A stretch of DNA of 64,000 nucleotides from Cymodocea nodosa. Lineage: Eukaryota > Streptophyta > Magnoliopsida > Alismatales > Cymodoceaceae. The position numbers were made by a program, and so were the translations under genes. Location: contig CM072345.1 in the NCBI GenBank assembly GCA_036874045.1, positions 79,501 to 143,500 of the forward strand, given 5' to 3'. Shown one piece after another: positions 1 to 64,000 of the stretch; position 1 is the first letter of the stretch, and each line of letters begins with the position of its first letter. The notes beneath the pieces were generated by a model. The model was not told the DNA's origin and made no database searches. It saw only the letters and a program-made list of their open reading frames with translations.

Positions 1-983
1 AGATATACAATAAAATATGAGCCTATCAAAGCAATTATAATGAAATGAAATTCGCCTTCCCCCATGCTTAAATTTGACATTGTCCTCAATGTAATATAAA
101 AGAGAGGATATAGATATCATACCAGATTGAAGTAACTTAAAGTCAAACCTTATTCCATACCTGTGATGCCTGCGTGGAATTCTTGTTAGAAAAATATCTT
201 AAAAATTACATATAAGGCATGTACTAAAGGTTATAGGTTGAAGATAATACAACATAATCTATGATGAAATAACTATTTCAGCCTACTACATGTTGTCTTA
301 TTCATGCATCATTAAATTATATGTTAATCAAAGAAAGAAAAACCCTAGTCAATTTGATCAATAAAGCGTTGAATTTCAGCATCCATCTTCTTTCATGGTT
401 GCGCATTCGTCATCTTTGGCTCTTCATCTTTGTTTGTCTTATCAAAGTAACAGATGTAATCATCTTCATAGCGCTTCTTAGAGGTGAGCATAGACTTCTC
501 TATTACAGCATTGGAATTTCTTGCACTTATAAATGGTTGTATTGCGGTGACAGGAGCTTTTCCTTTTTCTACCCATGTTACTTTTGTTGGTTGTGCTTGT
601 TGCTTTGTTTTCCCTTTTAATTGACAGTTCTTCCTAGCTTTTGTATTCTCCATGTGTTAAACATCTGTAAAACTTCTACAAAAGCTACATGTGGATAAGC
701 AACAGTTATGATAAAACAATAATAAGTATTTCATCACATGAAATAATAAACATGAACTTCAGTAATGAAACAACAATTATAACAATAATGCGCATCAGAT
801 AATCTCCATACAATAAAATAAGATCACACTCCATAATACCATAGATAAGAAAAATAGACAACAAAAGAGTAGAATAAAATAAAACTTCTAACTACTAAAC
901 TAAACTAAGATAGTGAAACAAACTAAAAGAAAACACACAAAACAAAGATAAAAGGAAAAGAAAAACAAAATGTACTATTCTAT
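1..983 (-). mobile_element. 3' flank of Athila-like element, non-coding
   Basis: This stretch lies downstream of the integrase on the minus strand. Around 52-97 the minus strand reads ATTGAGGACAATG followed by GCATGGGGGAAGG. A similar pairing is seen on the plus strand near 41250-41280, and it resembles the region before the polypurine tract of Athila/Tat elements. A 3' LTR would therefore begin near the left window edge, but too little is visible to define it. The 86-codon minus ORF at 393-653 has no recognisable domain. It sits where Athila elements sometimes carry an env-like ORF, which is only a positional hint. Confidence 0.45.
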
Positions 984-2168
984 TTATTCATATTGAGGTT
1001 CCTGCAAATTCTCCTCTCTAGCTCTAAAATCAATACCAGTAGGTGTCTTCAAAACAGGCTTGAGCCTTTGTCCATTAACTTTGAAAATGGTGTGGTCTTT
1101 AGGATTCTTGATATCTACATAACCATAAGGATATACCTTAAGCACCACAAAAGGCCTAGCCCAACGAGATCTTAACTTACTAGGATGAGTATGAAGCCTA
1201 GACATATACAACCAAACATCCTGTCCAGGGACAAATGATTTCTTACTTATCTTTTTATCATGAACAACTTTCATTTTCTCTTTCCCTGAGACAGTTCTTA
1301 CATATGCTTCATCCCTCATCTCCTCTAATTCTGCCAATTGAAACTTCCTAAGTGGGCCGGCTACTTCTAAATCCAAATTGAGTTTCTTTATAACCCAAAA
1401 AGCTTTATGCTCCATTTCTGTCGGCAAGTGACAAGCTTTCCCATATACCATTCTATAGGAGATCATTCCAAGGATAGTCTTGTAAGTAATTCGGTATGCC
1501 CATAGTACATCCACTAACTTATCTGCCCAATCCCTTATTATGTGGTTAACCATCTTTTCCAAAATTGTCTTAATTTGTTTATTAGCACTCTCAACTTGAC
1601 CACACGTTTGGGGGTCATAAGGGGTAGCAATTTTAAGCACAATTCCATATTTTCTCATTAAAGCCTCAAAACTTCTGTTGTAGAAATGTGTGCCCCTATC
1701 ACTTATAATAGCTCTAGGCATACCAAACCTTGATATAATATTATCTCTTACAAATTTCACAACTACCTTGTTATCATTAGTTCTGGTAGGGCTTCAATCC
1801 ACTTGGAAACATAATCAACTACCAACAACACATAAAGATATCCTGCTGAAATGGGAAATGGGAAATGAGCCCATGAAGTCAATCCCCCAAACATCAAATA
1901 CTTCAACTTCAATAATAGGGTTGAGAGGCATCATGTTCCTCTTTGAAATTTTTCCCAGTTGTTGACATCTGGCACAACTTATACAATATTGATGTGCATC
2001 CTTGAATAAAGTTGGCCAGTAAAATTTACACTGCAGCACCTTGGCAACAGTCTTCCCAGAGTCGAAATGTCCCCCACATGCTTGGTCATGGCAAAAGGAA
2101 AGAACACTCCTAACCTCATTGTTAAAGATGCAACGTCTCAAGATCAAGTCTAGGCATTGCTTAAACAA
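984..2168 (-). pseudogene. Athila-like Ty3/gypsy integrase (degenerate)
   Basis: The minus-strand translation shows a gypsy integrase. The zinc-binding region has a CARCQQLG-type segment. The first catalytic Asp is in a DFMGSFP segment, the second in ISDRGTHF, and the Glu in ESANKQIKTI. The C-terminal part contains HKAFWVIKKLN and a VWLYMSRL segment typical of the family. Reading is broken between about 1760 and 1815 by in-frame stops, so no intact protein is made. It follows the reverse transcriptase/RNase H part (2430-4262) in normal pol order, which places integration after reverse transcription as in all Ty3/gypsy elements. Lineage is assigned from the neighbouring reverse transcriptase. 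Confidence 0.9.
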
Positions 2169-4262
2169 ATAAGGATCATCCTAGTAAAAATACTTGACTC
2201 GAGACAAGAAGATCTTCCTATCCTGCCTTGTCCAATCATGTGGCATCGATCCCATGACTAAATAATTAACAATATCTGCAAATCATGGGACAGCATTAAC
2301 CATTAAAACTTGCTCATCAGGAAATGACTCTCCAACTTCTGAATTTGAGGGTGCTAACTGCAGTCTGGATAAATGATCAACTACAACATTTTCACATCCT
2401 TTCTTGTCTTTGATTTCAATATCAAATTCCTACAGCAATAAAATCCATCTCATCAAACGTGATTTGGCATACTTCTTTGCCAACAAATACTTTAATGCTG
2501 CATGATCTGTATACACAATTACTTTGGCTCCAATCAGATATGACCTAAATTTCTCCAAAGCAAATACAACAGTCAAATGTTCTTTCTTAGTGATTGCATA
2601 ATTGAGCTGAGCATCATTGAGGGTTTTGCTAGTATAACAAATTACATATGGAAGCTTATCAATCTTTTGTCCCAAAACAGCCCCTACTGCAAAATCAGAA
2701 CCATCACACATAACCTCAAAAGGATATGCCCAATTAGGAGAGTGCACAATAGGGGATGATACAAGTTGATTCTTAATCTTATAAAATGCTTCCTTGCACT
2801 CTTGGTTGAACAAAAATGGGATATCTTTTAACAAGTTCATTAGGGGTCTAACTATCTTACTAAAATCCTTAATGAACTTCCTGTAAAATCCAGCATGGCC
2901 TAGAAAAGATCTTATATCTTTAACTATTTTAGGCTCAGGTAGATTGACAATTTATTCCACTTTTGCCTTATCCACTTCCAATCCTTTCTTAGAGACCACG
3001 TGTCCCAACACAATTCCACTTTGGACCATGAAATGGCACTTTTCCCAATTTAAGACTAGCTTCTTCAATTTGCATCTTTCTAGTACTAATCTTAAATTCT
3101 TCAAACATTCATCATATGAAGATCCAAAAATAGAAAAATCATCCATGAAAATCTCAAGACAACTCTCACTCATTTCATTAAAAATGCCCATCATGCACCT
3201 TTGGAAAGTTGCTGGTGCATTACAAAGTCCAAAAGGCATTCGCCTATATGCAAACATTCCAAAAGGACATGTGAAGGTTGTCTTCTCTTGGTCTTCAGGT
3301 GCCACAGCAATTTGATTATAACCCGAGTATCCATCAAGAAAGCAATAATATTCTTGCCCTGCTAATCTTTCTAACATTTGATCAATAAAGGGCAATGGAA
3401 AATGATCCTTCCTGGTGGCGGCGTTGAGCTTCCTATAATCAATACACACATGCCAACCAGTTTGCTTCCTCACAGGGATGAGCTCGTTCTTATCATTTGC
3501 TTCTACTATCACTCCAGATTTCTTAGGGACAACCTGAATAGGACTAACCCAAGTACTATCATAGATTGGGTAGATGATATCATTATCCAAAAGTTTAATT
3601 ATTTCCTTTTTAACTACCTCTCGTATGTTAGGGTTTAATCTTCTTTGAAACTCACGAGAGGGCACAACATTATCTTCCAAATAAATTCTATGTTGACAAA
3701 TAGCAGGACTTATACCTTTGATATCTGTCATAGTCCAACCAATGGCTTCTTTAAATTCCCTCAATAAATCTAACAAACTCAACTCTTGTTCTCTAGACAA
3801 GTCATTTGCAATAATCACTAGAAAAGTTTCATGTTCTCCTAAAAATCCATATTTCAAATTATCAGGTAAAGGTTTCAACTCTAATGAAGGAGCTTCTAAA
3901 GTTGGGAGTTCATGTGGAGTATTGGTGGGGAGTTCCAAAACTTGGCTCTCCTCATCCTCTCCTCCAATGATCTCAACTTCATCATCTTCACATCTCATTC
4001 CTGAGTTTGATTCATTTAAAACATTCAGCATCTTTACCTGCACAAGCTCATCCATTCCATCCTCTTCATCTTCAAAAAATTGGAGCATATGTGCACTCAC
4101 TTCATCATCTTTATACTCCTCACTTGTTCCTCCTTTAGGATGGAAAACATTCAACTCAATTCTCTTATCTCCATAAGTCAACCTCATGACACCAGACTTA
4201 CAATTAATCACTACCAAAAAAGGAAATAAAAAAATAAATAAGAATATAATAAGCAAATACAT
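2169..4262 (-). pseudogene. Athila-like Ty3/gypsy reverse transcriptase-RNase H (degenerate)
   Basis: The long minus ORF 2952-4262 begins in the end of a protease-like segment, passes an acidic linker, then enters reverse transcriptase. Visible motifs are WVSPIQVVPKK, VCIDYRKLN, FPLPFIDQMLERL, FLDGYSGYNQI, TFTCPFGMFAYRRMPFGLCNAPATF and the catalytic FMDDFSIFG. After one stop near 2950 the thumb and RNase H continue ([38 protein letters not shown]). Several more stops follow towards 2170. The protease core itself is missing. The combination of FMDDFS and RLNPNIREVVKKEI is characteristic of the Athila lineage. This is an inactive remnant. Confidence 0.93.
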
Positions 4263-4560
4263 TCCAAATATAGATTAGACTACAAAAAAGGTAAGTCCAA
4301 GGATTTTTAATTTATCGACCAATCAACAGATTAGACTGAAAATTTAATCTCAATCAGATCTGTTAATTTGGAGTTCAGATAAAAATTTTCACACTTAAAA
4401 ATGGACGAATGATATGATTGAAAATTCAGGGATTGAAAATGGTGCATAAAATTGGAAACTTCTGTGTGTTAACAACAGTATCTTAAAAACCTTATAAATC
4501 CCGAATTACTCAACCAAAAATTACAATGAGATTTTCAAGCGACTATATGGAAGACCTCTA
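4263..4560. other. Unassigned AT-rich interval
   Basis: No coding signal, RNA gene or clear repeat is visible. It separates the 5' side of the minus-strand gypsy remnant from the plus-strand LINE remnant, and it may be degraded gypsy internal sequence. Confidence 0.4.
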
Positions 4561-6873
4561 GCAAAGTGGTTAGAAGTCCGGTGACGTGGTCGAAAGTTGC
4601 GATTCTGCATTCGAGGGTTAGGTTCTCACATGTGGAAGTCTAGGTTTGACCTGGGGGCCCTAGTTCGGCCCCGATCATCTTCTTCGTCTCTAGGGAAGGT
4701 TTGGGTCTCTAGGGTTCAACCGAGGTCGTCATGCTACGACTTGTACTGGAGTCGGTGGGCGAGATGACAGCCATGGGTTCATCCGTAATGGTTGTTGACC
4801 CTCCAACCGTGCCAGTGGAAAAAGTGCAGGTACCTGGGTCGGAGGAGGCCTTGCTGTTGTCTCCTAATACGACTACTAAGGAAGGTATCATCAACGGAAG
4901 CAGGTATTTGTTTAGATGGTGGAGTCTTTGGAGGATTTGTTTAGTGATTGTCGTGACCATTTTTGTTGGATTGGTAGTAGAGATGGCACCATCACTACGG
5001 CTTATGCTTGGGATATTATTAGGAAACGTGCCCCCTATGTGTTGTGGAACGGCCCCCTTTGGAAGTATTACATTCCCTCTAAGATATCATTTTTCTTATG
5101 GAAATATTTTTGTGGGATCCTTCCGTTTGATGATCTCCGTCAAACTAGGGGAGTGGAGTTAGCTTCTATATGCCCTTGTTGTCATTGGACTCATGATGTT
5201 GACTCCGTCAATCATGTCTTCTTTGAAGGTGAATGGGCGATCTGTTTCCGGTACTGGGTGGGTGCTATCCTTGGTATTAATCTTCCTAGTGCTAGGAGTT
5301 GGAAAGACTAGGTTCTTAAGGTAATCTAGTATAATGGGAAGGAACAAACTAAACGAAGGATCAAGTTTATTGCTAGTTATATTCTCTAGGAATTATGGAA
5401 AGCCTATTGCAAAGTCAAAATTTTGGGAGCTACCCATTCTTTCAATATCATTCGGAGGAATATTGCTCATGAGATCACTTCCTTTGAAGCCAACTGGGGG
5501 GGAATTGGTCTAGGCCGCCCAAGTGAGTGGCTTGGACTAAACCACCCATTAGTTATATTAAGATGAACACTGATGGCATGATTGCTTGGAATGGTCACTA
5601 TGCTGGCGAGGTGGTGATATGTGATCATAATGGGGAGCTTGTGGTGGCTCATTGCACACCCTTGGGCGAGGGTAATGCCTTAGTTGCGGAAATTCAAGCG
5701 CTTGCTGCTGGTTTCCGTCTTCTTCTTGATTTGTAGTTGGAATTGGGGCACACTTTGGTTGAGGTTGATGCACATGCCTTGGAGGCTGCGATTAACTCAA
5801 GTGTGTGTCCTACTTTTGTTGTCTTGACGCTTTGGTAGTCGATTCTTGTTATGTCTCTATAGGTGGCGGATATTTCTTAGGTACCCCGTTCTACTAATTC
5901 TATGGCTGATTCTCTAGCCTCCTTGAGTAAGACTGGACTGTGTAGTGTGTGGCAGGATGTTGGGAGCACCCCCCCCCAGTGCTGTCAGAAGCTCCTACTT
6001 GATTGCTAGGGGCTACCTACCATCCCACCTATAAGAGACAGGATGGGTTGAGTGGAGATCTCACATGCTGTTGGCACTTAGGTTTGTTCTCGAAACTTTT
6101 CCCTCCTTCCTTATTCTTCTACTCAGATACATGAGGTGGGAGTTCTATTTTGGAGAGTTGATTGAGTGTTCCACCTTGTTCACGCCTTATGTCAAGGCAC
6201 CAAGATGACAGCTGACAGGTATGACTTTTCTTTACCCTATTCCCTTCTTCCACCAGAGTAGAGACTATTAGTGAGGTAAGAGGTTTCTCTAGAGCTTTGT
6301 GAGTGGAGAGCTTTTACCAGTTCCACCTTGTTCAACCATGGATGGTTCATAGGTTTGTATTTGTTTCTTACATTTCTCTCCCTTCTCACTTCTTGGTGAG
6401 GTGAGTGCCACTTCTTGAGTGCTTCCACCATGTTCTTTTGAAGATCTATGACATGCTGTCGGTCATCCTTGGTGTTTTCCACTATTAACCAAGTGGAGAA
6501 CATTCCTTACTAGTTCGCAACTTGAGGTTTCCTTGGCTTTGGAGATGTTGATCATTTTCTTTGCCGAACGAAGACCTACTTCATGACGTAGACATCCTTA
6601 GCAGACTTCGGTGTGAGCCTCTCTACTTGAGAGTCAGTTCTTGCTACCTCCTGGGTGTGTTACCTGTTACAGCACATACTTCTTGAGCTGGTATGCTGAT
6701 GGATGCCTAGATAGTTTTGTTCACATTGGTTGTACATGTTCTTTTATTTTCAGATTCTTATGAGGTTGTCCTTTTCTTTTGGAGTTTGTGGTTGTATCAG
6801 GGCCAAGGCCCCACCTGTTGTACTTTCAATTTGTTATTAGGAATAAAATAACAGTTTAAAAAAAAAAAAAAAA
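4561..6873 (+). mobile_element. LINE remnant, RNase H-bearing lineage, internally deleted
   Basis: A plus-strand L1-clade LINE that has lost most of its interior. About 4660-4915 is ORF1-like, low-complexity and stop-containing. At about 4916-5311 it jumps to the zf-RVT zinc-binding region, with WNGPLWKYYIPSKISFFLWK and CPCCHWTHD. About 5527-5935 is a plant LINE RNase H domain (RVT_3), with IKMNTDG, GEGNALVAEIQAL and a late STNSMADSLASL. A long 3' region follows, with AATAAAA at about 6842 and an A-tract at 6858-6873. Unlike the four LINEs downstream, this lineage has RNase H, so it is a separate family. The A-tract runs straight into telomere-like repeats. Confidence 0.85.
4916..5935 (+). 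pseudogene. LINE ORF2 C-terminus: zf-RVT and RNase H domains
   Basis: The first block is a 131-codon ORF (4916-5311) with the aromatic-rich FFLWK motif and Cys pairs typical of the zf-RVT domain after a LINE reverse transcriptase. It ends SARSWKD and a stop, but recognisable sequence continues through several stops to the RNase H block at 5527-5736. That block starts TKPPISYIKMNTDG, with the first catalytic Asp in NTDG and a Glu in AEIQAL. The later Asp-containing segment (EVDAHALEAAI) lies after a stop at about 5734. It cannot encode a working enzyme. Confidence 0.85.
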
Positions 6874-6912
6874 CCTAAGCACTAAACCCTAAACCCTAAC
6901 CCTAAACTCTAA
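6874..6912 (+). repeat. Telomere-like CCCTAAA stretch 1
   Basis: About five imperfect units of CCCTAAA/CCCTAA directly follow the poly(A) of the upstream LINE and end at the first base of a 5S-SINE copy. The array is short and interstitial, not a chromosome end. Confidence 0.85.
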
Positions 6913-7262
6913 AGTGCATTTACACCTACTACCAAGCATTGACTCTTATAAGAACTTTGGAGTTAAATATGTTTAGGTGAGAGTAGAACTAAGATGGGTG
7001 ACCACTTGGGAAGTTCTCGTGTAGCCCCTATGGGCAGTAGTGTTAGCTCTGCTCAAGCATTGGCAAGCTGTAGCTGTGTGCATCACTTACGAAAGTGGGC
7101 CTAGTAAGGCCCCTTACAAGCTTTCGTCTCCTTGGATACTCCTAGTGTATACCAGGCTATTTGAGTGTCCATGAAGGTTCACCTTCTACCACCTCTAAGG
7201 ATATTCCTCGTGTTCACCAGGCTATTTGAGTGTCTAAGGAGGACCCTTATAATAAAAAAAAA
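6913..7262 (+). mobile_element. 5S rRNA-derived SINE, copy 1
   Basis: The first 110 or so bases align by eye along the whole length of plant 5S rRNA. The internal promoter region is clear: GGAGTTAA at the box A position, GAGAGTAG in the intermediate element, and GATGGGTGACC plus GGGAAGTTCTCGTG at the box C end. An unrelated body follows (starts ATGGGCAGTAGTGTTAGCTC; ends TTGAGTGTCTAAGGAGGA), then an A-rich tail at about 7252-7262. The segment ACCAGGCTATTTGAGTGTC occurs twice, so this copy has an internal duplication. It is flanked on both sides by CCCTAAA-type repeats. The 5S head with an unrelated body and A-tail argues for a SINE, not a 5S gene; transcription is not shown. Confidence 0.8.
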
Positions 7263-7276
7263 CCCTAAACCCTAAA
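7263..7276 (+). repeat. Telomere-like CCCTAAA stretch 2
   Basis: Two CCCTAAA units directly follow the A-tail of 5S-SINE copy 1. Confidence 0.75.
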
Positions 7277-8880
7277 CAACATATGGCTAGGATACAACTA
7301 ATAACTCGTTGTTCAAACTTTAATTTTGCCCATTTTTAATGAATTTTATAAGTAATTGTGCATGATATTATCTATCTATGGTGGATAAATGATATTAATT
7401 ATGGGCAATATAGGTCTTGAAATATAGTGCAATATAGAAATTTAATTAACAAGTGCATCCCCATTAGATATAATTTTCATATAACTCATTGATTTTATTT
7501 TAAATGTCCTATCCTATGTTGGCTAACATCTCTTGGAGTTCAATTTCCATTAATTATAGGTAACACACATGTGGAAGGAGCTTATTGCAAAAGACAAAAA
7601 GAAGATGTAAATAATCAAAGTTGGTGGACTAAACTTTAAAGAAGTGGACATGCCAACACCTCATTGGCTCCCTTAGATCTATGGATTCTCATTGGAGGGT
7701 GATACATTATTCGATGTTGGAAGTTGGTGGAACATGCGAGAGAAGCACGCACGAGAGACGTACGCGCGGCCGAGAATCTGTTCGCTCAGTGATATCCGCC
7801 TGGTGGAGAGAATTATTTAAGGGCGAAGGAAATATTGCGAAAGGGACATATACGCGACCGAGAGTTCGGTGTCTGGGAAATACGCGCGCGAGAGGTGGAG
7901 ACGCAGCTGAGCATCCGAGCACTCTTGTAGGAGTGAAAGCTCTTCCCAAGCTCCCTAGTAAAGCTCCATTGTGCAAGTTCCTCTACTACAGATTTTCAGA
8001 GCTCACCAAGGTAGTGACAACCCTTGGAAAGTTTGTTTTCTTGTAGTAGAGGAAAGCTAGAAGAGTTTGGTAGAGATACACTTCTTGTTTATGATGTCTT
8101 AGTAGGATTAAATGTGTGTTCAAGTTTAATTACTGCATTGTTCTCTTAATTTCAGTTTACATTCACTTGATTCACTGGGACCATACATAGGGCTTCCACA
8201 AGAGTGGTCGACACCTATGTATGGTATACTTGGCACATATGAATGTGAAGTGTTGATTAAAGGAGAAGAAGAGGAGTTTAAGAACTTGGAAGTATATTGT
8301 GTTAAATTTCTTCTTAATGAAGAACCTCTCATTTACCTTAGTTGTTAATTTTAATTTTAGTAGTTAGCTTAATTTGTTATATCTTATATTGATCACATTT
8401 TGTTCAAATCAATCTCCAAAAAGAATTTCTAATGCAAGTAGTATAGTATAGTTTAGCTAGATTAGCAAATAGCATAGTTGCATGCATTTAGTATAAATTA
8501 GAATAGAGTAGCATAGCCTATTGAATCTTCGTATTTTATTTTTCTTTCCTCAATTTTTATGCATTGATATAACTTCTGAAATCACGTGGAACTTGTGTGC
8601 ATGTTATAATTGAATGGGTTGATAGATTTACAAGTAAAGAAATTGATTCACATCACCATTTTCCACTACACATTGCCTTGAAACTGCATGATTTGTGAGC
8701 TTATGTTAATTTTGATTATTCTACATTCACATGTCATTAATTTACTGAAGTATAGCTAAGAGCTTGAAGAACAAGTTGAGTAATAATTGATTAAGTCATA
8801 AACACAATCCTTGTGGAAGAATGACCTGTAATTGCCATGTACACCAAAGGAACTGTGCACTTGCAGCAAAGCTTGAGCTA
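7277..8880 (+). mobile_element. Probable LTR-retrotransposon LTR remnant
   Basis: No gene is recognised; the 121-codon ORF at 7681-8046 has no known domain. The end of the stretch has the layout of the 3' portion of many gypsy LTRs: a GTGGAAGAATGACCTGTAATTG-like segment, then ACTGTGCACTTGCAG at about 8850-8868. A similar ending (GACCTGTAGTTGCACAC, then TGTACACTTGCA) occurs in the Athila-type LTR at 44.7 kb. The middle is locally CpG-rich (7740-7900), unlike the surroundings. Calling it an LTR is an inference from layout; neither boundary is fixed. Confidence 0.4.
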
Positions 8881-8889
8881 AAAATATAG

Positions 8890-11800
8890 CTCAACACTCG
8901 CTACAAGATATTTCGCGAGAAATGACAATCCTAGAAACATCCCATCTACATACTCTACAGATTCTTAGAGAAAAGTTAAACAATATCTCTAACATATCAA
9001 GCTCGAACGAAGAGTCTTCCTATTCTGATAAATAAAGGTCAGAGTCAGAAGATACAGCTCCAATACAGATGATCAACACACATCAATTATCCAAAAGACA
9101 AAGCACACGTCTTAGACAAAAAAAGATTAAATTCAAAAATGACATAGAGTCTTCTCAAAGTGTTAAGTCTTACTTCGCAATAAGCAGCCTCCTTTCGTCA
9201 GAATTTATCATGAATTTATTATTTTGGAACTACCGAGGGTTGGTCAATAGACCAACTCAAAATTACATCGAAAGTCTCATTCAAAAGCATAATTTAAAGG
9301 AAATCTTTATTCTTGAACATATGTTGTTGGACAATGCTCAGAAATTTGCAGGTAATATTAATTGGAATTACCATTATGATAATTCAAGGATTATAGCCTT
9401 TTGGTCAGACAATTTGGATATTACACCATGGGAAACTCATATGCAAGCTATCACTTATAAAGTTATGAATACTCAATATGCTAATCTATTTATTTCGACT
9501 ATTTATGCTTCCTACAATCAGAAGACTCGTCGTCAATTATAGGAGCACTTATATGATATCAGTGTTCGGTTGGATAATAGTCCTTGGATACTAGGTGGCG
9601 ATTTCAATGTCACTCGAAATCAAGATGAAATTCAAAATATAAAGCATATGCATACTTTAGCTGTTCAAGAATTCAATGAATTTATTCATCAATCCCAACT
9701 CATGGAACCTATGCATATCAGAGATATATACTCTTGGTGCAATAATCGATCTAGTCATGATCGAAAATATGCAAGATTGGATAGAATTCTAATGAATCCT
9801 TCTTTATTTGAGCATTTCAAGCAAGAGATTATGTATGGCTAGCGTATCCATTTTGATCATGCGTATATAAGTATCCTGCAGAGTAACCATAGATCTAGAA
9901 GACCAAGCTCGTTCAAATTCAAAAATATTTGGTTAACCTATGAGGATATCAATCCGCTTGTCAAGTTATCTAGAATAGTCTTCATTATCAAAATTCGATT
10001 TCCAATTTTAGTGCCAAGCTCAAAATACTCAGAGTCACCCTTAATAGATGGAACAAAAACAAAGTCGGAAACATTTTCTTTGAAGAACTGTTTATCATGA
10101 GCGAGATGCAATCTATTGAGCAAGATTTTCAGAAAAATCCTTCCTCTTGCACAATGGAAAATAATGCTATTCTGCACAATCTGAAAGAAAAATTGGCAAA
10201 AAATAAAAGTCGTCAATTTAGTTTCTTGAAGCAAACAACTCATATTAATTGGTTGACAGATATGAATCGAAACACCAAATTTTTCCATTAGATAATCAAC
10301 CGCAGGAATACCAAAGATTACTTCAAAAGTATGATCAGAAATAATACAAATATGGATACCCTAGAAGATCTGGAAACAAAAGGTAAAGAGTATTTTTCAG
10401 CACTACTTCAAACTCAAACAACCACTATGGATCAAAATCTACTAGAGAATATCCCCTTAAAGTTGAAGGAAAATCATAACAAAAAATTATGGGCAATCCC
10501 TCCAATCACGAAAATTAAAGAAACACTTTACTTTCTTCTAAAAAATAAAGCTTCAGGGCCATATGGTTTTACAACAGAATTTTACACTCATTTCTGGGAT
10601 ATAATTGACACAGATATTTGCATAACTATTCAGACTTTCTTTTCCGACTACAATTTAAACAACAAATGGAAAGCTACATATATATCTCTCATCCCTAAAA
10701 GAAAACAACCTTTCACTTTTTCTGATTTTCGCCTGATTAGTTTATGCAATGTTTCTTACAAAATTATTGCTAGCAGAATTGCAGAAGTAATGCCAAAACT
10801 TATTTCTAATACTCAAGCAACTTTCATCAAGGAAAGAAGTATATTTGACAATATATCTCTAACACAAGAATTAGTTCAATTCATAGACCAAGGACATCGA
10901 GGTGGCAATCTCATTGTAAAGCTTGAAATGGAAAAAGCCTTTGATAGAATGGAATGGTCAACTATTTTTCAAATCCTCAAAGCTTTCGGTTTTGACTCCA
11001 AAATTATAAATATTATTAGCAATTGCATCTCCAACAATCCTACTGCAGTTCTCATCAAGGGAGCTCCTTCTCAAACTTTTTATCCCTCTTGAGGACTGAG
11101 ACAAGGAGATCCTCTTTCACCATTACTATTTATTTTGACTAAAGAATTGCTTTGTAGGGCACTTTTAAAGATTCAAAATGAGCTAGATTATGTCCCATAT
11201 AAATGTCAAAGTAGGCATTGGCGGATTTCACACCTAATTTATGCAGATGATGCACTCTTATTCTTAAATGGAAGGAAATCTATGCTTCAAAAAGTTATGC
11301 AAATATTAAAGAATTATGAAAGATCTACAGGTCAAACAATCAATTTCAACAAAAGTAATTTCTTTGTCTTTAAGAAAAGTCCTATGCATCACATTAAATT
11401 CATGGAGGATTTTCTCAATTGTAAACAGAGCAATTGGCCATTCATTTACTTAGGTTGTCCTATCTTCAAAGGACAACCTAAATTAAGATATTTCCAACAC
11501 ATCATTGATAAGATTCAGAATAAAATGGTAGTATGGAAGGCTAAATTTCTCAGTCAAGGAGGCAGATTAATGCTTATAAAGCATGTTATCAATTCTATTC
11601 CTATACATACCATATCAGTTATTCCCCTTCCCTATGGTATTATCAACCAAATTAACTCCATCTGTGCAAGATTTTTCTGGTCAGGAACCAACTCTAGGAA
11701 AAATTTCCACTAGTTATCCTAGAACAAAATCACTAGACCAATCGTGGAAGAGGGTCTAGATATCAGAAACTTGAGAGATCAATTGATGGCCTTTCGATTA

Positions 11801-13239
11801 AAACAAATCAGCAAAATATTGGAAAACAAAGGTATTTGGGTAGAAGCCATCATCGCCATATATGGTTCTATGGAACAGATAACAGGAAATTACAAAAAAC
11901 ACAACATTGGGAAAACTCTGAACAAATGTTGGCATAGATTCAAACACCAATTTCAAATACAAGGCAATCTCAACAGTCAATGTTTTTCTATCAAAGTTGC
12001 TTGGAACTCGGTAAGAATTCACCATCAGCAAAATAAACAACTTCTTGGGTGTTGGACACATCAAATCCCCACTAAGATATCTATATTCATATGGAAACTA
12101 CATAGCAATATTATTTCAGTGGACAATATTTACACTCACATGGGATATTATCTTCCTTCTATTTGTGGGTTTTGTCATAACTCCATAGAAACAATTCAAC
12201 ATATTTTTTGCCTATATAACTTGAATATCGTCAAATGGTTGAATTATTTACTCAATCCAAAAACTATTATAGATTGGAAAGACTAGAGCAGACAAAAAAT
12301 TTATTCCAAGAAAAATTCTTCTCAAATGAAATATCACAAATATCTTGCAATAGTATCTTTATGGAGCATATGGAAATACAGATGCGAAATATTATTTCAT
12401 AATACTCAACCAAGCATTTCTGCTTCCATATCTCGGATAATCCATTTTATTCGAAATTTTAATGCGACTAGTGAAATTAAATAATCTCATATTTTTGGGG
12501 AACAGATATATTCTCTCCTCAACTCAGAAAGTCTCTGGATTCATTGGGATAGAGCGTCTCGATAGACGCTTCCCTTTAGGCTCGATCATCGAGGCATCTA
12601 GCACAGACCGATACAACCAGTCTGACACCTGAATTTTCTTCAGCAGCACCATATCCTTCCTAGATTCTTCAGTATAACCAAATTAACTCGGTCACATCAA
12701 GTCTCTGATCGTCTACAGCTTCGAGGACTGCACGCTGCCTGACAATTACTAGAGGTTGCTTTCAACTCTGACTTTTTGTCAGAATTTTTGTTCAATCAAA
12801 TCGATATTCAACTCGGCTTAACCGAAACTCCTCTTTGGTCTAACCAAACTTCAGTCACGATCTCACCGATTACTAACAGTAGTTATTTTATTCAGTTTAA
12901 CCGTTCCACTACGGTATTACCAAATCTTGTTATAGCAGTTTTTTGGTTCGACCGTTATGGATATTCGGTTAGTTCGAAACTGATTTTTGGCGGTTAGACT
13001 GGTAATTTCTCCGATTGAACCGAGATTGAGGTGGGACAAGTCTTCTTCGGTGGAACCAATCTACATCAGCCGGATCTTCCTTGGTAGAACCAAGCTGGTC
13101 TGAAGGCTATCATTTATATCCAACAAATACTTGAGACTTGTATCTTTTGTTTCCAACCAAATTATATTTGGTTTTTTCAAATATTTACAGGACTATCCCT
13201 TGATGAATTTAAAGGATAGAATTTTAAAAAAAAAACCTC
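8890..13239 (+). mobile_element. LINE family A, copy 1 (5'-truncated)
   Basis: An L1-clade plant LINE. It starts within the tail of ORF1 (about 8890-9190), carries an almost complete ORF2 (9210-12484), and has a 3' region of about 740 bases with repeated CGGTT/AACCG palindromic words. The 3' end reads GATGAATTTAAAGGATAGAA, then an A-tract that joins CCTCTAAACCC. All family A copies share this end. The reading frame has at least five in-frame stops, so the copy is inactive as it stands. Confidence 0.9.
9210..12484 (+). pseudogene. LINE ORF2 (endonuclease, reverse transcriptase, zf-RVT), copy 1
   Basis: The ORF opens with the endonuclease/exonuclease/phosphatase fold (NLLFWNYRGLVN, then WILGGDFNVTRN, and a degenerate HFDHA). 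The reverse transcriptase core has NKASGPYGFTTEF, ISLIPKRKQP, FIKERSIFDNISL, VKLEMEKAFDRMEW, GLRQGDPLSPLLF and the catalytic YADD at 11240-11251. A zf-RVT block follows (FIWKLHSNI; CGFCHNSIETIQHIF). There is no RNase H domain; ORF2 ends soon after zf-RVT. In-frame stops lie near 9540, 9841, 11090, 11711 and 12284, so the protein is broken, although nearly all motifs remain legible. Confidence 0.93.
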
Positions 13240-13260
13240 TAAACCCTAAACCTAAATCCT
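13240..13260 (+). repeat. Telomere-like CCCTAAA stretch 3
   Basis: Roughly three degenerate CCCTAAA units lie between the A-tract of LINE copy 1 and the start of 5S-SINE copy 2. Confidence 0.8.
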
Positions 13261-13544
13261 AGGTGCATTTACACCTACTACCAAGCACTGACTCCTGTAA
13301 GAACTTTAGAGTTAACTATATTTGGGCGGGAGTAAAACCAAGATGGGTGGCCGCTTGGGAAGTTCTCGTGCAATGCCTATGGGCAGTAGTGTTGGCTTTG
13401 CTGAAGCGTTGGCAAGTCGTAGGTGTGTGCACCGCTTACCTAACTCATGTGCCAACATTGCAAGCTTTGCCTTAGTAATCTCAATAAAGTTGGTGTTCAC
13501 CAAGTTGTTTTAGTGTCTAAGGAGGATCATTTGAAAAAAAAAAA
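13261..13544 (+). mobile_element. 5S rRNA-derived SINE, copy 2
   Basis: It starts GGTGCATTTACACC, matching the 5S head of copy 1, with TTTGGGCGGGAGTAAAACCAA and GATGGGTGGCC in the promoter region and CTTGGGAAGTTCTCGTG at the end of the 5S part. It is shorter than copy 3 because the middle of the body is missing; the end GTGTCTAAGGAGGATCATTTG is shared, followed by 11 A. It is flanked by telomere-like repeats on both sides. Confidence 0.82.
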
Positions 13545-13559
13545 CCTAAACCCTAACCT
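13545..13559 (+). repeat. Telomere-like CCCTAAA stretch 4
   Basis: Two units (CCTAAACCCTAACCTA) separate two 5S-SINE copies lying head to tail. Confidence 0.8.
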
Positions 13560-13980
13560 AGGTGCATTTACACCTACTACTAAGCACTGACTTTTGTAAG
13601 AACTCTAGAGTTAACTATGTTTGCGCGGGAGTAAAATCAAGATGGGTGACCACTTGGGAAGTTCTCTTATAGTGCTTATAGGTAGTAGTGTTGGTTTTGC
13701 TTAAACATTGGTAAGTCATAGGTGTGTGCACCACCTACCTAACTCATGTGCCAACATTGCAAGTTTTGCTTCAATTATTAATCTCAATTAAGTTGGTGGA
13801 TGGGGCCACTTAGGATACCCCCAACTAGTTGAGAATCTCTACAAGACAAAGTGCATGATACTTGGAAAATCTATCATGTTGGGACTTAGCAAGGCCTCCT
13901 ACAAGCTTTCGCCTACTGTATACTCCTAGTGTATACCAAGCTATTTGAGTGTCTAAGGAGGATCATTTGAAAAAAAAAAA
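13560..13980 (+). mobile_element. 5S rRNA-derived SINE, copy 3 (longest)
   Basis: This is the fullest copy, about 420 bases. It has a 5S-like head (13560-13675), a shared body, an extra segment containing GGATGGGGCCACTTAGGATA and CAAGGCCTCCTACAAGC, then the common end GTGTCTAAGGAGGATCATTTG and an A-tail at 13970-13980. The tail joins TCTAACCCTAACC. It is the best choice as reference for the family. By eye the 5S portion is diverged from functional 5S rRNA throughout, including positions normally paired, so it is not a 5S gene. Confidence 0.82.
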
Positions 13981-13993
13981 TCTAACCCTAACC
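13981..13993 (+). repeat. Telomere-like CCCTAAA stretch 5
   Basis: Two units lie between the A-tail of SINE copy 3 and a minimal LINE 3' end. Confidence 0.75.
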
Positions 13994-14036
13994 TTGATGA
14001 ATTTAAATGATAGAATTATTAAAATAAATAAAAAAA
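13994..14036 (+). mobile_element. Minimal 5'-truncated LINE family A 3' end
   Basis: This 43-base piece reads TTGATGAATTTAAATGATAG, then ATTATTAAAATA and an A-tract. That is the terminal sequence of the family A LINEs (compare 13201-13239, 19672-19711, 23629-23659 and 29282-29333). Telomere-like repeats flank it on both sides, so it looks like a separate, extremely 5'-truncated insertion. Confidence 0.75.
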
Positions 14037-14049
14037 TCCTAAACCCAAA
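14037..14049 (+). repeat. Telomere-like CCCTAAA stretch 6
   Basis: TCCTAAACCCAAAA lies between the minimal LINE end and the 5' end of LINE copy 2. Confidence 0.65.
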
Positions 14050-14136
14050 ATCATTTCTTCCCTCCACTTTCTCTCTCTAACTAGAGTTTCTCTCTCTAGG
14101 TGATTTTGGCCTCTCTCCTCTATTGTTGGTGCTCTC

Positions 14137-15665
14137 ATGGCAAAATCTCCACCACTCGACCCTAAAGAGCACTTAGGAGATCCCCCTCCTTTTGTCAATC
14201 CCAATGCTTGGCAAAAGGATTCGCCAAAACTCTCTTTTACTACTACAATCTGCGAACACTTTGTTCCTCCCTCCTTTCCATAGATTCCTGTGAGAGATCC
14301 TATCATGGTGGAAGGCCAACTATGGGTTTCACTTTCCAAAGAAGAAATCTCAAACTTGGCTTCTCCTATTCAATACACTTTAGTTGGAAGATTTGCAGGT
14401 CAACGACCTAACATACAATCCATTCTTGAAGGCATAAAAGCAACTCTCAATATTTCTAATGGAGTATTTCCTGTCACATTGGACAATCGGTATGTTCTCT
14501 TACGTTTTCAAAATCATAATCATTTTTTAAAGCTCTAGTTAAGGATAATTGGAGCATCAAGGGGAGAAGAATGTCTATTTTTCGATGGTCTCCATCATTC
14601 TCACCTAGAATGGAAGCCATTTGGGCCCTAGTTTGGGTACATTTACCTCATCTTCAAGCACATCTTCATGCTTCGAGAGCCATCAAATCCATCACCAAAC
14701 TCCTTGGCAAATATCTCTGTGCTCATCAAGATGTTTGTAACTTCACAAGGCCAAGGCTTGCAGTAGTTTGCGTGGAGATGGATTTATCGAAACCTCTTCC
14801 ATGAACCATCACCATAGATAATGAGGGTGAAATTATCATTCAAAAAGTTCTTTACCCGTTTGAACCAAAATTCTGCACACATTGCTGCAAAATTGGACAC
14901 ACGGCTCAACAATGTAGAAAGAAGGCTGCACCTGACAAAGCTGGCCCGTCAACAAAGTAGAAAAACATGGAACCCAACAACAGTTCTTGGCAGGTGGTCT
15001 CTCAGAAAGGCAAAAACTCTTCAGAGGCTCTCCCAAAAATCCTTGAGACTGGTCAAAAAGTGCGGATAGCATAGATGGAACCAGGTATAGACATTCCTTT
15101 GAAAATTGTTGCAACATCAGTACCTGCAACGGTAGAAGATGCTATCAGACACGTAATTGCTATTTACGGTGTAGAAGCATCGGAGAAGGCAATGGTAGCT
15201 CCGTCGAAGGAACTATTAGACACGCAACTGTTGATAGCAGTGCAGACCGAAGACATGCAACTGCTGCTAGCGATGTAAATCGAAGACACGCAACCGCTGC
15301 TAGTAGTGCAGCAGATGCACAGGTAGATACAAACCGAAGACCAAGTCCTCGATTCTTTAAATTTGAATAAGGTTCAACCGGATCTTTCAACGATTAAACC
15401 GAGCCTAGAGTCTTTTCAAAATCTTTCTTTACAGATTTTAAAAGGAAAATTAGAGAGAAAACATATCGAATCAAACTTGGATGAAGAATCTTCATATTCG
15501 AAGAAGCATATGTCTGACTCAGCAAATAAGGAAGCTGCTATTCTAATGTAGAAAATCAATCCAAATCGTTTGTCCAAAAGACAGAGTACACAACTCAGAC
15601 AGAAAAAATTACAGCTCATACATGATACTGAGTCCTCACAGAGTGTCAGTCTTACATCTTTGTAA
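14137..15665 (+). pseudogene. LINE ORF1 (DUF4283 and CCHC zinc knuckle), copy 2
   Basis: It starts MAKSPPLDPKEH. After a stop at about 14281 the DUF4283 nucleic-acid-binding region continues: MVEGQLWVSLSKEEI, YTLVGRFAGQRP, NRYVLLRFQNHNHFLK. After a frame change comes the Trp/Pro block with WALVWVHLPHLQAHL. A CCHC knuckle sits at about 14869-14915 (CTHCCKIGHTAQQC). The C-terminal part is low-complexity and holds repeated CGGTT/AACCG-related words. It ends with a SSQSVSLTSL-type tail that copies 1 and 4 share. In L1-clade LINEs this protein binds the element RNA. The frame is broken at several places. Confidence 0.85.
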
Positions 15666-15692
15666 GATTGGAGCAACTTTGAATCAGTAAGA

Positions 15693-18600
15693 ATGGATAT
15701 ATTATTTTGGAATTGTCGATAGTTGGTTAATAAATCAACCCAAAACTTCATCAAAAGTCTTATTGAGAAGTGTAAATTACAAATAATCTTCATTCAGGAA
15801 CATTTTATGTCCAAAGATGATTCTCAGAAATTTGTAGACAATATAAATTGAAATCATCACTATGGTAATTCAGAGATTTGTGCTTTCTGGTCTGATAATT
15901 TGGATATACAGCTATGGGAATCACATCCATAAGCCCTTATTTATAAAGTTTCAAATTCTTCTTATAAAGATTTAGTTGTTTCAGTGATTTATGCTTCATG
16001 CAATCAGAATATTTAGAGACAATTATGTGGTTATTTAACTGAATTGAATACCAAGACAACACACTGCTCATGGATGATTGGAGGAGATTTCAATGTAACC
16101 AGAAATAATGAAAAAGTAAAGAATATTCTATAGTTACAAATTTAAGAATTTTTGGTTAACATATGATGATCATATAGTCAGAAATGTCTAGAGCAGTACA
16201 CAATTCCAAAATCTAGTTACAAATTTTAGTGCAAAGCTAAAGTTACTTAAGAAAGCTCTCATAAGCTAGAATAGAAATATAGTAGGAAATATTTATGCTA
16301 AAGAATAAAACATTTTGAATCAAATTCCTTCTTTAGAGCAGAATTTTTAGAAGGAGCCTTGCACTTGTACGTTGGAAAATAACATTACTGTATTCAACCT
16401 CAAGGAGAAGCTTATAAAGAATACATTTCAACAATCAAGTTTAATGAAGCAAAGTTCTCACATAAATTGGTTGTCAGAAATGGACAGAAATACTAGATTT
16501 TTCCATCAAATAATCAAATGGAGAAATTCGAAGGATCATTTCAAATATTAGTATGGAGGAATTACACCCAATGATGACAAAGAATAAATAAAAAAGAAAG
16601 GTAAAGATTATTTTTCAAAATTATTACAATCCCAACAAGTTAATGAAGACCAAAGCCTATTTGATAATATTCCTAGAGTATTGAATGAAAGTCATAATAA
16701 GTATTTATGGGAAATTCCTACTCTTGCTGAAATCAAAGATGTTATAGCCTCTCTTCCCAATAACAAAGCCCTTGGGCCTGATGGTTTTACAGCAGAATTT
16801 TATATAAAATTTTAAGAGATCATTGGTACTGATTTCTGTACAACAATACAGTATTTCTTCACAGATGTTAAACTCAATAATAAATGGAAAGCTACATATA
16901 TTGCCTTGATCCCCAAAAGAAAGCAACCAGCCAATTTTGCAAAATTTAGGCCTATCAGCCTATGTAATATCTCTTACAAGACTATTGCTAAAATTATTGC
17001 CAATAGAATTTCCAAAGTGATTACACTTATGATTTCTCCTACTCAAGTAGCTTTCACAAAGGAAAGGAGTATATATGATAACATTTCATTAGCACAAAAA
17101 TTGATCCAATATATTGATCAAGGTCATCGGGGAGGTAATCTTATAGTAAAGTTAGACATGGAAAAAGCTTTTGATAGAATGAATTTGAATGTTATATTTC
17201 ATACTCCCAAAGCTTTCAGATTTGACTCTAAAATCATAAGCATTATCTCTAATTGCATTTCTTGCAACCTCACGTCAGTACTATTTAATGGAGCTCCTAC
17301 ACAACTATTCTATCCTTCTTGGGGACTTCGACAAGGTGATCCACTCTCACCTTTTTTATTTATTTTAACTAAAGAATAGTTGTGTAAAGCACTCATCAAG
17401 CTACAACATGAATCAAGCTATGTACCTTATAAATGTCAAAGCAAACATTGGTGCATTTCCTACTTACTATTTGCAAACAATGCTCTTCTTTTCCTCAACG
17501 GTAGGAAATCGATGATACAAAAAGTTATAGATATCTTAAAGAAATATGAAATGTCTATAAGTCAGAAAATAAATTATGAAAGAAGCAATTTCTTTGTATC
17601 AAAGAAAAGCCTAGCACATCAAATAGTATTTATAAAAGACACTCTTGGTTGTAAGTAGAGTGATTGGCCTTTCATTTATTTAGGTTGTCCTATTTTTAAA
17701 GGACAACGAGGATAAAATATTTTCAATATCTGATTGATAAGATACAAAACAAAATGGCAGGTTGGAAAGCAAGATTTCTCAGTCAATGAGGTAGATTAAT
17801 GCTGATAAAGCATGTTCTAAATTCTATTCCTATACATACTTTATCTGCTATTCCTCTACTATTAGGTATCATCAACAAAATCAATTCTATTTGTGCTCAA
17901 TTCTTTTGGTCTGGTGACAACACCAAAAAGAATTTTCATTAGCTTTCATGGAGCAAAATAGCTAGACCTATCACTGAGAATGGACTTGATATTAGAAATA
18001 TGAGAGATCAGATCATAACTTTCAAATTAAAGCAAATCAAAAAAAATTTAGATAAAACAAGAATTTGGGCTGAAGCCATAAACACTATATATCGATCGAT
18101 GGATCAAATAGCAGATGGATGCAATAGCAACAATATTGGCAGAATGTTCAACAACAGCTAGAGAAAATATAAACATTTATTATAGGTAGCAGGTGCTTTA
18201 CATGGGAAAAAATTCTCAATCAAAATAGCTTGGAATTCGATGAGAGAACATCATCATCAAGATAAACAACTCCAAGGCATGTGGTCTAATCAGATCCCCA
18301 CCAAAATATCTATTTTTCTATGGAAATTAAATAGAAATATCATTCATGTTGATGATATTTGTATTCAGGTTGGATATTATCTTCTCTCTATTTACAAATT
18401 GTACAGTAAATCTTCAAAAACAATTCAACACATTTTTTACGACTGCAACTTTGTTCAAGAGTTGGTAAATTGGCTAAATAATCTTCTCAATATTGATCAG
18501 ATTACCAACTGGAAAGATTGGAGTAGACATAAAATATGTTCTCGAAAAAAATCCTCTCAGGTGAATTTTCTCAAATATTTAGCTACAACTACCTTATGGA

Positions 18601-18716
18601 GTATATGGAATCACAAGTGTGATATTATTTTCCATAACAGTCAGCCAAATATTTTCGCTATAATAGGGAGAATTACCCATTTTATACAACTATTCAAAGT
18701 ATCTAAAAGAGAATAG
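15693..18716 (+). pseudogene. LINE ORF2 (endonuclease, reverse transcriptase, zf-RVT), copy 2
   Basis: It opens MDILFWNCR and follows the copy 1 order. The endonuclease part (15693-16150) is stop-rich and partly deleted. The reverse transcriptase is best preserved at 16906-17379 (IPKRKQPANFAKFRPISLCN; VKLDMEKAFDRMN; GLRQGDPLSPFLFIL). The catalytic motif has decayed from FADD to FANN at about 17473-17484, removing both Asp. The zf-RVT region lies at about 18240-18560 and the ORF ends at 18716. No RNase H domain is present. Confidence 0.9.
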
Positions 18717-19711
18717 TAGGATTACTAGGGCATGTAGTCGAGATAAGCTATTTCTTCGTTAGAAGCTATTCTGACATATCTTCGATTCTTTCATAGTTCA
18801 CAGAACACAGATATTGGCGTTCACTTCGTTTCAGCTGGGCAATTAATTTGGGCTCTTTATTTACAGTTTTACCGAAGCTCACTCGAAAGAATGAATAGAA
18901 ATCGAGAAGAATGACTTTAGTATGTTTATTCGATCATATCATTATTATCTTCATGCTTACAGATGTCCTCGGGAAGGGTGCTTTTTTTAGAGCACCGCTT
19001 TCGACAACCTGACATATTGTTAGAATTTTTTCGGTTAAATCGAATTTCTACACGGCTAGACTGGTTCTTTCTTCGGTCAAACCGATCTTCAAGTATGGTC
19101 TCTCTAGTTTTAGCCAGCAACTTTCTTTTTTTTTGGTTTAATCGAAATCGATATAGTTTGACCGAATCCTGTCACTGTCGCAATTCGATATGACTGTATT
19201 GGTTCTTCGGTCAGATTGAAAAAATGATGAATTTTGTTTCGGCTGACAAGTTGGCGATCAAATCATAATCTTCTATGGTTGAACCGAAGTTGTCAGACGG
19301 GCACTACAGTTGTCGGGTAGACATGATCTTCGGCTAAACCAATCCTAGGCTCGGTCTTACCGATTATAGCCAGTAGGCTTACTTTTTTCTGGTTTAACCG
19401 AAGGTTATATGGTTTTACCGAATCCTATCATAGAAGAAATTTGGTACGACTGCTTTGGAGCATCGGTCAAACCAAAGATGTTGGTCTGACAGGATTTTTC
19501 TCTGGTTGATATTCTGATAGAAACTTTAGTTGACCGTTAGACCCGATTAGTCTTCGGTTGAATCAAGTTTGGATAGAAGGAAAGCTTATTTCTAACAATT
19601 TCTTGAGAATTGTATCTATTGCTTATCAACCAAATTTTATTTAGTTTCAAATATTTGCAAGACTATCCCCTGATGAATTTAAAGGATAGAATTATTAAAA
19701 TAAAAAAAAAA

Positions 19712-19796
19712 TCCTAAACCCTAAACCCTAACCCTAAATCATAAAACCCTAAACGCTAACCCTAACCCTAAACCTTAAACCCTAAACACAAACTCA
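19712..19796 (+). repeat. Telomere-like CCCTAAA stretch 7 (longest)
   Basis: About 12 units of CCCTAAA, CCCTAA and close variants in about 85 bases. It lies between the A-tract of LINE copy 2 and the 5' leader of LINE copy 3. Confidence 0.88.
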
Positions 19797-20149
19797 TTTC
19801 TTCCCTCCACTTTCTCTCTCTAACCTGAGTTTCTCTCTCTAGGTGATTTACCTCATCTTCAGGCACATCTTCCTCATCTTCCTCATCTATTAAACTTTTA
19901 TTAATTATTACTCCAACTCTATTCCTAACTTTATCTATTAAACTTTGGGCCCCAGTTTGGGTACATTTACCTCATCTTCGAGCACATCTTCATGCTCCGG
20001 GCACCATCAAATCTACTGCCAAACTCCTTGGCAAATATCTCTGGGCTTATCGGGATGTTTGTAATTTCACAAGACTAGGGCTTGCAGCAATATGCGTGGA
20101 GATGGACTTGTCAAAACCTCTTCCATGAACCATCACCATAGATAATAGA

Positions 20150-20692
20150 GGTGAAATTATCATTCAAAAAGTTCTTTACCCGTTCGAACCAAAATTCTGC
20201 ACACATTGCTACAAAATTGGACACACTGCTCAACAATGCAAAAGGAAGGCTACATCTGACAAAACTAGCTCGTCAACAAAGCAGAAAAATACGGAGCCCA
20301 ACAATAGTTCATGGCAGGTGGTCTCTCGAAAAGGCAAAAATTCTTCAAAGGCTCTCCCAAAAATCCTTGAGACTGGTCAAAAAGTGCGGAAATCACAGAT
20401 GGAACCAGGTATAGATATTCCTCTAAAAACTGGAGAAACATTAGTACTTGCAGCGGTCGAAGATGTTGTCAGACACGCAACTGTTGTTAGCGATGCAAAA
20501 GAACCGGAGAAGGCGGTGGAAGTTCCGCCAAAGAAATTGTTAGACACGCAACCATTGTTAACGGTGCAACCGACGCACAAGCAGCTACAAAGCGATGACC
20601 AAGACCTCGATTCTTTAAATACAAACAAGGTTCAACCAAATCTTTCAATGGTTAAACCGAGCATAGAGTCTTTTCAAAATCTTTCTTTATAG
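20150..20692 (+). pseudogene. LINE ORF1 C-terminal half, copy 3
   Basis: It contains the CCHC knuckle and a Ser/Lys-rich stretch (QVVSRKGKNSSKALPKIL), then low-complexity sequence with VQPNLSMVKPSIESFQNLSL. The N-terminal DUF4283 part is absent through deletion. It parallels 14821-15440 of copy 2 closely and is out of frame at several points. Confidence 0.8.
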
Positions 20693-20879
20693 ATTTTAAA
20701 AGGAAAATTAGAGAGAAAACATATCGAATCAAACTCACATGAAGAATCTTCATATTCGAAGAAGCATATGTCTAATTTAGCATAAGAGGAAGTTGTTATT
20801 CCAATGCAAAAAATCAATTCGAATCATTTGTCCAAAAGACAAAGTATGAGGCTTTGACAGAAAAAATTACAGCTCATAC

Positions 20880-21380
20880 AAAAATCATTCAAAGACAAAA
20901 TTAAAGAAAGATCAAACTAAAGGATGGAATACAAATAAGAATCTTCCAATGCAAGAAATCAGAGAAGATAACCAAATTTGAAAAGATAAAATTTTCAATT
21001 TCATAAAATTACCAGCTGAAATTGAACATAAAGCCTATTGGGCATTAAAAACTCTGAACACTAATTTAAATCAAGCTGTTGAAAATAGAAAAATGCAATT
21101 GATTGAATTAAAAGAATTTAGTAATGAAACTTATTCGAAAACTATAAAAGAAAAAGAGAAAATGAAGTTCTTGCATGATAGAAAAATTATTCCAAAAACT
21201 TTTGAAATAGGACAAGAAGTATATCTTTACATAATTTAAAGAGTAAAGAGTGCATTTCTAAATGGTTTAATTAATGAAAAAGTTTATGTAAAACAACCAC
21301 CTGGATTTAAGATATTAAATATCCTGACTATGTGTATAGATTAAAGAAAACCTTATATGGTTAAAATTTTTTTCAAACAA
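20880..21380 (+). mobile_element. Foreign mosaic: gypsy integrase C-terminus fused to copia reverse transcriptase scrap
   Basis: Between two stretches of ordinary LINE sequence lies about 500 bases with two other origins. About 21010-21235 reads as the integrase C-terminal region of a gypsy element (LPAEIEHKAYWALKTLN; KMKFLHDRKII; FEIGQEVYLY). About 21240-21365 reads as a copia reverse transcriptase core (VKSAFLNGLINEKVYVKQPP, then GF). Both are on the plus strand and both are broken. The first 100 bases are unassigned. Such joins fit template switching or repair with filler DNA, which is an inference. Confidence 0.8.
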
Positions 21381-22690
21381 GCTATGTACCTTATAAATGT
21401 CAAAGTAGACATTGGCACATTTCCCACTCGCTATTTGTAGATGATGCTCTTCTATTCCTCAACAATAGGAAATCGATGCTTCAAAAAGTTATAGATATCT
21501 TAAAAAAATATGAAATGTTTACAGGTCAGAAAATAAATTATGAAAAAAGTAATTTCTTTATATCAAAGAAAAGCCCAACGCATTGAATAACTTTTATAAA
21601 AGACACTCTTGGTTGTAAGTAGAGTGATTGTCCTTTCATTTATTTAGGTTGTCCTATTTTTAAAGGACAACCTAGGATAAAATATTTCCAATATCTGATT
21701 GATAAGATATAGAATAAATTGCTAGGTTGGAAAGTAAGATTTCTCAGTTAAGGAGGTAGATTAATGTTGATAAAGCATGTTCTAAATTCTATTCCTATAC
21801 ATACTTTATCTGCTATTTCTCTACCATTGGGTATCATCAACATAATCAATTCTATTTATGCTCAATTCTTTTGGTCTAGTGACAACACCAAAAAGAATTT
21901 TCATTTACTTTCATGGAGCAAAATATCTAGACCTATCATTGAGAATGGACTTGATATTAGAAATATGAGAGATCAAATCATAGCTTTCAGATTAAAGCAA
22001 ATCAAAAAAATTTTAGATAAAACAAGAATTTGGGCTAAAGCCATAAATGCTATATATGGATCGATGGATCAAATAGTAGATGGGTGTAATAGCAACAATA
22101 TTGGCAAAATGTTCAACATTAGCTGGAGAAAATATAAACATTTATTACAGGAAGTAGGTGCTTTATATGGGCAAAATTTTTCGATCAAAATAGATTGGAA
22201 TTCAATGAGAATACATCGTCATCAAAATAAACAACTTCAAGGCATGTGGTCTAATCAGATCCCCACCAAAATATCTATTTTTCTTTGGAAATAAAATAGA
22301 AATATCATTCTAATCGATGATATTTGTATCCGAGTTGGATATCATCTTCCTTCTATTTGTAGATTGTGCAGCAATTCTTCAGAAACAATTCAACACATTT
22401 TTTACGACTACAACTTTGTTCAAGAGTTGGTAAATTGGCTAAATAATCTTCTCAATATTAAATGGATTACCAATTGGAAAGATTGGAGCAAACAAAAAAT
22501 ACGTTCTCAGAAAAAATCCTCTTAGATGAATTTTCTCAAATATTTAGCTACAACTACCTTATGGAGTATATAGAATCATAAGTGTGATTATTTTCCGCAA
22601 CAATCAGCCAAATATTTCCACTGTAATAGGGAGAATTACCCACTTTATACAACTATTCAAAGTATCTGAAGGAGAATAGCAGGATTACTA
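21381..22690 (+). pseudogene. LINE ORF2 C-terminal half, copy 3
   Basis: The reverse transcriptase resumes at SYVPYKCQSRHW, with LFVDDALLFLN where the catalytic FADD should be. Next comes the thumb (GLDIRNMRDQIIAFRLKQIKK) in the best-kept ORF, 21764-22294. A stop follows at about 22292, then a zf-RVT region to about 22690 in broken frame. Confidence 0.88.
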
Positions 22691-23659
22691 GGAATGGAAA
22701 CTGGGATATACTATTACATCGTTAGAAGCTATTCTAACATAGCTACGTTTCTTTCATAGATCATAGAGAACAGATATCGGCGCTTGCTTGGTATCGGCTA
22801 GGCAATAAATATGGGCATTATTTTTCGGTTTTTACCGAAGCACACTTGAAGGACCGAATAGAAATCGAGAAGAATTACTTCAGTAATTTTATCCGGTCAC
22901 ATCGTTGTTATCTTCATGCATACAGAAGACTGTCTTCGGGAAGGGTGCTAAATTCTGAGCACCGCTTTCGGCGACTTGACAATCTATCAAAATTTTACCG
23001 GTCAAATCGAAATTCAACATGGCAAGACCAAAATCCTTTTTTGGTCAAACCAAACTTCAAGCATGGTCTCTCCAATTTTAGTCAACAGGCTTCTTTTTTC
23101 AATTTAACCAAAATCACTACGGTTTTACCAAATCCTATCATAGCAACAATTCGGTAGGACCGTTTTGGATCTTCGGTCAAACCGAAAAAATATGCATTTT
23201 GTTTTGGCAACTCATTAGCAGTCTAATCATAATCTTCTCCAGTTGAACCAAGGATGTCTAACGGAGACATGATCTTCGGTCAAATCGAACTTAGGCTCGG
23301 TCTTACCGATAGTAGCTAGCAGGCTTACTTTTTTCCGGTTTAACCAAAAACTCTATGGTTTTACCAAACCCTGTCATAGCAGAAGTTCGGTATGACCGAT
23401 TTGGAGCTTCAATCAGACCGAAGAATTGATGTTGGTTTGACAGGATTTTCTCCGGTTGATTTTCTGATAGGAACTTCAAATGATGGTTTGACCTGATTCG
23501 TCTTCTGTCAAACCGAGCTTGAATAGAAGGAAAGCTTATTTCCTAGCAATTTCTAGAGAATTGTATCTATTGCTTATCAACCAAATTTTATTTGGTTTTC
23601 AAATATTTGTAGGACTATCTCCTAATGAATTTAAAGGATAGAATTATTAAAAAAAAAAA

Positions 23660-23735
23660 GTCCTAAACCCTAACCCGAAACCTTGAACCATAAACCTTAA
23701 ACCCTAACCCTAAGCCCTAAGTCCTAAACCCTAAG
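23660..23735 (+). repeat. Telomere-like CCCTAAA stretch 8
   Basis: About ten degenerate units (CCCTAAA, CCCTAA, CCTTAAA, CCCTAAG) lie between the A-tract of LINE copy 3 and 5S-SINE copy 4. Confidence 0.85.
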
Positions 23736-24044
23736 TGCATTTACACTTACTACCAAGCACTAGCTCCTATAAGAACACTGGAGTTAACTGTGTTTGGGCG
23801 AGAGCAGAACCAAAATGGGTGACCACTTGGGAAGTTCTCGTGCAATGACTATGGGCAGTAGTGCTAGCTCTGCTTAAGCATTGGCAAGTCGTAGCTGTGT
23901 GCACTACTTACCTAACTCTTGTGCCAATATTGTAAGTTTTGCCTCAGTTAGTAATCTCAACTAAGTTGGTGGATGGGGCCACTTAGGGTATCCCCAACTA
24001 GTTGAAATAAGCTTAAGTGTCTAAGGAGGATCAAAAAATAAAAA
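23736..24044 (+). mobile_element. 5S rRNA-derived SINE, copy 4
   Basis: The head retains GAGTTAACTGTGTTTGGGCG and AATGGGTGACC, then CTTGGGAAGTTCTCGTGCAA. This is the best-kept internal promoter region of the copies, close to plant 5S box A, intermediate element and box C. The body includes GGTGGATGGGGCCACTTAGG and ends GTGTCTAAGGAGGATC before an A-rich tail. Telomere-like repeats flank both sides. Confidence 0.82.
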
Positions 24045-24072
24045 CTCTAAACCCTAAACCTTAACCCTAATC
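24045..24072 (+). repeat. Telomere-like CCCTAAA stretch 9
   Basis: Four units lie between the A-rich tail of SINE copy 4 and the 5' side of LINE copy 4. Confidence 0.8.
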
Positions 24073-24232
24073 ATTTGACCTGTCGGGTTTGCCAAGCCAT
24101 AAACTGATTGACCCGTCGAGCAAAAGCACTACCTCTCAATGGTAAGTGGTTTTCCGTAGAAACAAAAAGAAAAATCAAAACGGGCCATAGTCTTATTACC
24201 AGACCGTACCAGGTACTTCTCAGAAACTTCAA

Positions 24233-25175
24233 TTGGTTCTTTGTACTAGTCCAATCGATATTTCTTCAGTGCAACCAATCATTGGAGCCGACATCTCTTC
24301 GGTGGAACTGATACCGACTAAAAAAGCAATCAAAATTGCTATTGTTGATTTTGACAACCCAGTGGAACTACCTAACAGATTGGTAAAATTGTGTGACAGA
24401 CCGAAGGAGTTGTCTAACGGTTCAAATGGATTGTCTGACATACCGAAGGAAGCATCTAACAATCCACCTACTGGAAAGAATGGTGTGACTGATTCTTTTA
24501 CAGTTTTACCATCTAATGCATCTGACCAAAGGAAGCGGTTGATCGATACTCTTTCGATTTTTCTGTCTGATGCGCCTGATAGCACTCCAATTGAACCAGA
24601 CATTTCTACTATGCAACTGTTTGCCACGTCTACCAAGCTAGCAAATATCAGATCGGTACAACCGACTTCAAAGCTTAATTCGTTAGTTCTGCCAGGAGTC
24701 ATGCACAATGAAGATCTTCATGTTCAATCACAATCTCCGACTAAAATAGAATGGAAGATAGTTTCACGCAATTGCAAAAATAAAACGATCAAGTCCTTGT
24801 CTATACAAGCATAGCCTTGTCAAACGACATCAAGGTCGAAACTTCTAGACACGCCAATTGTCTAAATAGATCCCAAAAAATCTTTCTATGGAAGCATATC
24901 AAAAACAAATCTTACAATAGGAGGAAGATGTTTTACTACATCAATCTTTTCATATTCTCAAAAACAAAATGCAATCCTTTCCGGCGGATACTATTTCAGA
25001 AGACGATTCTTCATCCTCAAATAATCATTTGTCAGATTATGAAAATATTGCAATTGCTAAAGATGTCACCATGAAGAAAGAATCAATAAGACAAAGCACG
25101 CGTCTTCGTCAAAAATGCATTCAATCAGATAAGGAATCTGAATCCTCTCAAAGTATTACTCTTATTCCACAATAA
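24233..25175 (+). pseudogene. LINE ORF1 C-terminal region, copy 4
   Basis: A 193-codon ORF (24233-24814) of low complexity, rich in Pro, Ser and Asp, with repeated SSVEL/SVQP-type phrases that arise from CGGTNNAACCG-like words in the DNA. It corresponds to the tail of ORF1 after the zinc knuckle. The end (TRLRQKCIQ; SSQSITLIPQ) matches the ORF1 tails of copies 1 and 2. The knuckle and DUF4283 domains are absent. Confidence 0.7.
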
Positions 25176-25207
25176 TAATATTAACAAGTCCTCTTTCCAT
25201 TCTTATT

Positions 25208-28200
25208 ATGGATTATATATTTTGGAACTGCCGAAGGTTGGTTAACAAACCAACTCAATTATTTCTTAAAAATCTTATCCAGAAACATAAAGTAGAAGCA
25301 ATTTTTATTTTAGAGCATTTTATGTCCCCAGATGACTCACAAAAATTTGCTGATAGTCTGAATTGGAATCTCCACTATGGTAATTCCAAAATTTGTGTCT
25401 TTTGGTCTGACAATGTTGACATTAAAATATGGGATGCACATCCACAAGTTCTCACTTATCAGGTTATAAATGATCATTATAAAGATCTTTATATTTCAGT
25501 GATTTATGCCTCTTGCAATTAGATTATCAGACGTCAATTATGGCATCATGTAACAGATTTGAATCTCCAACTAGATAAATTCCCTTTAGCTCTTAGGGAG
25601 GGACTTTAATGTTATTCGAAATACCAAGGAAGTAAAGAATATTACTCATATTCACAGTTTGGCCATAAGAGAATTTAACGATCTCATTAATGAGAATCAA
25701 TTCGTGGAGCCTATTCATCTTGGCGATCAGCTCTCTTGGTGTAATAATAGATTAAGTGCTGACTGAAAATATGCTAGATTGGATCGCATTTTGATCAATT
25801 CTACTCTATCCACGGTTTTTGAAGAGAACATCAATTATGGGAATAGAATTCATTCTGATCATGCTTACATTCTCATACAATGTAATAATCGCATCCCTTA
25901 TGGTCCTTGACCCTTCAAATTTAAGAAGATGTGATTGACTTATAAAGATATTCCTGACTTAGTGAATAGAGTATAGAACAGCATTTACTATCAGAATCCT
26001 ATCATCAATTTCAGCTCTAAACTTAAGTTGCTAAAGGATGCCATTAAGAAATGGAATCTCGATAAAGTTGGCAATATTTATGACGAGGAACAAAGAATCT
26101 TGGACAAAATCAATTCCCTAGAGGAGGACTTTTAGAACAATCCTGATCATTGTACTGGAGACAAGGTAGTAGTCCTCCACCATCTCAAAAATGAATTACA
26201 CATCAATAAACATCACCAATTCCTTCCACTCCAACAGTCAACTCATATTAATTGGCTAGCTGAAATGGATAGAAATACCAAGTTCTTCCATCAAATCATA
26301 AAGCGTAGGAACACCAAGGATAGCATCAAATCTATGCTCAAGGATAATCCCAACAAGATCAATATCGATCAACTCAGAAATGAAGGCTAAGACTACTTAT
26401 CCACCATGCTTTCATCCCAATCTTCCCAGATGGATGAAAGATTGTTAGAAAATATCCCTAAAATATTGACTAATGATCACAATTGTCTTTTTAGAGCTAT
26501 TCCTTCTATTACAGAGATCAAGAACATTATTTTTTCTTTTTTCAATAACAAAGCTCCTAGTCCGAATGGATTTACAATAGAATTCTATCAATATTTTTGG
26601 GATATCATTGGAACAAATTTTTGCAAAGCTATACAAGCTTTCTTTGCAGGAATGAAATTAAATAATAAATGGAAAGCCACCTTTATAGCATTGATTCCGA
26701 AAAGCAAGCAGATCAATCAATTTTCTAATTATTGTCCCATCAATTTATGCAATATTTCTTACAAATGCATAACTAAGATATTAGCCAACCGGATTTCAAC
26801 CATTATTCCTTAGCTCATCTCATCTAACCAATCTGCTTTTATTAAAGTATTTATGATAATATTTCTCTCACTCAGGAGCTTCTACAATATATTAATCATG
26901 GCTACAAAGGAGGTAATCTTATTCTCAAGCTAGATATGGAAAAAGCATTCGATATAATGGAATGGCCGGCAATTTTTAATACTCTCCAAGCTTTCGGATT
27001 TGACAACACTATAATTGAGCTTATCGAGGAGTGTATCTCCCAAAATCCTACTTCGGTTATCGTGCATGGAGCACCTTTACATGTCTTTTACCCCACTCAA
27101 GGTTTACACCAAGGTGACCCTCTTTCCCCTTCTTTTTATTATTATCGAGGAACTGCTGTGTAGAGCACTATTAAAAATGCAACAAGATCCAAATTTCATT
27201 CCTTATAAATGTCAAAGTCGACATTGGAAAATCTCACATTTATTATTTGCAGATGACGCCCTTTTATTCCTTAATGGTTGGAAGTCCATGCTAGAAAATC
27301 TTCAGGCAATTTTAAATCTTTATGAGTCTTCTACTAGCCAATGGATAAATTATAATAAAAGTAATTTCATTGTTTCAAAAAGAAGTCTACAACATCAAGT
27401 TCAACAAATCAAAGAAATTCTTAGGTGTCCACAAGGACATTGGCCTTTCATCTACCTTGGATGTCCTATCTTCAAAGGTCAACCTAAACAGAAATTTTTT
27501 CAATACCTGATTGATAAAATTCAAAACAAAATGGTTAGATGAAAAGCACGTTTTCTCAGTCAAGGAGGTAGATTGATGCTTATTAAACATGTCCTTAATT
27601 CTATTCCAATACACACACTTACAGCTATTCCTCTACTATTTGACATCATCAACATAATCAATGCTATTTGTGCTCAATTTTTTTGGTTAGGGATATCTAC
27701 CAACAAAAGAAATACCCATTGGTTTTCTTGGAATAAAATATCGAGACCAGTACTTGAAGGTGGATTGGCCCTTAGAAATATGCAAGATTTAATTACAACT
27801 TTTAAGCTAAAGCAAATCGATACCATCACAAGAAACAAAGGAATCCAGGTGGAGGCGATAATAGCCATTTATGAATCAATGGATCACATAGTAGATCAAT
27901 TCAAAGACAGTAACATTGGAAAAAATTTGGGCATTATTTGGAGGAAATTTAAGCATATTATAATTAACCCAAATGGAGCTATCAACAATAAGTTTTCCAT
28001 TTCTTCTACTTGGAATTCAGTTAGGGAACATCTCCAGCAAAATCTCAATCTTAAAGGTCTCTCATCTAAATGGATCCCCACTAATTTATCTGTCTTCATT
28101 TGGAAATTACAATACAGGATTATCCCCTTAGATGATGTCCACTCGTCAAGAGGAGTCTCTCTTCCTTCCATCTGTTGTTTATGTAAGAATTCTACAAAAA

Positions 28201-28502
28201 CCATCCAACATTTATTCTACGAGTGCCCCATCACACAGCAAGTGGTTCATTGGTTATCTATGTTGATTAATTTTAACATCAATATAAATTGGCAAATATG
28301 GAGTCAACAGAAACTATTTTCTCAAAAAAATTGCATGCAGGCTCAATTTCAAAAATATCTAGTCATCATCTCCCTATGGTCTATCTGGAAGTATCGTTGT
28401 GACATCTTATTTAAATCTCACAAAGTCAAAGTTATGGATATATTATATAGGATCATCCACTATATTCAGATTTTTAATGTTATTCAGCAAAAATCCAAAT
28501 AG
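25208..28502 (+). pseudogene. LINE ORF2 (endonuclease, reverse transcriptase, zf-RVT), copy 4
   Basis: It starts MDYIFWNCRRLVN. The endonuclease runs to about 25900, with a frameshift near 25590 around the GGDFN motif. The reverse transcriptase has NNKAPSPNGFTIEF, LDMEKAFDIMEW, GLHQGDPLSPSF and LLFADDALLFLN, so both catalytic Asp are kept. There is a frameshift at about 27140, stops at about 26390 and 26811, and one at 27539. The C-terminal 309 codons carry the thumb and zf-RVT (CCLCKNSTKTIQHLFYECP) and end at 28502 without RNase H. Confidence 0.93.
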
Positions 28503-29333
28503 TTACATTGATTTTCACGACGAAATACCTTATCCTTTCGTATTCCCTCAGATTCGATGGTTAAACCACACATTGGTTACTCCGCACCTTCTTAGGAAAT
28601 ACCACATATGGAGAAATGACAAGGCAAGTGCGAGCATCGAGGAAATATTCTGCAACACCTGCCTGGGCTACTCCAAAATCTTTCGGTTTGGCATGATTAC
28701 AATGTTGAATTTTCAAAAACAGTGTCGCCTTTCTCTAGTACCTACTTTCGACTCTTTGACATTATGTCAAAGTTTGCGGTCGAATAGCTCTCATTTTTAG
28801 GTTACACTAAAGCCTTGTTCGGTTAGGCTAAATACTGTCATCGGTTAAACCAAATCAAAGTCAAGGTTATACTAGGATCAGTTAGACCTTATTTCCAGAA
28901 TTTAGTTACAAGGGGAAAAATCGGTCTCACTAAACTTGACCAGATCGAACCGCCTCCTTTTCGGTTTGATTGAAATCGTTTTCGGTTGAACTGAAATTCA
29001 ATATAATTGTAACTGTCTATCTGATATTTCGGTCAAATAGGATCTCGAAGGCGGTTTGATCAGAATTTCTTCAATTGAACTGAACTCGGTCAGACCAAAA
29101 ATCAGTCCATCTTTATTTTCGGTTGCACCTATTTTTTTCGACTAAACCAAAAATTATTCTTTTTTCACAAAACTATAGCTCTTTCTGCATCAAATATTTC
29201 CTAGAATATTTGAATATTATATCAACTCCTTGTTAAACCAAATTTCTATTTGGTTATCAACTCTATTTGCAGGACTATCTCTTGATGAATTTAAAGGATA
29301 GAGTTTTATAATAAATAAAAAAACCCTAAACCC

Positions 29334-29355
29334 TAACCCTAAACCCCAAACCTAG
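29334..29355 (+). repeat. Telomere-like CCCTAAA stretch 10
   Basis: About three units (CCCTAAACCCTAACCCTAAA, then CCCCAAACC) lie between the A-tract of LINE copy 4 and 5S-SINE copy 5. Confidence 0.82.
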
Positions 29356-29558
29356 GTGCATTTACACCTACTACCAAGCACTGGCTCCTGTAAGAACTTT
29401 GGAGTTAACTGTATTTGTGCAGGAGTAGAACCAAGATAGGTGACCACTTGAAAAGTTCTTGTGTAGTGCCTTTGGGCAGTAGTGTTAGCTCTAGGTGTGT
29501 GCACCACTTACCTGACTTATGTGTCAATATTGCAAGCTTTGCCTTAGTTAGTAATTTC
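29356..29558 (+). mobile_element. 5S rRNA-derived SINE, copy 5 (3'-truncated)
   Basis: It has the 5S-like head (GAGTTAACTGTATTTGTGCA; GATAGGTGACC) and the start of the body, then breaks off inside TTAGTTAGTAATTTCAA. Other copies continue there to ACTAAGTTGGTGG. Here the sequence switches to a different LINE. It has no A-tail. Confidence 0.78.
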
Positions 29559-30290
29559 AAAATTTTGAAGGCCTTCGGGTTTGATCATAAATGCATCAAG
29601 CTCATACAAGGTTGTGTGGAGTCTGCTTCCTTCTCGATTCTTCTTAACGGGTCTTTGTCTTTCTTTTTTTCGTCCTCTCATGGATTGCATCAAGGGGATC
29701 CCATTTCACCTTACCTTTTTATATTGACGAAAGAACTTCTCTGTAAGACTTTTCATTCTTGGGAACTATCCCTAGCTTTTGTCTCCTACCAAACGGGTTC
29801 CCCTAAGTTCAGTCTCTCCCACTTACTTTATGCTGATGATACTCTCCTATTTGTAAACGAGAATCGCCTTGTGCTTAATGCTTGTATGGATATCCTTAGG
29901 GCTTACTAAAGGGCCTCTGGCCAAAGGGTCAATTGTTCCAAGAGCTTTTTCATTATTGACACGAACAACCCTCCTAGTAGGATTCACCGTGTTGAGTCTA
30001 TTATTGGATTTTGTCGTCGTCAACCGCCCTTCTCCTACCTATGTTGCTTTCTTTTCATTGGTGCTCCTCGTGTTTCCTATTTCTAATTTTTGGTGGATAA
30101 GTGTACCAAGAAGCTGGCTGGATGGAAGTCCAAGTGCTTGTCTACTGGCGGTAGGCTTACCCTCATTAAGCATGTGCTAGCTAATATTCCGTGTCATATG
30201 TTTAGTATTTTTTATGTGCCCTGTAAAATTATTGACCATTTACACTCAATTTGTGTTCATTTTTTGTGGGAGTTCTCATGAGATGCGAAA
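29559..30290 (+). pseudogene. LINE reverse transcriptase fragment, second family
   Basis: It begins in the palm of a LINE reverse transcriptase: ILKAFGFDHKCIKLIQGC, then GLHQGDPISPYLFILTKELL, the catalytic YADD at about 29831-29842 (LLYADDTLLFVN), and the thumb GWKSKCLSTGGRLTLIKHVL. It ends at about 30280 with SICVHFLWEFS. Base composition and wording are closer to the RNase H-bearing lineage at 4.6-6.9 kb than to family A. Both ends are broken, and the start is fused to a SINE body. Confidence 0.88.
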
Positions 30291-30719
30291 GTCAAACATT
30301 AGGTACGTTAGAGTACCATTACTAAACCATTTGATGGCGACAGTTCCAAATCCTTTCAACCTACGGATGATGATGCTTCAAAACAAAGCAGAGAGGAGTG
30401 TTTGGTGTTTGGGCTTGTGTTCCCCACAATAGTTCGACAAGGGATCGATGAAGTCGGTGCTTCTCCATGAACAACAATGTTTCCATAATTTCAAGTAAGC
30501 GTTCCAATGAACACAGAGAAGGAATCATTGTTTGGGGTGACGCAAGAAGGAAGCGTTCGAGTGAGGATTTTTTTCGATCGATTCTCATATGGGTGTTGAA
30601 AAATAATGATAAATTCATCTTTAATATCATTGGTAAATGATGAACAATACAAGATACATAAACACCTAGACAATAGTAAAAAAAAAAAATTAACATTTAC
30701 ACGATGCACAGATACCCCC
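30291..30719. other. Downstream flank of the ankyrin gene, no feature seen
   Basis: Nothing recognisable is present apart from a short A-tract near 30680. For the minus-strand ankyrin gene this is the 3' side and probably includes its 3' UTR. Confidence 0.4.
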
Positions 30720-32742
30720 TTAATAAGGATGATATCCAGAATTCCCTGAACTCTCCAAATCATTGTTACTTGAACTAGAGGTCCTCGTAATTTTCCTTAG
30801 CTCTTCCACATGACTAGTACTGCTAGTAGGACTTCTGTTCTTCCCCCTCTCCCTCTTCTTATTCCTAAGCTTCCTCTTTCTCTTCCAATGCGCCACCAGC
30901 ATCACTCCAAGCCAAGCGGAAACTATCAAAAGAGTCCCACCGCCCACGGCCACCACCACCGCCATTACCCACACCGTCCCCCTCACCACCGGCACGACTA
31001 CCCAAGTCGCCGCGACGTAGGCAACCACCATAAACGAGACCGATCCCCACATCACCCTGTGCGTCACCATCAGCAGCCGCATCATTGGCCTCCGTCTGAA
31101 CGGGATGATGCTCACGAGGACGACGACAATGGCGAGGGAGGAGAAGAGCGCGATGTCGTTACTGACCGTGAAGATCTTCAATGCCATCGTCTGCCCGGCT
31201 GCGGCCTTTCCAACGAGGCTCTTTGGAGCGTCACTCAGCTGGTGGACACCTCCCGGGGGGTTGACCCCAGCTGCAAACGTCACGGTGGCGATTAGAACCG
31301 CAACGATGGTGATCGTGTTGCGGGCGTTGCGTAGACCGTCGGTTTGGACCTCGACTTGCATGTCTCGACGTCGCATCTGCCGATGGCGGTGGCGGCTCGA
31401 CTTCGTCGTCCGTCGGGATGGAATCTTCTCGTCGGCGACGATACCGCCATTGAGGCGGTCAAAGTACGCATCGCAGGTATTGATTGGGCCTACTGGTGTC
31501 GACGCTGGTGGGGAATTCATTACGACCTGGATTCTATCAACACTCAGCTCGTCTCTGCGCCTGCCGCCGGCGGCCTGCAACGTTTCAACCAGCCGGAATC
31601 CAGTGGAATTCGTGATATTCTCGACCAAGTCTAGCGCCGTGAAGCCGCTGTCATTTATGATATTAACGTCTACACCGCTCTTGTTCACCAGAAATCTCGC
31701 CATCTGGAAAAGTAAAGTTTCTTTGATATTATATATATGCAATACAAATAAACAAAAAAGAATAAGCCGTCGTCTTCTCACCCCCGATAGTTTCCCATCG
31801 GTCGCCAGATGGAGGACGGTGTTGCCATTGTGGTCCTGCAGGTTTACCAGCTTGCTCACATTAAGTCTTTCGACGAGATACTTCACGGCCTCGTACTGGT
31901 TGTTCTTGACGCCAATGTGGAGCACGCTATCCCCTTGTTCCGACAATGCCCAGATCGATTCCAGGTTGGTTGACAGTATCTCGTTGACAATGTTCACCTT
32001 ACCTTTGCTCATGGCAGCCTGGAGTGGAGTTTTACTGTCGCCGCCCTTCTCTGTGCAGAGGTCGGAGTCCAGCTTCAGGAAGTGCCGCACTATGTCGACG
32101 TGACCCTTTCTCACTGCCAGATGAAACGGAAGGTCCCCTTGGGGATCTTTCCTCCGCACGAAGTCTTGTCTCAGCTTCGTTATCTCACGAACAATTTCTG
32201 TAAAACAAACTGTATGAATAAAAACAGCTGCAATGTTTTAACAATGAAAGAAAAAATCAATAAAATGTTTGGTCGTCCTCGCCTGTGTGCCCTCCCACGG
32301 CTGCCACATGTAGCGACGTCGAACACCCAAGCTCCTCTGCCGCCAGGAGCCCCTGGGTACCCACGAGCAGCTTCACCACGGCTAATCTCCCACAGGCGCA
32401 GGCCACGTGGAGGGCACTCTCGCCATCACCAGTGAGCCTGTAGGCACCCAGGGGGTCGGTCTTCAGTAGCAAGCTGGCGACATCGGCGTGACCCTCTCGG
32501 CACGCCTCGTGCAACGCCGTCTCATGCCGGTCATTCTCCACTTTCGCCAATGACGGCCTCAATCGGAGGACCTCCGCCACCAACTCCACACGACCAAGCC
32601 TCGACGCTATGTGCAGTGCGGTGCCCGACGACGGAGGGAACCTTTGCTGCTCGAGGAGGTGCGCGTCGTCTCCTCCGACGAGGTGGAACAAGGCCTGGGC
32701 GTCTCCAGTGACGCATGCATGGTAAAGGTTCCGGCTTGCCAT
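30720..32742 (-). CDS. Ankyrin-repeat membrane protein with C-terminal PGG domain
   Basis: Three exons give an uninterrupted 619-residue protein: 32283-32742, 32197-31782 and 31703-30720 (minus strand). Ankyrin repeats fill about residues 38-320 (GTALHIASRLGRVEL, TALHEACREGHADV, SALHVACACGRLAV, PFHLAVRKGHVDIV, SVLHIGVKNNQYEA, TVLHLATDGKLSG). A basic linker precedes the PGG domain at about 416-445 (RNARNTITIVAVLIATVTFA, then GVNPPGG), followed by further hydrophobic segments to about residue 580 and a Ser-rich tail. The layout is that of plant BDA1/ITN1/ACD6-type proteins, which act at membranes in defence or stress signalling; the exact role here is unknown. Intron 1 has a GC donor (CAG/GCGAGG) and intron 2 a GT donor. 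The gene is much more GC-rich than its surroundings. Confidence 0.88.
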
Positions 32743-33097
32743 CTGAGATCAAGAAGAAAGGATTGGAGAGTGAACATTGTGAGCTTCGTTTGCTTGAATA
32801 AGAGGTAGTTGGGGAAAATTTCAAAGATGCAATGCAAAGCGAAGCTTCCATGTTCTGACAAAATTGCGATCATCTCATCAATCACTGTTAGTTTATAGGG
32901 TTCAATTTATAACAGTCAAAGATGCAACGCAAATGCAGCTTCGTTGTTCACGCGTTGGGTTAGTTTATAGGGTTCAATTTATAACAGTCAAAGATGCAAT
33001 GCAAACGCAGCTTCGTTGTTCACGCGTTGGATATGAGAATTTTACGATGAAATGTGGGATGAAGTCAAGTGTTACTCGTCGGTTAAGTATCTTTATG
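32743..33097 (-). promoter_or_regulatory. Upstream region of the ankyrin gene with a 72-bp tandem duplication
   Basis: The start codon at 32740-32742 is preceded by about 355 bases before the Athila-type element begins. Within it a 72-base unit is repeated head to tail (32887-32958 and 32959-33030), beginning GTTAGTTTATAGGG and ending CACGCGTTGG, with very few differences. The region must hold the promoter, though no clear TATA box can be assigned. Confidence 0.6.
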
Positions 33098-33207
33098 ACT
33101 ATTATCTAATCTAAAGTAGAGAATAGTCATAAATATAAATTAATTAAGTAAAAATAAAATTAATAAATCCAAGTTTTTCTAATGTAGTACTGGAAAAACA
33201 CAAATAA
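33098..33207 (+). repeat. Residual 3' end of an Athila-type 5' LTR
   Basis: About 110 bases match the end of the LTR at 44.77-44.89 kb (both contain AATCCAAGTTTTTCTA, then a GTAGT[A/G]CTGG-AAAACACAAA end). The rest of the 5' LTR, more than 2 kb, is missing, and the break abuts the ankyrin gene's upstream region. Confidence 0.7.
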
Positions 33208-33213
33208 GTTTTA

Positions 33214-33231
33214 TGGTACCATTGTCGGGGA
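33214..33231 (+). promoter_or_regulatory. Primer-binding site resembling plant tRNA-Asp
   Basis: TGGTACCATTGTCGGGGA follows the LTR end. The complement of the 3' end of plant tRNA-Asp would be TGGCGCCGTTGCCGGGGA. The four differences are all C-to-T or G-to-A changes, as methylated-cytosine decay would produce. Athila elements use tRNA-Asp, so this supports the lineage call. Confidence 0.75.
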
Positions 33232-33289
33232 ATTGAATTAAATTAAATTAAATTAATTTAAGCAACTGTTAGAGCTGTTTCGTTTTAAT

Positions 33290-34440
33290 AGCCAGAGTTG
33301 TGTGTTTTCTTCTGTAATTGAGAATATAGCATATGCTTATGCTCAAAGATTTCTGAAACCTATAATTAGCATATGTGAATTCTGCAATTCTAAAAGACAC
33401 GACATTTTTGACTGTTTTAAATTGAGACATTTACAGATGGTTAGATCCCATGACCAATAAATGAATTATCCTCAATATAATAAAGCCGAGTATGAGAATC
33501 CTATAGTTTACCCAACTGATGGTCAGTATAGAATGTGTAATATGTTGAGAGACACTGAAGTTTGAGATAGGTATGACAGACTAGAGCATAGTATAGAGAA
33601 AAATCTGGTTAAACTGGAATATTTTGTGTGTCAACAACAAGAATTCAACCAAGTAAACTATAAGGAAGCATATTCAGAACCTAAAAAGGATATAATTTAC
33701 GAAACTGAAAAAACCATAATGAAAATTGATCAACAAGTGAATGCAATGAAATTAGATGATTTGGAAACAAAATTAAAAGCATTAGACGAAAATACAATGA
33801 AAATACAAGTTATGCAATAGGACAATGGAAATTATAATGTTATAAACTTGCATAATTTGCAAAATATAGAGCAAACAGAAAATACTGATGCAAGAGAATT
33901 TAAAGAATGCACTTTAAAACTAAAAAGAATTGAAGATCATAATCACGAAAATGATATGCAAAAAATCATGAAAGTAACGAAAATCTGGAAGATGTATGTC
34001 TAACATTAAGATCTGGAACTGATATACCACCAAGAACTCAAAATGAAAATGACATAAAGATGGATAAGAGTAAAAATCAAAATGATAATGAAAATGTAAT
34101 AGCTGAAAATCTAGAAATTACTAAAGAATAATCTGAATCTGCGAATGAAGCTAAAAATGATCAAACAAATCAACTAAAAGAAAAAGAGTCTTTGAAATCA
34201 AAATCTTTAGCACCCTATCCTGAAAGATTACAACAAACAATACCTGAAAAATAAGAAAAAATCAGAGAAATTTTTGAAAAAGTACAAGTTAACATTCATT
34301 TGTTAGATCTATTGCAGAAAATGCCACCTTGTGTTAAATTTTTGAAGGATTGGTGTACTAAGAAAAGAGAACGAAAAGTTCTTAGAAATGTCTTTTTAGC
34401 TGAGCAAAGTAGTAGAGAGGATTACTCGAGCTTTACTTAG
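33290..34440 (+). pseudogene. Athila-type gag C-terminal remnant
   Basis: A knuckle-like CEFCNSKRHDIFDC (spacing CX2CX4HX4C) lies at about 33376-33417. Lys/Glu-rich coiled-coil-like sequence follows (ORF 33626-33820). Near 34220-34440 are PYPERLQQTIPEK, then VNIHLLDLLQKMPPCVKFLKD and TKKRERKVLR. These match in order the Athila segment between gag and protease (the MPSYAKFLKD-type motif). Stops occur throughout. Confidence 0.7.
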
Positions 34441-35029
34441 TAAGAAATCAGTTTTTATGTTTATATATATATAAAAAAATATTAAAAATATATATAAAAC
34501 ATAAAAATCATTGCTGTTCAACCGACTAAATCCATCGATATGACCGGAACATAAAAAATATGAATATTAATTTTCAAAAAAAAATGTTGGTTTTACCGAA
34601 ACATAGTATCGGTTCAACCGAAAGAAAAATTAAAAAAATAAAAAATATTTAGGTCTGACCGAAACATAGTATCGGTTAAACCAGTAAAAAAATAGAAAAA
34701 CTATTCTTTGTAATATTTTTATTATTATATTTGCTTGTACGGGGAGTCCGTTGAGTTACGCTTAACTCAACGAACTTACTCCGTTGAGTCTTGAGTTAGT
34801 TAACGAGCTTATTCCGTTGAGTTAACTGTAACTCAACGGAGTACTGTAGCTAAGACCTCAAATAAAATAGTAATAGTTGGTTCGGGAAATGACCCGATTA
34901 CTCGCCTAAACTTAGTGCTTATTTAAACTAAAACCTAGGGCTTTGGGGGCATTATCCGGTAAATCATTTAGAATCTAGAACAGTAGAAATCAGAGCGATT
35001 CCGTGCTATTGTGTAACTCCACGATGAAG

Positions 35030-37210
35030 AAGATGAAGCCTGAATTCTAAGAAGAGGTAGTGGACACCGCACAATTTCTGAAGGAATCTGAAGAATGGCA
35101 CACGCGGTAGAAGATCAGAAATACAACAAGAGAGAAAGAGCTACAAAAGGTAGAATCAGAACTCTTTAACTTGAGAAAAATTTTAGTTGAATTAGAAATA
35201 CAGATACCACAGATAATGGAGACACGAATTAGAGTGGTAACTGAAATTACAGTAAGTAAAGAAAGAAAGATACGGCCAAACAATGAAGTAGCCCTAGAAT
35301 TAATCCAACGTAAGTCCCAGCTCTAGTTCAAAAGACGAATCTGTAGACGAGCTAAATGGGTGATCTGGGAGCAAGCAAGGAAAGAAAATGAAGAAGAGGC
35401 AACTGAAGGACAAGAGGAGCCAACTACTAAAAGACCTGTTCCTGAGGAGCAGCACCTTGGACCTTCAAATCCACTTCCTAAACCATTAGAAAGGTTGGTA
35501 GTTATGGGGCCTTCAAACGAAGAAGAAATAAGAGAATTTGAAGAACTGGTTCAAGTTGGGAAAAACCAGGGAGAATTAGAAGATTTGGTAGTGACTAAAG
35601 CACACCTAGTGTTACAAAAAGAGAGCTACAGAAAAGTTGAAAGCCCAATATAAAATCAAAGTGGCATAGCATCAAGAAGCTACTGCCAAACTTGCTGAAA
35701 AAGGAGATGAAGTTGGTCCTTCAAGACCAGTAGTTATAAAAAAAGTTAAACAGGAAGAGCCAGTACCTGTGGCTCGAAGGCTTGCAGAGCCTACTTTTGT
35801 AGATTTAATTTCAGAAGATGAAGAGGAAGAATAGGCACAACTAATCAGAAAAAAGAAAGGAAAAGAAAAAGTGCCTGAATATGAGGAAATTAAATCTGAA
35901 GTACCAATTTTTATAGGGCATGTGGAGCAAATTTTTATTAACCTCCTATCCGATTCTAAGGAGGAGCTACAGCAACATGAGCAAAGAAAAGAAGAAAATC
36001 AGGCTGAAATTAGTCAACAGCATGTACAAGAAGAAACAGAAATTAAGGCAGAAGCTAAATTGCCTGTGACTCCATCCCAATCTATTACAGAATCAGAAAG
36101 AACAGTAACAGAACAAATTGGTAGTCAGGAGAAAATGAAGAGGCTAAAAGAAGCCATTTGGACAAAAATAATTTCACAGATTCCATTGAAGAACAAGAAA
36201 CTCTTCAACAATTTATGGAGAGAATTCAAGACAGAGTGGAGAGTTTTGCCGACTCACCACCACAACTAGAAACATAAATTCAGGAATCTGTAGAAAATAT
36301 TCAAATGCAGCCTATAGAAGAGCAAGAGCAAACCCCTCTAGAGCAACAAAGTCACCTTCCTGACCCGACTGAAACAACAATTTTAAATGAAGTACATTTT
36401 TGTAGTTAGGAAGCTTATACCAAATACCAAGAAATAAGGGGTTACGACATTATTTACAGTAGACCAATAAATTGGGATGGAATGCAAGAAATCAAAGATC
36501 TATTTGAATTCCAAGGTCTACTGCAATTCATTTCTCAAGAGAGAGGGCATGCAGTATATGAGAATTTAGTGCCCTATTTTTATGCAAATTTAAGAGAAGG
36601 AGAAGGAGCATTAATTTCAAATGTGGAGGAAGCTAATGTACAAATAACACCAAAGCTTCTCCACAACATTTTTGGTTTAAAAAATGAAGGAATAACAATT
36701 TTGGAAGAAACAACAGTAGTTGAATGGACTAAACAACAAATTAAGGATTGTTTAGCTATCAATCCTAGTGTGCCATTATTAAACAGATTGAAGCATTTAA
36801 ATGGTAAAGCACACATGGTAGCTAACATTCTAATTAAAAATGTCTATCAACAACAGGGCCATGACATAGAATTAAGTCAATTTGTCAAATGGGCCACATA
36901 TACAGTTGTAAATAAGATCCAAATAAATTGGTCTACAGTTTTTATCTCCAAGCTGAAAACAATGAGGAAGAAATTATTTTATGGAGATTTGATTCCACTG
37001 CTGATAGTGGACTGTATTGATTTCACTAAATGGACATCAAAAAGGATCAGATCAAGAACCATTTCAGTGAAAGAATATAGAAATTTTGTAGCTATAGAAC
37101 TAGCTGTACCTTCTAGAGGAATTACAAGAGCGGTAGAGAGGATTAATCAATTAGAACTTCAATTAGAAAAACTTCAGAAGGAAGTAGATGAACTTAGGCA
37201 TAGAGATTAA
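35030..37210 (+). pseudogene. Putative plant transposon protein (Transposase_32-like) region
   Basis: An acidic Glu/Lys-rich reading region from an ATG near 35024 is split into ORFs at 35360-35653, 35871-36269 and 36482-37210. The last, 242 codons, contains YENLVPYFYANL, ALISNVEEANVQITPKLLHNIFGLKNEG and KAHMVANILIKNVY. This is the pattern of the 'putative plant transposon protein' domain often found in Athila-like and other gypsy elements. It ends in a Leu-heptad coiled coil (INQLELQLEKLQKEVDELRH). The role of this domain in elements is not established. Several stops interrupt the full frame, so the intact part is the last ORF only. Confidence 0.6.
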
Positions 37211-38224
37211 ATTGTATTATTCGTCTACTTGTGTAAAATTGTATGAAATTGTATGATGTACTTGTAATGTAATTGATTCATATTAATGAATGTAAATTTT
37301 TCAGATGCAATTTTCATACGTGTTTTAGATGTGAAATGAATGGAATTTATTGAATATTATGTCATTGTGAAACTTTATTTATGAATATGTAACAGATTTA
37401 CAATTTGCTGAATGACAAGATAACTGCTTAAAAATTTCTGCATGTTGTAAGGTAAAATGTAAATTCTGCATAACATAAAATGACTTACAAGTTAAATCTT
37501 TATATAATGTTCAGATTTAAATGTATTTTAATCAAAATGATGCATTAATGGCATAGATTTAACTTTATTACAGTTAGCAGAATGAAAAAGAAAAAAAGAA
37601 ACAGAGAGGAACTTACGAGAGTAAAACTTAGAAGTTGCCAAGTGTTAACTCAACGAAGTAAGTCCATTGAGTTAAACATAACTCCACGAGGTCAGTAATA
37701 TAATATAAGGTCACTCCGTTGAGTTATCTGTAACTCAACGAAGTTAGTTCGTGGAGTTAGCAACAGTAACCGACTGTATTCTATTGAGTTATCTGTAACT
37801 CAACGAGGTTAGTTCATGGATTAAGCAGAATGGTTATTCTTTTAACCACGAACGAAACTTCGTCGGTTTAGCGGTTATAAAAATTTGAAATTAGTAGTGG
37901 TACACGTACCTATATAAATAGGAACCACGATGCACGTTGCAAGACACGTTCTTGCAATGAGATTTATTCACTTTATGGATGCGCAATATATATATAAAAC
38001 AAAATGTTATTTATGAGTTACCAGCACTTTTAAAAGAAAGAAGAATGCATTGGAGGAACTGGAAGGAAAAGCAGCTGATTCAACTTCATCCGACAACAAA
38101 TATTTATAGAATGGAAAGCTTCAGACTAGTATGTAATTAATCTTCTGCTATTTATTTATGAGCACATGGACTCGTTCTCTAAGTACTAAACGATTAGTAA
38201 GAAACACCTACCTAGGAATTTTCA
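37211..38224 (+). other. Spacer with CGTTGAGTTA/TAACTCAACG hairpins
   Basis: No coding signal is present. Between about 37640 and 37825 three or more inverted repeats of the form CGTTGAGTTA-TCTG-TAACTCAACG occur. The rest is AT-rich. Confidence 0.6.
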
Positions 38225-39497
38225 TTGCAGAGGAGTACTGAAAAATTTTCTGAACTGAACTTTAACGAAATTCTTTGGGGTGTAGCTAACCTTTCTTTAA
38301 AAGAGAACGTAGAGACGGGTGCTCCAATAGAAAAACCATTAGGAGAGATTCTGTATCCTGAATTAGTTGAACCTTCATGTATTCGATTGCCAAACTTTGA
38401 GGGAGAGGTTTGAACTGAAATCTAATTATATTAGTCAATTGTCACATTTTCATGGATTAGAAAGAAAGGATGCCTATTATTTCCTTAGAGAATTTAACGA
38501 AGTTTGTCAAATGATGAAAATGCCGAACATAAGTATAGATGCTATTAAACTTAGATATATCCCTTTTTCTTTAAAAGACACAACTAAGAGATGGTTATAT
38601 ACTCTGTCACCTGATTCAATTTTTACATGGACTGAATTTTGCTCTGTTTTTCTGAAAAAATATTATCCAACACATCAAACGATTAAAAAGAAGAAAGAAA
38701 TATTAATGTGTAGCCAAAAACAAGGTGAATCATTCTGGAAATATTTTGAAAGATTTAAAGATTTACTAACTCAATGTCCAAATCATGCAATGAGTAAAGC
38801 ACAATTAATAGGTATAATTTATGAAGGCATAGATGTTTCAACGAAATCTTTATTAGAATCTACTTGTCAAAATGGATTTTTAAAATTATGTAGTGAAGAA
38901 GCATGGGCATATTTAGAAAACTTTGCAAAAAGAACTGCATAGTGGGAAAATTCAGCTGAAGCTATTGCAGATAAAAAAATTTTGCTAAGAGGAATGCATG
39001 AAATAGATTCAAATACTATGCTTGAGGTGAAATTAAATGAATTAACAAAGAAAATAGAAGAGTTATCATTAAATCAAAGGCTAGCATAAAAGAATGCAAA
39101 CATAAATGACTTAGATATTATTTATGCTAGAAACCAGAGAGATAACTTGGGAAATTCTTATCATCCTAATTGGAGAAATCACCTGAATTTATCTTGGAGA
39201 AACAACAATTTCCAGGGAGGAGAAAATATAAATGAAAAGAACATAAGTTATGAAGTATTAATTAAACAAGGATCTAGAATAGAGAAATTAGAAAAGATAA
39301 TCCAGCAAGTAAACAATCGTCTAGATTTTATATTGGGAAATGCTGCAATTCAAAATCAGAATAGAAATATATCACTTAGACAGAAGGAACCAATGGAAGA
39401 TAGACCTACTAGAGGATTGCCAATACAAGCTATACCTAATCCTGTCAATAGAACGGTTAATGAAATTGATACCTCTTTTGGGAGGGTAGCTGAATGA
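38225..39497 (+). pseudogene. Athila-type gag (N-terminal and capsid-like part)
   Basis: Two overlapping ORFs need one frameshift near 38400: 38225-38413 ends in PSCIRLPNFEGEV, and 38367-38942 continues with FELKSNYISQLSHFHGL. The second carries the Retrotrans_gag core (LREFNEVC; IPFSLKDTTKRWLYTLSPDS; FLKKYYPTHQTIKKKKEI; CPNHAMSKAQLI). After a stop at 38941, more gag follows to 39497, including HLNLSWRNNNFQGG and a coiled coil. This is the structural protein of the element, and it is nearly intact. Confidence 0.85.
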
Positions 39498-39687
39498 AGT
39501 AGCATATCTGAAGCAACTATTTGTATGTATATATGTTTTTTATTTTTAGTTAATAGTATCGTAGAGTTAATTTTTAACTCAACGAACTTAGTCCGTTAAG
39601 TTATGCCTTAACTCCACGAGGGTGTGCAATAGTTATGTTAATTTTTGTCTCTGCTAAATTTTTGTTTGTGTTATACAGAATTGACAA

Positions 39688-40620
39688 ATGGAATTGATGC
39701 AATTACCATTGGATGCACTAAGGGAAGTACTAAGTAACTTGTCAGCTAAAGATCTGTGTAGGCTGTGTTGTGTATCAAAGGAAATTAAAAACTATGTTGA
39801 AGAAAAATATTTTCAAGGAGTACAAGCTGCAAAAATGACTAAGATTAGAGATAGATTCATATGGAGGTCATTTAATTGTAGTTCAAATACCCATGAATAT
39901 CTAGCTATGGAAGAAACTACTAGAATTCCACCCAATGCATTAGAAGGAATAAATCATATTATGGGGATAGATGAAGGATTAATCATATACAAGACGAGAC
40001 CAAGGTATGCAAGTTTATTATTACCTGATATTTTGATAAGAAATCCTATAACAGGAGAAGAATGGAATATAGGAAGACCTAATAGATTTGAAGCACCAAC
40101 TGTAAATTGTGGGTCAACTTTAATATTTTTTGATAAAAATTCTGCAATTCCTGAAAAATTATATTATTGGAGACCTACAGGAAATTGGGGTGAAGATTTA
40201 CGCTTAAGTGTGTATAATTTTCTGAACAGATCTTGGAATGAAAATATTATGATATATCTAGGACAGAAATCATTAATTAACCAAACACATGTCATACTTG
40301 ATGGATATATCTATTTAGTCATAGAGATATCAATAGCATATAGATCTGATTTATACATAGTGAGCATAGACAGTTATGATGAATATATAGAAATATTACC
40401 TGTACTGAGTGAAATAGCTAAACCACCATCTGCAGAATTTAATGAAATTCAAATAGGAATGTGGTATAATGAAGAAGATGATCCTACTTTATGTCTTATA
40501 AGATGGTGGGATGAACTGATGAAATTTCAAATATGGATTATGGAAGACATAAATGAATGGAAGTGGGAAGAGGAGTATATTGAAATAGATGTAGAAATAG
40601 AAACTGCTACATTACCCTAG
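39688..40620 (+). CDS. F-box protein ORF inside the LTR element
   Basis: An uninterrupted 310-codon ORF. Residues about 4-43 form an F-box (LPLDALREVLSNLSAKDLCR, then LCCVSKEIKNYVEE), which in plants binds a Skp1 adaptor of an SCF ubiquitin ligase. The rest (about 44-310) has scattered Trp/Tyr/Gly as in F-box-associated beta-propeller regions (IRNPITGEEWNIG; LYYWRPTGNW; SVYNFLNRSWNE), but I cannot assign Kelch or FBA firmly. It begins 190 bases after the gag ORF and has no introns. The nearby gag is broken, yet this ORF is open end to end, so it is either a recent capture or under selection. It is most likely a host gene copied into the element. Confidence 0.8.
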   Translation: MELMQLPLDALREVLSNLSAKDLCRLCCVSKEIKNYVEEKYFQGVQAAKMTKIRDRFIWRSFNCSSNTHEYLAMEETTRIPPNALEGINHIMGIDEGLIIYKTRPRYASLLLPDILIRNPITGEEWNIGRPNRFEAPTVNCGSTLIFFDKNSAIPEKLYYWRPTGNWGEDLRLSVYNFLNRSWNENIMIYLGQKSLINQTHVILDGYIYLVIEISIAYRSDLYIVSIDSYDEYIEILPVLSEIAKPPSAEFNEIQIGMWYNEEDDPTLCLIRWWDELMKFQIWIMEDINEWKWEEEYIEIDVEIETATLP

Positions 40621-42579
40621 AACCAAAAAGGATCCCTTTCTGCATTACATATTATTAATGGTAATACACTCGTATTTGGAATTTATAATATATTACATGT
40701 TTACAAATTAAGAAGGAACAAGAACTACATTAAAACAAAATTAATCGCAAGAAGAACTATGCCTAAAAAGTTTGCTTGAACTGATACATTTATTTCATTT
40801 GTTTCTACTTTTCAATCATGTTCTTAAGCTGTGATTTTGTGTATTTAATGTTGTGTGTATTCTGCATTTATTTTTATTTTTATTTTTAAAAATTATGAAG
40901 TTTTCTTGTTCATTTTATAAAAAAAAACAAACAAAATAAAATATCAATCTAGTTTGTTGGTATCTGTTCTAGGAAACCAACTGGCTTGCTTGTGAGCCAC
41001 CAAAGGCATAGGAGCCTGGGTTCCACACAAGACACTGATTTATTAATATTTGTTAAATATTATTTTGTTTTATATTTTGCTTTTATCTGTGAATGAAAAG
41101 TTTTTCAGAATCAAAAATCAGAATATGCAGAAGGAGATACAAATGAAACAAGGTATGTAACTAATTACTCATCCTGAATTTTAAATCAAGCAAAACTGTA
41201 TTCATGCCTGCTACAATCACTGTACTTATTGTCAAATCTTTTACATTAAGGACAATGCAAAATATAGGTATGGGGGGGACATAATTAAAGTAATAGTCAT
41301 GTAAGTTTGTTAATTAAAGAAATTAAAATAGTACTGCAAAGTTGTGGAAATTGAAAATTTTTATGAACTTGTAACTATCCGATAAATGAGACTGTAAATT
41401 TTTATAAACTGCTTGAATGTTATATTTAGAAGGCTATATAAGATGCTATTGAATTTACTATTTATGCAAATCTAGATATAGTATCTTATTTTTTTCTGAA
41501 TTTCATGAGTTTAACAGTTTCACGATTTTAAAATGAAATCAAAATGCTTAATGAAAAAATCAGTAAATTATCTAAAGTCCTAAAAGAGCTGAGAAGTGAA
41601 TTCTAGATTAAATGAAACACATATGATTAAAGATACATTTAATTTGAATGATTGAACTTGTAGAATGATTTATGTGTACATCTTATTAAACTACAGAAAA
41701 AGTATGAGCTTATTGTTATGGATTTATATTTTCAGTAACTAATAGAAGTAGGACTATATGACATTGGTGTTTTACTGCATCTGTATTAATGAAATACATA
41801 CATATATAATATGTGATTAATGTTTTGTCTTGTGTTTCTAGTTTGATTGAAAGAAAAAAAAAAAAAAGGAAAATTTTGAGAGTTTATTGACTTATTTGAT
41901 CACTAGCCTTTTGTACTTGAGCAAATAGGTATGTAAGGATTGTTGACCTGAACAATGACTCTTGAAATCTGGCAACTTAAGATCCTGATCAGATTTGGGA
42001 TTGTTGACTAAAAGCTCGTTACATGGGTACATTAGAAAGCTCTTATATGATTCAAGCTTGTCAAATTAACTTTTAAAATACAAATATATATATATATATA
42101 TACATATACTATTCTGAAAAGATACAAGTGTTTTGTGAAATACAAATATCTTATGAATCGAGTATATTTTCTGTTATCTAGAATTGCTGTAATATGAATC
42201 TGGAATTGACTTTTAAAGTTGTTTAATGGAGATACAATTCTTTATTCTATTTGTCTTAATCAAATTGAATTGGATTGTACTTTGATTCGTATGTTGAAAT
42301 TTCTTCTAGAAATCTTATTAGAAAATTCAGGATGACAGATGATGAAAAGAAGAACAAATAATAATATAATTAACACTTATGTGATGATGATATACTTTGT
42401 ACGTAATTTGCATATATTCTAAGTATATTTGCAGGTTGATTACTAAAACATACAGAATATATTTTTATGCTAAACAGAAGAAAAACAAAGGGGAAGAATT
42501 AATTCTAGCACTTTTTGAAAGACCAATTAATTAGATCTTAGTTTGCTAAGGGACTAGCAAAATTTAGGTATGGGGGAAG
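40621..42579 (+). other. Non-coding 3' part of the Athila-type element
   Basis: AT-rich, without ORFs. A TTAAGGACAATGC phrase followed by GGTATGGGGGGGAC (41247-41281) resembles the region before an Athila polypurine tract. A second G-run, GGTATGGGGGAAG, ends at 42579 right before the 3' LTR and is the better polypurine tract. An AT dinucleotide run lies at about 42087-42105. Confidence 0.55.
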
Positions 42580-44893
42580 TGTTTAGAATGAAAAAGTGCA
42601 TATTATTAACGATTAAATGATGGTTAATTGCATAATATTTAGCTTATCATATAAGAATTAAGTCATTATGTTATAATTGCACTATTATATGTTTTAATTG
42701 AAGAATCTGCTTAATTTGGGGGAATTAATGTTAATTTAGTACATTTATGAACTGTCGGTAAGTTGCAAGCTATGAAATTCTTAAGTATCCGAATTTTCTG
42801 ATATTTCGGACAATTATGTTTAACATACCGAACATATTCGGATAGTTATGTTTAACATACTGAACATGTATCAGATAGTTATGTTTAAATTGCCGAACAG
42901 TTATGTTTTGAGAGAATATTTTATTATTTCCTGAAGTACACGTGTCAAAACCATAATGAATGACTTAAGTGAACTTTCGGTGAGTTATCTATAACTATCC
43001 GAAATTGCAGCTAGGCATCGGATAGTTATCCCTGTAACTCTCCAAAATCTCTTTTTATTTATAAAATAGTTGAGGACACGTGTCATGTTCTGGGAAATTG
43101 ACTTAAGTGGATTTTCGGTCAGTTAGCTGTAACTATCCGAAATGCATCTGAGCATCAAATAGTTAGACTTGTAACTCTCCAAAATGTTATTTTATGACTA
43201 AACTGCTGCTGACACGTGTCGAGATCTAGTAGATTTACTTAAGTTATATATCGGTGAGTTATTTATAACTATCTGAAATGCACCTGAGCATCGGATAGTT
43301 AAGTTTATAAGTATCCGAAATGCACCTGAGCATCAGATAGTTAAGTTTATAAGTATCTGAAATGCACTTGAGCATCGGATAATTAAATTTATGCACGTGT
43401 TGAATTTAAATGCTTTAGAATATCACGTGAGATGCACATGTTTAACTCGTTAAGTTAGCATAACTATACGCGTTGAGTTACATGAATATTACATTAAGGT
43501 AACGTGTTATGTTAGCAGCTTATTTCTTTATATTTTCTAATATGCCACTGTAGTGGTTGTAGGAACAGACAGTTGGAAGAGAAAAAAAAAACACGTTTGC
43601 ACATATCGCGCAAGGAGAAGAAAGCATCGCCATTAATATGAATGAAGGAAATCCAACCGACCATTCAAGCAGAAGCAGTTACTACTAAAGAAATATAAAA
43701 GAAAAGAAGAAAAAAAGAAGAAGGTGTGTGATCGATGGGTAGATAGTGTGTGCAGAGGAGGATCGGCGTCGCAATTCTCTGAAATACCACACCAACCATC
43801 ATCATCACCACCATCATCACCACCACAATCACCAATCATCGAAGGTCTGTGAGGATACTTGCCTGATGTCAGGTCGATTCCAAGCCAAACACAGTGCCTG
43901 ACAACCACTGTGAGGAGTGATCGCATTGCGGGAAAGGAAGCCATTTTCACCAAGTGCCGACTCATATTTCAGGAGATCGTAAAGATTTTAGCCTTGGCTT
44001 CGGGTTGATGCCTGTATGCTGAAGAGGAGATCATCTTGCAATTCTGGACTCACGATTCTATAGGGAGAGGAGACAGGATTGTAAGTGGTTTAATTTTCAG
44101 TGGTGTAATCGCATTGCAAGTAGTGTCAAAAGTATTTACTATCAAGTGAGATTACTTTACATTTCACCTTTCACCCATTTCCATGTTCATATTAAAACAA
44201 AAATACCAAAAACAATTTATCTATGCTTGTATGTTGTATTTGAGTGTTGTATTGTTTGTGTTGTATCATGATTAATGTTATCTTTGTCAGTGTTGTGATT
44301 GTTTTATGTTTATTTTAGTTTTACAGTTTACTGAAATTGGTTCGTTCAAAAGACTTAAAGATTTTAATGGTTACTGTTTGAATTATCTAAATGTTAGTAT
44401 TGCTTAATGATAAATCTAATGTTAACTAACATTAAAGAGCTTAATTGATGTTATTTACAATCTATGGAATCGCCCAATGGTTGGCCGAATTCCTTTGTAA
44501 ATTACAGTATTAAAAAGAAATGACAGGCTCGTGGAGTTAACTTAAGTCCACGAGGTTAGTCCGTTGAGTTAGCCATAACTCAACGAACTTAGTTCGTTGA
44601 GTTAACTGTAAGTCAATGGAGAGCTTATTGAATATATAAATTTGATTGTTAACAAATGAACAGTTCTCAAGTTCTTCAGCAATTTCCTATGGGATCGACC
44701 TGTAGTTGCACACTGATACAATAGACACTGTACACTTGCAATTAAAGTACAAATTGAAATTAATATCTAAATTATCTTAAAGGTTGTTTGTTTACTTCTA
44801 AAAGAGAGAATAGGCATAAAGATAAATTAACTAAGTAAAAACAAAAATAACAAATCCAAGTTTTTCTAGTGTAGTGCTGGGAAAACACAAACA
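42580..44893 (+). repeat. 3' LTR of the Athila-type element (LTR copy A)
   Basis: It starts TGTTTAGAATGAAAAAG just after a polypurine tract and ends AAACACAAACA, about 2.3 kb. The same sequence recurs at 46492 onwards, and its last 110 bases recur at 33098-33207. A series of inverted repeats built on TAACTATCCGAA and TTCGGATAGTTA occupies about 42755-43395. CGTTGAGTTA hairpins lie at about 44528-44622. Its right edge cuts into the gag of a copia element at the zinc knuckle. Confidence 0.8.
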
Positions 44894-46486
44894 AAAAGGG
44901 TCACATTAGAAGATTCTATCAAAAGCAAAAGAAAGACAAGAAGAAAGAGAAGAAGCATCCACAGCAAGGTAATGAAAGTGATAGTAAAGGTATTGCTACT
45001 ACTATTGGAGAATTACTTTTGGTCATAGATGAAGCCATTAGTCTTCTTGGTGGAGATGAGACAACTTGGGTGTTTGATAGTGGAGCCATTATTCATACTA
45101 CATCTCAAAGGGACCTCTCCACATCTTATGTTGCAAGAGATTTTGGGATCGTGAAGATGGGCAACAATGACAAAGCCAAGATTATTAGAAAAGGGGATGT
45201 GCATTTGACAACAGTAGTTGGCACAAAGTTGGTCCTCAAATCCATTAGACATGTTGAGTCTTTGAGACTCAACAACATTTCAGTTGAAGGTCTTGATGAG
45301 GAAGGCTACACTATCAACATTGGAGATGACAAGTTCAAGCTCACCAAAGGAAATATGATTGTAGCCAAAGGTGAAAAAGTATCTCGTCTTTATTATATCC
45401 ATGGTAAACTTTCTAATGCAATTGTAAATGCTTTAGAAAGTGAAGATCAGATTGTGCTATAGCACAAGAGACTTAGCCACATGAGTGAGAAGGGGATGTC
45501 AACACTCTTGAAAGCAAAGCTTCTGTCAAAGCTGAAGGATGTGCATTTTGAACATTGTGCAAACTGTTTGGTAGGGAAGCAGCATGGAGTTGCCTTCAAG
45601 AGTTAGACCTTTTCAAAGAAATTAGAATTATTAGAGCTGATTCATTCTGATGTGTATGGGCCAATGAAAGTGATGACACATGGTGGAGCTAGATACTTTG
45701 TCACATTTATTGATGATTCCTCTAGGAAGATCTAGGCTTATCCCTTGAAGTCCAAGGATCAGGTCCTTAAGGCATTTAAAAATTTTCAAGTGTTAGTTGA
45801 AAGGCAAACAAGCAAGAAATTAAAGTGCATTCGAATTGATAATGGAGGGGAATATTGTGGACCCTTTGATGCCTATTATAGGAAACAAGGGATGAAGCAC
45901 CAAAAGACTCCTCCAAAGACACCACAGTTGAATGGAGTTGTTGAAAGATTCAATCAAACTATAGTGGAGAAGATGAGATGCTTGTCTTCACAAGCAAAGC
46001 TACCCAGATCCTTTTGGGGTGAGGCTCTAATGGCCATTATTTATCTCATTAATCTTTCACCATGTTATGTTTTGCAAGGGGATGTCCCAAATAAAGTTTG
46101 GTATCATAAAGAAGTCTCCTATGAGCATCTGAAGGTGTTCAGATGCAAGGCATTTGTACATCTCCCTCAAGATGAAAGAACCAAGCTTGATATGAAGACA
46201 CGATAGTGTGTTTTCCTTGGCTATGGATAGGATGATTTTGGCTACAAGCTATATGATCATATAGCTAAAAAGGTAATCAAGAGCTGTGATGTTGTGTTTG
46301 TTGAAAATTAAACAATTGAGAATATTGACAAAGCACCAATTGAAGCTACTCAACATCAGAGAGACTTGATTGATGTAAACCCCACACCAGTTCCAACTCA
46401 ACAAGATGTTGTGGTTGATGAAGATGATGCAGACACAGGTGGACAAGAAGCTCCCCAAGCATAGAATGAAGATACAATAGATCATG
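44894..46486 (+). pseudogene. Tnt1/Tork-type Ty1/copia pol, first part (gag end, protease, integrase)
   Basis: The reading starts in the last part of the gag knuckle (KGHIRRFYQKQKKDK), then the protease (TTWVFDSGA with the catalytic Asp, IIHTTS). The GAG-pre-integrase region follows (LSHMSEKGMSTL; CANCLVGKQHG) and then integrase: FIDDSSRK with the first Asp, IDNGGEYCG with the second, and GVVERFNQTIVEKMR with the Glu. The end is FRCKAFVHLPQDERTKLD. Stops at about 45461, 45604, 45734 and 46204 break the frame. The order protease-integrase-reverse transcriptase and the wording are those of Tnt1-like copia. Confidence 0.92.
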
Positions 46487-48530
46487 ATCAATGTTTAGAA
46501 TGAAAAAGTGCATAATATTAACGATTAAATGATGATTAATTGCATAATATTTAGCTTATCATATGAGAATTAAGCTATTATGTTATAATTACACTGTTAT
46601 ATGCTTTAATGAAAGAATCTGCATAATTTCAAGGAATTAGCGTTAATTAAGTACATTTTTGAACTATCGGTAAGTTGCAGGTTTTTAATCCTTAAGTATC
46701 TGAATTTTCTGTTATTTCGGAGAGTTATATTTAATATATCGGACAGTTATGTTTTAAATGCTAAAAGAATATTTAGGTACATAGTAACAACTCATTGAGT
46801 TAAAGGCTTAAAGGTGTAAAAAGAACAAATAACAACTCATTGAGTTAAAGGCTTAAAGGTGTAAAAAGAACAAATAACAACTCATTGAGTTAGTGAGTAA
46901 AAATCATAAGTTGTATATCTAAACTCGTTAAGTTAGAATTATGCACGTGTTGAATTTAAATACTTTAATATGTCACGTGAGCTACATATGTTTAACTCGT
47001 TAAGTTAGCATAACTATACACGTTGAGTTACTTGAATATACACTAAGGTAACACGTTGTGTTAGTAGCTTATAAGTTATTTCTTTATTGCACGTGTTTTA
47101 TAGTTAAATCAACGAAGTAAGTCCGTTGAGTTATCTGTAACTCCACGAACCATTTATTTTCTAATATGCCACTATAGCAGTTGTAGAAACAGGAAATTCA
47201 AAAGAAAATCACGATTGCACGTATCACGTAGGAATTCACTCATGGAACGAAGAAGAAATCACCATTGTTAATATGAATGAAGGAAATTCAACCGATCATC
47301 TAAGCAGAAGCAGTTACTATAGAAAGAAATATAAAAGAAAAGGAGAAAGATGAAGAAAAGGTGTGTGTGTAGAGGTAAAGAACCACGCTAACTATAGGAA
47401 GCATCGGAAGTTCCTTGAAGCTCCACACTACCACCAAAATCACCAACTATCGGAGGTTTGTGAGAATACTTTCTTGATGTCGGGTCGATTCCGAGCCAAA
47501 CACGGTGATTGACAACCATTGTGAGGAGTGATCGCGTCACGAAAAGGGAAGTCATTTCACCAAGCACCAACTCATATCTCAGGAGATCGTAAAGCTTCAA
47601 GCTTTGGTTTCGGGTTGATGCCAGTATGTTGAAGAGGAGATCATTTTACAATTATTGATTCACAATTCTATAGGGAGAGGAGGCAAGATTGTAAGTGATT
47701 AAGTTTTCAGTGGTGTAATCACGTCGTATGTAATGACGAATGTTTTTACTGTTGATAGAGTTTTTTACATTTCACCTTTCGTTCATCTTCAGGAACATAT
47801 CAAAACAAAATACCAAAAACAACAAATTATCTGTGTTTACATTTAGTATTAAAGTGTTGTATTGTTTGTTTTGTATCATGATTAATGTTATCATTGTCAG
47901 TATTGTAAATGTTTTATGTTTGTTTGATTCAAAAAATAGAAAATAGTTTTATTATTTACTAAAATTGATTCGTTCTAGATACTTAAAGATTTTAATGGTT
48001 ACTGTTTGAAATATCTGAATGTTAGTGTTACTTAATGATAAATCTAATATTAACTAACATTAAAGAGCTTAATTGATGTTATTTACATTCTGTGGAACCA
48101 CTCAATGGTTAGTTGAATTCCTCTATAAATAACGTTATTTAACTGGAAAGGTAGACTTGTGGAGTTAACTTAAGTCCATGAGGTTAGTCCGTTGAGTTAA
48201 CCATAACTCCACGAACTAGGTCCATTATGTTAACTATAACTCAACGGAGTGCTTAACTGAACACATATAAACTCTAATATAAAAATTGAAATAGTACACA
48301 ATTCTTACTCAATCTCTGTGAGATCGACTTGTACATGCACACAAATACAATATACATTGTACACATGTAGTTAAAATACAAATTGGATTTAATATCTAAT
48401 TTGTGTGAAAGGTTGTTTGTTTACTTCTAAAAGTAATTATTGATATAAGTATAAAAATAAATTAAACAAGTTTTCTGGCACCACTGTATAAACAAGTTTA
48501 AGATTTAACTTTTCACAACAATACAATCAA
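46487..48530 (+). mobile_element. Inserted LTR (copy B) of the Athila-type family in copia pol
   Basis: It begins TGTTTAGAATGAAAAAG at 46492, the same start as the LTR at 42580, and runs about 2 kb with the same landmarks (CCGAATTTTCTG, GTTGAGTTA words, CGATCATCTAAGCAGAAGC, GGTGTAATC, GTGAGATCGAC). At about 48475 a primer-binding-like TGGCACCACTGT appears, so a little internal sequence remains after the LTR. The pentamer ATCAA lies on both sides (46487-46491 and 48526-48530), as expected of a target-site duplication. Copia pol resumes directly after it. Confidence 0.75.
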
Positions 48531-50190
48531 GAAGAACCACCTGTGCAAAAAGAACCACCAGAAAATCTACTCAAAAGATCAGCTAGAGACAAGACCCCAT
48601 CTACCAGGTATCCTTTAGATGAGTTTGTGGTGCTACTATCTGATGAGGTAGAACTAGAGTGCTATGTAGATGCAATGGTAGGGAAGAATGCTAAGGAGTG
48701 GATGGACTCCATGTAAGAGGAGATGAGTTCCTTGCTTGAGAGTCAAACATATGAGTTGGTGAAGTTGCCTAATGGTAAGAAAGCACTCAAGAATAAATGG
48801 GTTTATAGAATCAAGGAATAGGAGTACAGTCCACATCCAACTTATAGAGCAAGACTAGTTGTAAAAGGTTTTACACAAAAGAAGGGCATTGATTTCGATG
48901 AGATCTTCTCACCTATGGTGAAGATGGCTTCCATTAAAGCAATCCTTGCTTTAGCAGTTAGTCATGACTTGGAGATAGAGCAAATGGATGTAAAGACCAC
49001 CTTCCTTCATGGAGACTTGGAGGAGGAAATCTACATGGAGCAACTAGAGGGATTCATTGAGCAAGGCAAGGAAGACTTAGTGTGCAGGTTAAAGAAAAGT
49101 TTTTATGGCCTAAAACAAATCCCAAGACAATGGTATTTGAAATTTAACTCTGTTATGGGGGAGAATGGCTACAAGAAATGTAGTAACGACCATTGTGTTT
49201 TTGTTAAATACTTTTCTCCTAGAAATTTTATCATTTTGTTGCTCTATGTAGATGATATTCTTATTATTGGCAAGGATAGGTCAAAGATTGCAAAATTGAA
49301 GGAAATATTGCATGGGTCTTTTGCTATGAAAGACTTGGGACTTGCTAAGAAGATTCTTGGGATTGAGATTGAAAGAGACAGAAATTCTAAGAAATTCTTC
49401 TTGTCATAAGAGAAGTACATTAAAAAGGTACTTCAAAAATTTGGTATGGATGATGTTGAACTAGTAAGTTCCCCTCTAGCTACTTAATTTAAATTGAGAA
49501 AAAAGTAATCACCCTCCACAAATGAGAAGAGAGAGGAAATAGAGAAAATCCCTTATGCATTTGCTGTTGGGAGCTTGATGTATGGCATGGTATGTACCAA
49601 ACCTGATATTGTTTATGTTGTTAGTACTGTGAGTAGATTCCTATCGAATCTAAGAGAACGACATTGGGAAGCAATTTAATGGATTCTAAGGTACCTTTGT
49701 GGGACTTCAAGTTTGAAGAACTATTTTGGTGATGGAGAACCAACTTTGGTTGATTTTACTGATTCAAATATGGTAGGTGAAGTGGATAGCTCAAAGTCTA
49801 CATCTAGATATTTGTTTACTTATGCAGGAGGAGTTGTCTCTTGACAATCTAGACTTCAGAAGTGCATTGTCTTGTCCACTACAGAGACAGAATTTATAGT
49901 AACCACTAAAGCTTGTAAAGAGTTACTCTAGTTGAAGAGATTACTTTGGGAAATTGGTTTGTTGCAGGATGAGTTTGTGTTGTTTGGCGACAATTAAAGT
50001 AAAGTTCATTTGAGCAAAAACTTATCTTTTTACTCTAGTTCCAAGCATATACAAATCAAATATCATTAGATTCGAGATGTAATCAACTCCAAGGAGATTA
50101 TGTTTAAGAAAATTCACACCAATGATAATGGAGTAGACATGCTTACTAAAGATGTATCTAGAGACAAGCTGAGCATCTATGCTTAGATTG
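48531..50190 (+). pseudogene. Tnt1/Tork-type Ty1/copia pol, second part (reverse transcriptase, RNase H)
   Basis: The reverse transcriptase shows NKWVYRIKE, YRARLVVKGFTQKKGIDF, MDVKTTFLHGDLEEEIYM, SFYGLKQIPRQWYLKF and the catalytic LLYVDDILII at about 49238-49267, within the 164-codon ORF 48915-49409. The RNase H part follows, broken by stops: YAFAVGSLMY, VSRFLSNLRERHWEAI, DSNMVGEVDSSKSTSRYLF, LSTTETEFIV and SKHIQIKYH. More than ten stops in total. It continues from the part ending at 46486, with the inserted LTR between. Confidence 0.92.
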
Positions 50191-50234
50191 CAAGTCTTGG
50201 AGAATGACCCTGGTAGATGATTGGAGGGGAAGAT

Positions 50235-50892
50235 TGTTGGGACATTCCCCCATCTACTTTCCTTTGTGACCCATTCTTTATTGTGACCCTCTTATTTTCT
50301 GATTATGTAGGGGGCTATATGCAATATTTCCCATCCCAATTTGAATGGGATGGTTGTGGAAATTGATGGCAAGAGAAAAATGAGAGAGAAAAAGGGATCA
50401 GGTTTTTTGAGGGTTTTGGCGATGAGGGTAGTGGGGGGGGGTTCATTCCTTCGTTCGTTCCACACTCAAGGAGAGAGAGAGAGAGGGAGACGATCCTTTC
50501 GGAGATCAATGTGACAGCAATGGGAGACGTGCATCCAGTGGCTTGCATGGCTGTAATGGGCAGTTAGTGTTCACTCATGCAGAGTAGATCGTGGCAAACG
50601 ACATGCAACCTAACTAGTGGTCAGTGCTTGGTGATCTTCCTCCATTGTTGACTCACACAAGAAGGTAGCTTCAAACTCTTGTTGATGCTATCAATAGTTG
50701 AAGCCATTTGTGATTGCCATTACTTGAGATTTGCATTTAAGTAGTTTATTCTCCATATAGTTGGATGATGATGATGATGCATGTCTTGAGCCTTTTGGTT
50801 TGAAAAATAGAACTTTATAAATTCTTTAAGATTAGTTGATTTGTTGTCATTTTCTTGCTTGATTTTTAGGTCACTTTCCATCAAGCCTAACA
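50235..50892 (+). repeat. 3' LTR of the copia element
   Basis: A purine-rich tract (GGAGGGGAAGA) ends at 50233, followed by TGTTGGGACATTCCCC, a usual Tnt1-type LTR start. The proposed end CCTAACA at 50886-50892 is a near inverted match of the start, and ankyrin-pseudogene sequence begins at the next base. The LTR is about 658 bases with a GA-rich tract at about 50471-50488. The matching 5' LTR is not in the window. Confidence 0.7.
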
Positions 50893-51122
50893 CCACTGCC
50901 ATCACTCACACCGTCCCCCTCTCCATCAGGACCATCATCAAAGTAGCCGCGTGGTAGGCAACCACCATGGACGATACCGATCCCCACATCACCTTGTCCA
51001 TCAAGGTTAGTAGCCGCATCATTGTCTTCTTTTTGAACGAGATGATGCTGACGACGACGACAACGATGGCGAGGGAGGAGAAGAGCATGATGTCGTTGCT
51101 GACCTTAAAGATCATGAACGCC

Positions 51123-52255
51123 GTAGTTAGCCTATGTGATGTTTGTATAGAAAAAAAAAAACTAATTAAATTTGAGGCGATGTATTCACCGCCTCATATA
51201 AATAATAAGGCGGCACTTCGACGATGAATTATTTTCACCGCTGTTGAGGCCATCAAAAGAGAGAGAGAGAGAGAGAGAGAGAAGGAAGGAGGAAGAAACA
51301 AGAAACAGACGAAGAAAAATTTAGAGATATTGGTAAGTAATCTATCTTATCTAATTAATGTTAGTTAAATAATATATGGATTACTTAAATGATTTAAATT
51401 ATCTTACATAATAATTCAATAAGTTTTCTTTTATCATACATGTATATAAAAATATATAATTGATATTATATATGATCAGTTTATTATTATGTATGATTAA
51501 ATAACTATTGATACTATTCAAAAGGTTAATGTGACTACTACAAATCCTATCACAGGATTGAGATGTAATCATTATCCCATCACAAAGTTGATATGTGACT
51601 ATTGCTATATCATAGGATTGGTATATGACTATTACCCTATTATAAGATTGGTATGTAACTATTACCTCGTCACAAGGTTGATATGCGACTGTTACCTCGT
51701 CACAAGATTGGTATGTGACTAGATTTAGCTTACTACCTAGGGCAACTATAGCACACTAGGATCATTGAAGAATATCTAAGCTATGGTAGGCTACCCTAGG
51801 ATTATATGTATTAGGATCATATTGTATAGCATACATTTTATTAATTATGTAAGTTCATTTTTGGTATACTACTTAAATGATATATTGATTCTATAGTGAA
51901 TTTCTTACTAAGTATTTAGCTCATTTTTGGTTTTCTCATGATTTAGGTTTCCCTCGTAATACCTTGGAAGGACGTTAGTTGGATGGGATAGTTATGTACA
52001 TTAGTTGTGTTTGATGTTAATTTAATAGCTGTTAAATTTGTTACTTGTAGATATATGTATATTTGTAGTATTTTGAAACTTTATGAAAAAGTTTTATGGA
52101 TATTGTGCATATATAGATATGTGTTTTATACCTCTTTACAAGTGCCTACCTTGCATTAATATTAAGGAATTTTATTCACACATTTTAATAATTTTATATG
52201 TGAATTCTTCCTTCCTATATTAATGTGGTGTTTGTTATGCTCTTGATTAGGGTGT
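51123..52255. mobile_element. Insertion of unknown type within the ankyrin pseudogene
   Basis: About 1.13 kb splits homologous protein segments. It contains GAGGCGATGTATTCACCGCC-type inverted words near 51173-51196, a GA microsatellite (about 51259-51283) and a minisatellite (51533-51722). No ORF or terminal repeats could be defined, so the element class is unknown. Confidence 0.5.
51533..51722 (+). repeat. Minisatellite, unit about 30 bp
   Basis: Six or so imperfect copies of a unit close to ACAAGATTGGTATGTGACTA plus TTACCTCGTC. The last three copies are most alike. It lies inside the insertion that splits the ankyrin pseudogene. Confidence 0.7.
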
Positions 52256-52479
52256 GACAACTTTGGCAACAAGGTCCTTCAAAGTGTCATTGATCTGGTA
52301 AACACCTCCCAAGGGGTTGAGCTTGACTGCAAACGTCATAGTGGCAACTAGGATGGTGACCATGGTGATCCTATTATGGATGTAGTGTAAGCCTCTAGTT
52401 TTGAGCTTGAGTAGTTTTATCTCAACATGGCACTAGCTAGCTACAATAGCTACTTGAGTTTGTCATTTATTGGGATGAA

Positions 52480-53030
52480 AGGTTTCACACTATTCTAGAT
52501 AGTTTTAGAACTGATTGGAAGGACTTCTTGTAAATTGGAAGGTTTCATAGTTCTTTAGAAGGTTTCAAGTTGAAACTATCTAAAATTTAAACTATAGAAT
52601 AATTGCAAAGACGGTCAAGACATTCAAATAACTTCAAGATGTTTTCAAAAGATTTCAAATGAAACAGTCTGTAAAACAGGTAATTTCAGAAGGTTTCATA
52701 CTGAACTCTCCAAACTTAAATGATCTCAAGTTCCTAACTTAAAAACTCACATGACAAGAATGAAAGAAGGGAGTCTTGAGTCTTTGGATAGTTTCAAGAC
52801 ATCTTCGGAAGGTTTCAAATGAAATAGTCCAAAAGATAGATAATTTTAGAAGGTTTCAAGTTGAATAGTCTAAATTTAAAAGACCTCAAATGCAGAACTT
52901 AAAGATTCATGTGATAAGCCAAAAGGAATAACTATTCGAACCTTTGGATAGTTTCATGGAAGTTTTCGAAAGATTTCAAACAAAACATTCCAAAAAATAG
53001 ATAACTTCGTAAGGTTTCAGAAATATATTT
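52480..53030. repeat. Tandem repeat, unit about 140-180 bp, with GGTTTCA words
   Basis: Three to four diverged copies share GGAAGGTTTCAAATGAAA, AGATAATTTCAGAAGGTTTC and AACTTAAAGATTCATGTGA-type segments. GGTTTCA/TGAAACC and related inverted words are frequent. No coding signal. Confidence 0.55.
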
Positions 53031-53368
53031 TACTAAACAATAACTTAATATTTTTAGGACTGAGCAATTAGCAAGTATAATAGATAGAATATCATTGAAA
53101 GAAATTTGATCTTGGTATAAGAATGATCAATAGATGAAAAATATAGATAACGATTATCATATACACACATATATAGTGAGAGCTGTTGAGTAAAAAGAAA
53201 GTCTCAAAATCCTTACAGATACATCAAGCTCAAGTTGAAGATTACATCAAGCTCAAGTTGAAGATTCCTCAAGCTGACTTAAGTAGAAAAAGTTCTCTAC
53301 TCTCAAATCTCTAATTAAAGAAAAACTCGTTGGTTTGCTGAAGTTTCAACCTGAAAACTTCTGAAAGG

Positions 53369-55425
53369 TGTTGGTTAGAGCTACTATTAGGGATAATGTT
53401 CTTATCTATTAATATGTTTATATTTTGATGATTGACAAAATGATTTATACTTCAATTATGTAAAATGATGAACTTTAGAATAGTATCAAGTCCATAAGTT
53501 TACAAACTACCGTAAAGTTATATAATTAACATTATAGAAATCGTAAACTTATCTGATTCATAACACTGATTTATAACTCTAGAATTTATCTAAGTATATA
53601 ATTTTATAAAGACTCGTAAAGTTATAAGGATAACTTTACAGACATTCGTAAAGTTATAAAGTTACATATATATATAAGTTATGAATCTTAAGCTCATAAA
53701 GTTTTGACTTTAACGTTACAAATCTTCGTAAACTTATGATATATAGAATTTGTAAAGTTATAAGGAAAACTTGACGAACCTCCGTAAGATTATCTCTTAA
53801 GGGGTTTGTAAAGTTATAAGTCTAGTATATGCAATTTGTTAAAGATAAACAATTGTGCTTTACATGTGTTAGTATATAAGGGTTCGTAAAGTTATAAGGA
53901 TAAGTTTATAGATGTTCGTAATATTCTGCTATACATGAGCTTATAAAGTTATGCCCATAACTTTACAAAGGGTCATAATGTTTTCACTTTGATAAATCAA
54001 TAATTGCTTCTTTTATTTAATCAAAGTTTATTACAAGATTCTTTATTTTGCAGATGACATGTGGCACACTTGCACTCACACACATTCTACCATATTTCTA
54101 AAGACTCGATCAAATATTTACAGATAGCAATTAGAGATCAATTTAATAAAATCAAGATGGCAATCAGAGATCAATTTGATAAAATCAAGATTGAAGATCG
54201 TGGTTTGAATAATAATAAATAAATAAAATCTAGAAACTAAACAAGTCTATTGAGTAAAACTTAACTTAATGAAGTAAGTCCGTTGAGTTACAGTTAAGTC
54301 CACAAGGTAGGTTTGTTGAGTTACAATTAAGTCTACGGAGTAAGTCTGTTGAGTTACACTAACTCCACGAGTCAATTATTTTTCTACCATTCACGTAATA
54401 AGCAATTATAGGAAATTTGAAAAAGAAGGAACATGTATGTAGGATCGTGTGTAATTAGTTAGAGTTCTTTATGTAATATAATTTGAGTAAAATCAAAGTT
54501 AAAAGTTGAGTTCCTTTCGATAGTAACTCTAAAGAGAAAATTCTTAGAAGTCTTGAAGATACTTGGAGAACGAGAGTTGAAAGTCATTCGAAGGAACTCC
54601 ACAATAACAAAGCTATTTCCTAAAGATTCAAAGATTGTTGTATCTACAAGAGGAAAGTTTTTATTATGTTTATGCTTTTATGATTAATTCCTTTTTGCAT
54701 TACATCGTAAATTGAGAAGAGAACCTATCCACAAGGGGTGTTGTGGAGGAAACTCTGAAAGGTGTTCTTTTAGAAGAGTTTCGAGTAACATTTGTATAGT
54801 TAGCACGGTAACTATACGAGGGTCCGTATAGTTAGAGGGAGAACTTGATGGAGGATCAATGTCTAGTTAAGTTGATTTTATTTTTGAGTAAAGCTGTAGT
54901 ACACTAGGTTTTGAGTTAACCAAAAACTCCTAAAGATAGTGAATTCTTGAATAGAGACTCAAGGAGTAGACGTACCCTAGTTGAGGGGAACCAGTATAAA
55001 TTGTCTGTGTGATTTAATCTTTATTTTATTTCTACATTAACTAGATTTAAAAAGGGACCAAAAAATAAGAAAAATTTGTGACATATTTAATTCACCCCCT
55101 CTTAAGTATAAACATTTCCTACAGCTACAATCAGAAAGCTCTAGAGGTTGGTTCTTACTTCGACCTGAAAGCAAGTGTGTAAGCGGTTAATCACTTAGTG
55201 AAACCCAAGCAATGTCTTAAGGGTGGACTAAAAATTAGTAGTGAACCACCTAAAAGTTCTCTTATGTGCTCTTTATTCTATGCTTTAGTTTTTCTGTATT
55301 AACTATTTAAGAATCATTAAAATTAACATAGCATACATATTCACAATATCATAATTAAGTTAAATTAATTGTAAAAATAATACACTCACCATTCACCCTC
55401 TTGGTAAGTCCATATGATCCTAACA
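53369..55425 (+). repeat. Probable LTR of a Sirevirus-like copia element
   Basis: It starts TGTTGGTTAGAGC, soon followed by TTTTGATGATTGACAAAATGA, a phrase common at the start of Sirevirus LTRs. Inside is AATTCACCCCCTCTTAAGT at about 55090 and later ATTCACCCTCTTGG. A possible end is GATCCTAACA at 55416-55425. The first part has repeated inverted words TCGTAAAGTTATAAGGATAACTTT. No matching second LTR is visible, so the call rests on wording and on the TGTT...AACA ends. Confidence 0.45.
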
Positions 55426-55744
55426 AATACTTCTTAAGACTAAGTAAAAACTAACATAAAATTCTAACTTCCCTTTAGTTTTACAAATTTTTCTAGAAAT
55501 TGCAATAGGAGTTCCTAAATTTAAGTTAAAAGTTATAAATCATTTTCCCTTGAATTTTAAGAATAATTAAGGAATTTATTTAAGACCTTATAAGATTGCA
55601 CTTAAATTAAAAATAAAATTCAACAAACAATTTACCATTTCCTTAAGGACAAACTTGTACTTACATACTACTACTTCAGATATCATACACTTGCAGCAAA
55701 ATTATAAAACATAAAGAATAATACACCTTCTTAACTGGTGTTGC

Positions 55745-56270
55745 ATGATAGTTATGAAACAACTCCTTCCCATAAGCGGTGTGAAACAATGCTCCTGAGT
55801 CTAGCACTCAAGTATCTATGGAGCTGTCAATACAACAAATTAGTGCATCATCTGAACTCTCTAAGAGAGTGTTAGCTACAACTCCCACCAATTCCCTACT
55901 CTTACTATTCTTCTTGGGAGCCCTATACTAAGACTTGAAGTGCCTCCATTGATCGTTGTTCCAATACTTGATGTCTAACCTAACCTTGCTTATTATTCTA
56001 GACTTGGATCTACCCTTAGATTTCTTACCTTTTGAATGAATTCTCCCTTTAGACTCAACATTGAGAGCTATCGAACTAGGACCTGAATTTTTGGAACATC
56101 TCCTCCAGATTTCCTCTCTTAGGATTAGATCCCTAATGTTGCTAAACTTTAGACTCTTATGACCTAATGAGCTGCTAACATTGGTCACTATGGTGTTCCA
56201 ACTTTTAGGTAGTGACAAAATCAAAGCCCTTACCTTGTCATCGAACATGATGTTAACTGACTACAACTAC
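55745..56270 (-). pseudogene. Ty1/copia gag-protease fragment
   Basis: Minus-strand reading: DDKVRALILSLPKSWNTIVT, LKFSNIRDLILREEIWRR, SKGRIHSKGKKSKGRSKSR, a decayed knuckle (YWNNDQWRHFKS), then ANTLLESSDDALICC and VLDSGALFHTAYGKEL of the protease. The Trp before VLDSGA is a stop, and the knuckle has lost its Cys residues. It is opposite in strand to the copia at 44.9-50.9 kb and of a different subfamily. Confidence 0.85.
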
Positions 56271-56280
56271 ATTTGAATCA

Positions 56281-57316
56281 TGTTGAACTTATTGACATGG
56301 TCACTCAAATTTATAATGATATTTTAGAAGTATTAATGTGTGTTAAATATTAAGAATTTGTTCGTGTTCATGGATAGCAATAGTAAGATGACTTCACTAA
56401 TGAATTTGTAAATTTAAATATTTGAATGTAATTATGTACATTAAATGTAAAAATATTTGATGTAATTACAAAAATAAGTATTTTTAATTTCAATTCAGAA
56501 ATAAAATAATTATTTTAACTTTATGACTTATGCTTGAATGTATTGATGAATATTGAATCATGAATGATGAGTTAATGATGTATTGATCTTGATGTTAATG
56601 TGTTCATGTATTTATAAATAAAATAATGTCTACAAATGATTAATAACATTAAATTTTTATTTTTATTTTTTATTTTAATATAAAATCAAAAAAGAAATAT
56701 AAAAAAATCAAAAACTTTGGTCGAACCAAAGTTCAACTTCAGTCTAACCTAAGTTTTAAAAAAATATAAAAAACTTCAATCGAATTAAAGTTAAACTTTG
56801 ATTCAATCAAAGTTTAAAAATATAAAAAACTTTGATCTATTTGAAGTTTATTGTTTATATTACATATATATATATATATATTTAAAAAATAGGGCATGTA
56901 GGTTGACCTTACTTGACTTGTAACTTGAACAGGTTGATGCTTTTTAGGCCAGGTTAGCTCTAGCATTAGTAGTTCTACCACTACCACAAACTTCAATCGA
57001 AGTTTTATAAACATTGGTCAACATATGCATCTACAATGGAAAATTGCATTTTGTCACTTGACAAGAAATGAAATATTGACATATTACTAATACAACCCCT
57101 AGGGAATTTGCAAAGAAAATAGTATGAAAATAACAGTTCCCTGAAATTTGTGGATTATTTTTTTGAAAAAATAGGGTGAATTTTATTAATTAGAAATAAG
57201 TTTCGTCTACAAAAAAACAGGGCCATGAAGGTCTGGTTGTCTCACAATATCTCCAGAGGAAACGTTGGTCTTTCCGAAGAGGCCTTCATTTCTCGACAAC
57301 CAAAAGCAAAAGAAAG
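56281..57316. other. AT-rich interval with decayed palindromes
   Basis: No gene is seen. About 56715-56850 holds palindromes such as CTTTGGTCGAACCAAAG and AACTTTGATTCAATCAAAGT. An AT dinucleotide run lies at about 56862-56881. Confidence 0.5.
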
Positions 57317-57574
57317 ACCAGATACTAACGGCTCACAGTTCTTTATCACAACAGTTACCACTAGCTGGTGAGAAATGCTGCATTTTCTAATGGATTCTTC
57401 ATTGTATGCGTTCTGTGTTTCTATGTTCTTCGTTGAAAGAATAGGTTGGACGGGAGACAAGTTGTCTTTGGCAAGGTGATCTACCGAATGGATGTTTTCT
57501 ATAACATGAAGCGGAAGGAGGTCAAAGCGGTACTCCCAAAAGGGGTGTCATCGCGAGCTGCCCCTGTGTCGTAG
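57317..57574 (+). pseudogene. Cyclophilin (peptidyl-prolyl isomerase) pseudogene, two exons with intron
   Basis: 57317-57367 reads PDTNGSQFFITTVTTSW, the hallmark of cyclophilins and part of the isomerase active site. After an intron of 77 bases (GTGAG...ATAG) 57445-57574 continues LDGRQVVFGKVIYRMDVFYN, then KGV and a stop. The codon for the Trp is split by the intron as in a normal spliced gene, so this is a piece of genomic DNA, not a processed copy. Upstream exons are not found and the C-terminus has diverged, so it is a remnant. The wording is closest to the plant secretory/cytosolic CYP19-CYP20 group. Confidence 0.88.
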
Positions 57575-58036
57575 TAGATATTTGACCTGAGTTCGTATTT
57601 CGTAGAGACAATTGTGCCGTAATTTACGTTTTTTATCCAGATGCATTGCCTCTCTTAGACAAACAACGTCATTTTGTAAGCAAACTTTCAAGCTCATTGA
57701 CAACATAAACTGATTGCACTGAAGGGGAAAAAGAACCAACACAGGACGAAACTTTAATGCCTTTTCAAACTTGTTTCTGAAATGCACAGCGCCAAGAGCT
57801 GATCGTTATATTGCCGTGTATTGTACATCAATTGCATGCTTCAAATAAGAAAATTAAACGAAAAGGGCAAGCTGTTCGGTAGTTCTGTTTCAGGAAATAT
57901 GATAATAATTGTTCTATTCCAGACGTTCGTTCCAAAAAATAAATTGTGGAAGCCGCAACCACAAATTACAACTACCAAAAAGATCAAAATTTTGCATCTG
58001 TAATTGATACTTCTATTCAAGAAACGGTCAAAGACC
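57575..58036 (-). other. 3' flank of PRORP
   Basis: This lies between the PRORP stop and the cyclophilin remnant and probably includes the PRORP 3' UTR. The small ORFs here show no recognised domain. Confidence 0.4.
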
Positions 58037-61000
58037 TTAGGACCTACCTTTTCTTTTTCCCAAGCAACTAGCTCTACAATCATCCATTTGGGGCAAGTCG
58101 CTTTTGGAGTCGAGCATCTGTACTACATTATCAGAATCTTCTTTTGACTGACATCTTTTCGTACACAGCCACGTTCTCAATCTCTCTTCACAGTTTCCGT
58201 TTAATGGCACATGCCAAGAGCCCTTTACGGATTCCTATACGTTGATGAAATAACTTTATACATTAAAAATTAAATAAAAAAATTTATGAAATATGATCAC
58301 AAGATAAAACCCACAGAGTATGCAATTTATGAAGTAGATCCCTAAATTTATACAATTTAGCGTTAATTCTATAACATAAAAACCCAGAGAGCATATTTAC
58401 TAACAAAAGAAGATATAACCTGAATTACTGTCGAGTATGAATGGGGCATCTCAACCTTTATTGATCCTTTGATAAAAGTATATCTGACCTGCAAGAGGTA
58501 TTGATAACATTTCGTTTCAAATGATCAAAAATTTGAAATAACATCAAGTTTAAATTTTTTTTTTATCAAATAAATGACCTGAGGCTATTTTATATGCCAA
58601 AATCATCCTACCCATAGTCAAGGAAAACACACTACCGTGTCTTAATATCAAGCTTGGTTCTTTCATCTTGAGGGAGATGTATAAATAAATGGCCTGAGGC
58701 TATTTTAGCTCACAAAAGAAAAAACAAAAGTTTATTGGTTCACTTACCATGTTCAATTATAAAATATAAATTAGTGAAAACATCTTGAAATCACGAGTTC
58801 AAGCACATTTCCTATGATTTTTTTTTATAATGGCAGGTATGATTGTTTATTTTGCAAAATCTATTTCGCATGATTGTTGAAAAAAGAGAAATGTTTCAAA
58901 AACTGGGTCAATTTTGACAATAAGGCAACCAGAACACTTTTCCAAAATATTCCTTGCTGAATGAATACTGTGATTGCTCGTGAATCAAGATGTGTCCTTG
59001 GTTATTAATAATTAAAAATCAAAACTACATCCACGTCAAAGAGAAAAATGAGTAAATTACGTTTACATCCAGACTTTGCAAACAAAGTCATAAAGCCATG
59101 TGAAATTTTGTTAGTTCCTTAATAATTGAAACACATTTCAAATCCTCAAGTGTTAAGTGATAATGACTCGTTTAGATCAATTTGTGCATGATACCCATTC
59201 TTCGATATTTGGTAAGGCCACATGTTCTAACTGGTGTTACCTTCCTTTTGGTTTAAAATTCAAGTAAATGGTAGTTTCTCATGATCAGTGGTTTTCATAT
59301 GGTAGTTTCGGAACTTCTGTATTCAACTTTATATGACATCAATGGCTAAAATGTGGCATTACCTAATGGTGAATAAGGTAAAGCATACTAGATAACTACT
59401 TAGGTCATATAACTCTATTACTTAATTGTGTATATATACTAATTTTAATGTAATCTTAAGTCCTACAACTTATAAATTTAATAAAATATTGGTTAATATT
59501 AATTTCAATATAATATTAGCTAATATTATTTTAATTTAATAACTTTCATTTATGAATTATAAGTTTAGACCTTAGGTTGCGTGAATAAATAATATAAGAT
59601 ACTAACATGACATCGCATAAATATTATACAATAGAATTAGATGATTATTGGTTATTGAGAATCTAAATCACAGCTTGAAGCAAGAAGATTTGACTTTTTA
59701 AATTTGTATACCAGAATCCATATTAGGATCATAGTTAGAAGCAATAATATTATTTGTATTTCAAATTATATATGTATTTTAATATTTTATTCATACTTGT
59801 ACGTAACATAAATCCATACCCTTTTCATCTTATTTCTTTTTTATTTCCATTCAATATAATTTTGTATCTATTTGATCTAATATCCATACCGTATTTGTAT
59901 CTAATAAAAATTCATATCCATTTATCTAGCATCCAAACTGTAATCATATCTGTTTTTTAAGGATATGGATTTCAAATTAGCTATCCGTATCATACCTATA
60001 TCTGTAGCTGTATTCAAATCATAAACGGATATAGATATGGAAACCACTGTATTTGTACTGTATCCATCTTTTTGCATCCCTATTCAAAAATGTTTATAAG
60101 AATTTGCATTCTATTCTCATAAGTCATCAGTAACAGCATAATGAAAACACATGATTCTTTCTTTAATATACTTACTTGATGTCTCTCCTTCCACTTGGGG
60201 AAAAAGTTTCCAACCAGGAGCTCAAAAATGTGATCTCTCATTTCATCATTTGTCACAAGCAAACACTTCAGTTTTACTGCAGCATAAAGCCAATACCTAG
60301 AACAAAAATAAGGGCCATCATTCTTTTTATTTCTTGAGAGATAACTGTCATTACTTGGTTGTACCAGCTAAACTACGTGGCCAAATACTTAACAAATAGA
60401 ATGAAAATTCTTTGCTTACACTGTACTCTCAAGACTCAATAAAAGAGCTTAACGAGAAAATTGACAAACACAACAATAAACAAATGATAACTCAGACTAT
60501 GATTTCTCCCTTGCTTCAGATCAGGTTTTCTCCCTCTCCCTCTCGTTCTTTTAGCTTATTCACACTGGAGGATACTTGGAACATGCCTTATGGTAATAGA
60601 TCACTAGGGAAGAGTCTGCATAGATTGAAGAATGGAGGAAATGAGTGCATTTCAAGGTTTGGACAGAAATCCTAGAAGGTGGCTAATATGGAGTATCTGT
60701 TCAGAGCACGGAGGGCATTGAATCCAACATAGATCACAGAGAATCTAAAGTTTGAAACCTTCGCACCTTTTGGGGGTAAAACCCCAGTTTTTGAATGGGA
60801 GTCATATAATATATTAGAAATGAAGATGAGGATGGAGATAGTGAGCAATAGTGAATTGGACCATAAAATGGAGATGAAGGTGGTTGGGCTTTTGAAAGTT
60901 ATGGAAGCCCCAAAAATCGCACAATGGACCAGAAGCCTGCCAAAAGCTAAGCCCATGGAATGCCTTCACGAAAATGGTGATTTTGATGCCTCCAGTGAGG

Positions 61001-64000
61001 GAAAAGAAGAAGACTTTGGATGATCTACAGACAGAGGTAAAGGATAGGCCAAGGGAAAAGTCAGAGATTAAGATACCCTGGTAGAACAAGTTAAGAAACA
61101 GGAGTGATTGTCAGCAGAGTTGCCTTGGGGGAAATCAACACCAATGTGATCCATGTGGCTCCCAGAGGGGAGCTGCATGAACAACAATGTGACTTATCAC
61201 CTAGAATGCCCAGAGATTGAGTTCCCAGGCAATTTGTCACCTTCAAAGACTCCTCAACTCAACCTCTGCAGAAGTGGCTTCCATTTTTGAAACTCATTGT
61301 TCATAGGAAGCTTCAACAAAGATCCTGGATAAGCTAGTCTTGAAGGGAAGTTGTGTGATTCTGGTGGAAGGAATAGCAGGACTGTGCTATTCCGTGAGGA
61401 AAGTATTGGTATTAAAATTCTTCAAAAAAATTCTAATTTTGCAATAGATTATGGATAAGGATGCAAGGATGATTGGCTGCTGATTGGAGTGTATGGGGCT
61501 CCTAGAAGAAAGGTAAGGAAGCATGGAGAAAGGTCTTGCAGATAATTCAATAGATTGATCTTCCTATTTGCTGCTCTACTACAATGGTATTCTTAAAGAG
61601 GATAAAGCTAAAGGTAGACCGGTCAATCAATGTGATATCCAGGACTTTGCAGACTTTGTTCAGAAGGCAGATTTTCTTCACTTAGGTTATTCTGAGGCAG
61701 CATATACCTGGAATGACTAAGTCAACTAACTTAAACATCTTTAGCAAATTTTAAGATTCACATCCATATAATTGATTCTCATATTCCCTCATCTAGGCTA
61801 TGAAATTCATGAAATGCCAGTGTCGATGGCTGCTGACATAGATGTCAATGGTTGTTGCTTCATTTCATCCATCTGTTAGAAGCCACGTGATTCCCCATCA
61901 AAAGGCACATGTCTCGCAGTCTTCTGCAATCAAGTGTGAGGGTCCATTGGTCAATCTGCCTGATGTGTTAGAAGTCTGTCAACACTCCTGTCAAGTTGGC
62001 CAACACCTTTGATGGTCAATGTCAATGGTCAGTCCTAGTTGGCTGCAACCTATGGATTCATCATGTGTGGCTGGCTTGGCTAGATCTAGGCAAGATCAAG
62101 CCGTTTTCCACTGGATCTATCAAGATAGAAGTTTTCATGGGGGAGAATAGAAGAGCTTCAGCTACTATGTTTGCTACAGCAATACATCAGACAGAAATCC
62201 AGGCCTGGCTCAAACACCTGTAAGTAATAAGACACAGTTGTGTTGGACAATCCACCAAACTGGATCACAATCTGACATGAAAATTGACCAAAACACTAAA
62301 TTGGCTGAAACACAAGCCTGTTTCAATTCGGAAAAATGAATTACTAATCTGGATTCGTGAAATGTCACCAGTCTGGATCAATCCCAAATACCACACTATT
62401 AGGCAACTCTATTGTATTTATGGTAAAAGAGGGTTTTTGCATGGTATCAGACAAATTTTAAGATCAAGTAATTACATGTTGTATTGTGTATATTAGTTTT
62501 CTAACATTAATATTCACCCAAATGCAACAAGGTTATTTCTATCAAAAATCTACATGAACCACACAGATATGGAAACATGCATACCATACCAATCATCATT
62601 TGATCCATTTGGTGTTGCATAAAGTGCCCCTTGAGAACGCCAATTTGCAAGTACCACTCTGTACAAAGGGTTCCCCATGAGTGTTGAAAGGCGCTTTTTA
62701 TGCAAAACAACAAGTGGAGTCTTTCCCTGTCTTCTTTTGAATTCTTCAACAACAATTTCAAGCTGAATCATGAAAGCAAATCATATTTATCAATATTAGC
62801 AGGTATTGATTATCATATTAGACAGAAAACATGTAAATTTACGTCAAGATTCAGAATTTCAGATGATGTATGAACCTGGGACAGACAGAATCCGCCATCT
62901 GCAAAATTTTGTTGGTAAAATCCAACATTTGCACCATCAATTATTGCATCATAATCATCATGAGTATTTAGCCAGTCCTAAAGAAAACAGCCTCAAAAGG
63001 ATTGTTAGGTTTTAAGGATAAATTTGATGGCCTAACAATATGGACAAATTAAACTATACAACATTTCTTAACATATCTTTGCTAGGCTCAGCTAAAAGTG
63101 AAAAAGATACTATCTAATTAAATTGAGTCAAAGTTACTTTGTGAGTAAAAGCCTTGGAAATCTCTAGAACTATTGCTAGCTGTTGCATCCTATATATTTA
63201 TATAAAATATTTCATAATTCATATCTATAGTAGTAACTCCCCTGTAATTAAATAGGAGAAAGGTATAAAAAATTCCCTTGTACTGCTGTTTTAAACTGGA
63301 TAACACAGAGATTTAACTTAAAATAGACAAGGTACTTCAACAAAAGCATAATAAAGAAAGTGGACAATTTGACAATTTACTCATCTGATCAAATTCATGA
63401 TGATTATTGCTGCTATATTCATTCATATATAGATTAGCAACTATTCAAGAGCAAACATTTTTCCCCAGCACCAACGTCTTTAATTGCTTCAAATATCACA
63501 TTTGAAGTAGAGTGGAAAGCAGAATTAACGGACATAACAAGGAACTGGAACAGGGTAGACACTATTACCTGAAAATCTCGAAAGTTAGATACCACCTCTC
63601 GCTCCAAAGCAAGTGATGAAATGGACTCTGCAAACTTCTCTGCCTCTTGATGGCTTATGTCTGCACAAGCCAACCGCTCTCCACAAGAACGACACCATCC
63701 CCCCGACCCAATGGTACACCGACTGACGCTCCACTTCCCCTTCCCAAGCCATCCCTCCCCATGCCAGCCCCCTCCATTCATCAAAAACGCATCTTTAATC
63801 TTCCCCGCATCCCAATTCTCTTTCCCGGCCTCGGATGCAGCTTCACTCTGAAACCAACTTTCCACTGTCTCTGCAGTTGACGGATCCACACTCCCTACAC
63901 AACTCCTCAACTTATGCAAATAACCATACACCTTCTCCTCTCTCCCTGCCTCGGAGCTCACCCTCAGTAAAGCCACAAACTCCTTCTCCTCCGGCGTAAC
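58037..64000 (-). CDS. PRORP: Protein-only RNase P (PRORP), C-terminal half, 5' part outside the window
   Basis: Six exons (minus strand) join in frame without a stop: 64000-63569, 62977-62876, 62762-62590, 60296-60176, 58488-58420 and 58234-58037. All introns are GT-AG. The 364 visible residues hold the end of the PPR region, the central zinc-binding domain (CRSC; later WH and WLC supply the other ligands), GGGWHGEGWLGKGKW, and the NYN metallonuclease. Its Asp residues lie in DGANVG, in SNDDW (two) and in TNDEMRDH. PRORP removes 5' leaders from precursor tRNAs without an RNA subunit. The catalytic residues and splice sites are intact, so the gene is probably functional. Known plant proteins are about 530-570 residues, so roughly the first third is missing. 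Organellar or nuclear location cannot be told without the N-terminus. Confidence 0.93.
58489..60175 (-). other. PRORP intron with AT-rich repeat debris
   Basis: This intron of 1687 bases has no coding signal. About 59800-60075 is full of ATCCATA/GGATATGGATA words and ends near TTTTTGCATCCCTA, which resembles the terminal sequence of non-autonomous hAT-like elements (TAGGGATGCAAAA on the other strand). The other end was not found, so the element is not called. Confidence 0.4.
60500..61735 (+). pseudogene. LINE fragment (endonuclease region) in PRORP intron
   Basis: In the intron between exons 62590 and 60296, antisense to the gene. The end is clear: KAKGRPVNQCDIQDFADFVQ, then KADFLHLGYSEAAYTWND, typical of the LINE endonuclease domain. 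The earlier part (60.5-61.3 kb) looks like the preceding ORF1/linker of the same element but is less certain. Frameshifts and stops are many. Confidence 0.7.
61780..62451 (+). repeat. Possible copia-type LTR end with tRNA-Met-like primer site
   Basis: In the same PRORP intron. TGGTATCAGA at 62442-62451 matches the initiator-tRNA-Met primer site used by many copia elements. The sequence before it (61.8-62.4 kb, with GTCAACACTCCTGTCAAG and similar) could be an LTR. No start or second copy was identified, so this is tentative. Confidence 0.35.
62978..63568 (-). other. PRORP intron, no further feature
   Basis: Ordinary AT-rich intron between the exon ending at 63569 and the exon starting at 62977. 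Nothing else seen. Confidence 0.6.

Follow-up and report, generated by a model that had tools for sequence, protein, structure and literature searches.

The window analyzed is a 64,000-nt stretch of Cymodocea nodosa DNA (NCBI GenBank GCA_036874045.1, contig CM072345.1, 79,501-143,500, + strand), and it contains a block in which LINEs, SINEs and telomere-like tracts follow one another head-to-tail in a single orientation (+). The two LINE lineages of the original prediction, A and B, are both present, B being represented by one copy. LINE B (4916..6873, with its A-tail running to 6873 and its 5' start at 4916 or further left) was identified by matches to zf-RVT and PF13456 and by its 3' junction. 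LINE A is represented by A1 (8901..13235 with A-tail, 5' boundary approximate; RT, zf-RVT and alignment), A2 (14050..19711, the longest copy; domain matches, alignment and junction), A3 (19790..23659; alignment and codon-position comparison) and A4 (24070..29323, probably 5'-truncated; domain matches and alignment). A3 is internally rearranged, has A2 as its nearest relative and shares its 5' start. A further piece, mini-A (13991..14036), consists of the final ~27 bp of LINE A plus an A-tail with a tract on each side; what had been taken as a LINE end at 14036 thus belongs to a ~46-bp LINE tail and not to a full LINE. A reading frame for an ankyrin-PGG protein lies ~1.2 kb from the array, and this protein has a top identity of 49% among 120 of 391 matches listed.

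Between the LINEs lie members of a SINE family with a 5S rRNA-like head, a common non-5S body and an A-rich tail: S1 (6914..7262), S2 (13260..13544), S3 (13560..13980, the longest) and S4 (23735..24044), each including its A-tail, and S5 (29354..29560), whose 3' part is missing at LINE fragment C, all on the + strand. S4 alone reached the Rfam 5S gathering score (41.8 bits); S1 and S2 (38.0 bits each) and S5 (27.0 bits) scored below it, S3 had no Rfam match at E 0.1, and these four copies were placed by alignment. The SINE 5' pattern had 0 matches in viral and prokaryote contig collections, which are uninformative on plants.

The elements are separated by ten + strand tracts, delimited by the tract cut: T1 (6874..6913; also CCCTAAACCCTAAA matches), T2 (7263..7278; also its junction), T3 (13236..13259), T4 (13545..13559), T5 (13981..13990, its junction ambiguous by 2 bases and 12 bp as cut for tract comparison), T6 (14037..14049), T7 (19712..19789, 78 bp), T8 (23660..23734, 75 bp and degenerate), T9 (24045..24069) and T10 (29324..29353, also by its junction; 32 bp as cut for tract comparison). 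In a pattern search with CCCTAAACCCTAAA at up to 2 mismatches, the window had 23 matching sites, every one of them on the + strand and in 6880-29350, against an expectation of 0.49 from shuffled sequence; there were 0 matches within the window outside the block. Exact CCCTAAA occurs 17 times on the + strand and 0 times on the - strand, with 13 of the 17 inside tracts and the other four at 10693, 14160, 26456 and 58340.

Inspection of the junctions showed an A-tract passing into CCCTAAA-type DNA at the 3' ends of all ten elements that have one (LINE B, A1-A4, mini-A and S1-S4), in each case on the + strand. All ten joins that had been predicted therefore exist, but three coordinates or identities needed correction: besides mini-A, the A-run of A1 ends at 13235 and not at 13239, and that of A4 ends at 29323, position 29333 falling within the tract. 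Scored over 12 nt, the flanks reached 12 for S1, S2 and A4, 11 for A2 and S4, 10 for B, A1, mini-A and A3, and 8 for S3, so that 9/10 scored at least 10. In a background of 105,360 positions, comprising the + strand outside the block and the entire - strand, 25 positions reached 10 and none reached 11, while 2,059 reached the score of 8 found for S3. No 3' junction (0/10) fell in the two distinguishable other phases, for which (5/7)^10 = 0.035 if uniform phase is assumed. At these joins the A-tail and the AAA of the repeat merge, which makes the register evidence modest.

Perfect A-runs of at least 8, counted on both strands, number 17 in the window, and seven of them are element 3' ends. All seven continue into CCCTAAA-like DNA, as against 0/10 for the remainder, one of which, at 18039 (+), lies inside the block within the coding part of A2 and has no tract after it; the A-tails of mini-A, S4 and A4 are shorter or interrupted. 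The consensus of the ordinary L1 endonuclease is TTTT/AA, and such an enzyme might have cut TTT/AGGG in one interstitial tract while using A/T-rich sites elsewhere. We consider a local hotspot of this kind unlikely: TTT/A is near the L1 consensus and the evidence comes wholly from one locus, but all ten 3' ends are confined to ~330 bp of tract, and no counter-example was found in the window by self-comparison and A-run lists, which could miss unrelated elements.

The prediction that many 5' ends also begin in such repeats was borne out, as a tract adjoins the 5' end in 9/11 elements (S1-S5, mini-A, A2, A3 and A4), with none at LINE B or A1. These include mini-A, which is 5'-truncated, and A4, which probably is. 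The SINE 5' junctions read TA, TAA or TAAA in 5/5 cases, where (3/7)^5 = 0.014 under an assumption of uniform phase. With AGGTGC instead of GGTGC as the SINE start, 3/5 of these junctions read CCT. The best flank matches as target-site duplications were 16 bp for S1, 14 for S2, 17 for A2 and 22 for A4, and 8-11 bp for S3, mini-A, A3 and S4; true flank pairs matched no better than shuffled pairs (0.27).

Repeats at 10/10 3' ends could also be expected if the elements themselves carried and transcribed them at their ends, an outcome that the original prediction had named as damaging to it. This is most improbable, since the repeats lie beyond the A-tail in three families (both LINE lineages and the SINE with a 5S head), stand also beside 5'-truncated copies and, in the case of T2, continue into a segment without element assignment. 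That segment, U (7279..8900, ~1.6 kb, no strand assigned), lies between T2 and A1 and is unlike the ORF1 region of A2; its ORF at 7633-8043 had no Pfam match. Segment U was rejected as the ORF1 of A1, having no similarity to the ORF1 region of A2 before ~8900, and as an LTR insertion, as no convincing flanking repeat was seen among 20 of 33 repeat families listed.

A serious rival, although on balance an unlikely one, is attachment at a chromosome end, in which the 3' end of the telomeric G-strand would prime on poly(A) RNA without a site-specific nick, telomerase would re-cap the product, and the cycle would repeat before the array became internal. This process would equally give a single orientation, a head-to-tail order and joins of A-tail to CCCTAAA, and no shared endonuclease specificity is required of two LINE lineages. 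The nearby ankyrin-PGG frame and the lack of CCCTAAACCCTAAA matches elsewhere in the window mean, however, that a later fusion or rearrangement would be needed. The SINE 5' junctions, as read, are also confined to one portion of the repeat, which re-capping need not produce.

The number of insertions recorded by the block depends on how far its copies are independent. Differences at codon positions 1/2/3 were 0.264/0.208/0.475 for A1-A2, 0.320/0.229/0.539 for A1-A4 and 0.322/0.237/0.519 for A2-A4, third positions being about twice as divergent as the others. Because this divergence shows coding constraint, A1, A2 and A4 are independent insertions, and origin of the whole block from one segmentally duplicated unit, a danger acknowledged when the prediction was made, is ruled out. 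The same danger is real for A2 and A3: their differences are equal across codon positions (0.099/0.101/0.099, p 0.99), they have a common 5' start, and they may be a local duplicate pair. It is very improbable that the array grew from one or a few LINE-SINE units copied through unequal exchange at the tracts. Besides the A2-A3 pair, T7 and T8 can be aligned over their full length with 62/75 columns matching, and the tail and tract of mini-A are 93% like those of A2 over 59 bp. The duplication of A2/A3 could have left mini-A behind as a by-product. The likeness of T7 and T8 is, however, no greater than the tract background (0.12 global, 0.20 local), and for the block as a whole this account is refuted by the constrained divergence of A1, A2 and A4. 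By alignment, S2, S4 and S5, the SINEs beside A1, A3 and A4, are mutually only 12-16% different, which indicates that LINE, tract and SINE did not move as one unit; movement as a single transcript was ruled out by the disagreement between LINE and SINE divergences. We infer seven independent 3' insertions, four of LINEs and putatively three of SINEs, over which the phase statistic becomes (5/7)^7 = 0.095, again assuming uniform phase.

Compared with solved structures, the RT of A1 (queried with X at stops) matched LINE-1 ORF2 at E 1.4e-33, 8c8j, listed merely as an RNA-directed DNA polymerase, at 1.2e-34, and R2 at 1.4e-11. The RT of LINE A is L1-like as classed by match E-values, in a comparison that covered LINE-1 and R2 entries, and the named RT matches among 120 of 2356 listed were plant RTs. 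Both LINE A and LINE B have a poly(A) 3' end, as in L1-clade LINEs. One A1 piece matched Exo_endo_phos at E 0.00075 and 19.8 bits, below the Pfam cut-off of 24.5. An RT piece had no confirmed relative in viral contigs, a collection uninformative on plants. In minimum-energy folds, the 3' ends of A1-A3 form a CUAUCY/GGAUAG hairpin, and A4 folds differently; a hairpin common to LINE and SINE was rejected, as three folded SINE ends had no similar structure.

Taken together, the data suggest, with a probability of roughly 55%, that the block is a fossil array built up as plant LINEs of L1 type (A and B), together with a LINE-dependent 5S-SINE, repeatedly inserted into (CCCTAAA)n DNA by a target-primed process TRAS-like in action. 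The LINE endonuclease would nick the G-rich strand at TTT^AGGG, and the freed ...TTT-3' end would anneal to the poly(A) tail and prime reverse transcription. From the junctions as read, the 5' end would then rejoin in or beside the TAAA part of the repeat. Tracts left on each side would offer remnants for later insertions, building a one-direction, head-to-tail array in a presumed order of events, and local duplication probably enlarged it at least once (A2/A3); the 5S-derived SINE would borrow the LINE machinery. The nick originally proposed fits the one reported for TRAS1, but priming at an exposed telomere end would give the same join. The proposed plant system targeting telomere repeats agrees with repeated one-orientation insertion into tracts here, although at one locus only. 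We hold more tentatively the wider view that an angiosperm L1 lineage with a 5S-SINE passenger is dedicated genome-wide to telomere-type repeats, nicking TTT^AGGG in a TRAS-like manner evolved independently in land-plant L1.

The TRAS1 endonuclease of Bombyx mori is described as nicking TT^AGG at its T-A step (PMC7265360), and TRAS1 resembles the present case as a telomeric LINE with the same strand and step as the TTT^AGGG nick proposed here. It differs as an insect element of the R1 group characterized with purified enzyme, whereas here the RT is L1-like, the repeat is of plant type and the nick is read from junctions. SART1, an R1-clade element of Bombyx mori, is likewise a poly(A) LINE within telomeric repeats, but is given in the same source in the opposite orientation, its poly(A) joining AGG where ours joins AAACCC (PMC7265360). 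For Viridiplantae, passages of a 2023 survey give a single example of a LINE in telomeric repeats, Zepp1 of Chlorella vulgaris, whose host is a green alga (PMC10088271). The same survey places Tx1-1_ACar of Anolis in telomeric repeats (PMC10088271), and Tx1 is assigned to the L1 clade (PMC3747384); that host is a vertebrate, whereas the present lineage is a plant L1. SINE3-type 5S rRNA-derived SINEs share with ours a 5S-like head, a different body and an A-rich end, but the known examples given in passages of two sources are animal or fungal (PMC3747384, PMC10886601), and for plants the latter cites the LTR element Cassandra instead. In a full-text literature search that covered few subscription papers, neither a land-plant telomere-targeted LINE nor a plant 5S-SINE appeared in the titles or abstract openings among the matches listed.

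Telomere-targeting LINEs have so far come from few scattered lineages. If the reading of this array is true, it would link LINEs to interstitial telomere-like repeats near genes and provide a plant endonuclease of fixed target that can be tested. An L1-type case in a land plant, together with a SINE sharing the same target, would suggest that this habit arises repeatedly.

Between 4.9 and 29.6 kb on the + strand, LINEs and SINEs lie head-to-tail with telomere-like CCCTAAA-type tracts (T1-T10) in the order LINE B-T1-S1-T2-U-A1-T3-S2-T4-S3-T5-mini-A-T6-A2-T7-A3-T8-S4-T9-A4-T10-S5, where A1-A4 and mini-A are copies of one LINE lineage, B is the lone copy of another, S1-S5 are SINEs and U is the DNA between T2 and A1. 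The tracts are 12 to 78 bp long and sum to 330 bp as cut for analysis. LINE A matches the RT and zf-RVT domains of Pfam, with weak endonuclease similarity under the Pfam cut-off and no RNase H match in the pieces scanned; LINE B matches zf-RVT and PF13456, an RNase H-like family. The head of the SINE copies resembles 5S rRNA in Rfam: S4 reaches the gathering score, S1 and S2 score 38.0 bits each and S5 27.0 bits, and S3 has no 5S match at E 0.1. Literature titles and abstract starts yielded no plant 5S-rRNA-derived SINE such as these (6914-29560).

Mini-A keeps only some 27 bp from the 3' terminus of LINE A, followed by a tail. A4 has ~1.1 kb upstream of ORF2 versus 1.6 kb in A2 and resembles the ORF1 region of A2 only from ~24948 on, and is therefore probably 5'-truncated. 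A 5' tract is absent at B and A1. On visual inspection, a portion of U (7279-8900, 1.6 kb) resembles a GC-rich exon leading into an intron-like start, and U may represent a chimeric 5' region of A1. Between ORF1 and RT, A3 contains filler (20890-21370) that by eye resembles short gypsy and copia polyprotein pieces. The LINE A 3' ends share CTATCY...GGATAG (~13190-13220, 19663-19690, 23615-23642 and 29275-29300), a minimum-energy hairpin in A1, A2 and A3; A4 folds differently. Many TCGGTT/AACCGA-like motifs, seen by eye, occur in the LINE A 3' UTRs (12780-13090, 19010-19560, 22980-23500, 28900-29130), and similar ones in tandem repeats at 34577-34700, 42805-42899 and 56700-56832. Both edges of the array are broken, the 3' part of S5 being lost against a LINE fragment (29560-30310) that carries an RT core, is fused to the truncated S5 and has no 3' end of its own in view.

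The association of A-tails with telomere-like tracts exceeds chance. At up to 2 mismatches, CCCTAAACCCTAAA gave 23 matches versus 0.49 expected. Exact CCCTAAA occurs 17 times on the + strand and never on the - strand; 13 of the 17 lie in tracts and four outside (10693, 14160, 26456, 58340). When the 12 bases downstream of the ten A-tails were compared with the repeat, scores ranged from 8 to 12 of 12, and 9 of 10 flanks scored at least 10 versus 25 of 105,360 background positions (the + strand outside the block and all of the - strand), bearing out the original observation that LINE and SINE 3' ends run from an A-tract into CCCTAAA-type DNA. The lowest score, 8/12 at S3, is equalled or exceeded at 2,059 background positions. 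Seven of the 17 perfect A-runs of at least 8 in the window are element 3' ends, and all seven meet a tract; the remaining 10 meet none, one of them (18039) within the coding part of A2. Beyond the block, self-comparison and A-runs revealed no 3' end of a LINE or a SINE in this window, which is thus without control copies.

The tracts are unlikely to belong to the elements themselves, since they lie past the A-tail not only in both LINE lineages but also in the SINE, T9 abuts the probably truncated 5' end of A4, T2 leads into U, which has no recognised element, and mini-A, short as it is, has tracts on both sides. Mini-A may be a by-product of A2/A3 duplication.

Duplication of a single unit was also weighed by codon-position divergence, with codon phase taken from A4. 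Among A1, A2 and A4, divergence at third positions is about double that at the other two (ratios 2.01, 1.96 and 1.86; p at most 2e-40), as expected if their source lineages evolved as working elements before insertion, which argues against duplication for these three; the ratio is 2.25 for A1-A3 and 1.68 for A3-A4. A2 and A3 diverge equally at all positions (0.099, 0.101, 0.099; p 0.99), and thus would be either an in-situ duplicate or two insertions of one source. The SINEs next to A1, A3 and A4 are 12-16% apart (S2-S4 0.154, S2-S5 0.121, S4-S5 0.156), and S1 differs from the other copies by 22-28%. The neighbouring LINEs diverge far more than these SINEs, which rules out a LINE and SINE moving as a single unit. 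Taking A2 and A3 once and omitting S3 and mini-A as doubtful, we count seven independent 3' insertions: B, A1, A2/A3 and A4, and by inference S1, S2 and S4.

The first TAA past the A-run begins after 2 bases in B, S2 and S3, 3 in S1, mini-A, A2, S4 and A4, and 4 in A1 and A3. The A-tail merges with the AAA belonging to the repeat, so that a different register would stand out in only two of the seven phases; the ten 3' junctions include neither (chance (5/7)^10 = 0.035, or 0.095 for the seven independent events). All five SINE 5' junctions fall at TA, TAA or TAAA (chance (3/7)^5 = 0.014); if the SINE start is taken as AGGTGC, three of the five become CCT, with identical junction letters. These registers are only modestly consistent with insertion in or beside TAAA, and so with the predicted G-strand nick near TTT^AGGG; no target-site duplication was demonstrable from the flank pairs of copies.

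Position, orientation, tails and the independence of the LINE A lineages are established by these data. In the inferred mechanism, a LINE endonuclease would nick TTT^AGGG, the poly(A) would prime there, and the ends would rejoin within the repeat. The main rival is an exposed telomere end to which elements attach before telomerase re-caps it, giving the same order and joins. That two LINE lineages share one target favors such end attachment, whereas the present interior location of the array, beside a gene, counts against it: an open ankyrin-PGG reading frame of 505 codons (30723-32237, - strand) lies ~1.2 kb away and matches plant proteins, at no more than 49% identity among the 120 of 391 matches listed. 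The window is plant nuclear DNA. To the left, an RVT_1-bearing frame (2955-4274, - strand) appears Ty3-type by eye, and to the right direct repeats of 77-88% (42580-48471) lie near copia-type pieces.

PMC7265360 reports that the endonuclease of silkworm TRAS1 nicks TT^AGG, and that SART1 has the reverse orientation, with its poly(A) joined to AGG. With targeting at TTT^AGGG, the array would resemble TRAS in action, unlike SART1. The likeness is of action rather than demonstrated family membership, as L1 is the nearest match of the LINE A RT in a comparison with solved structures that included LINE-1 and R2 entries. The available text of a 2023 survey (PMC10088271) names SART/TRAS, GilM/GilT, Zepp1, MoTeR1, Tx1-1_ACar and Athena as telomere-associated elements, with Zepp1, from a green alga, as its Viridiplantae example. 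No telomere-targeted LINE of land plants was found in the titles and abstract starts searched in the open-licence literature. The finding comes from one locus, with a single copy for the LINE B lineage. Pending a genome-wide test, the array would represent a land-plant variant of the known telomere-repeat LINE habit, seen here at one locus.
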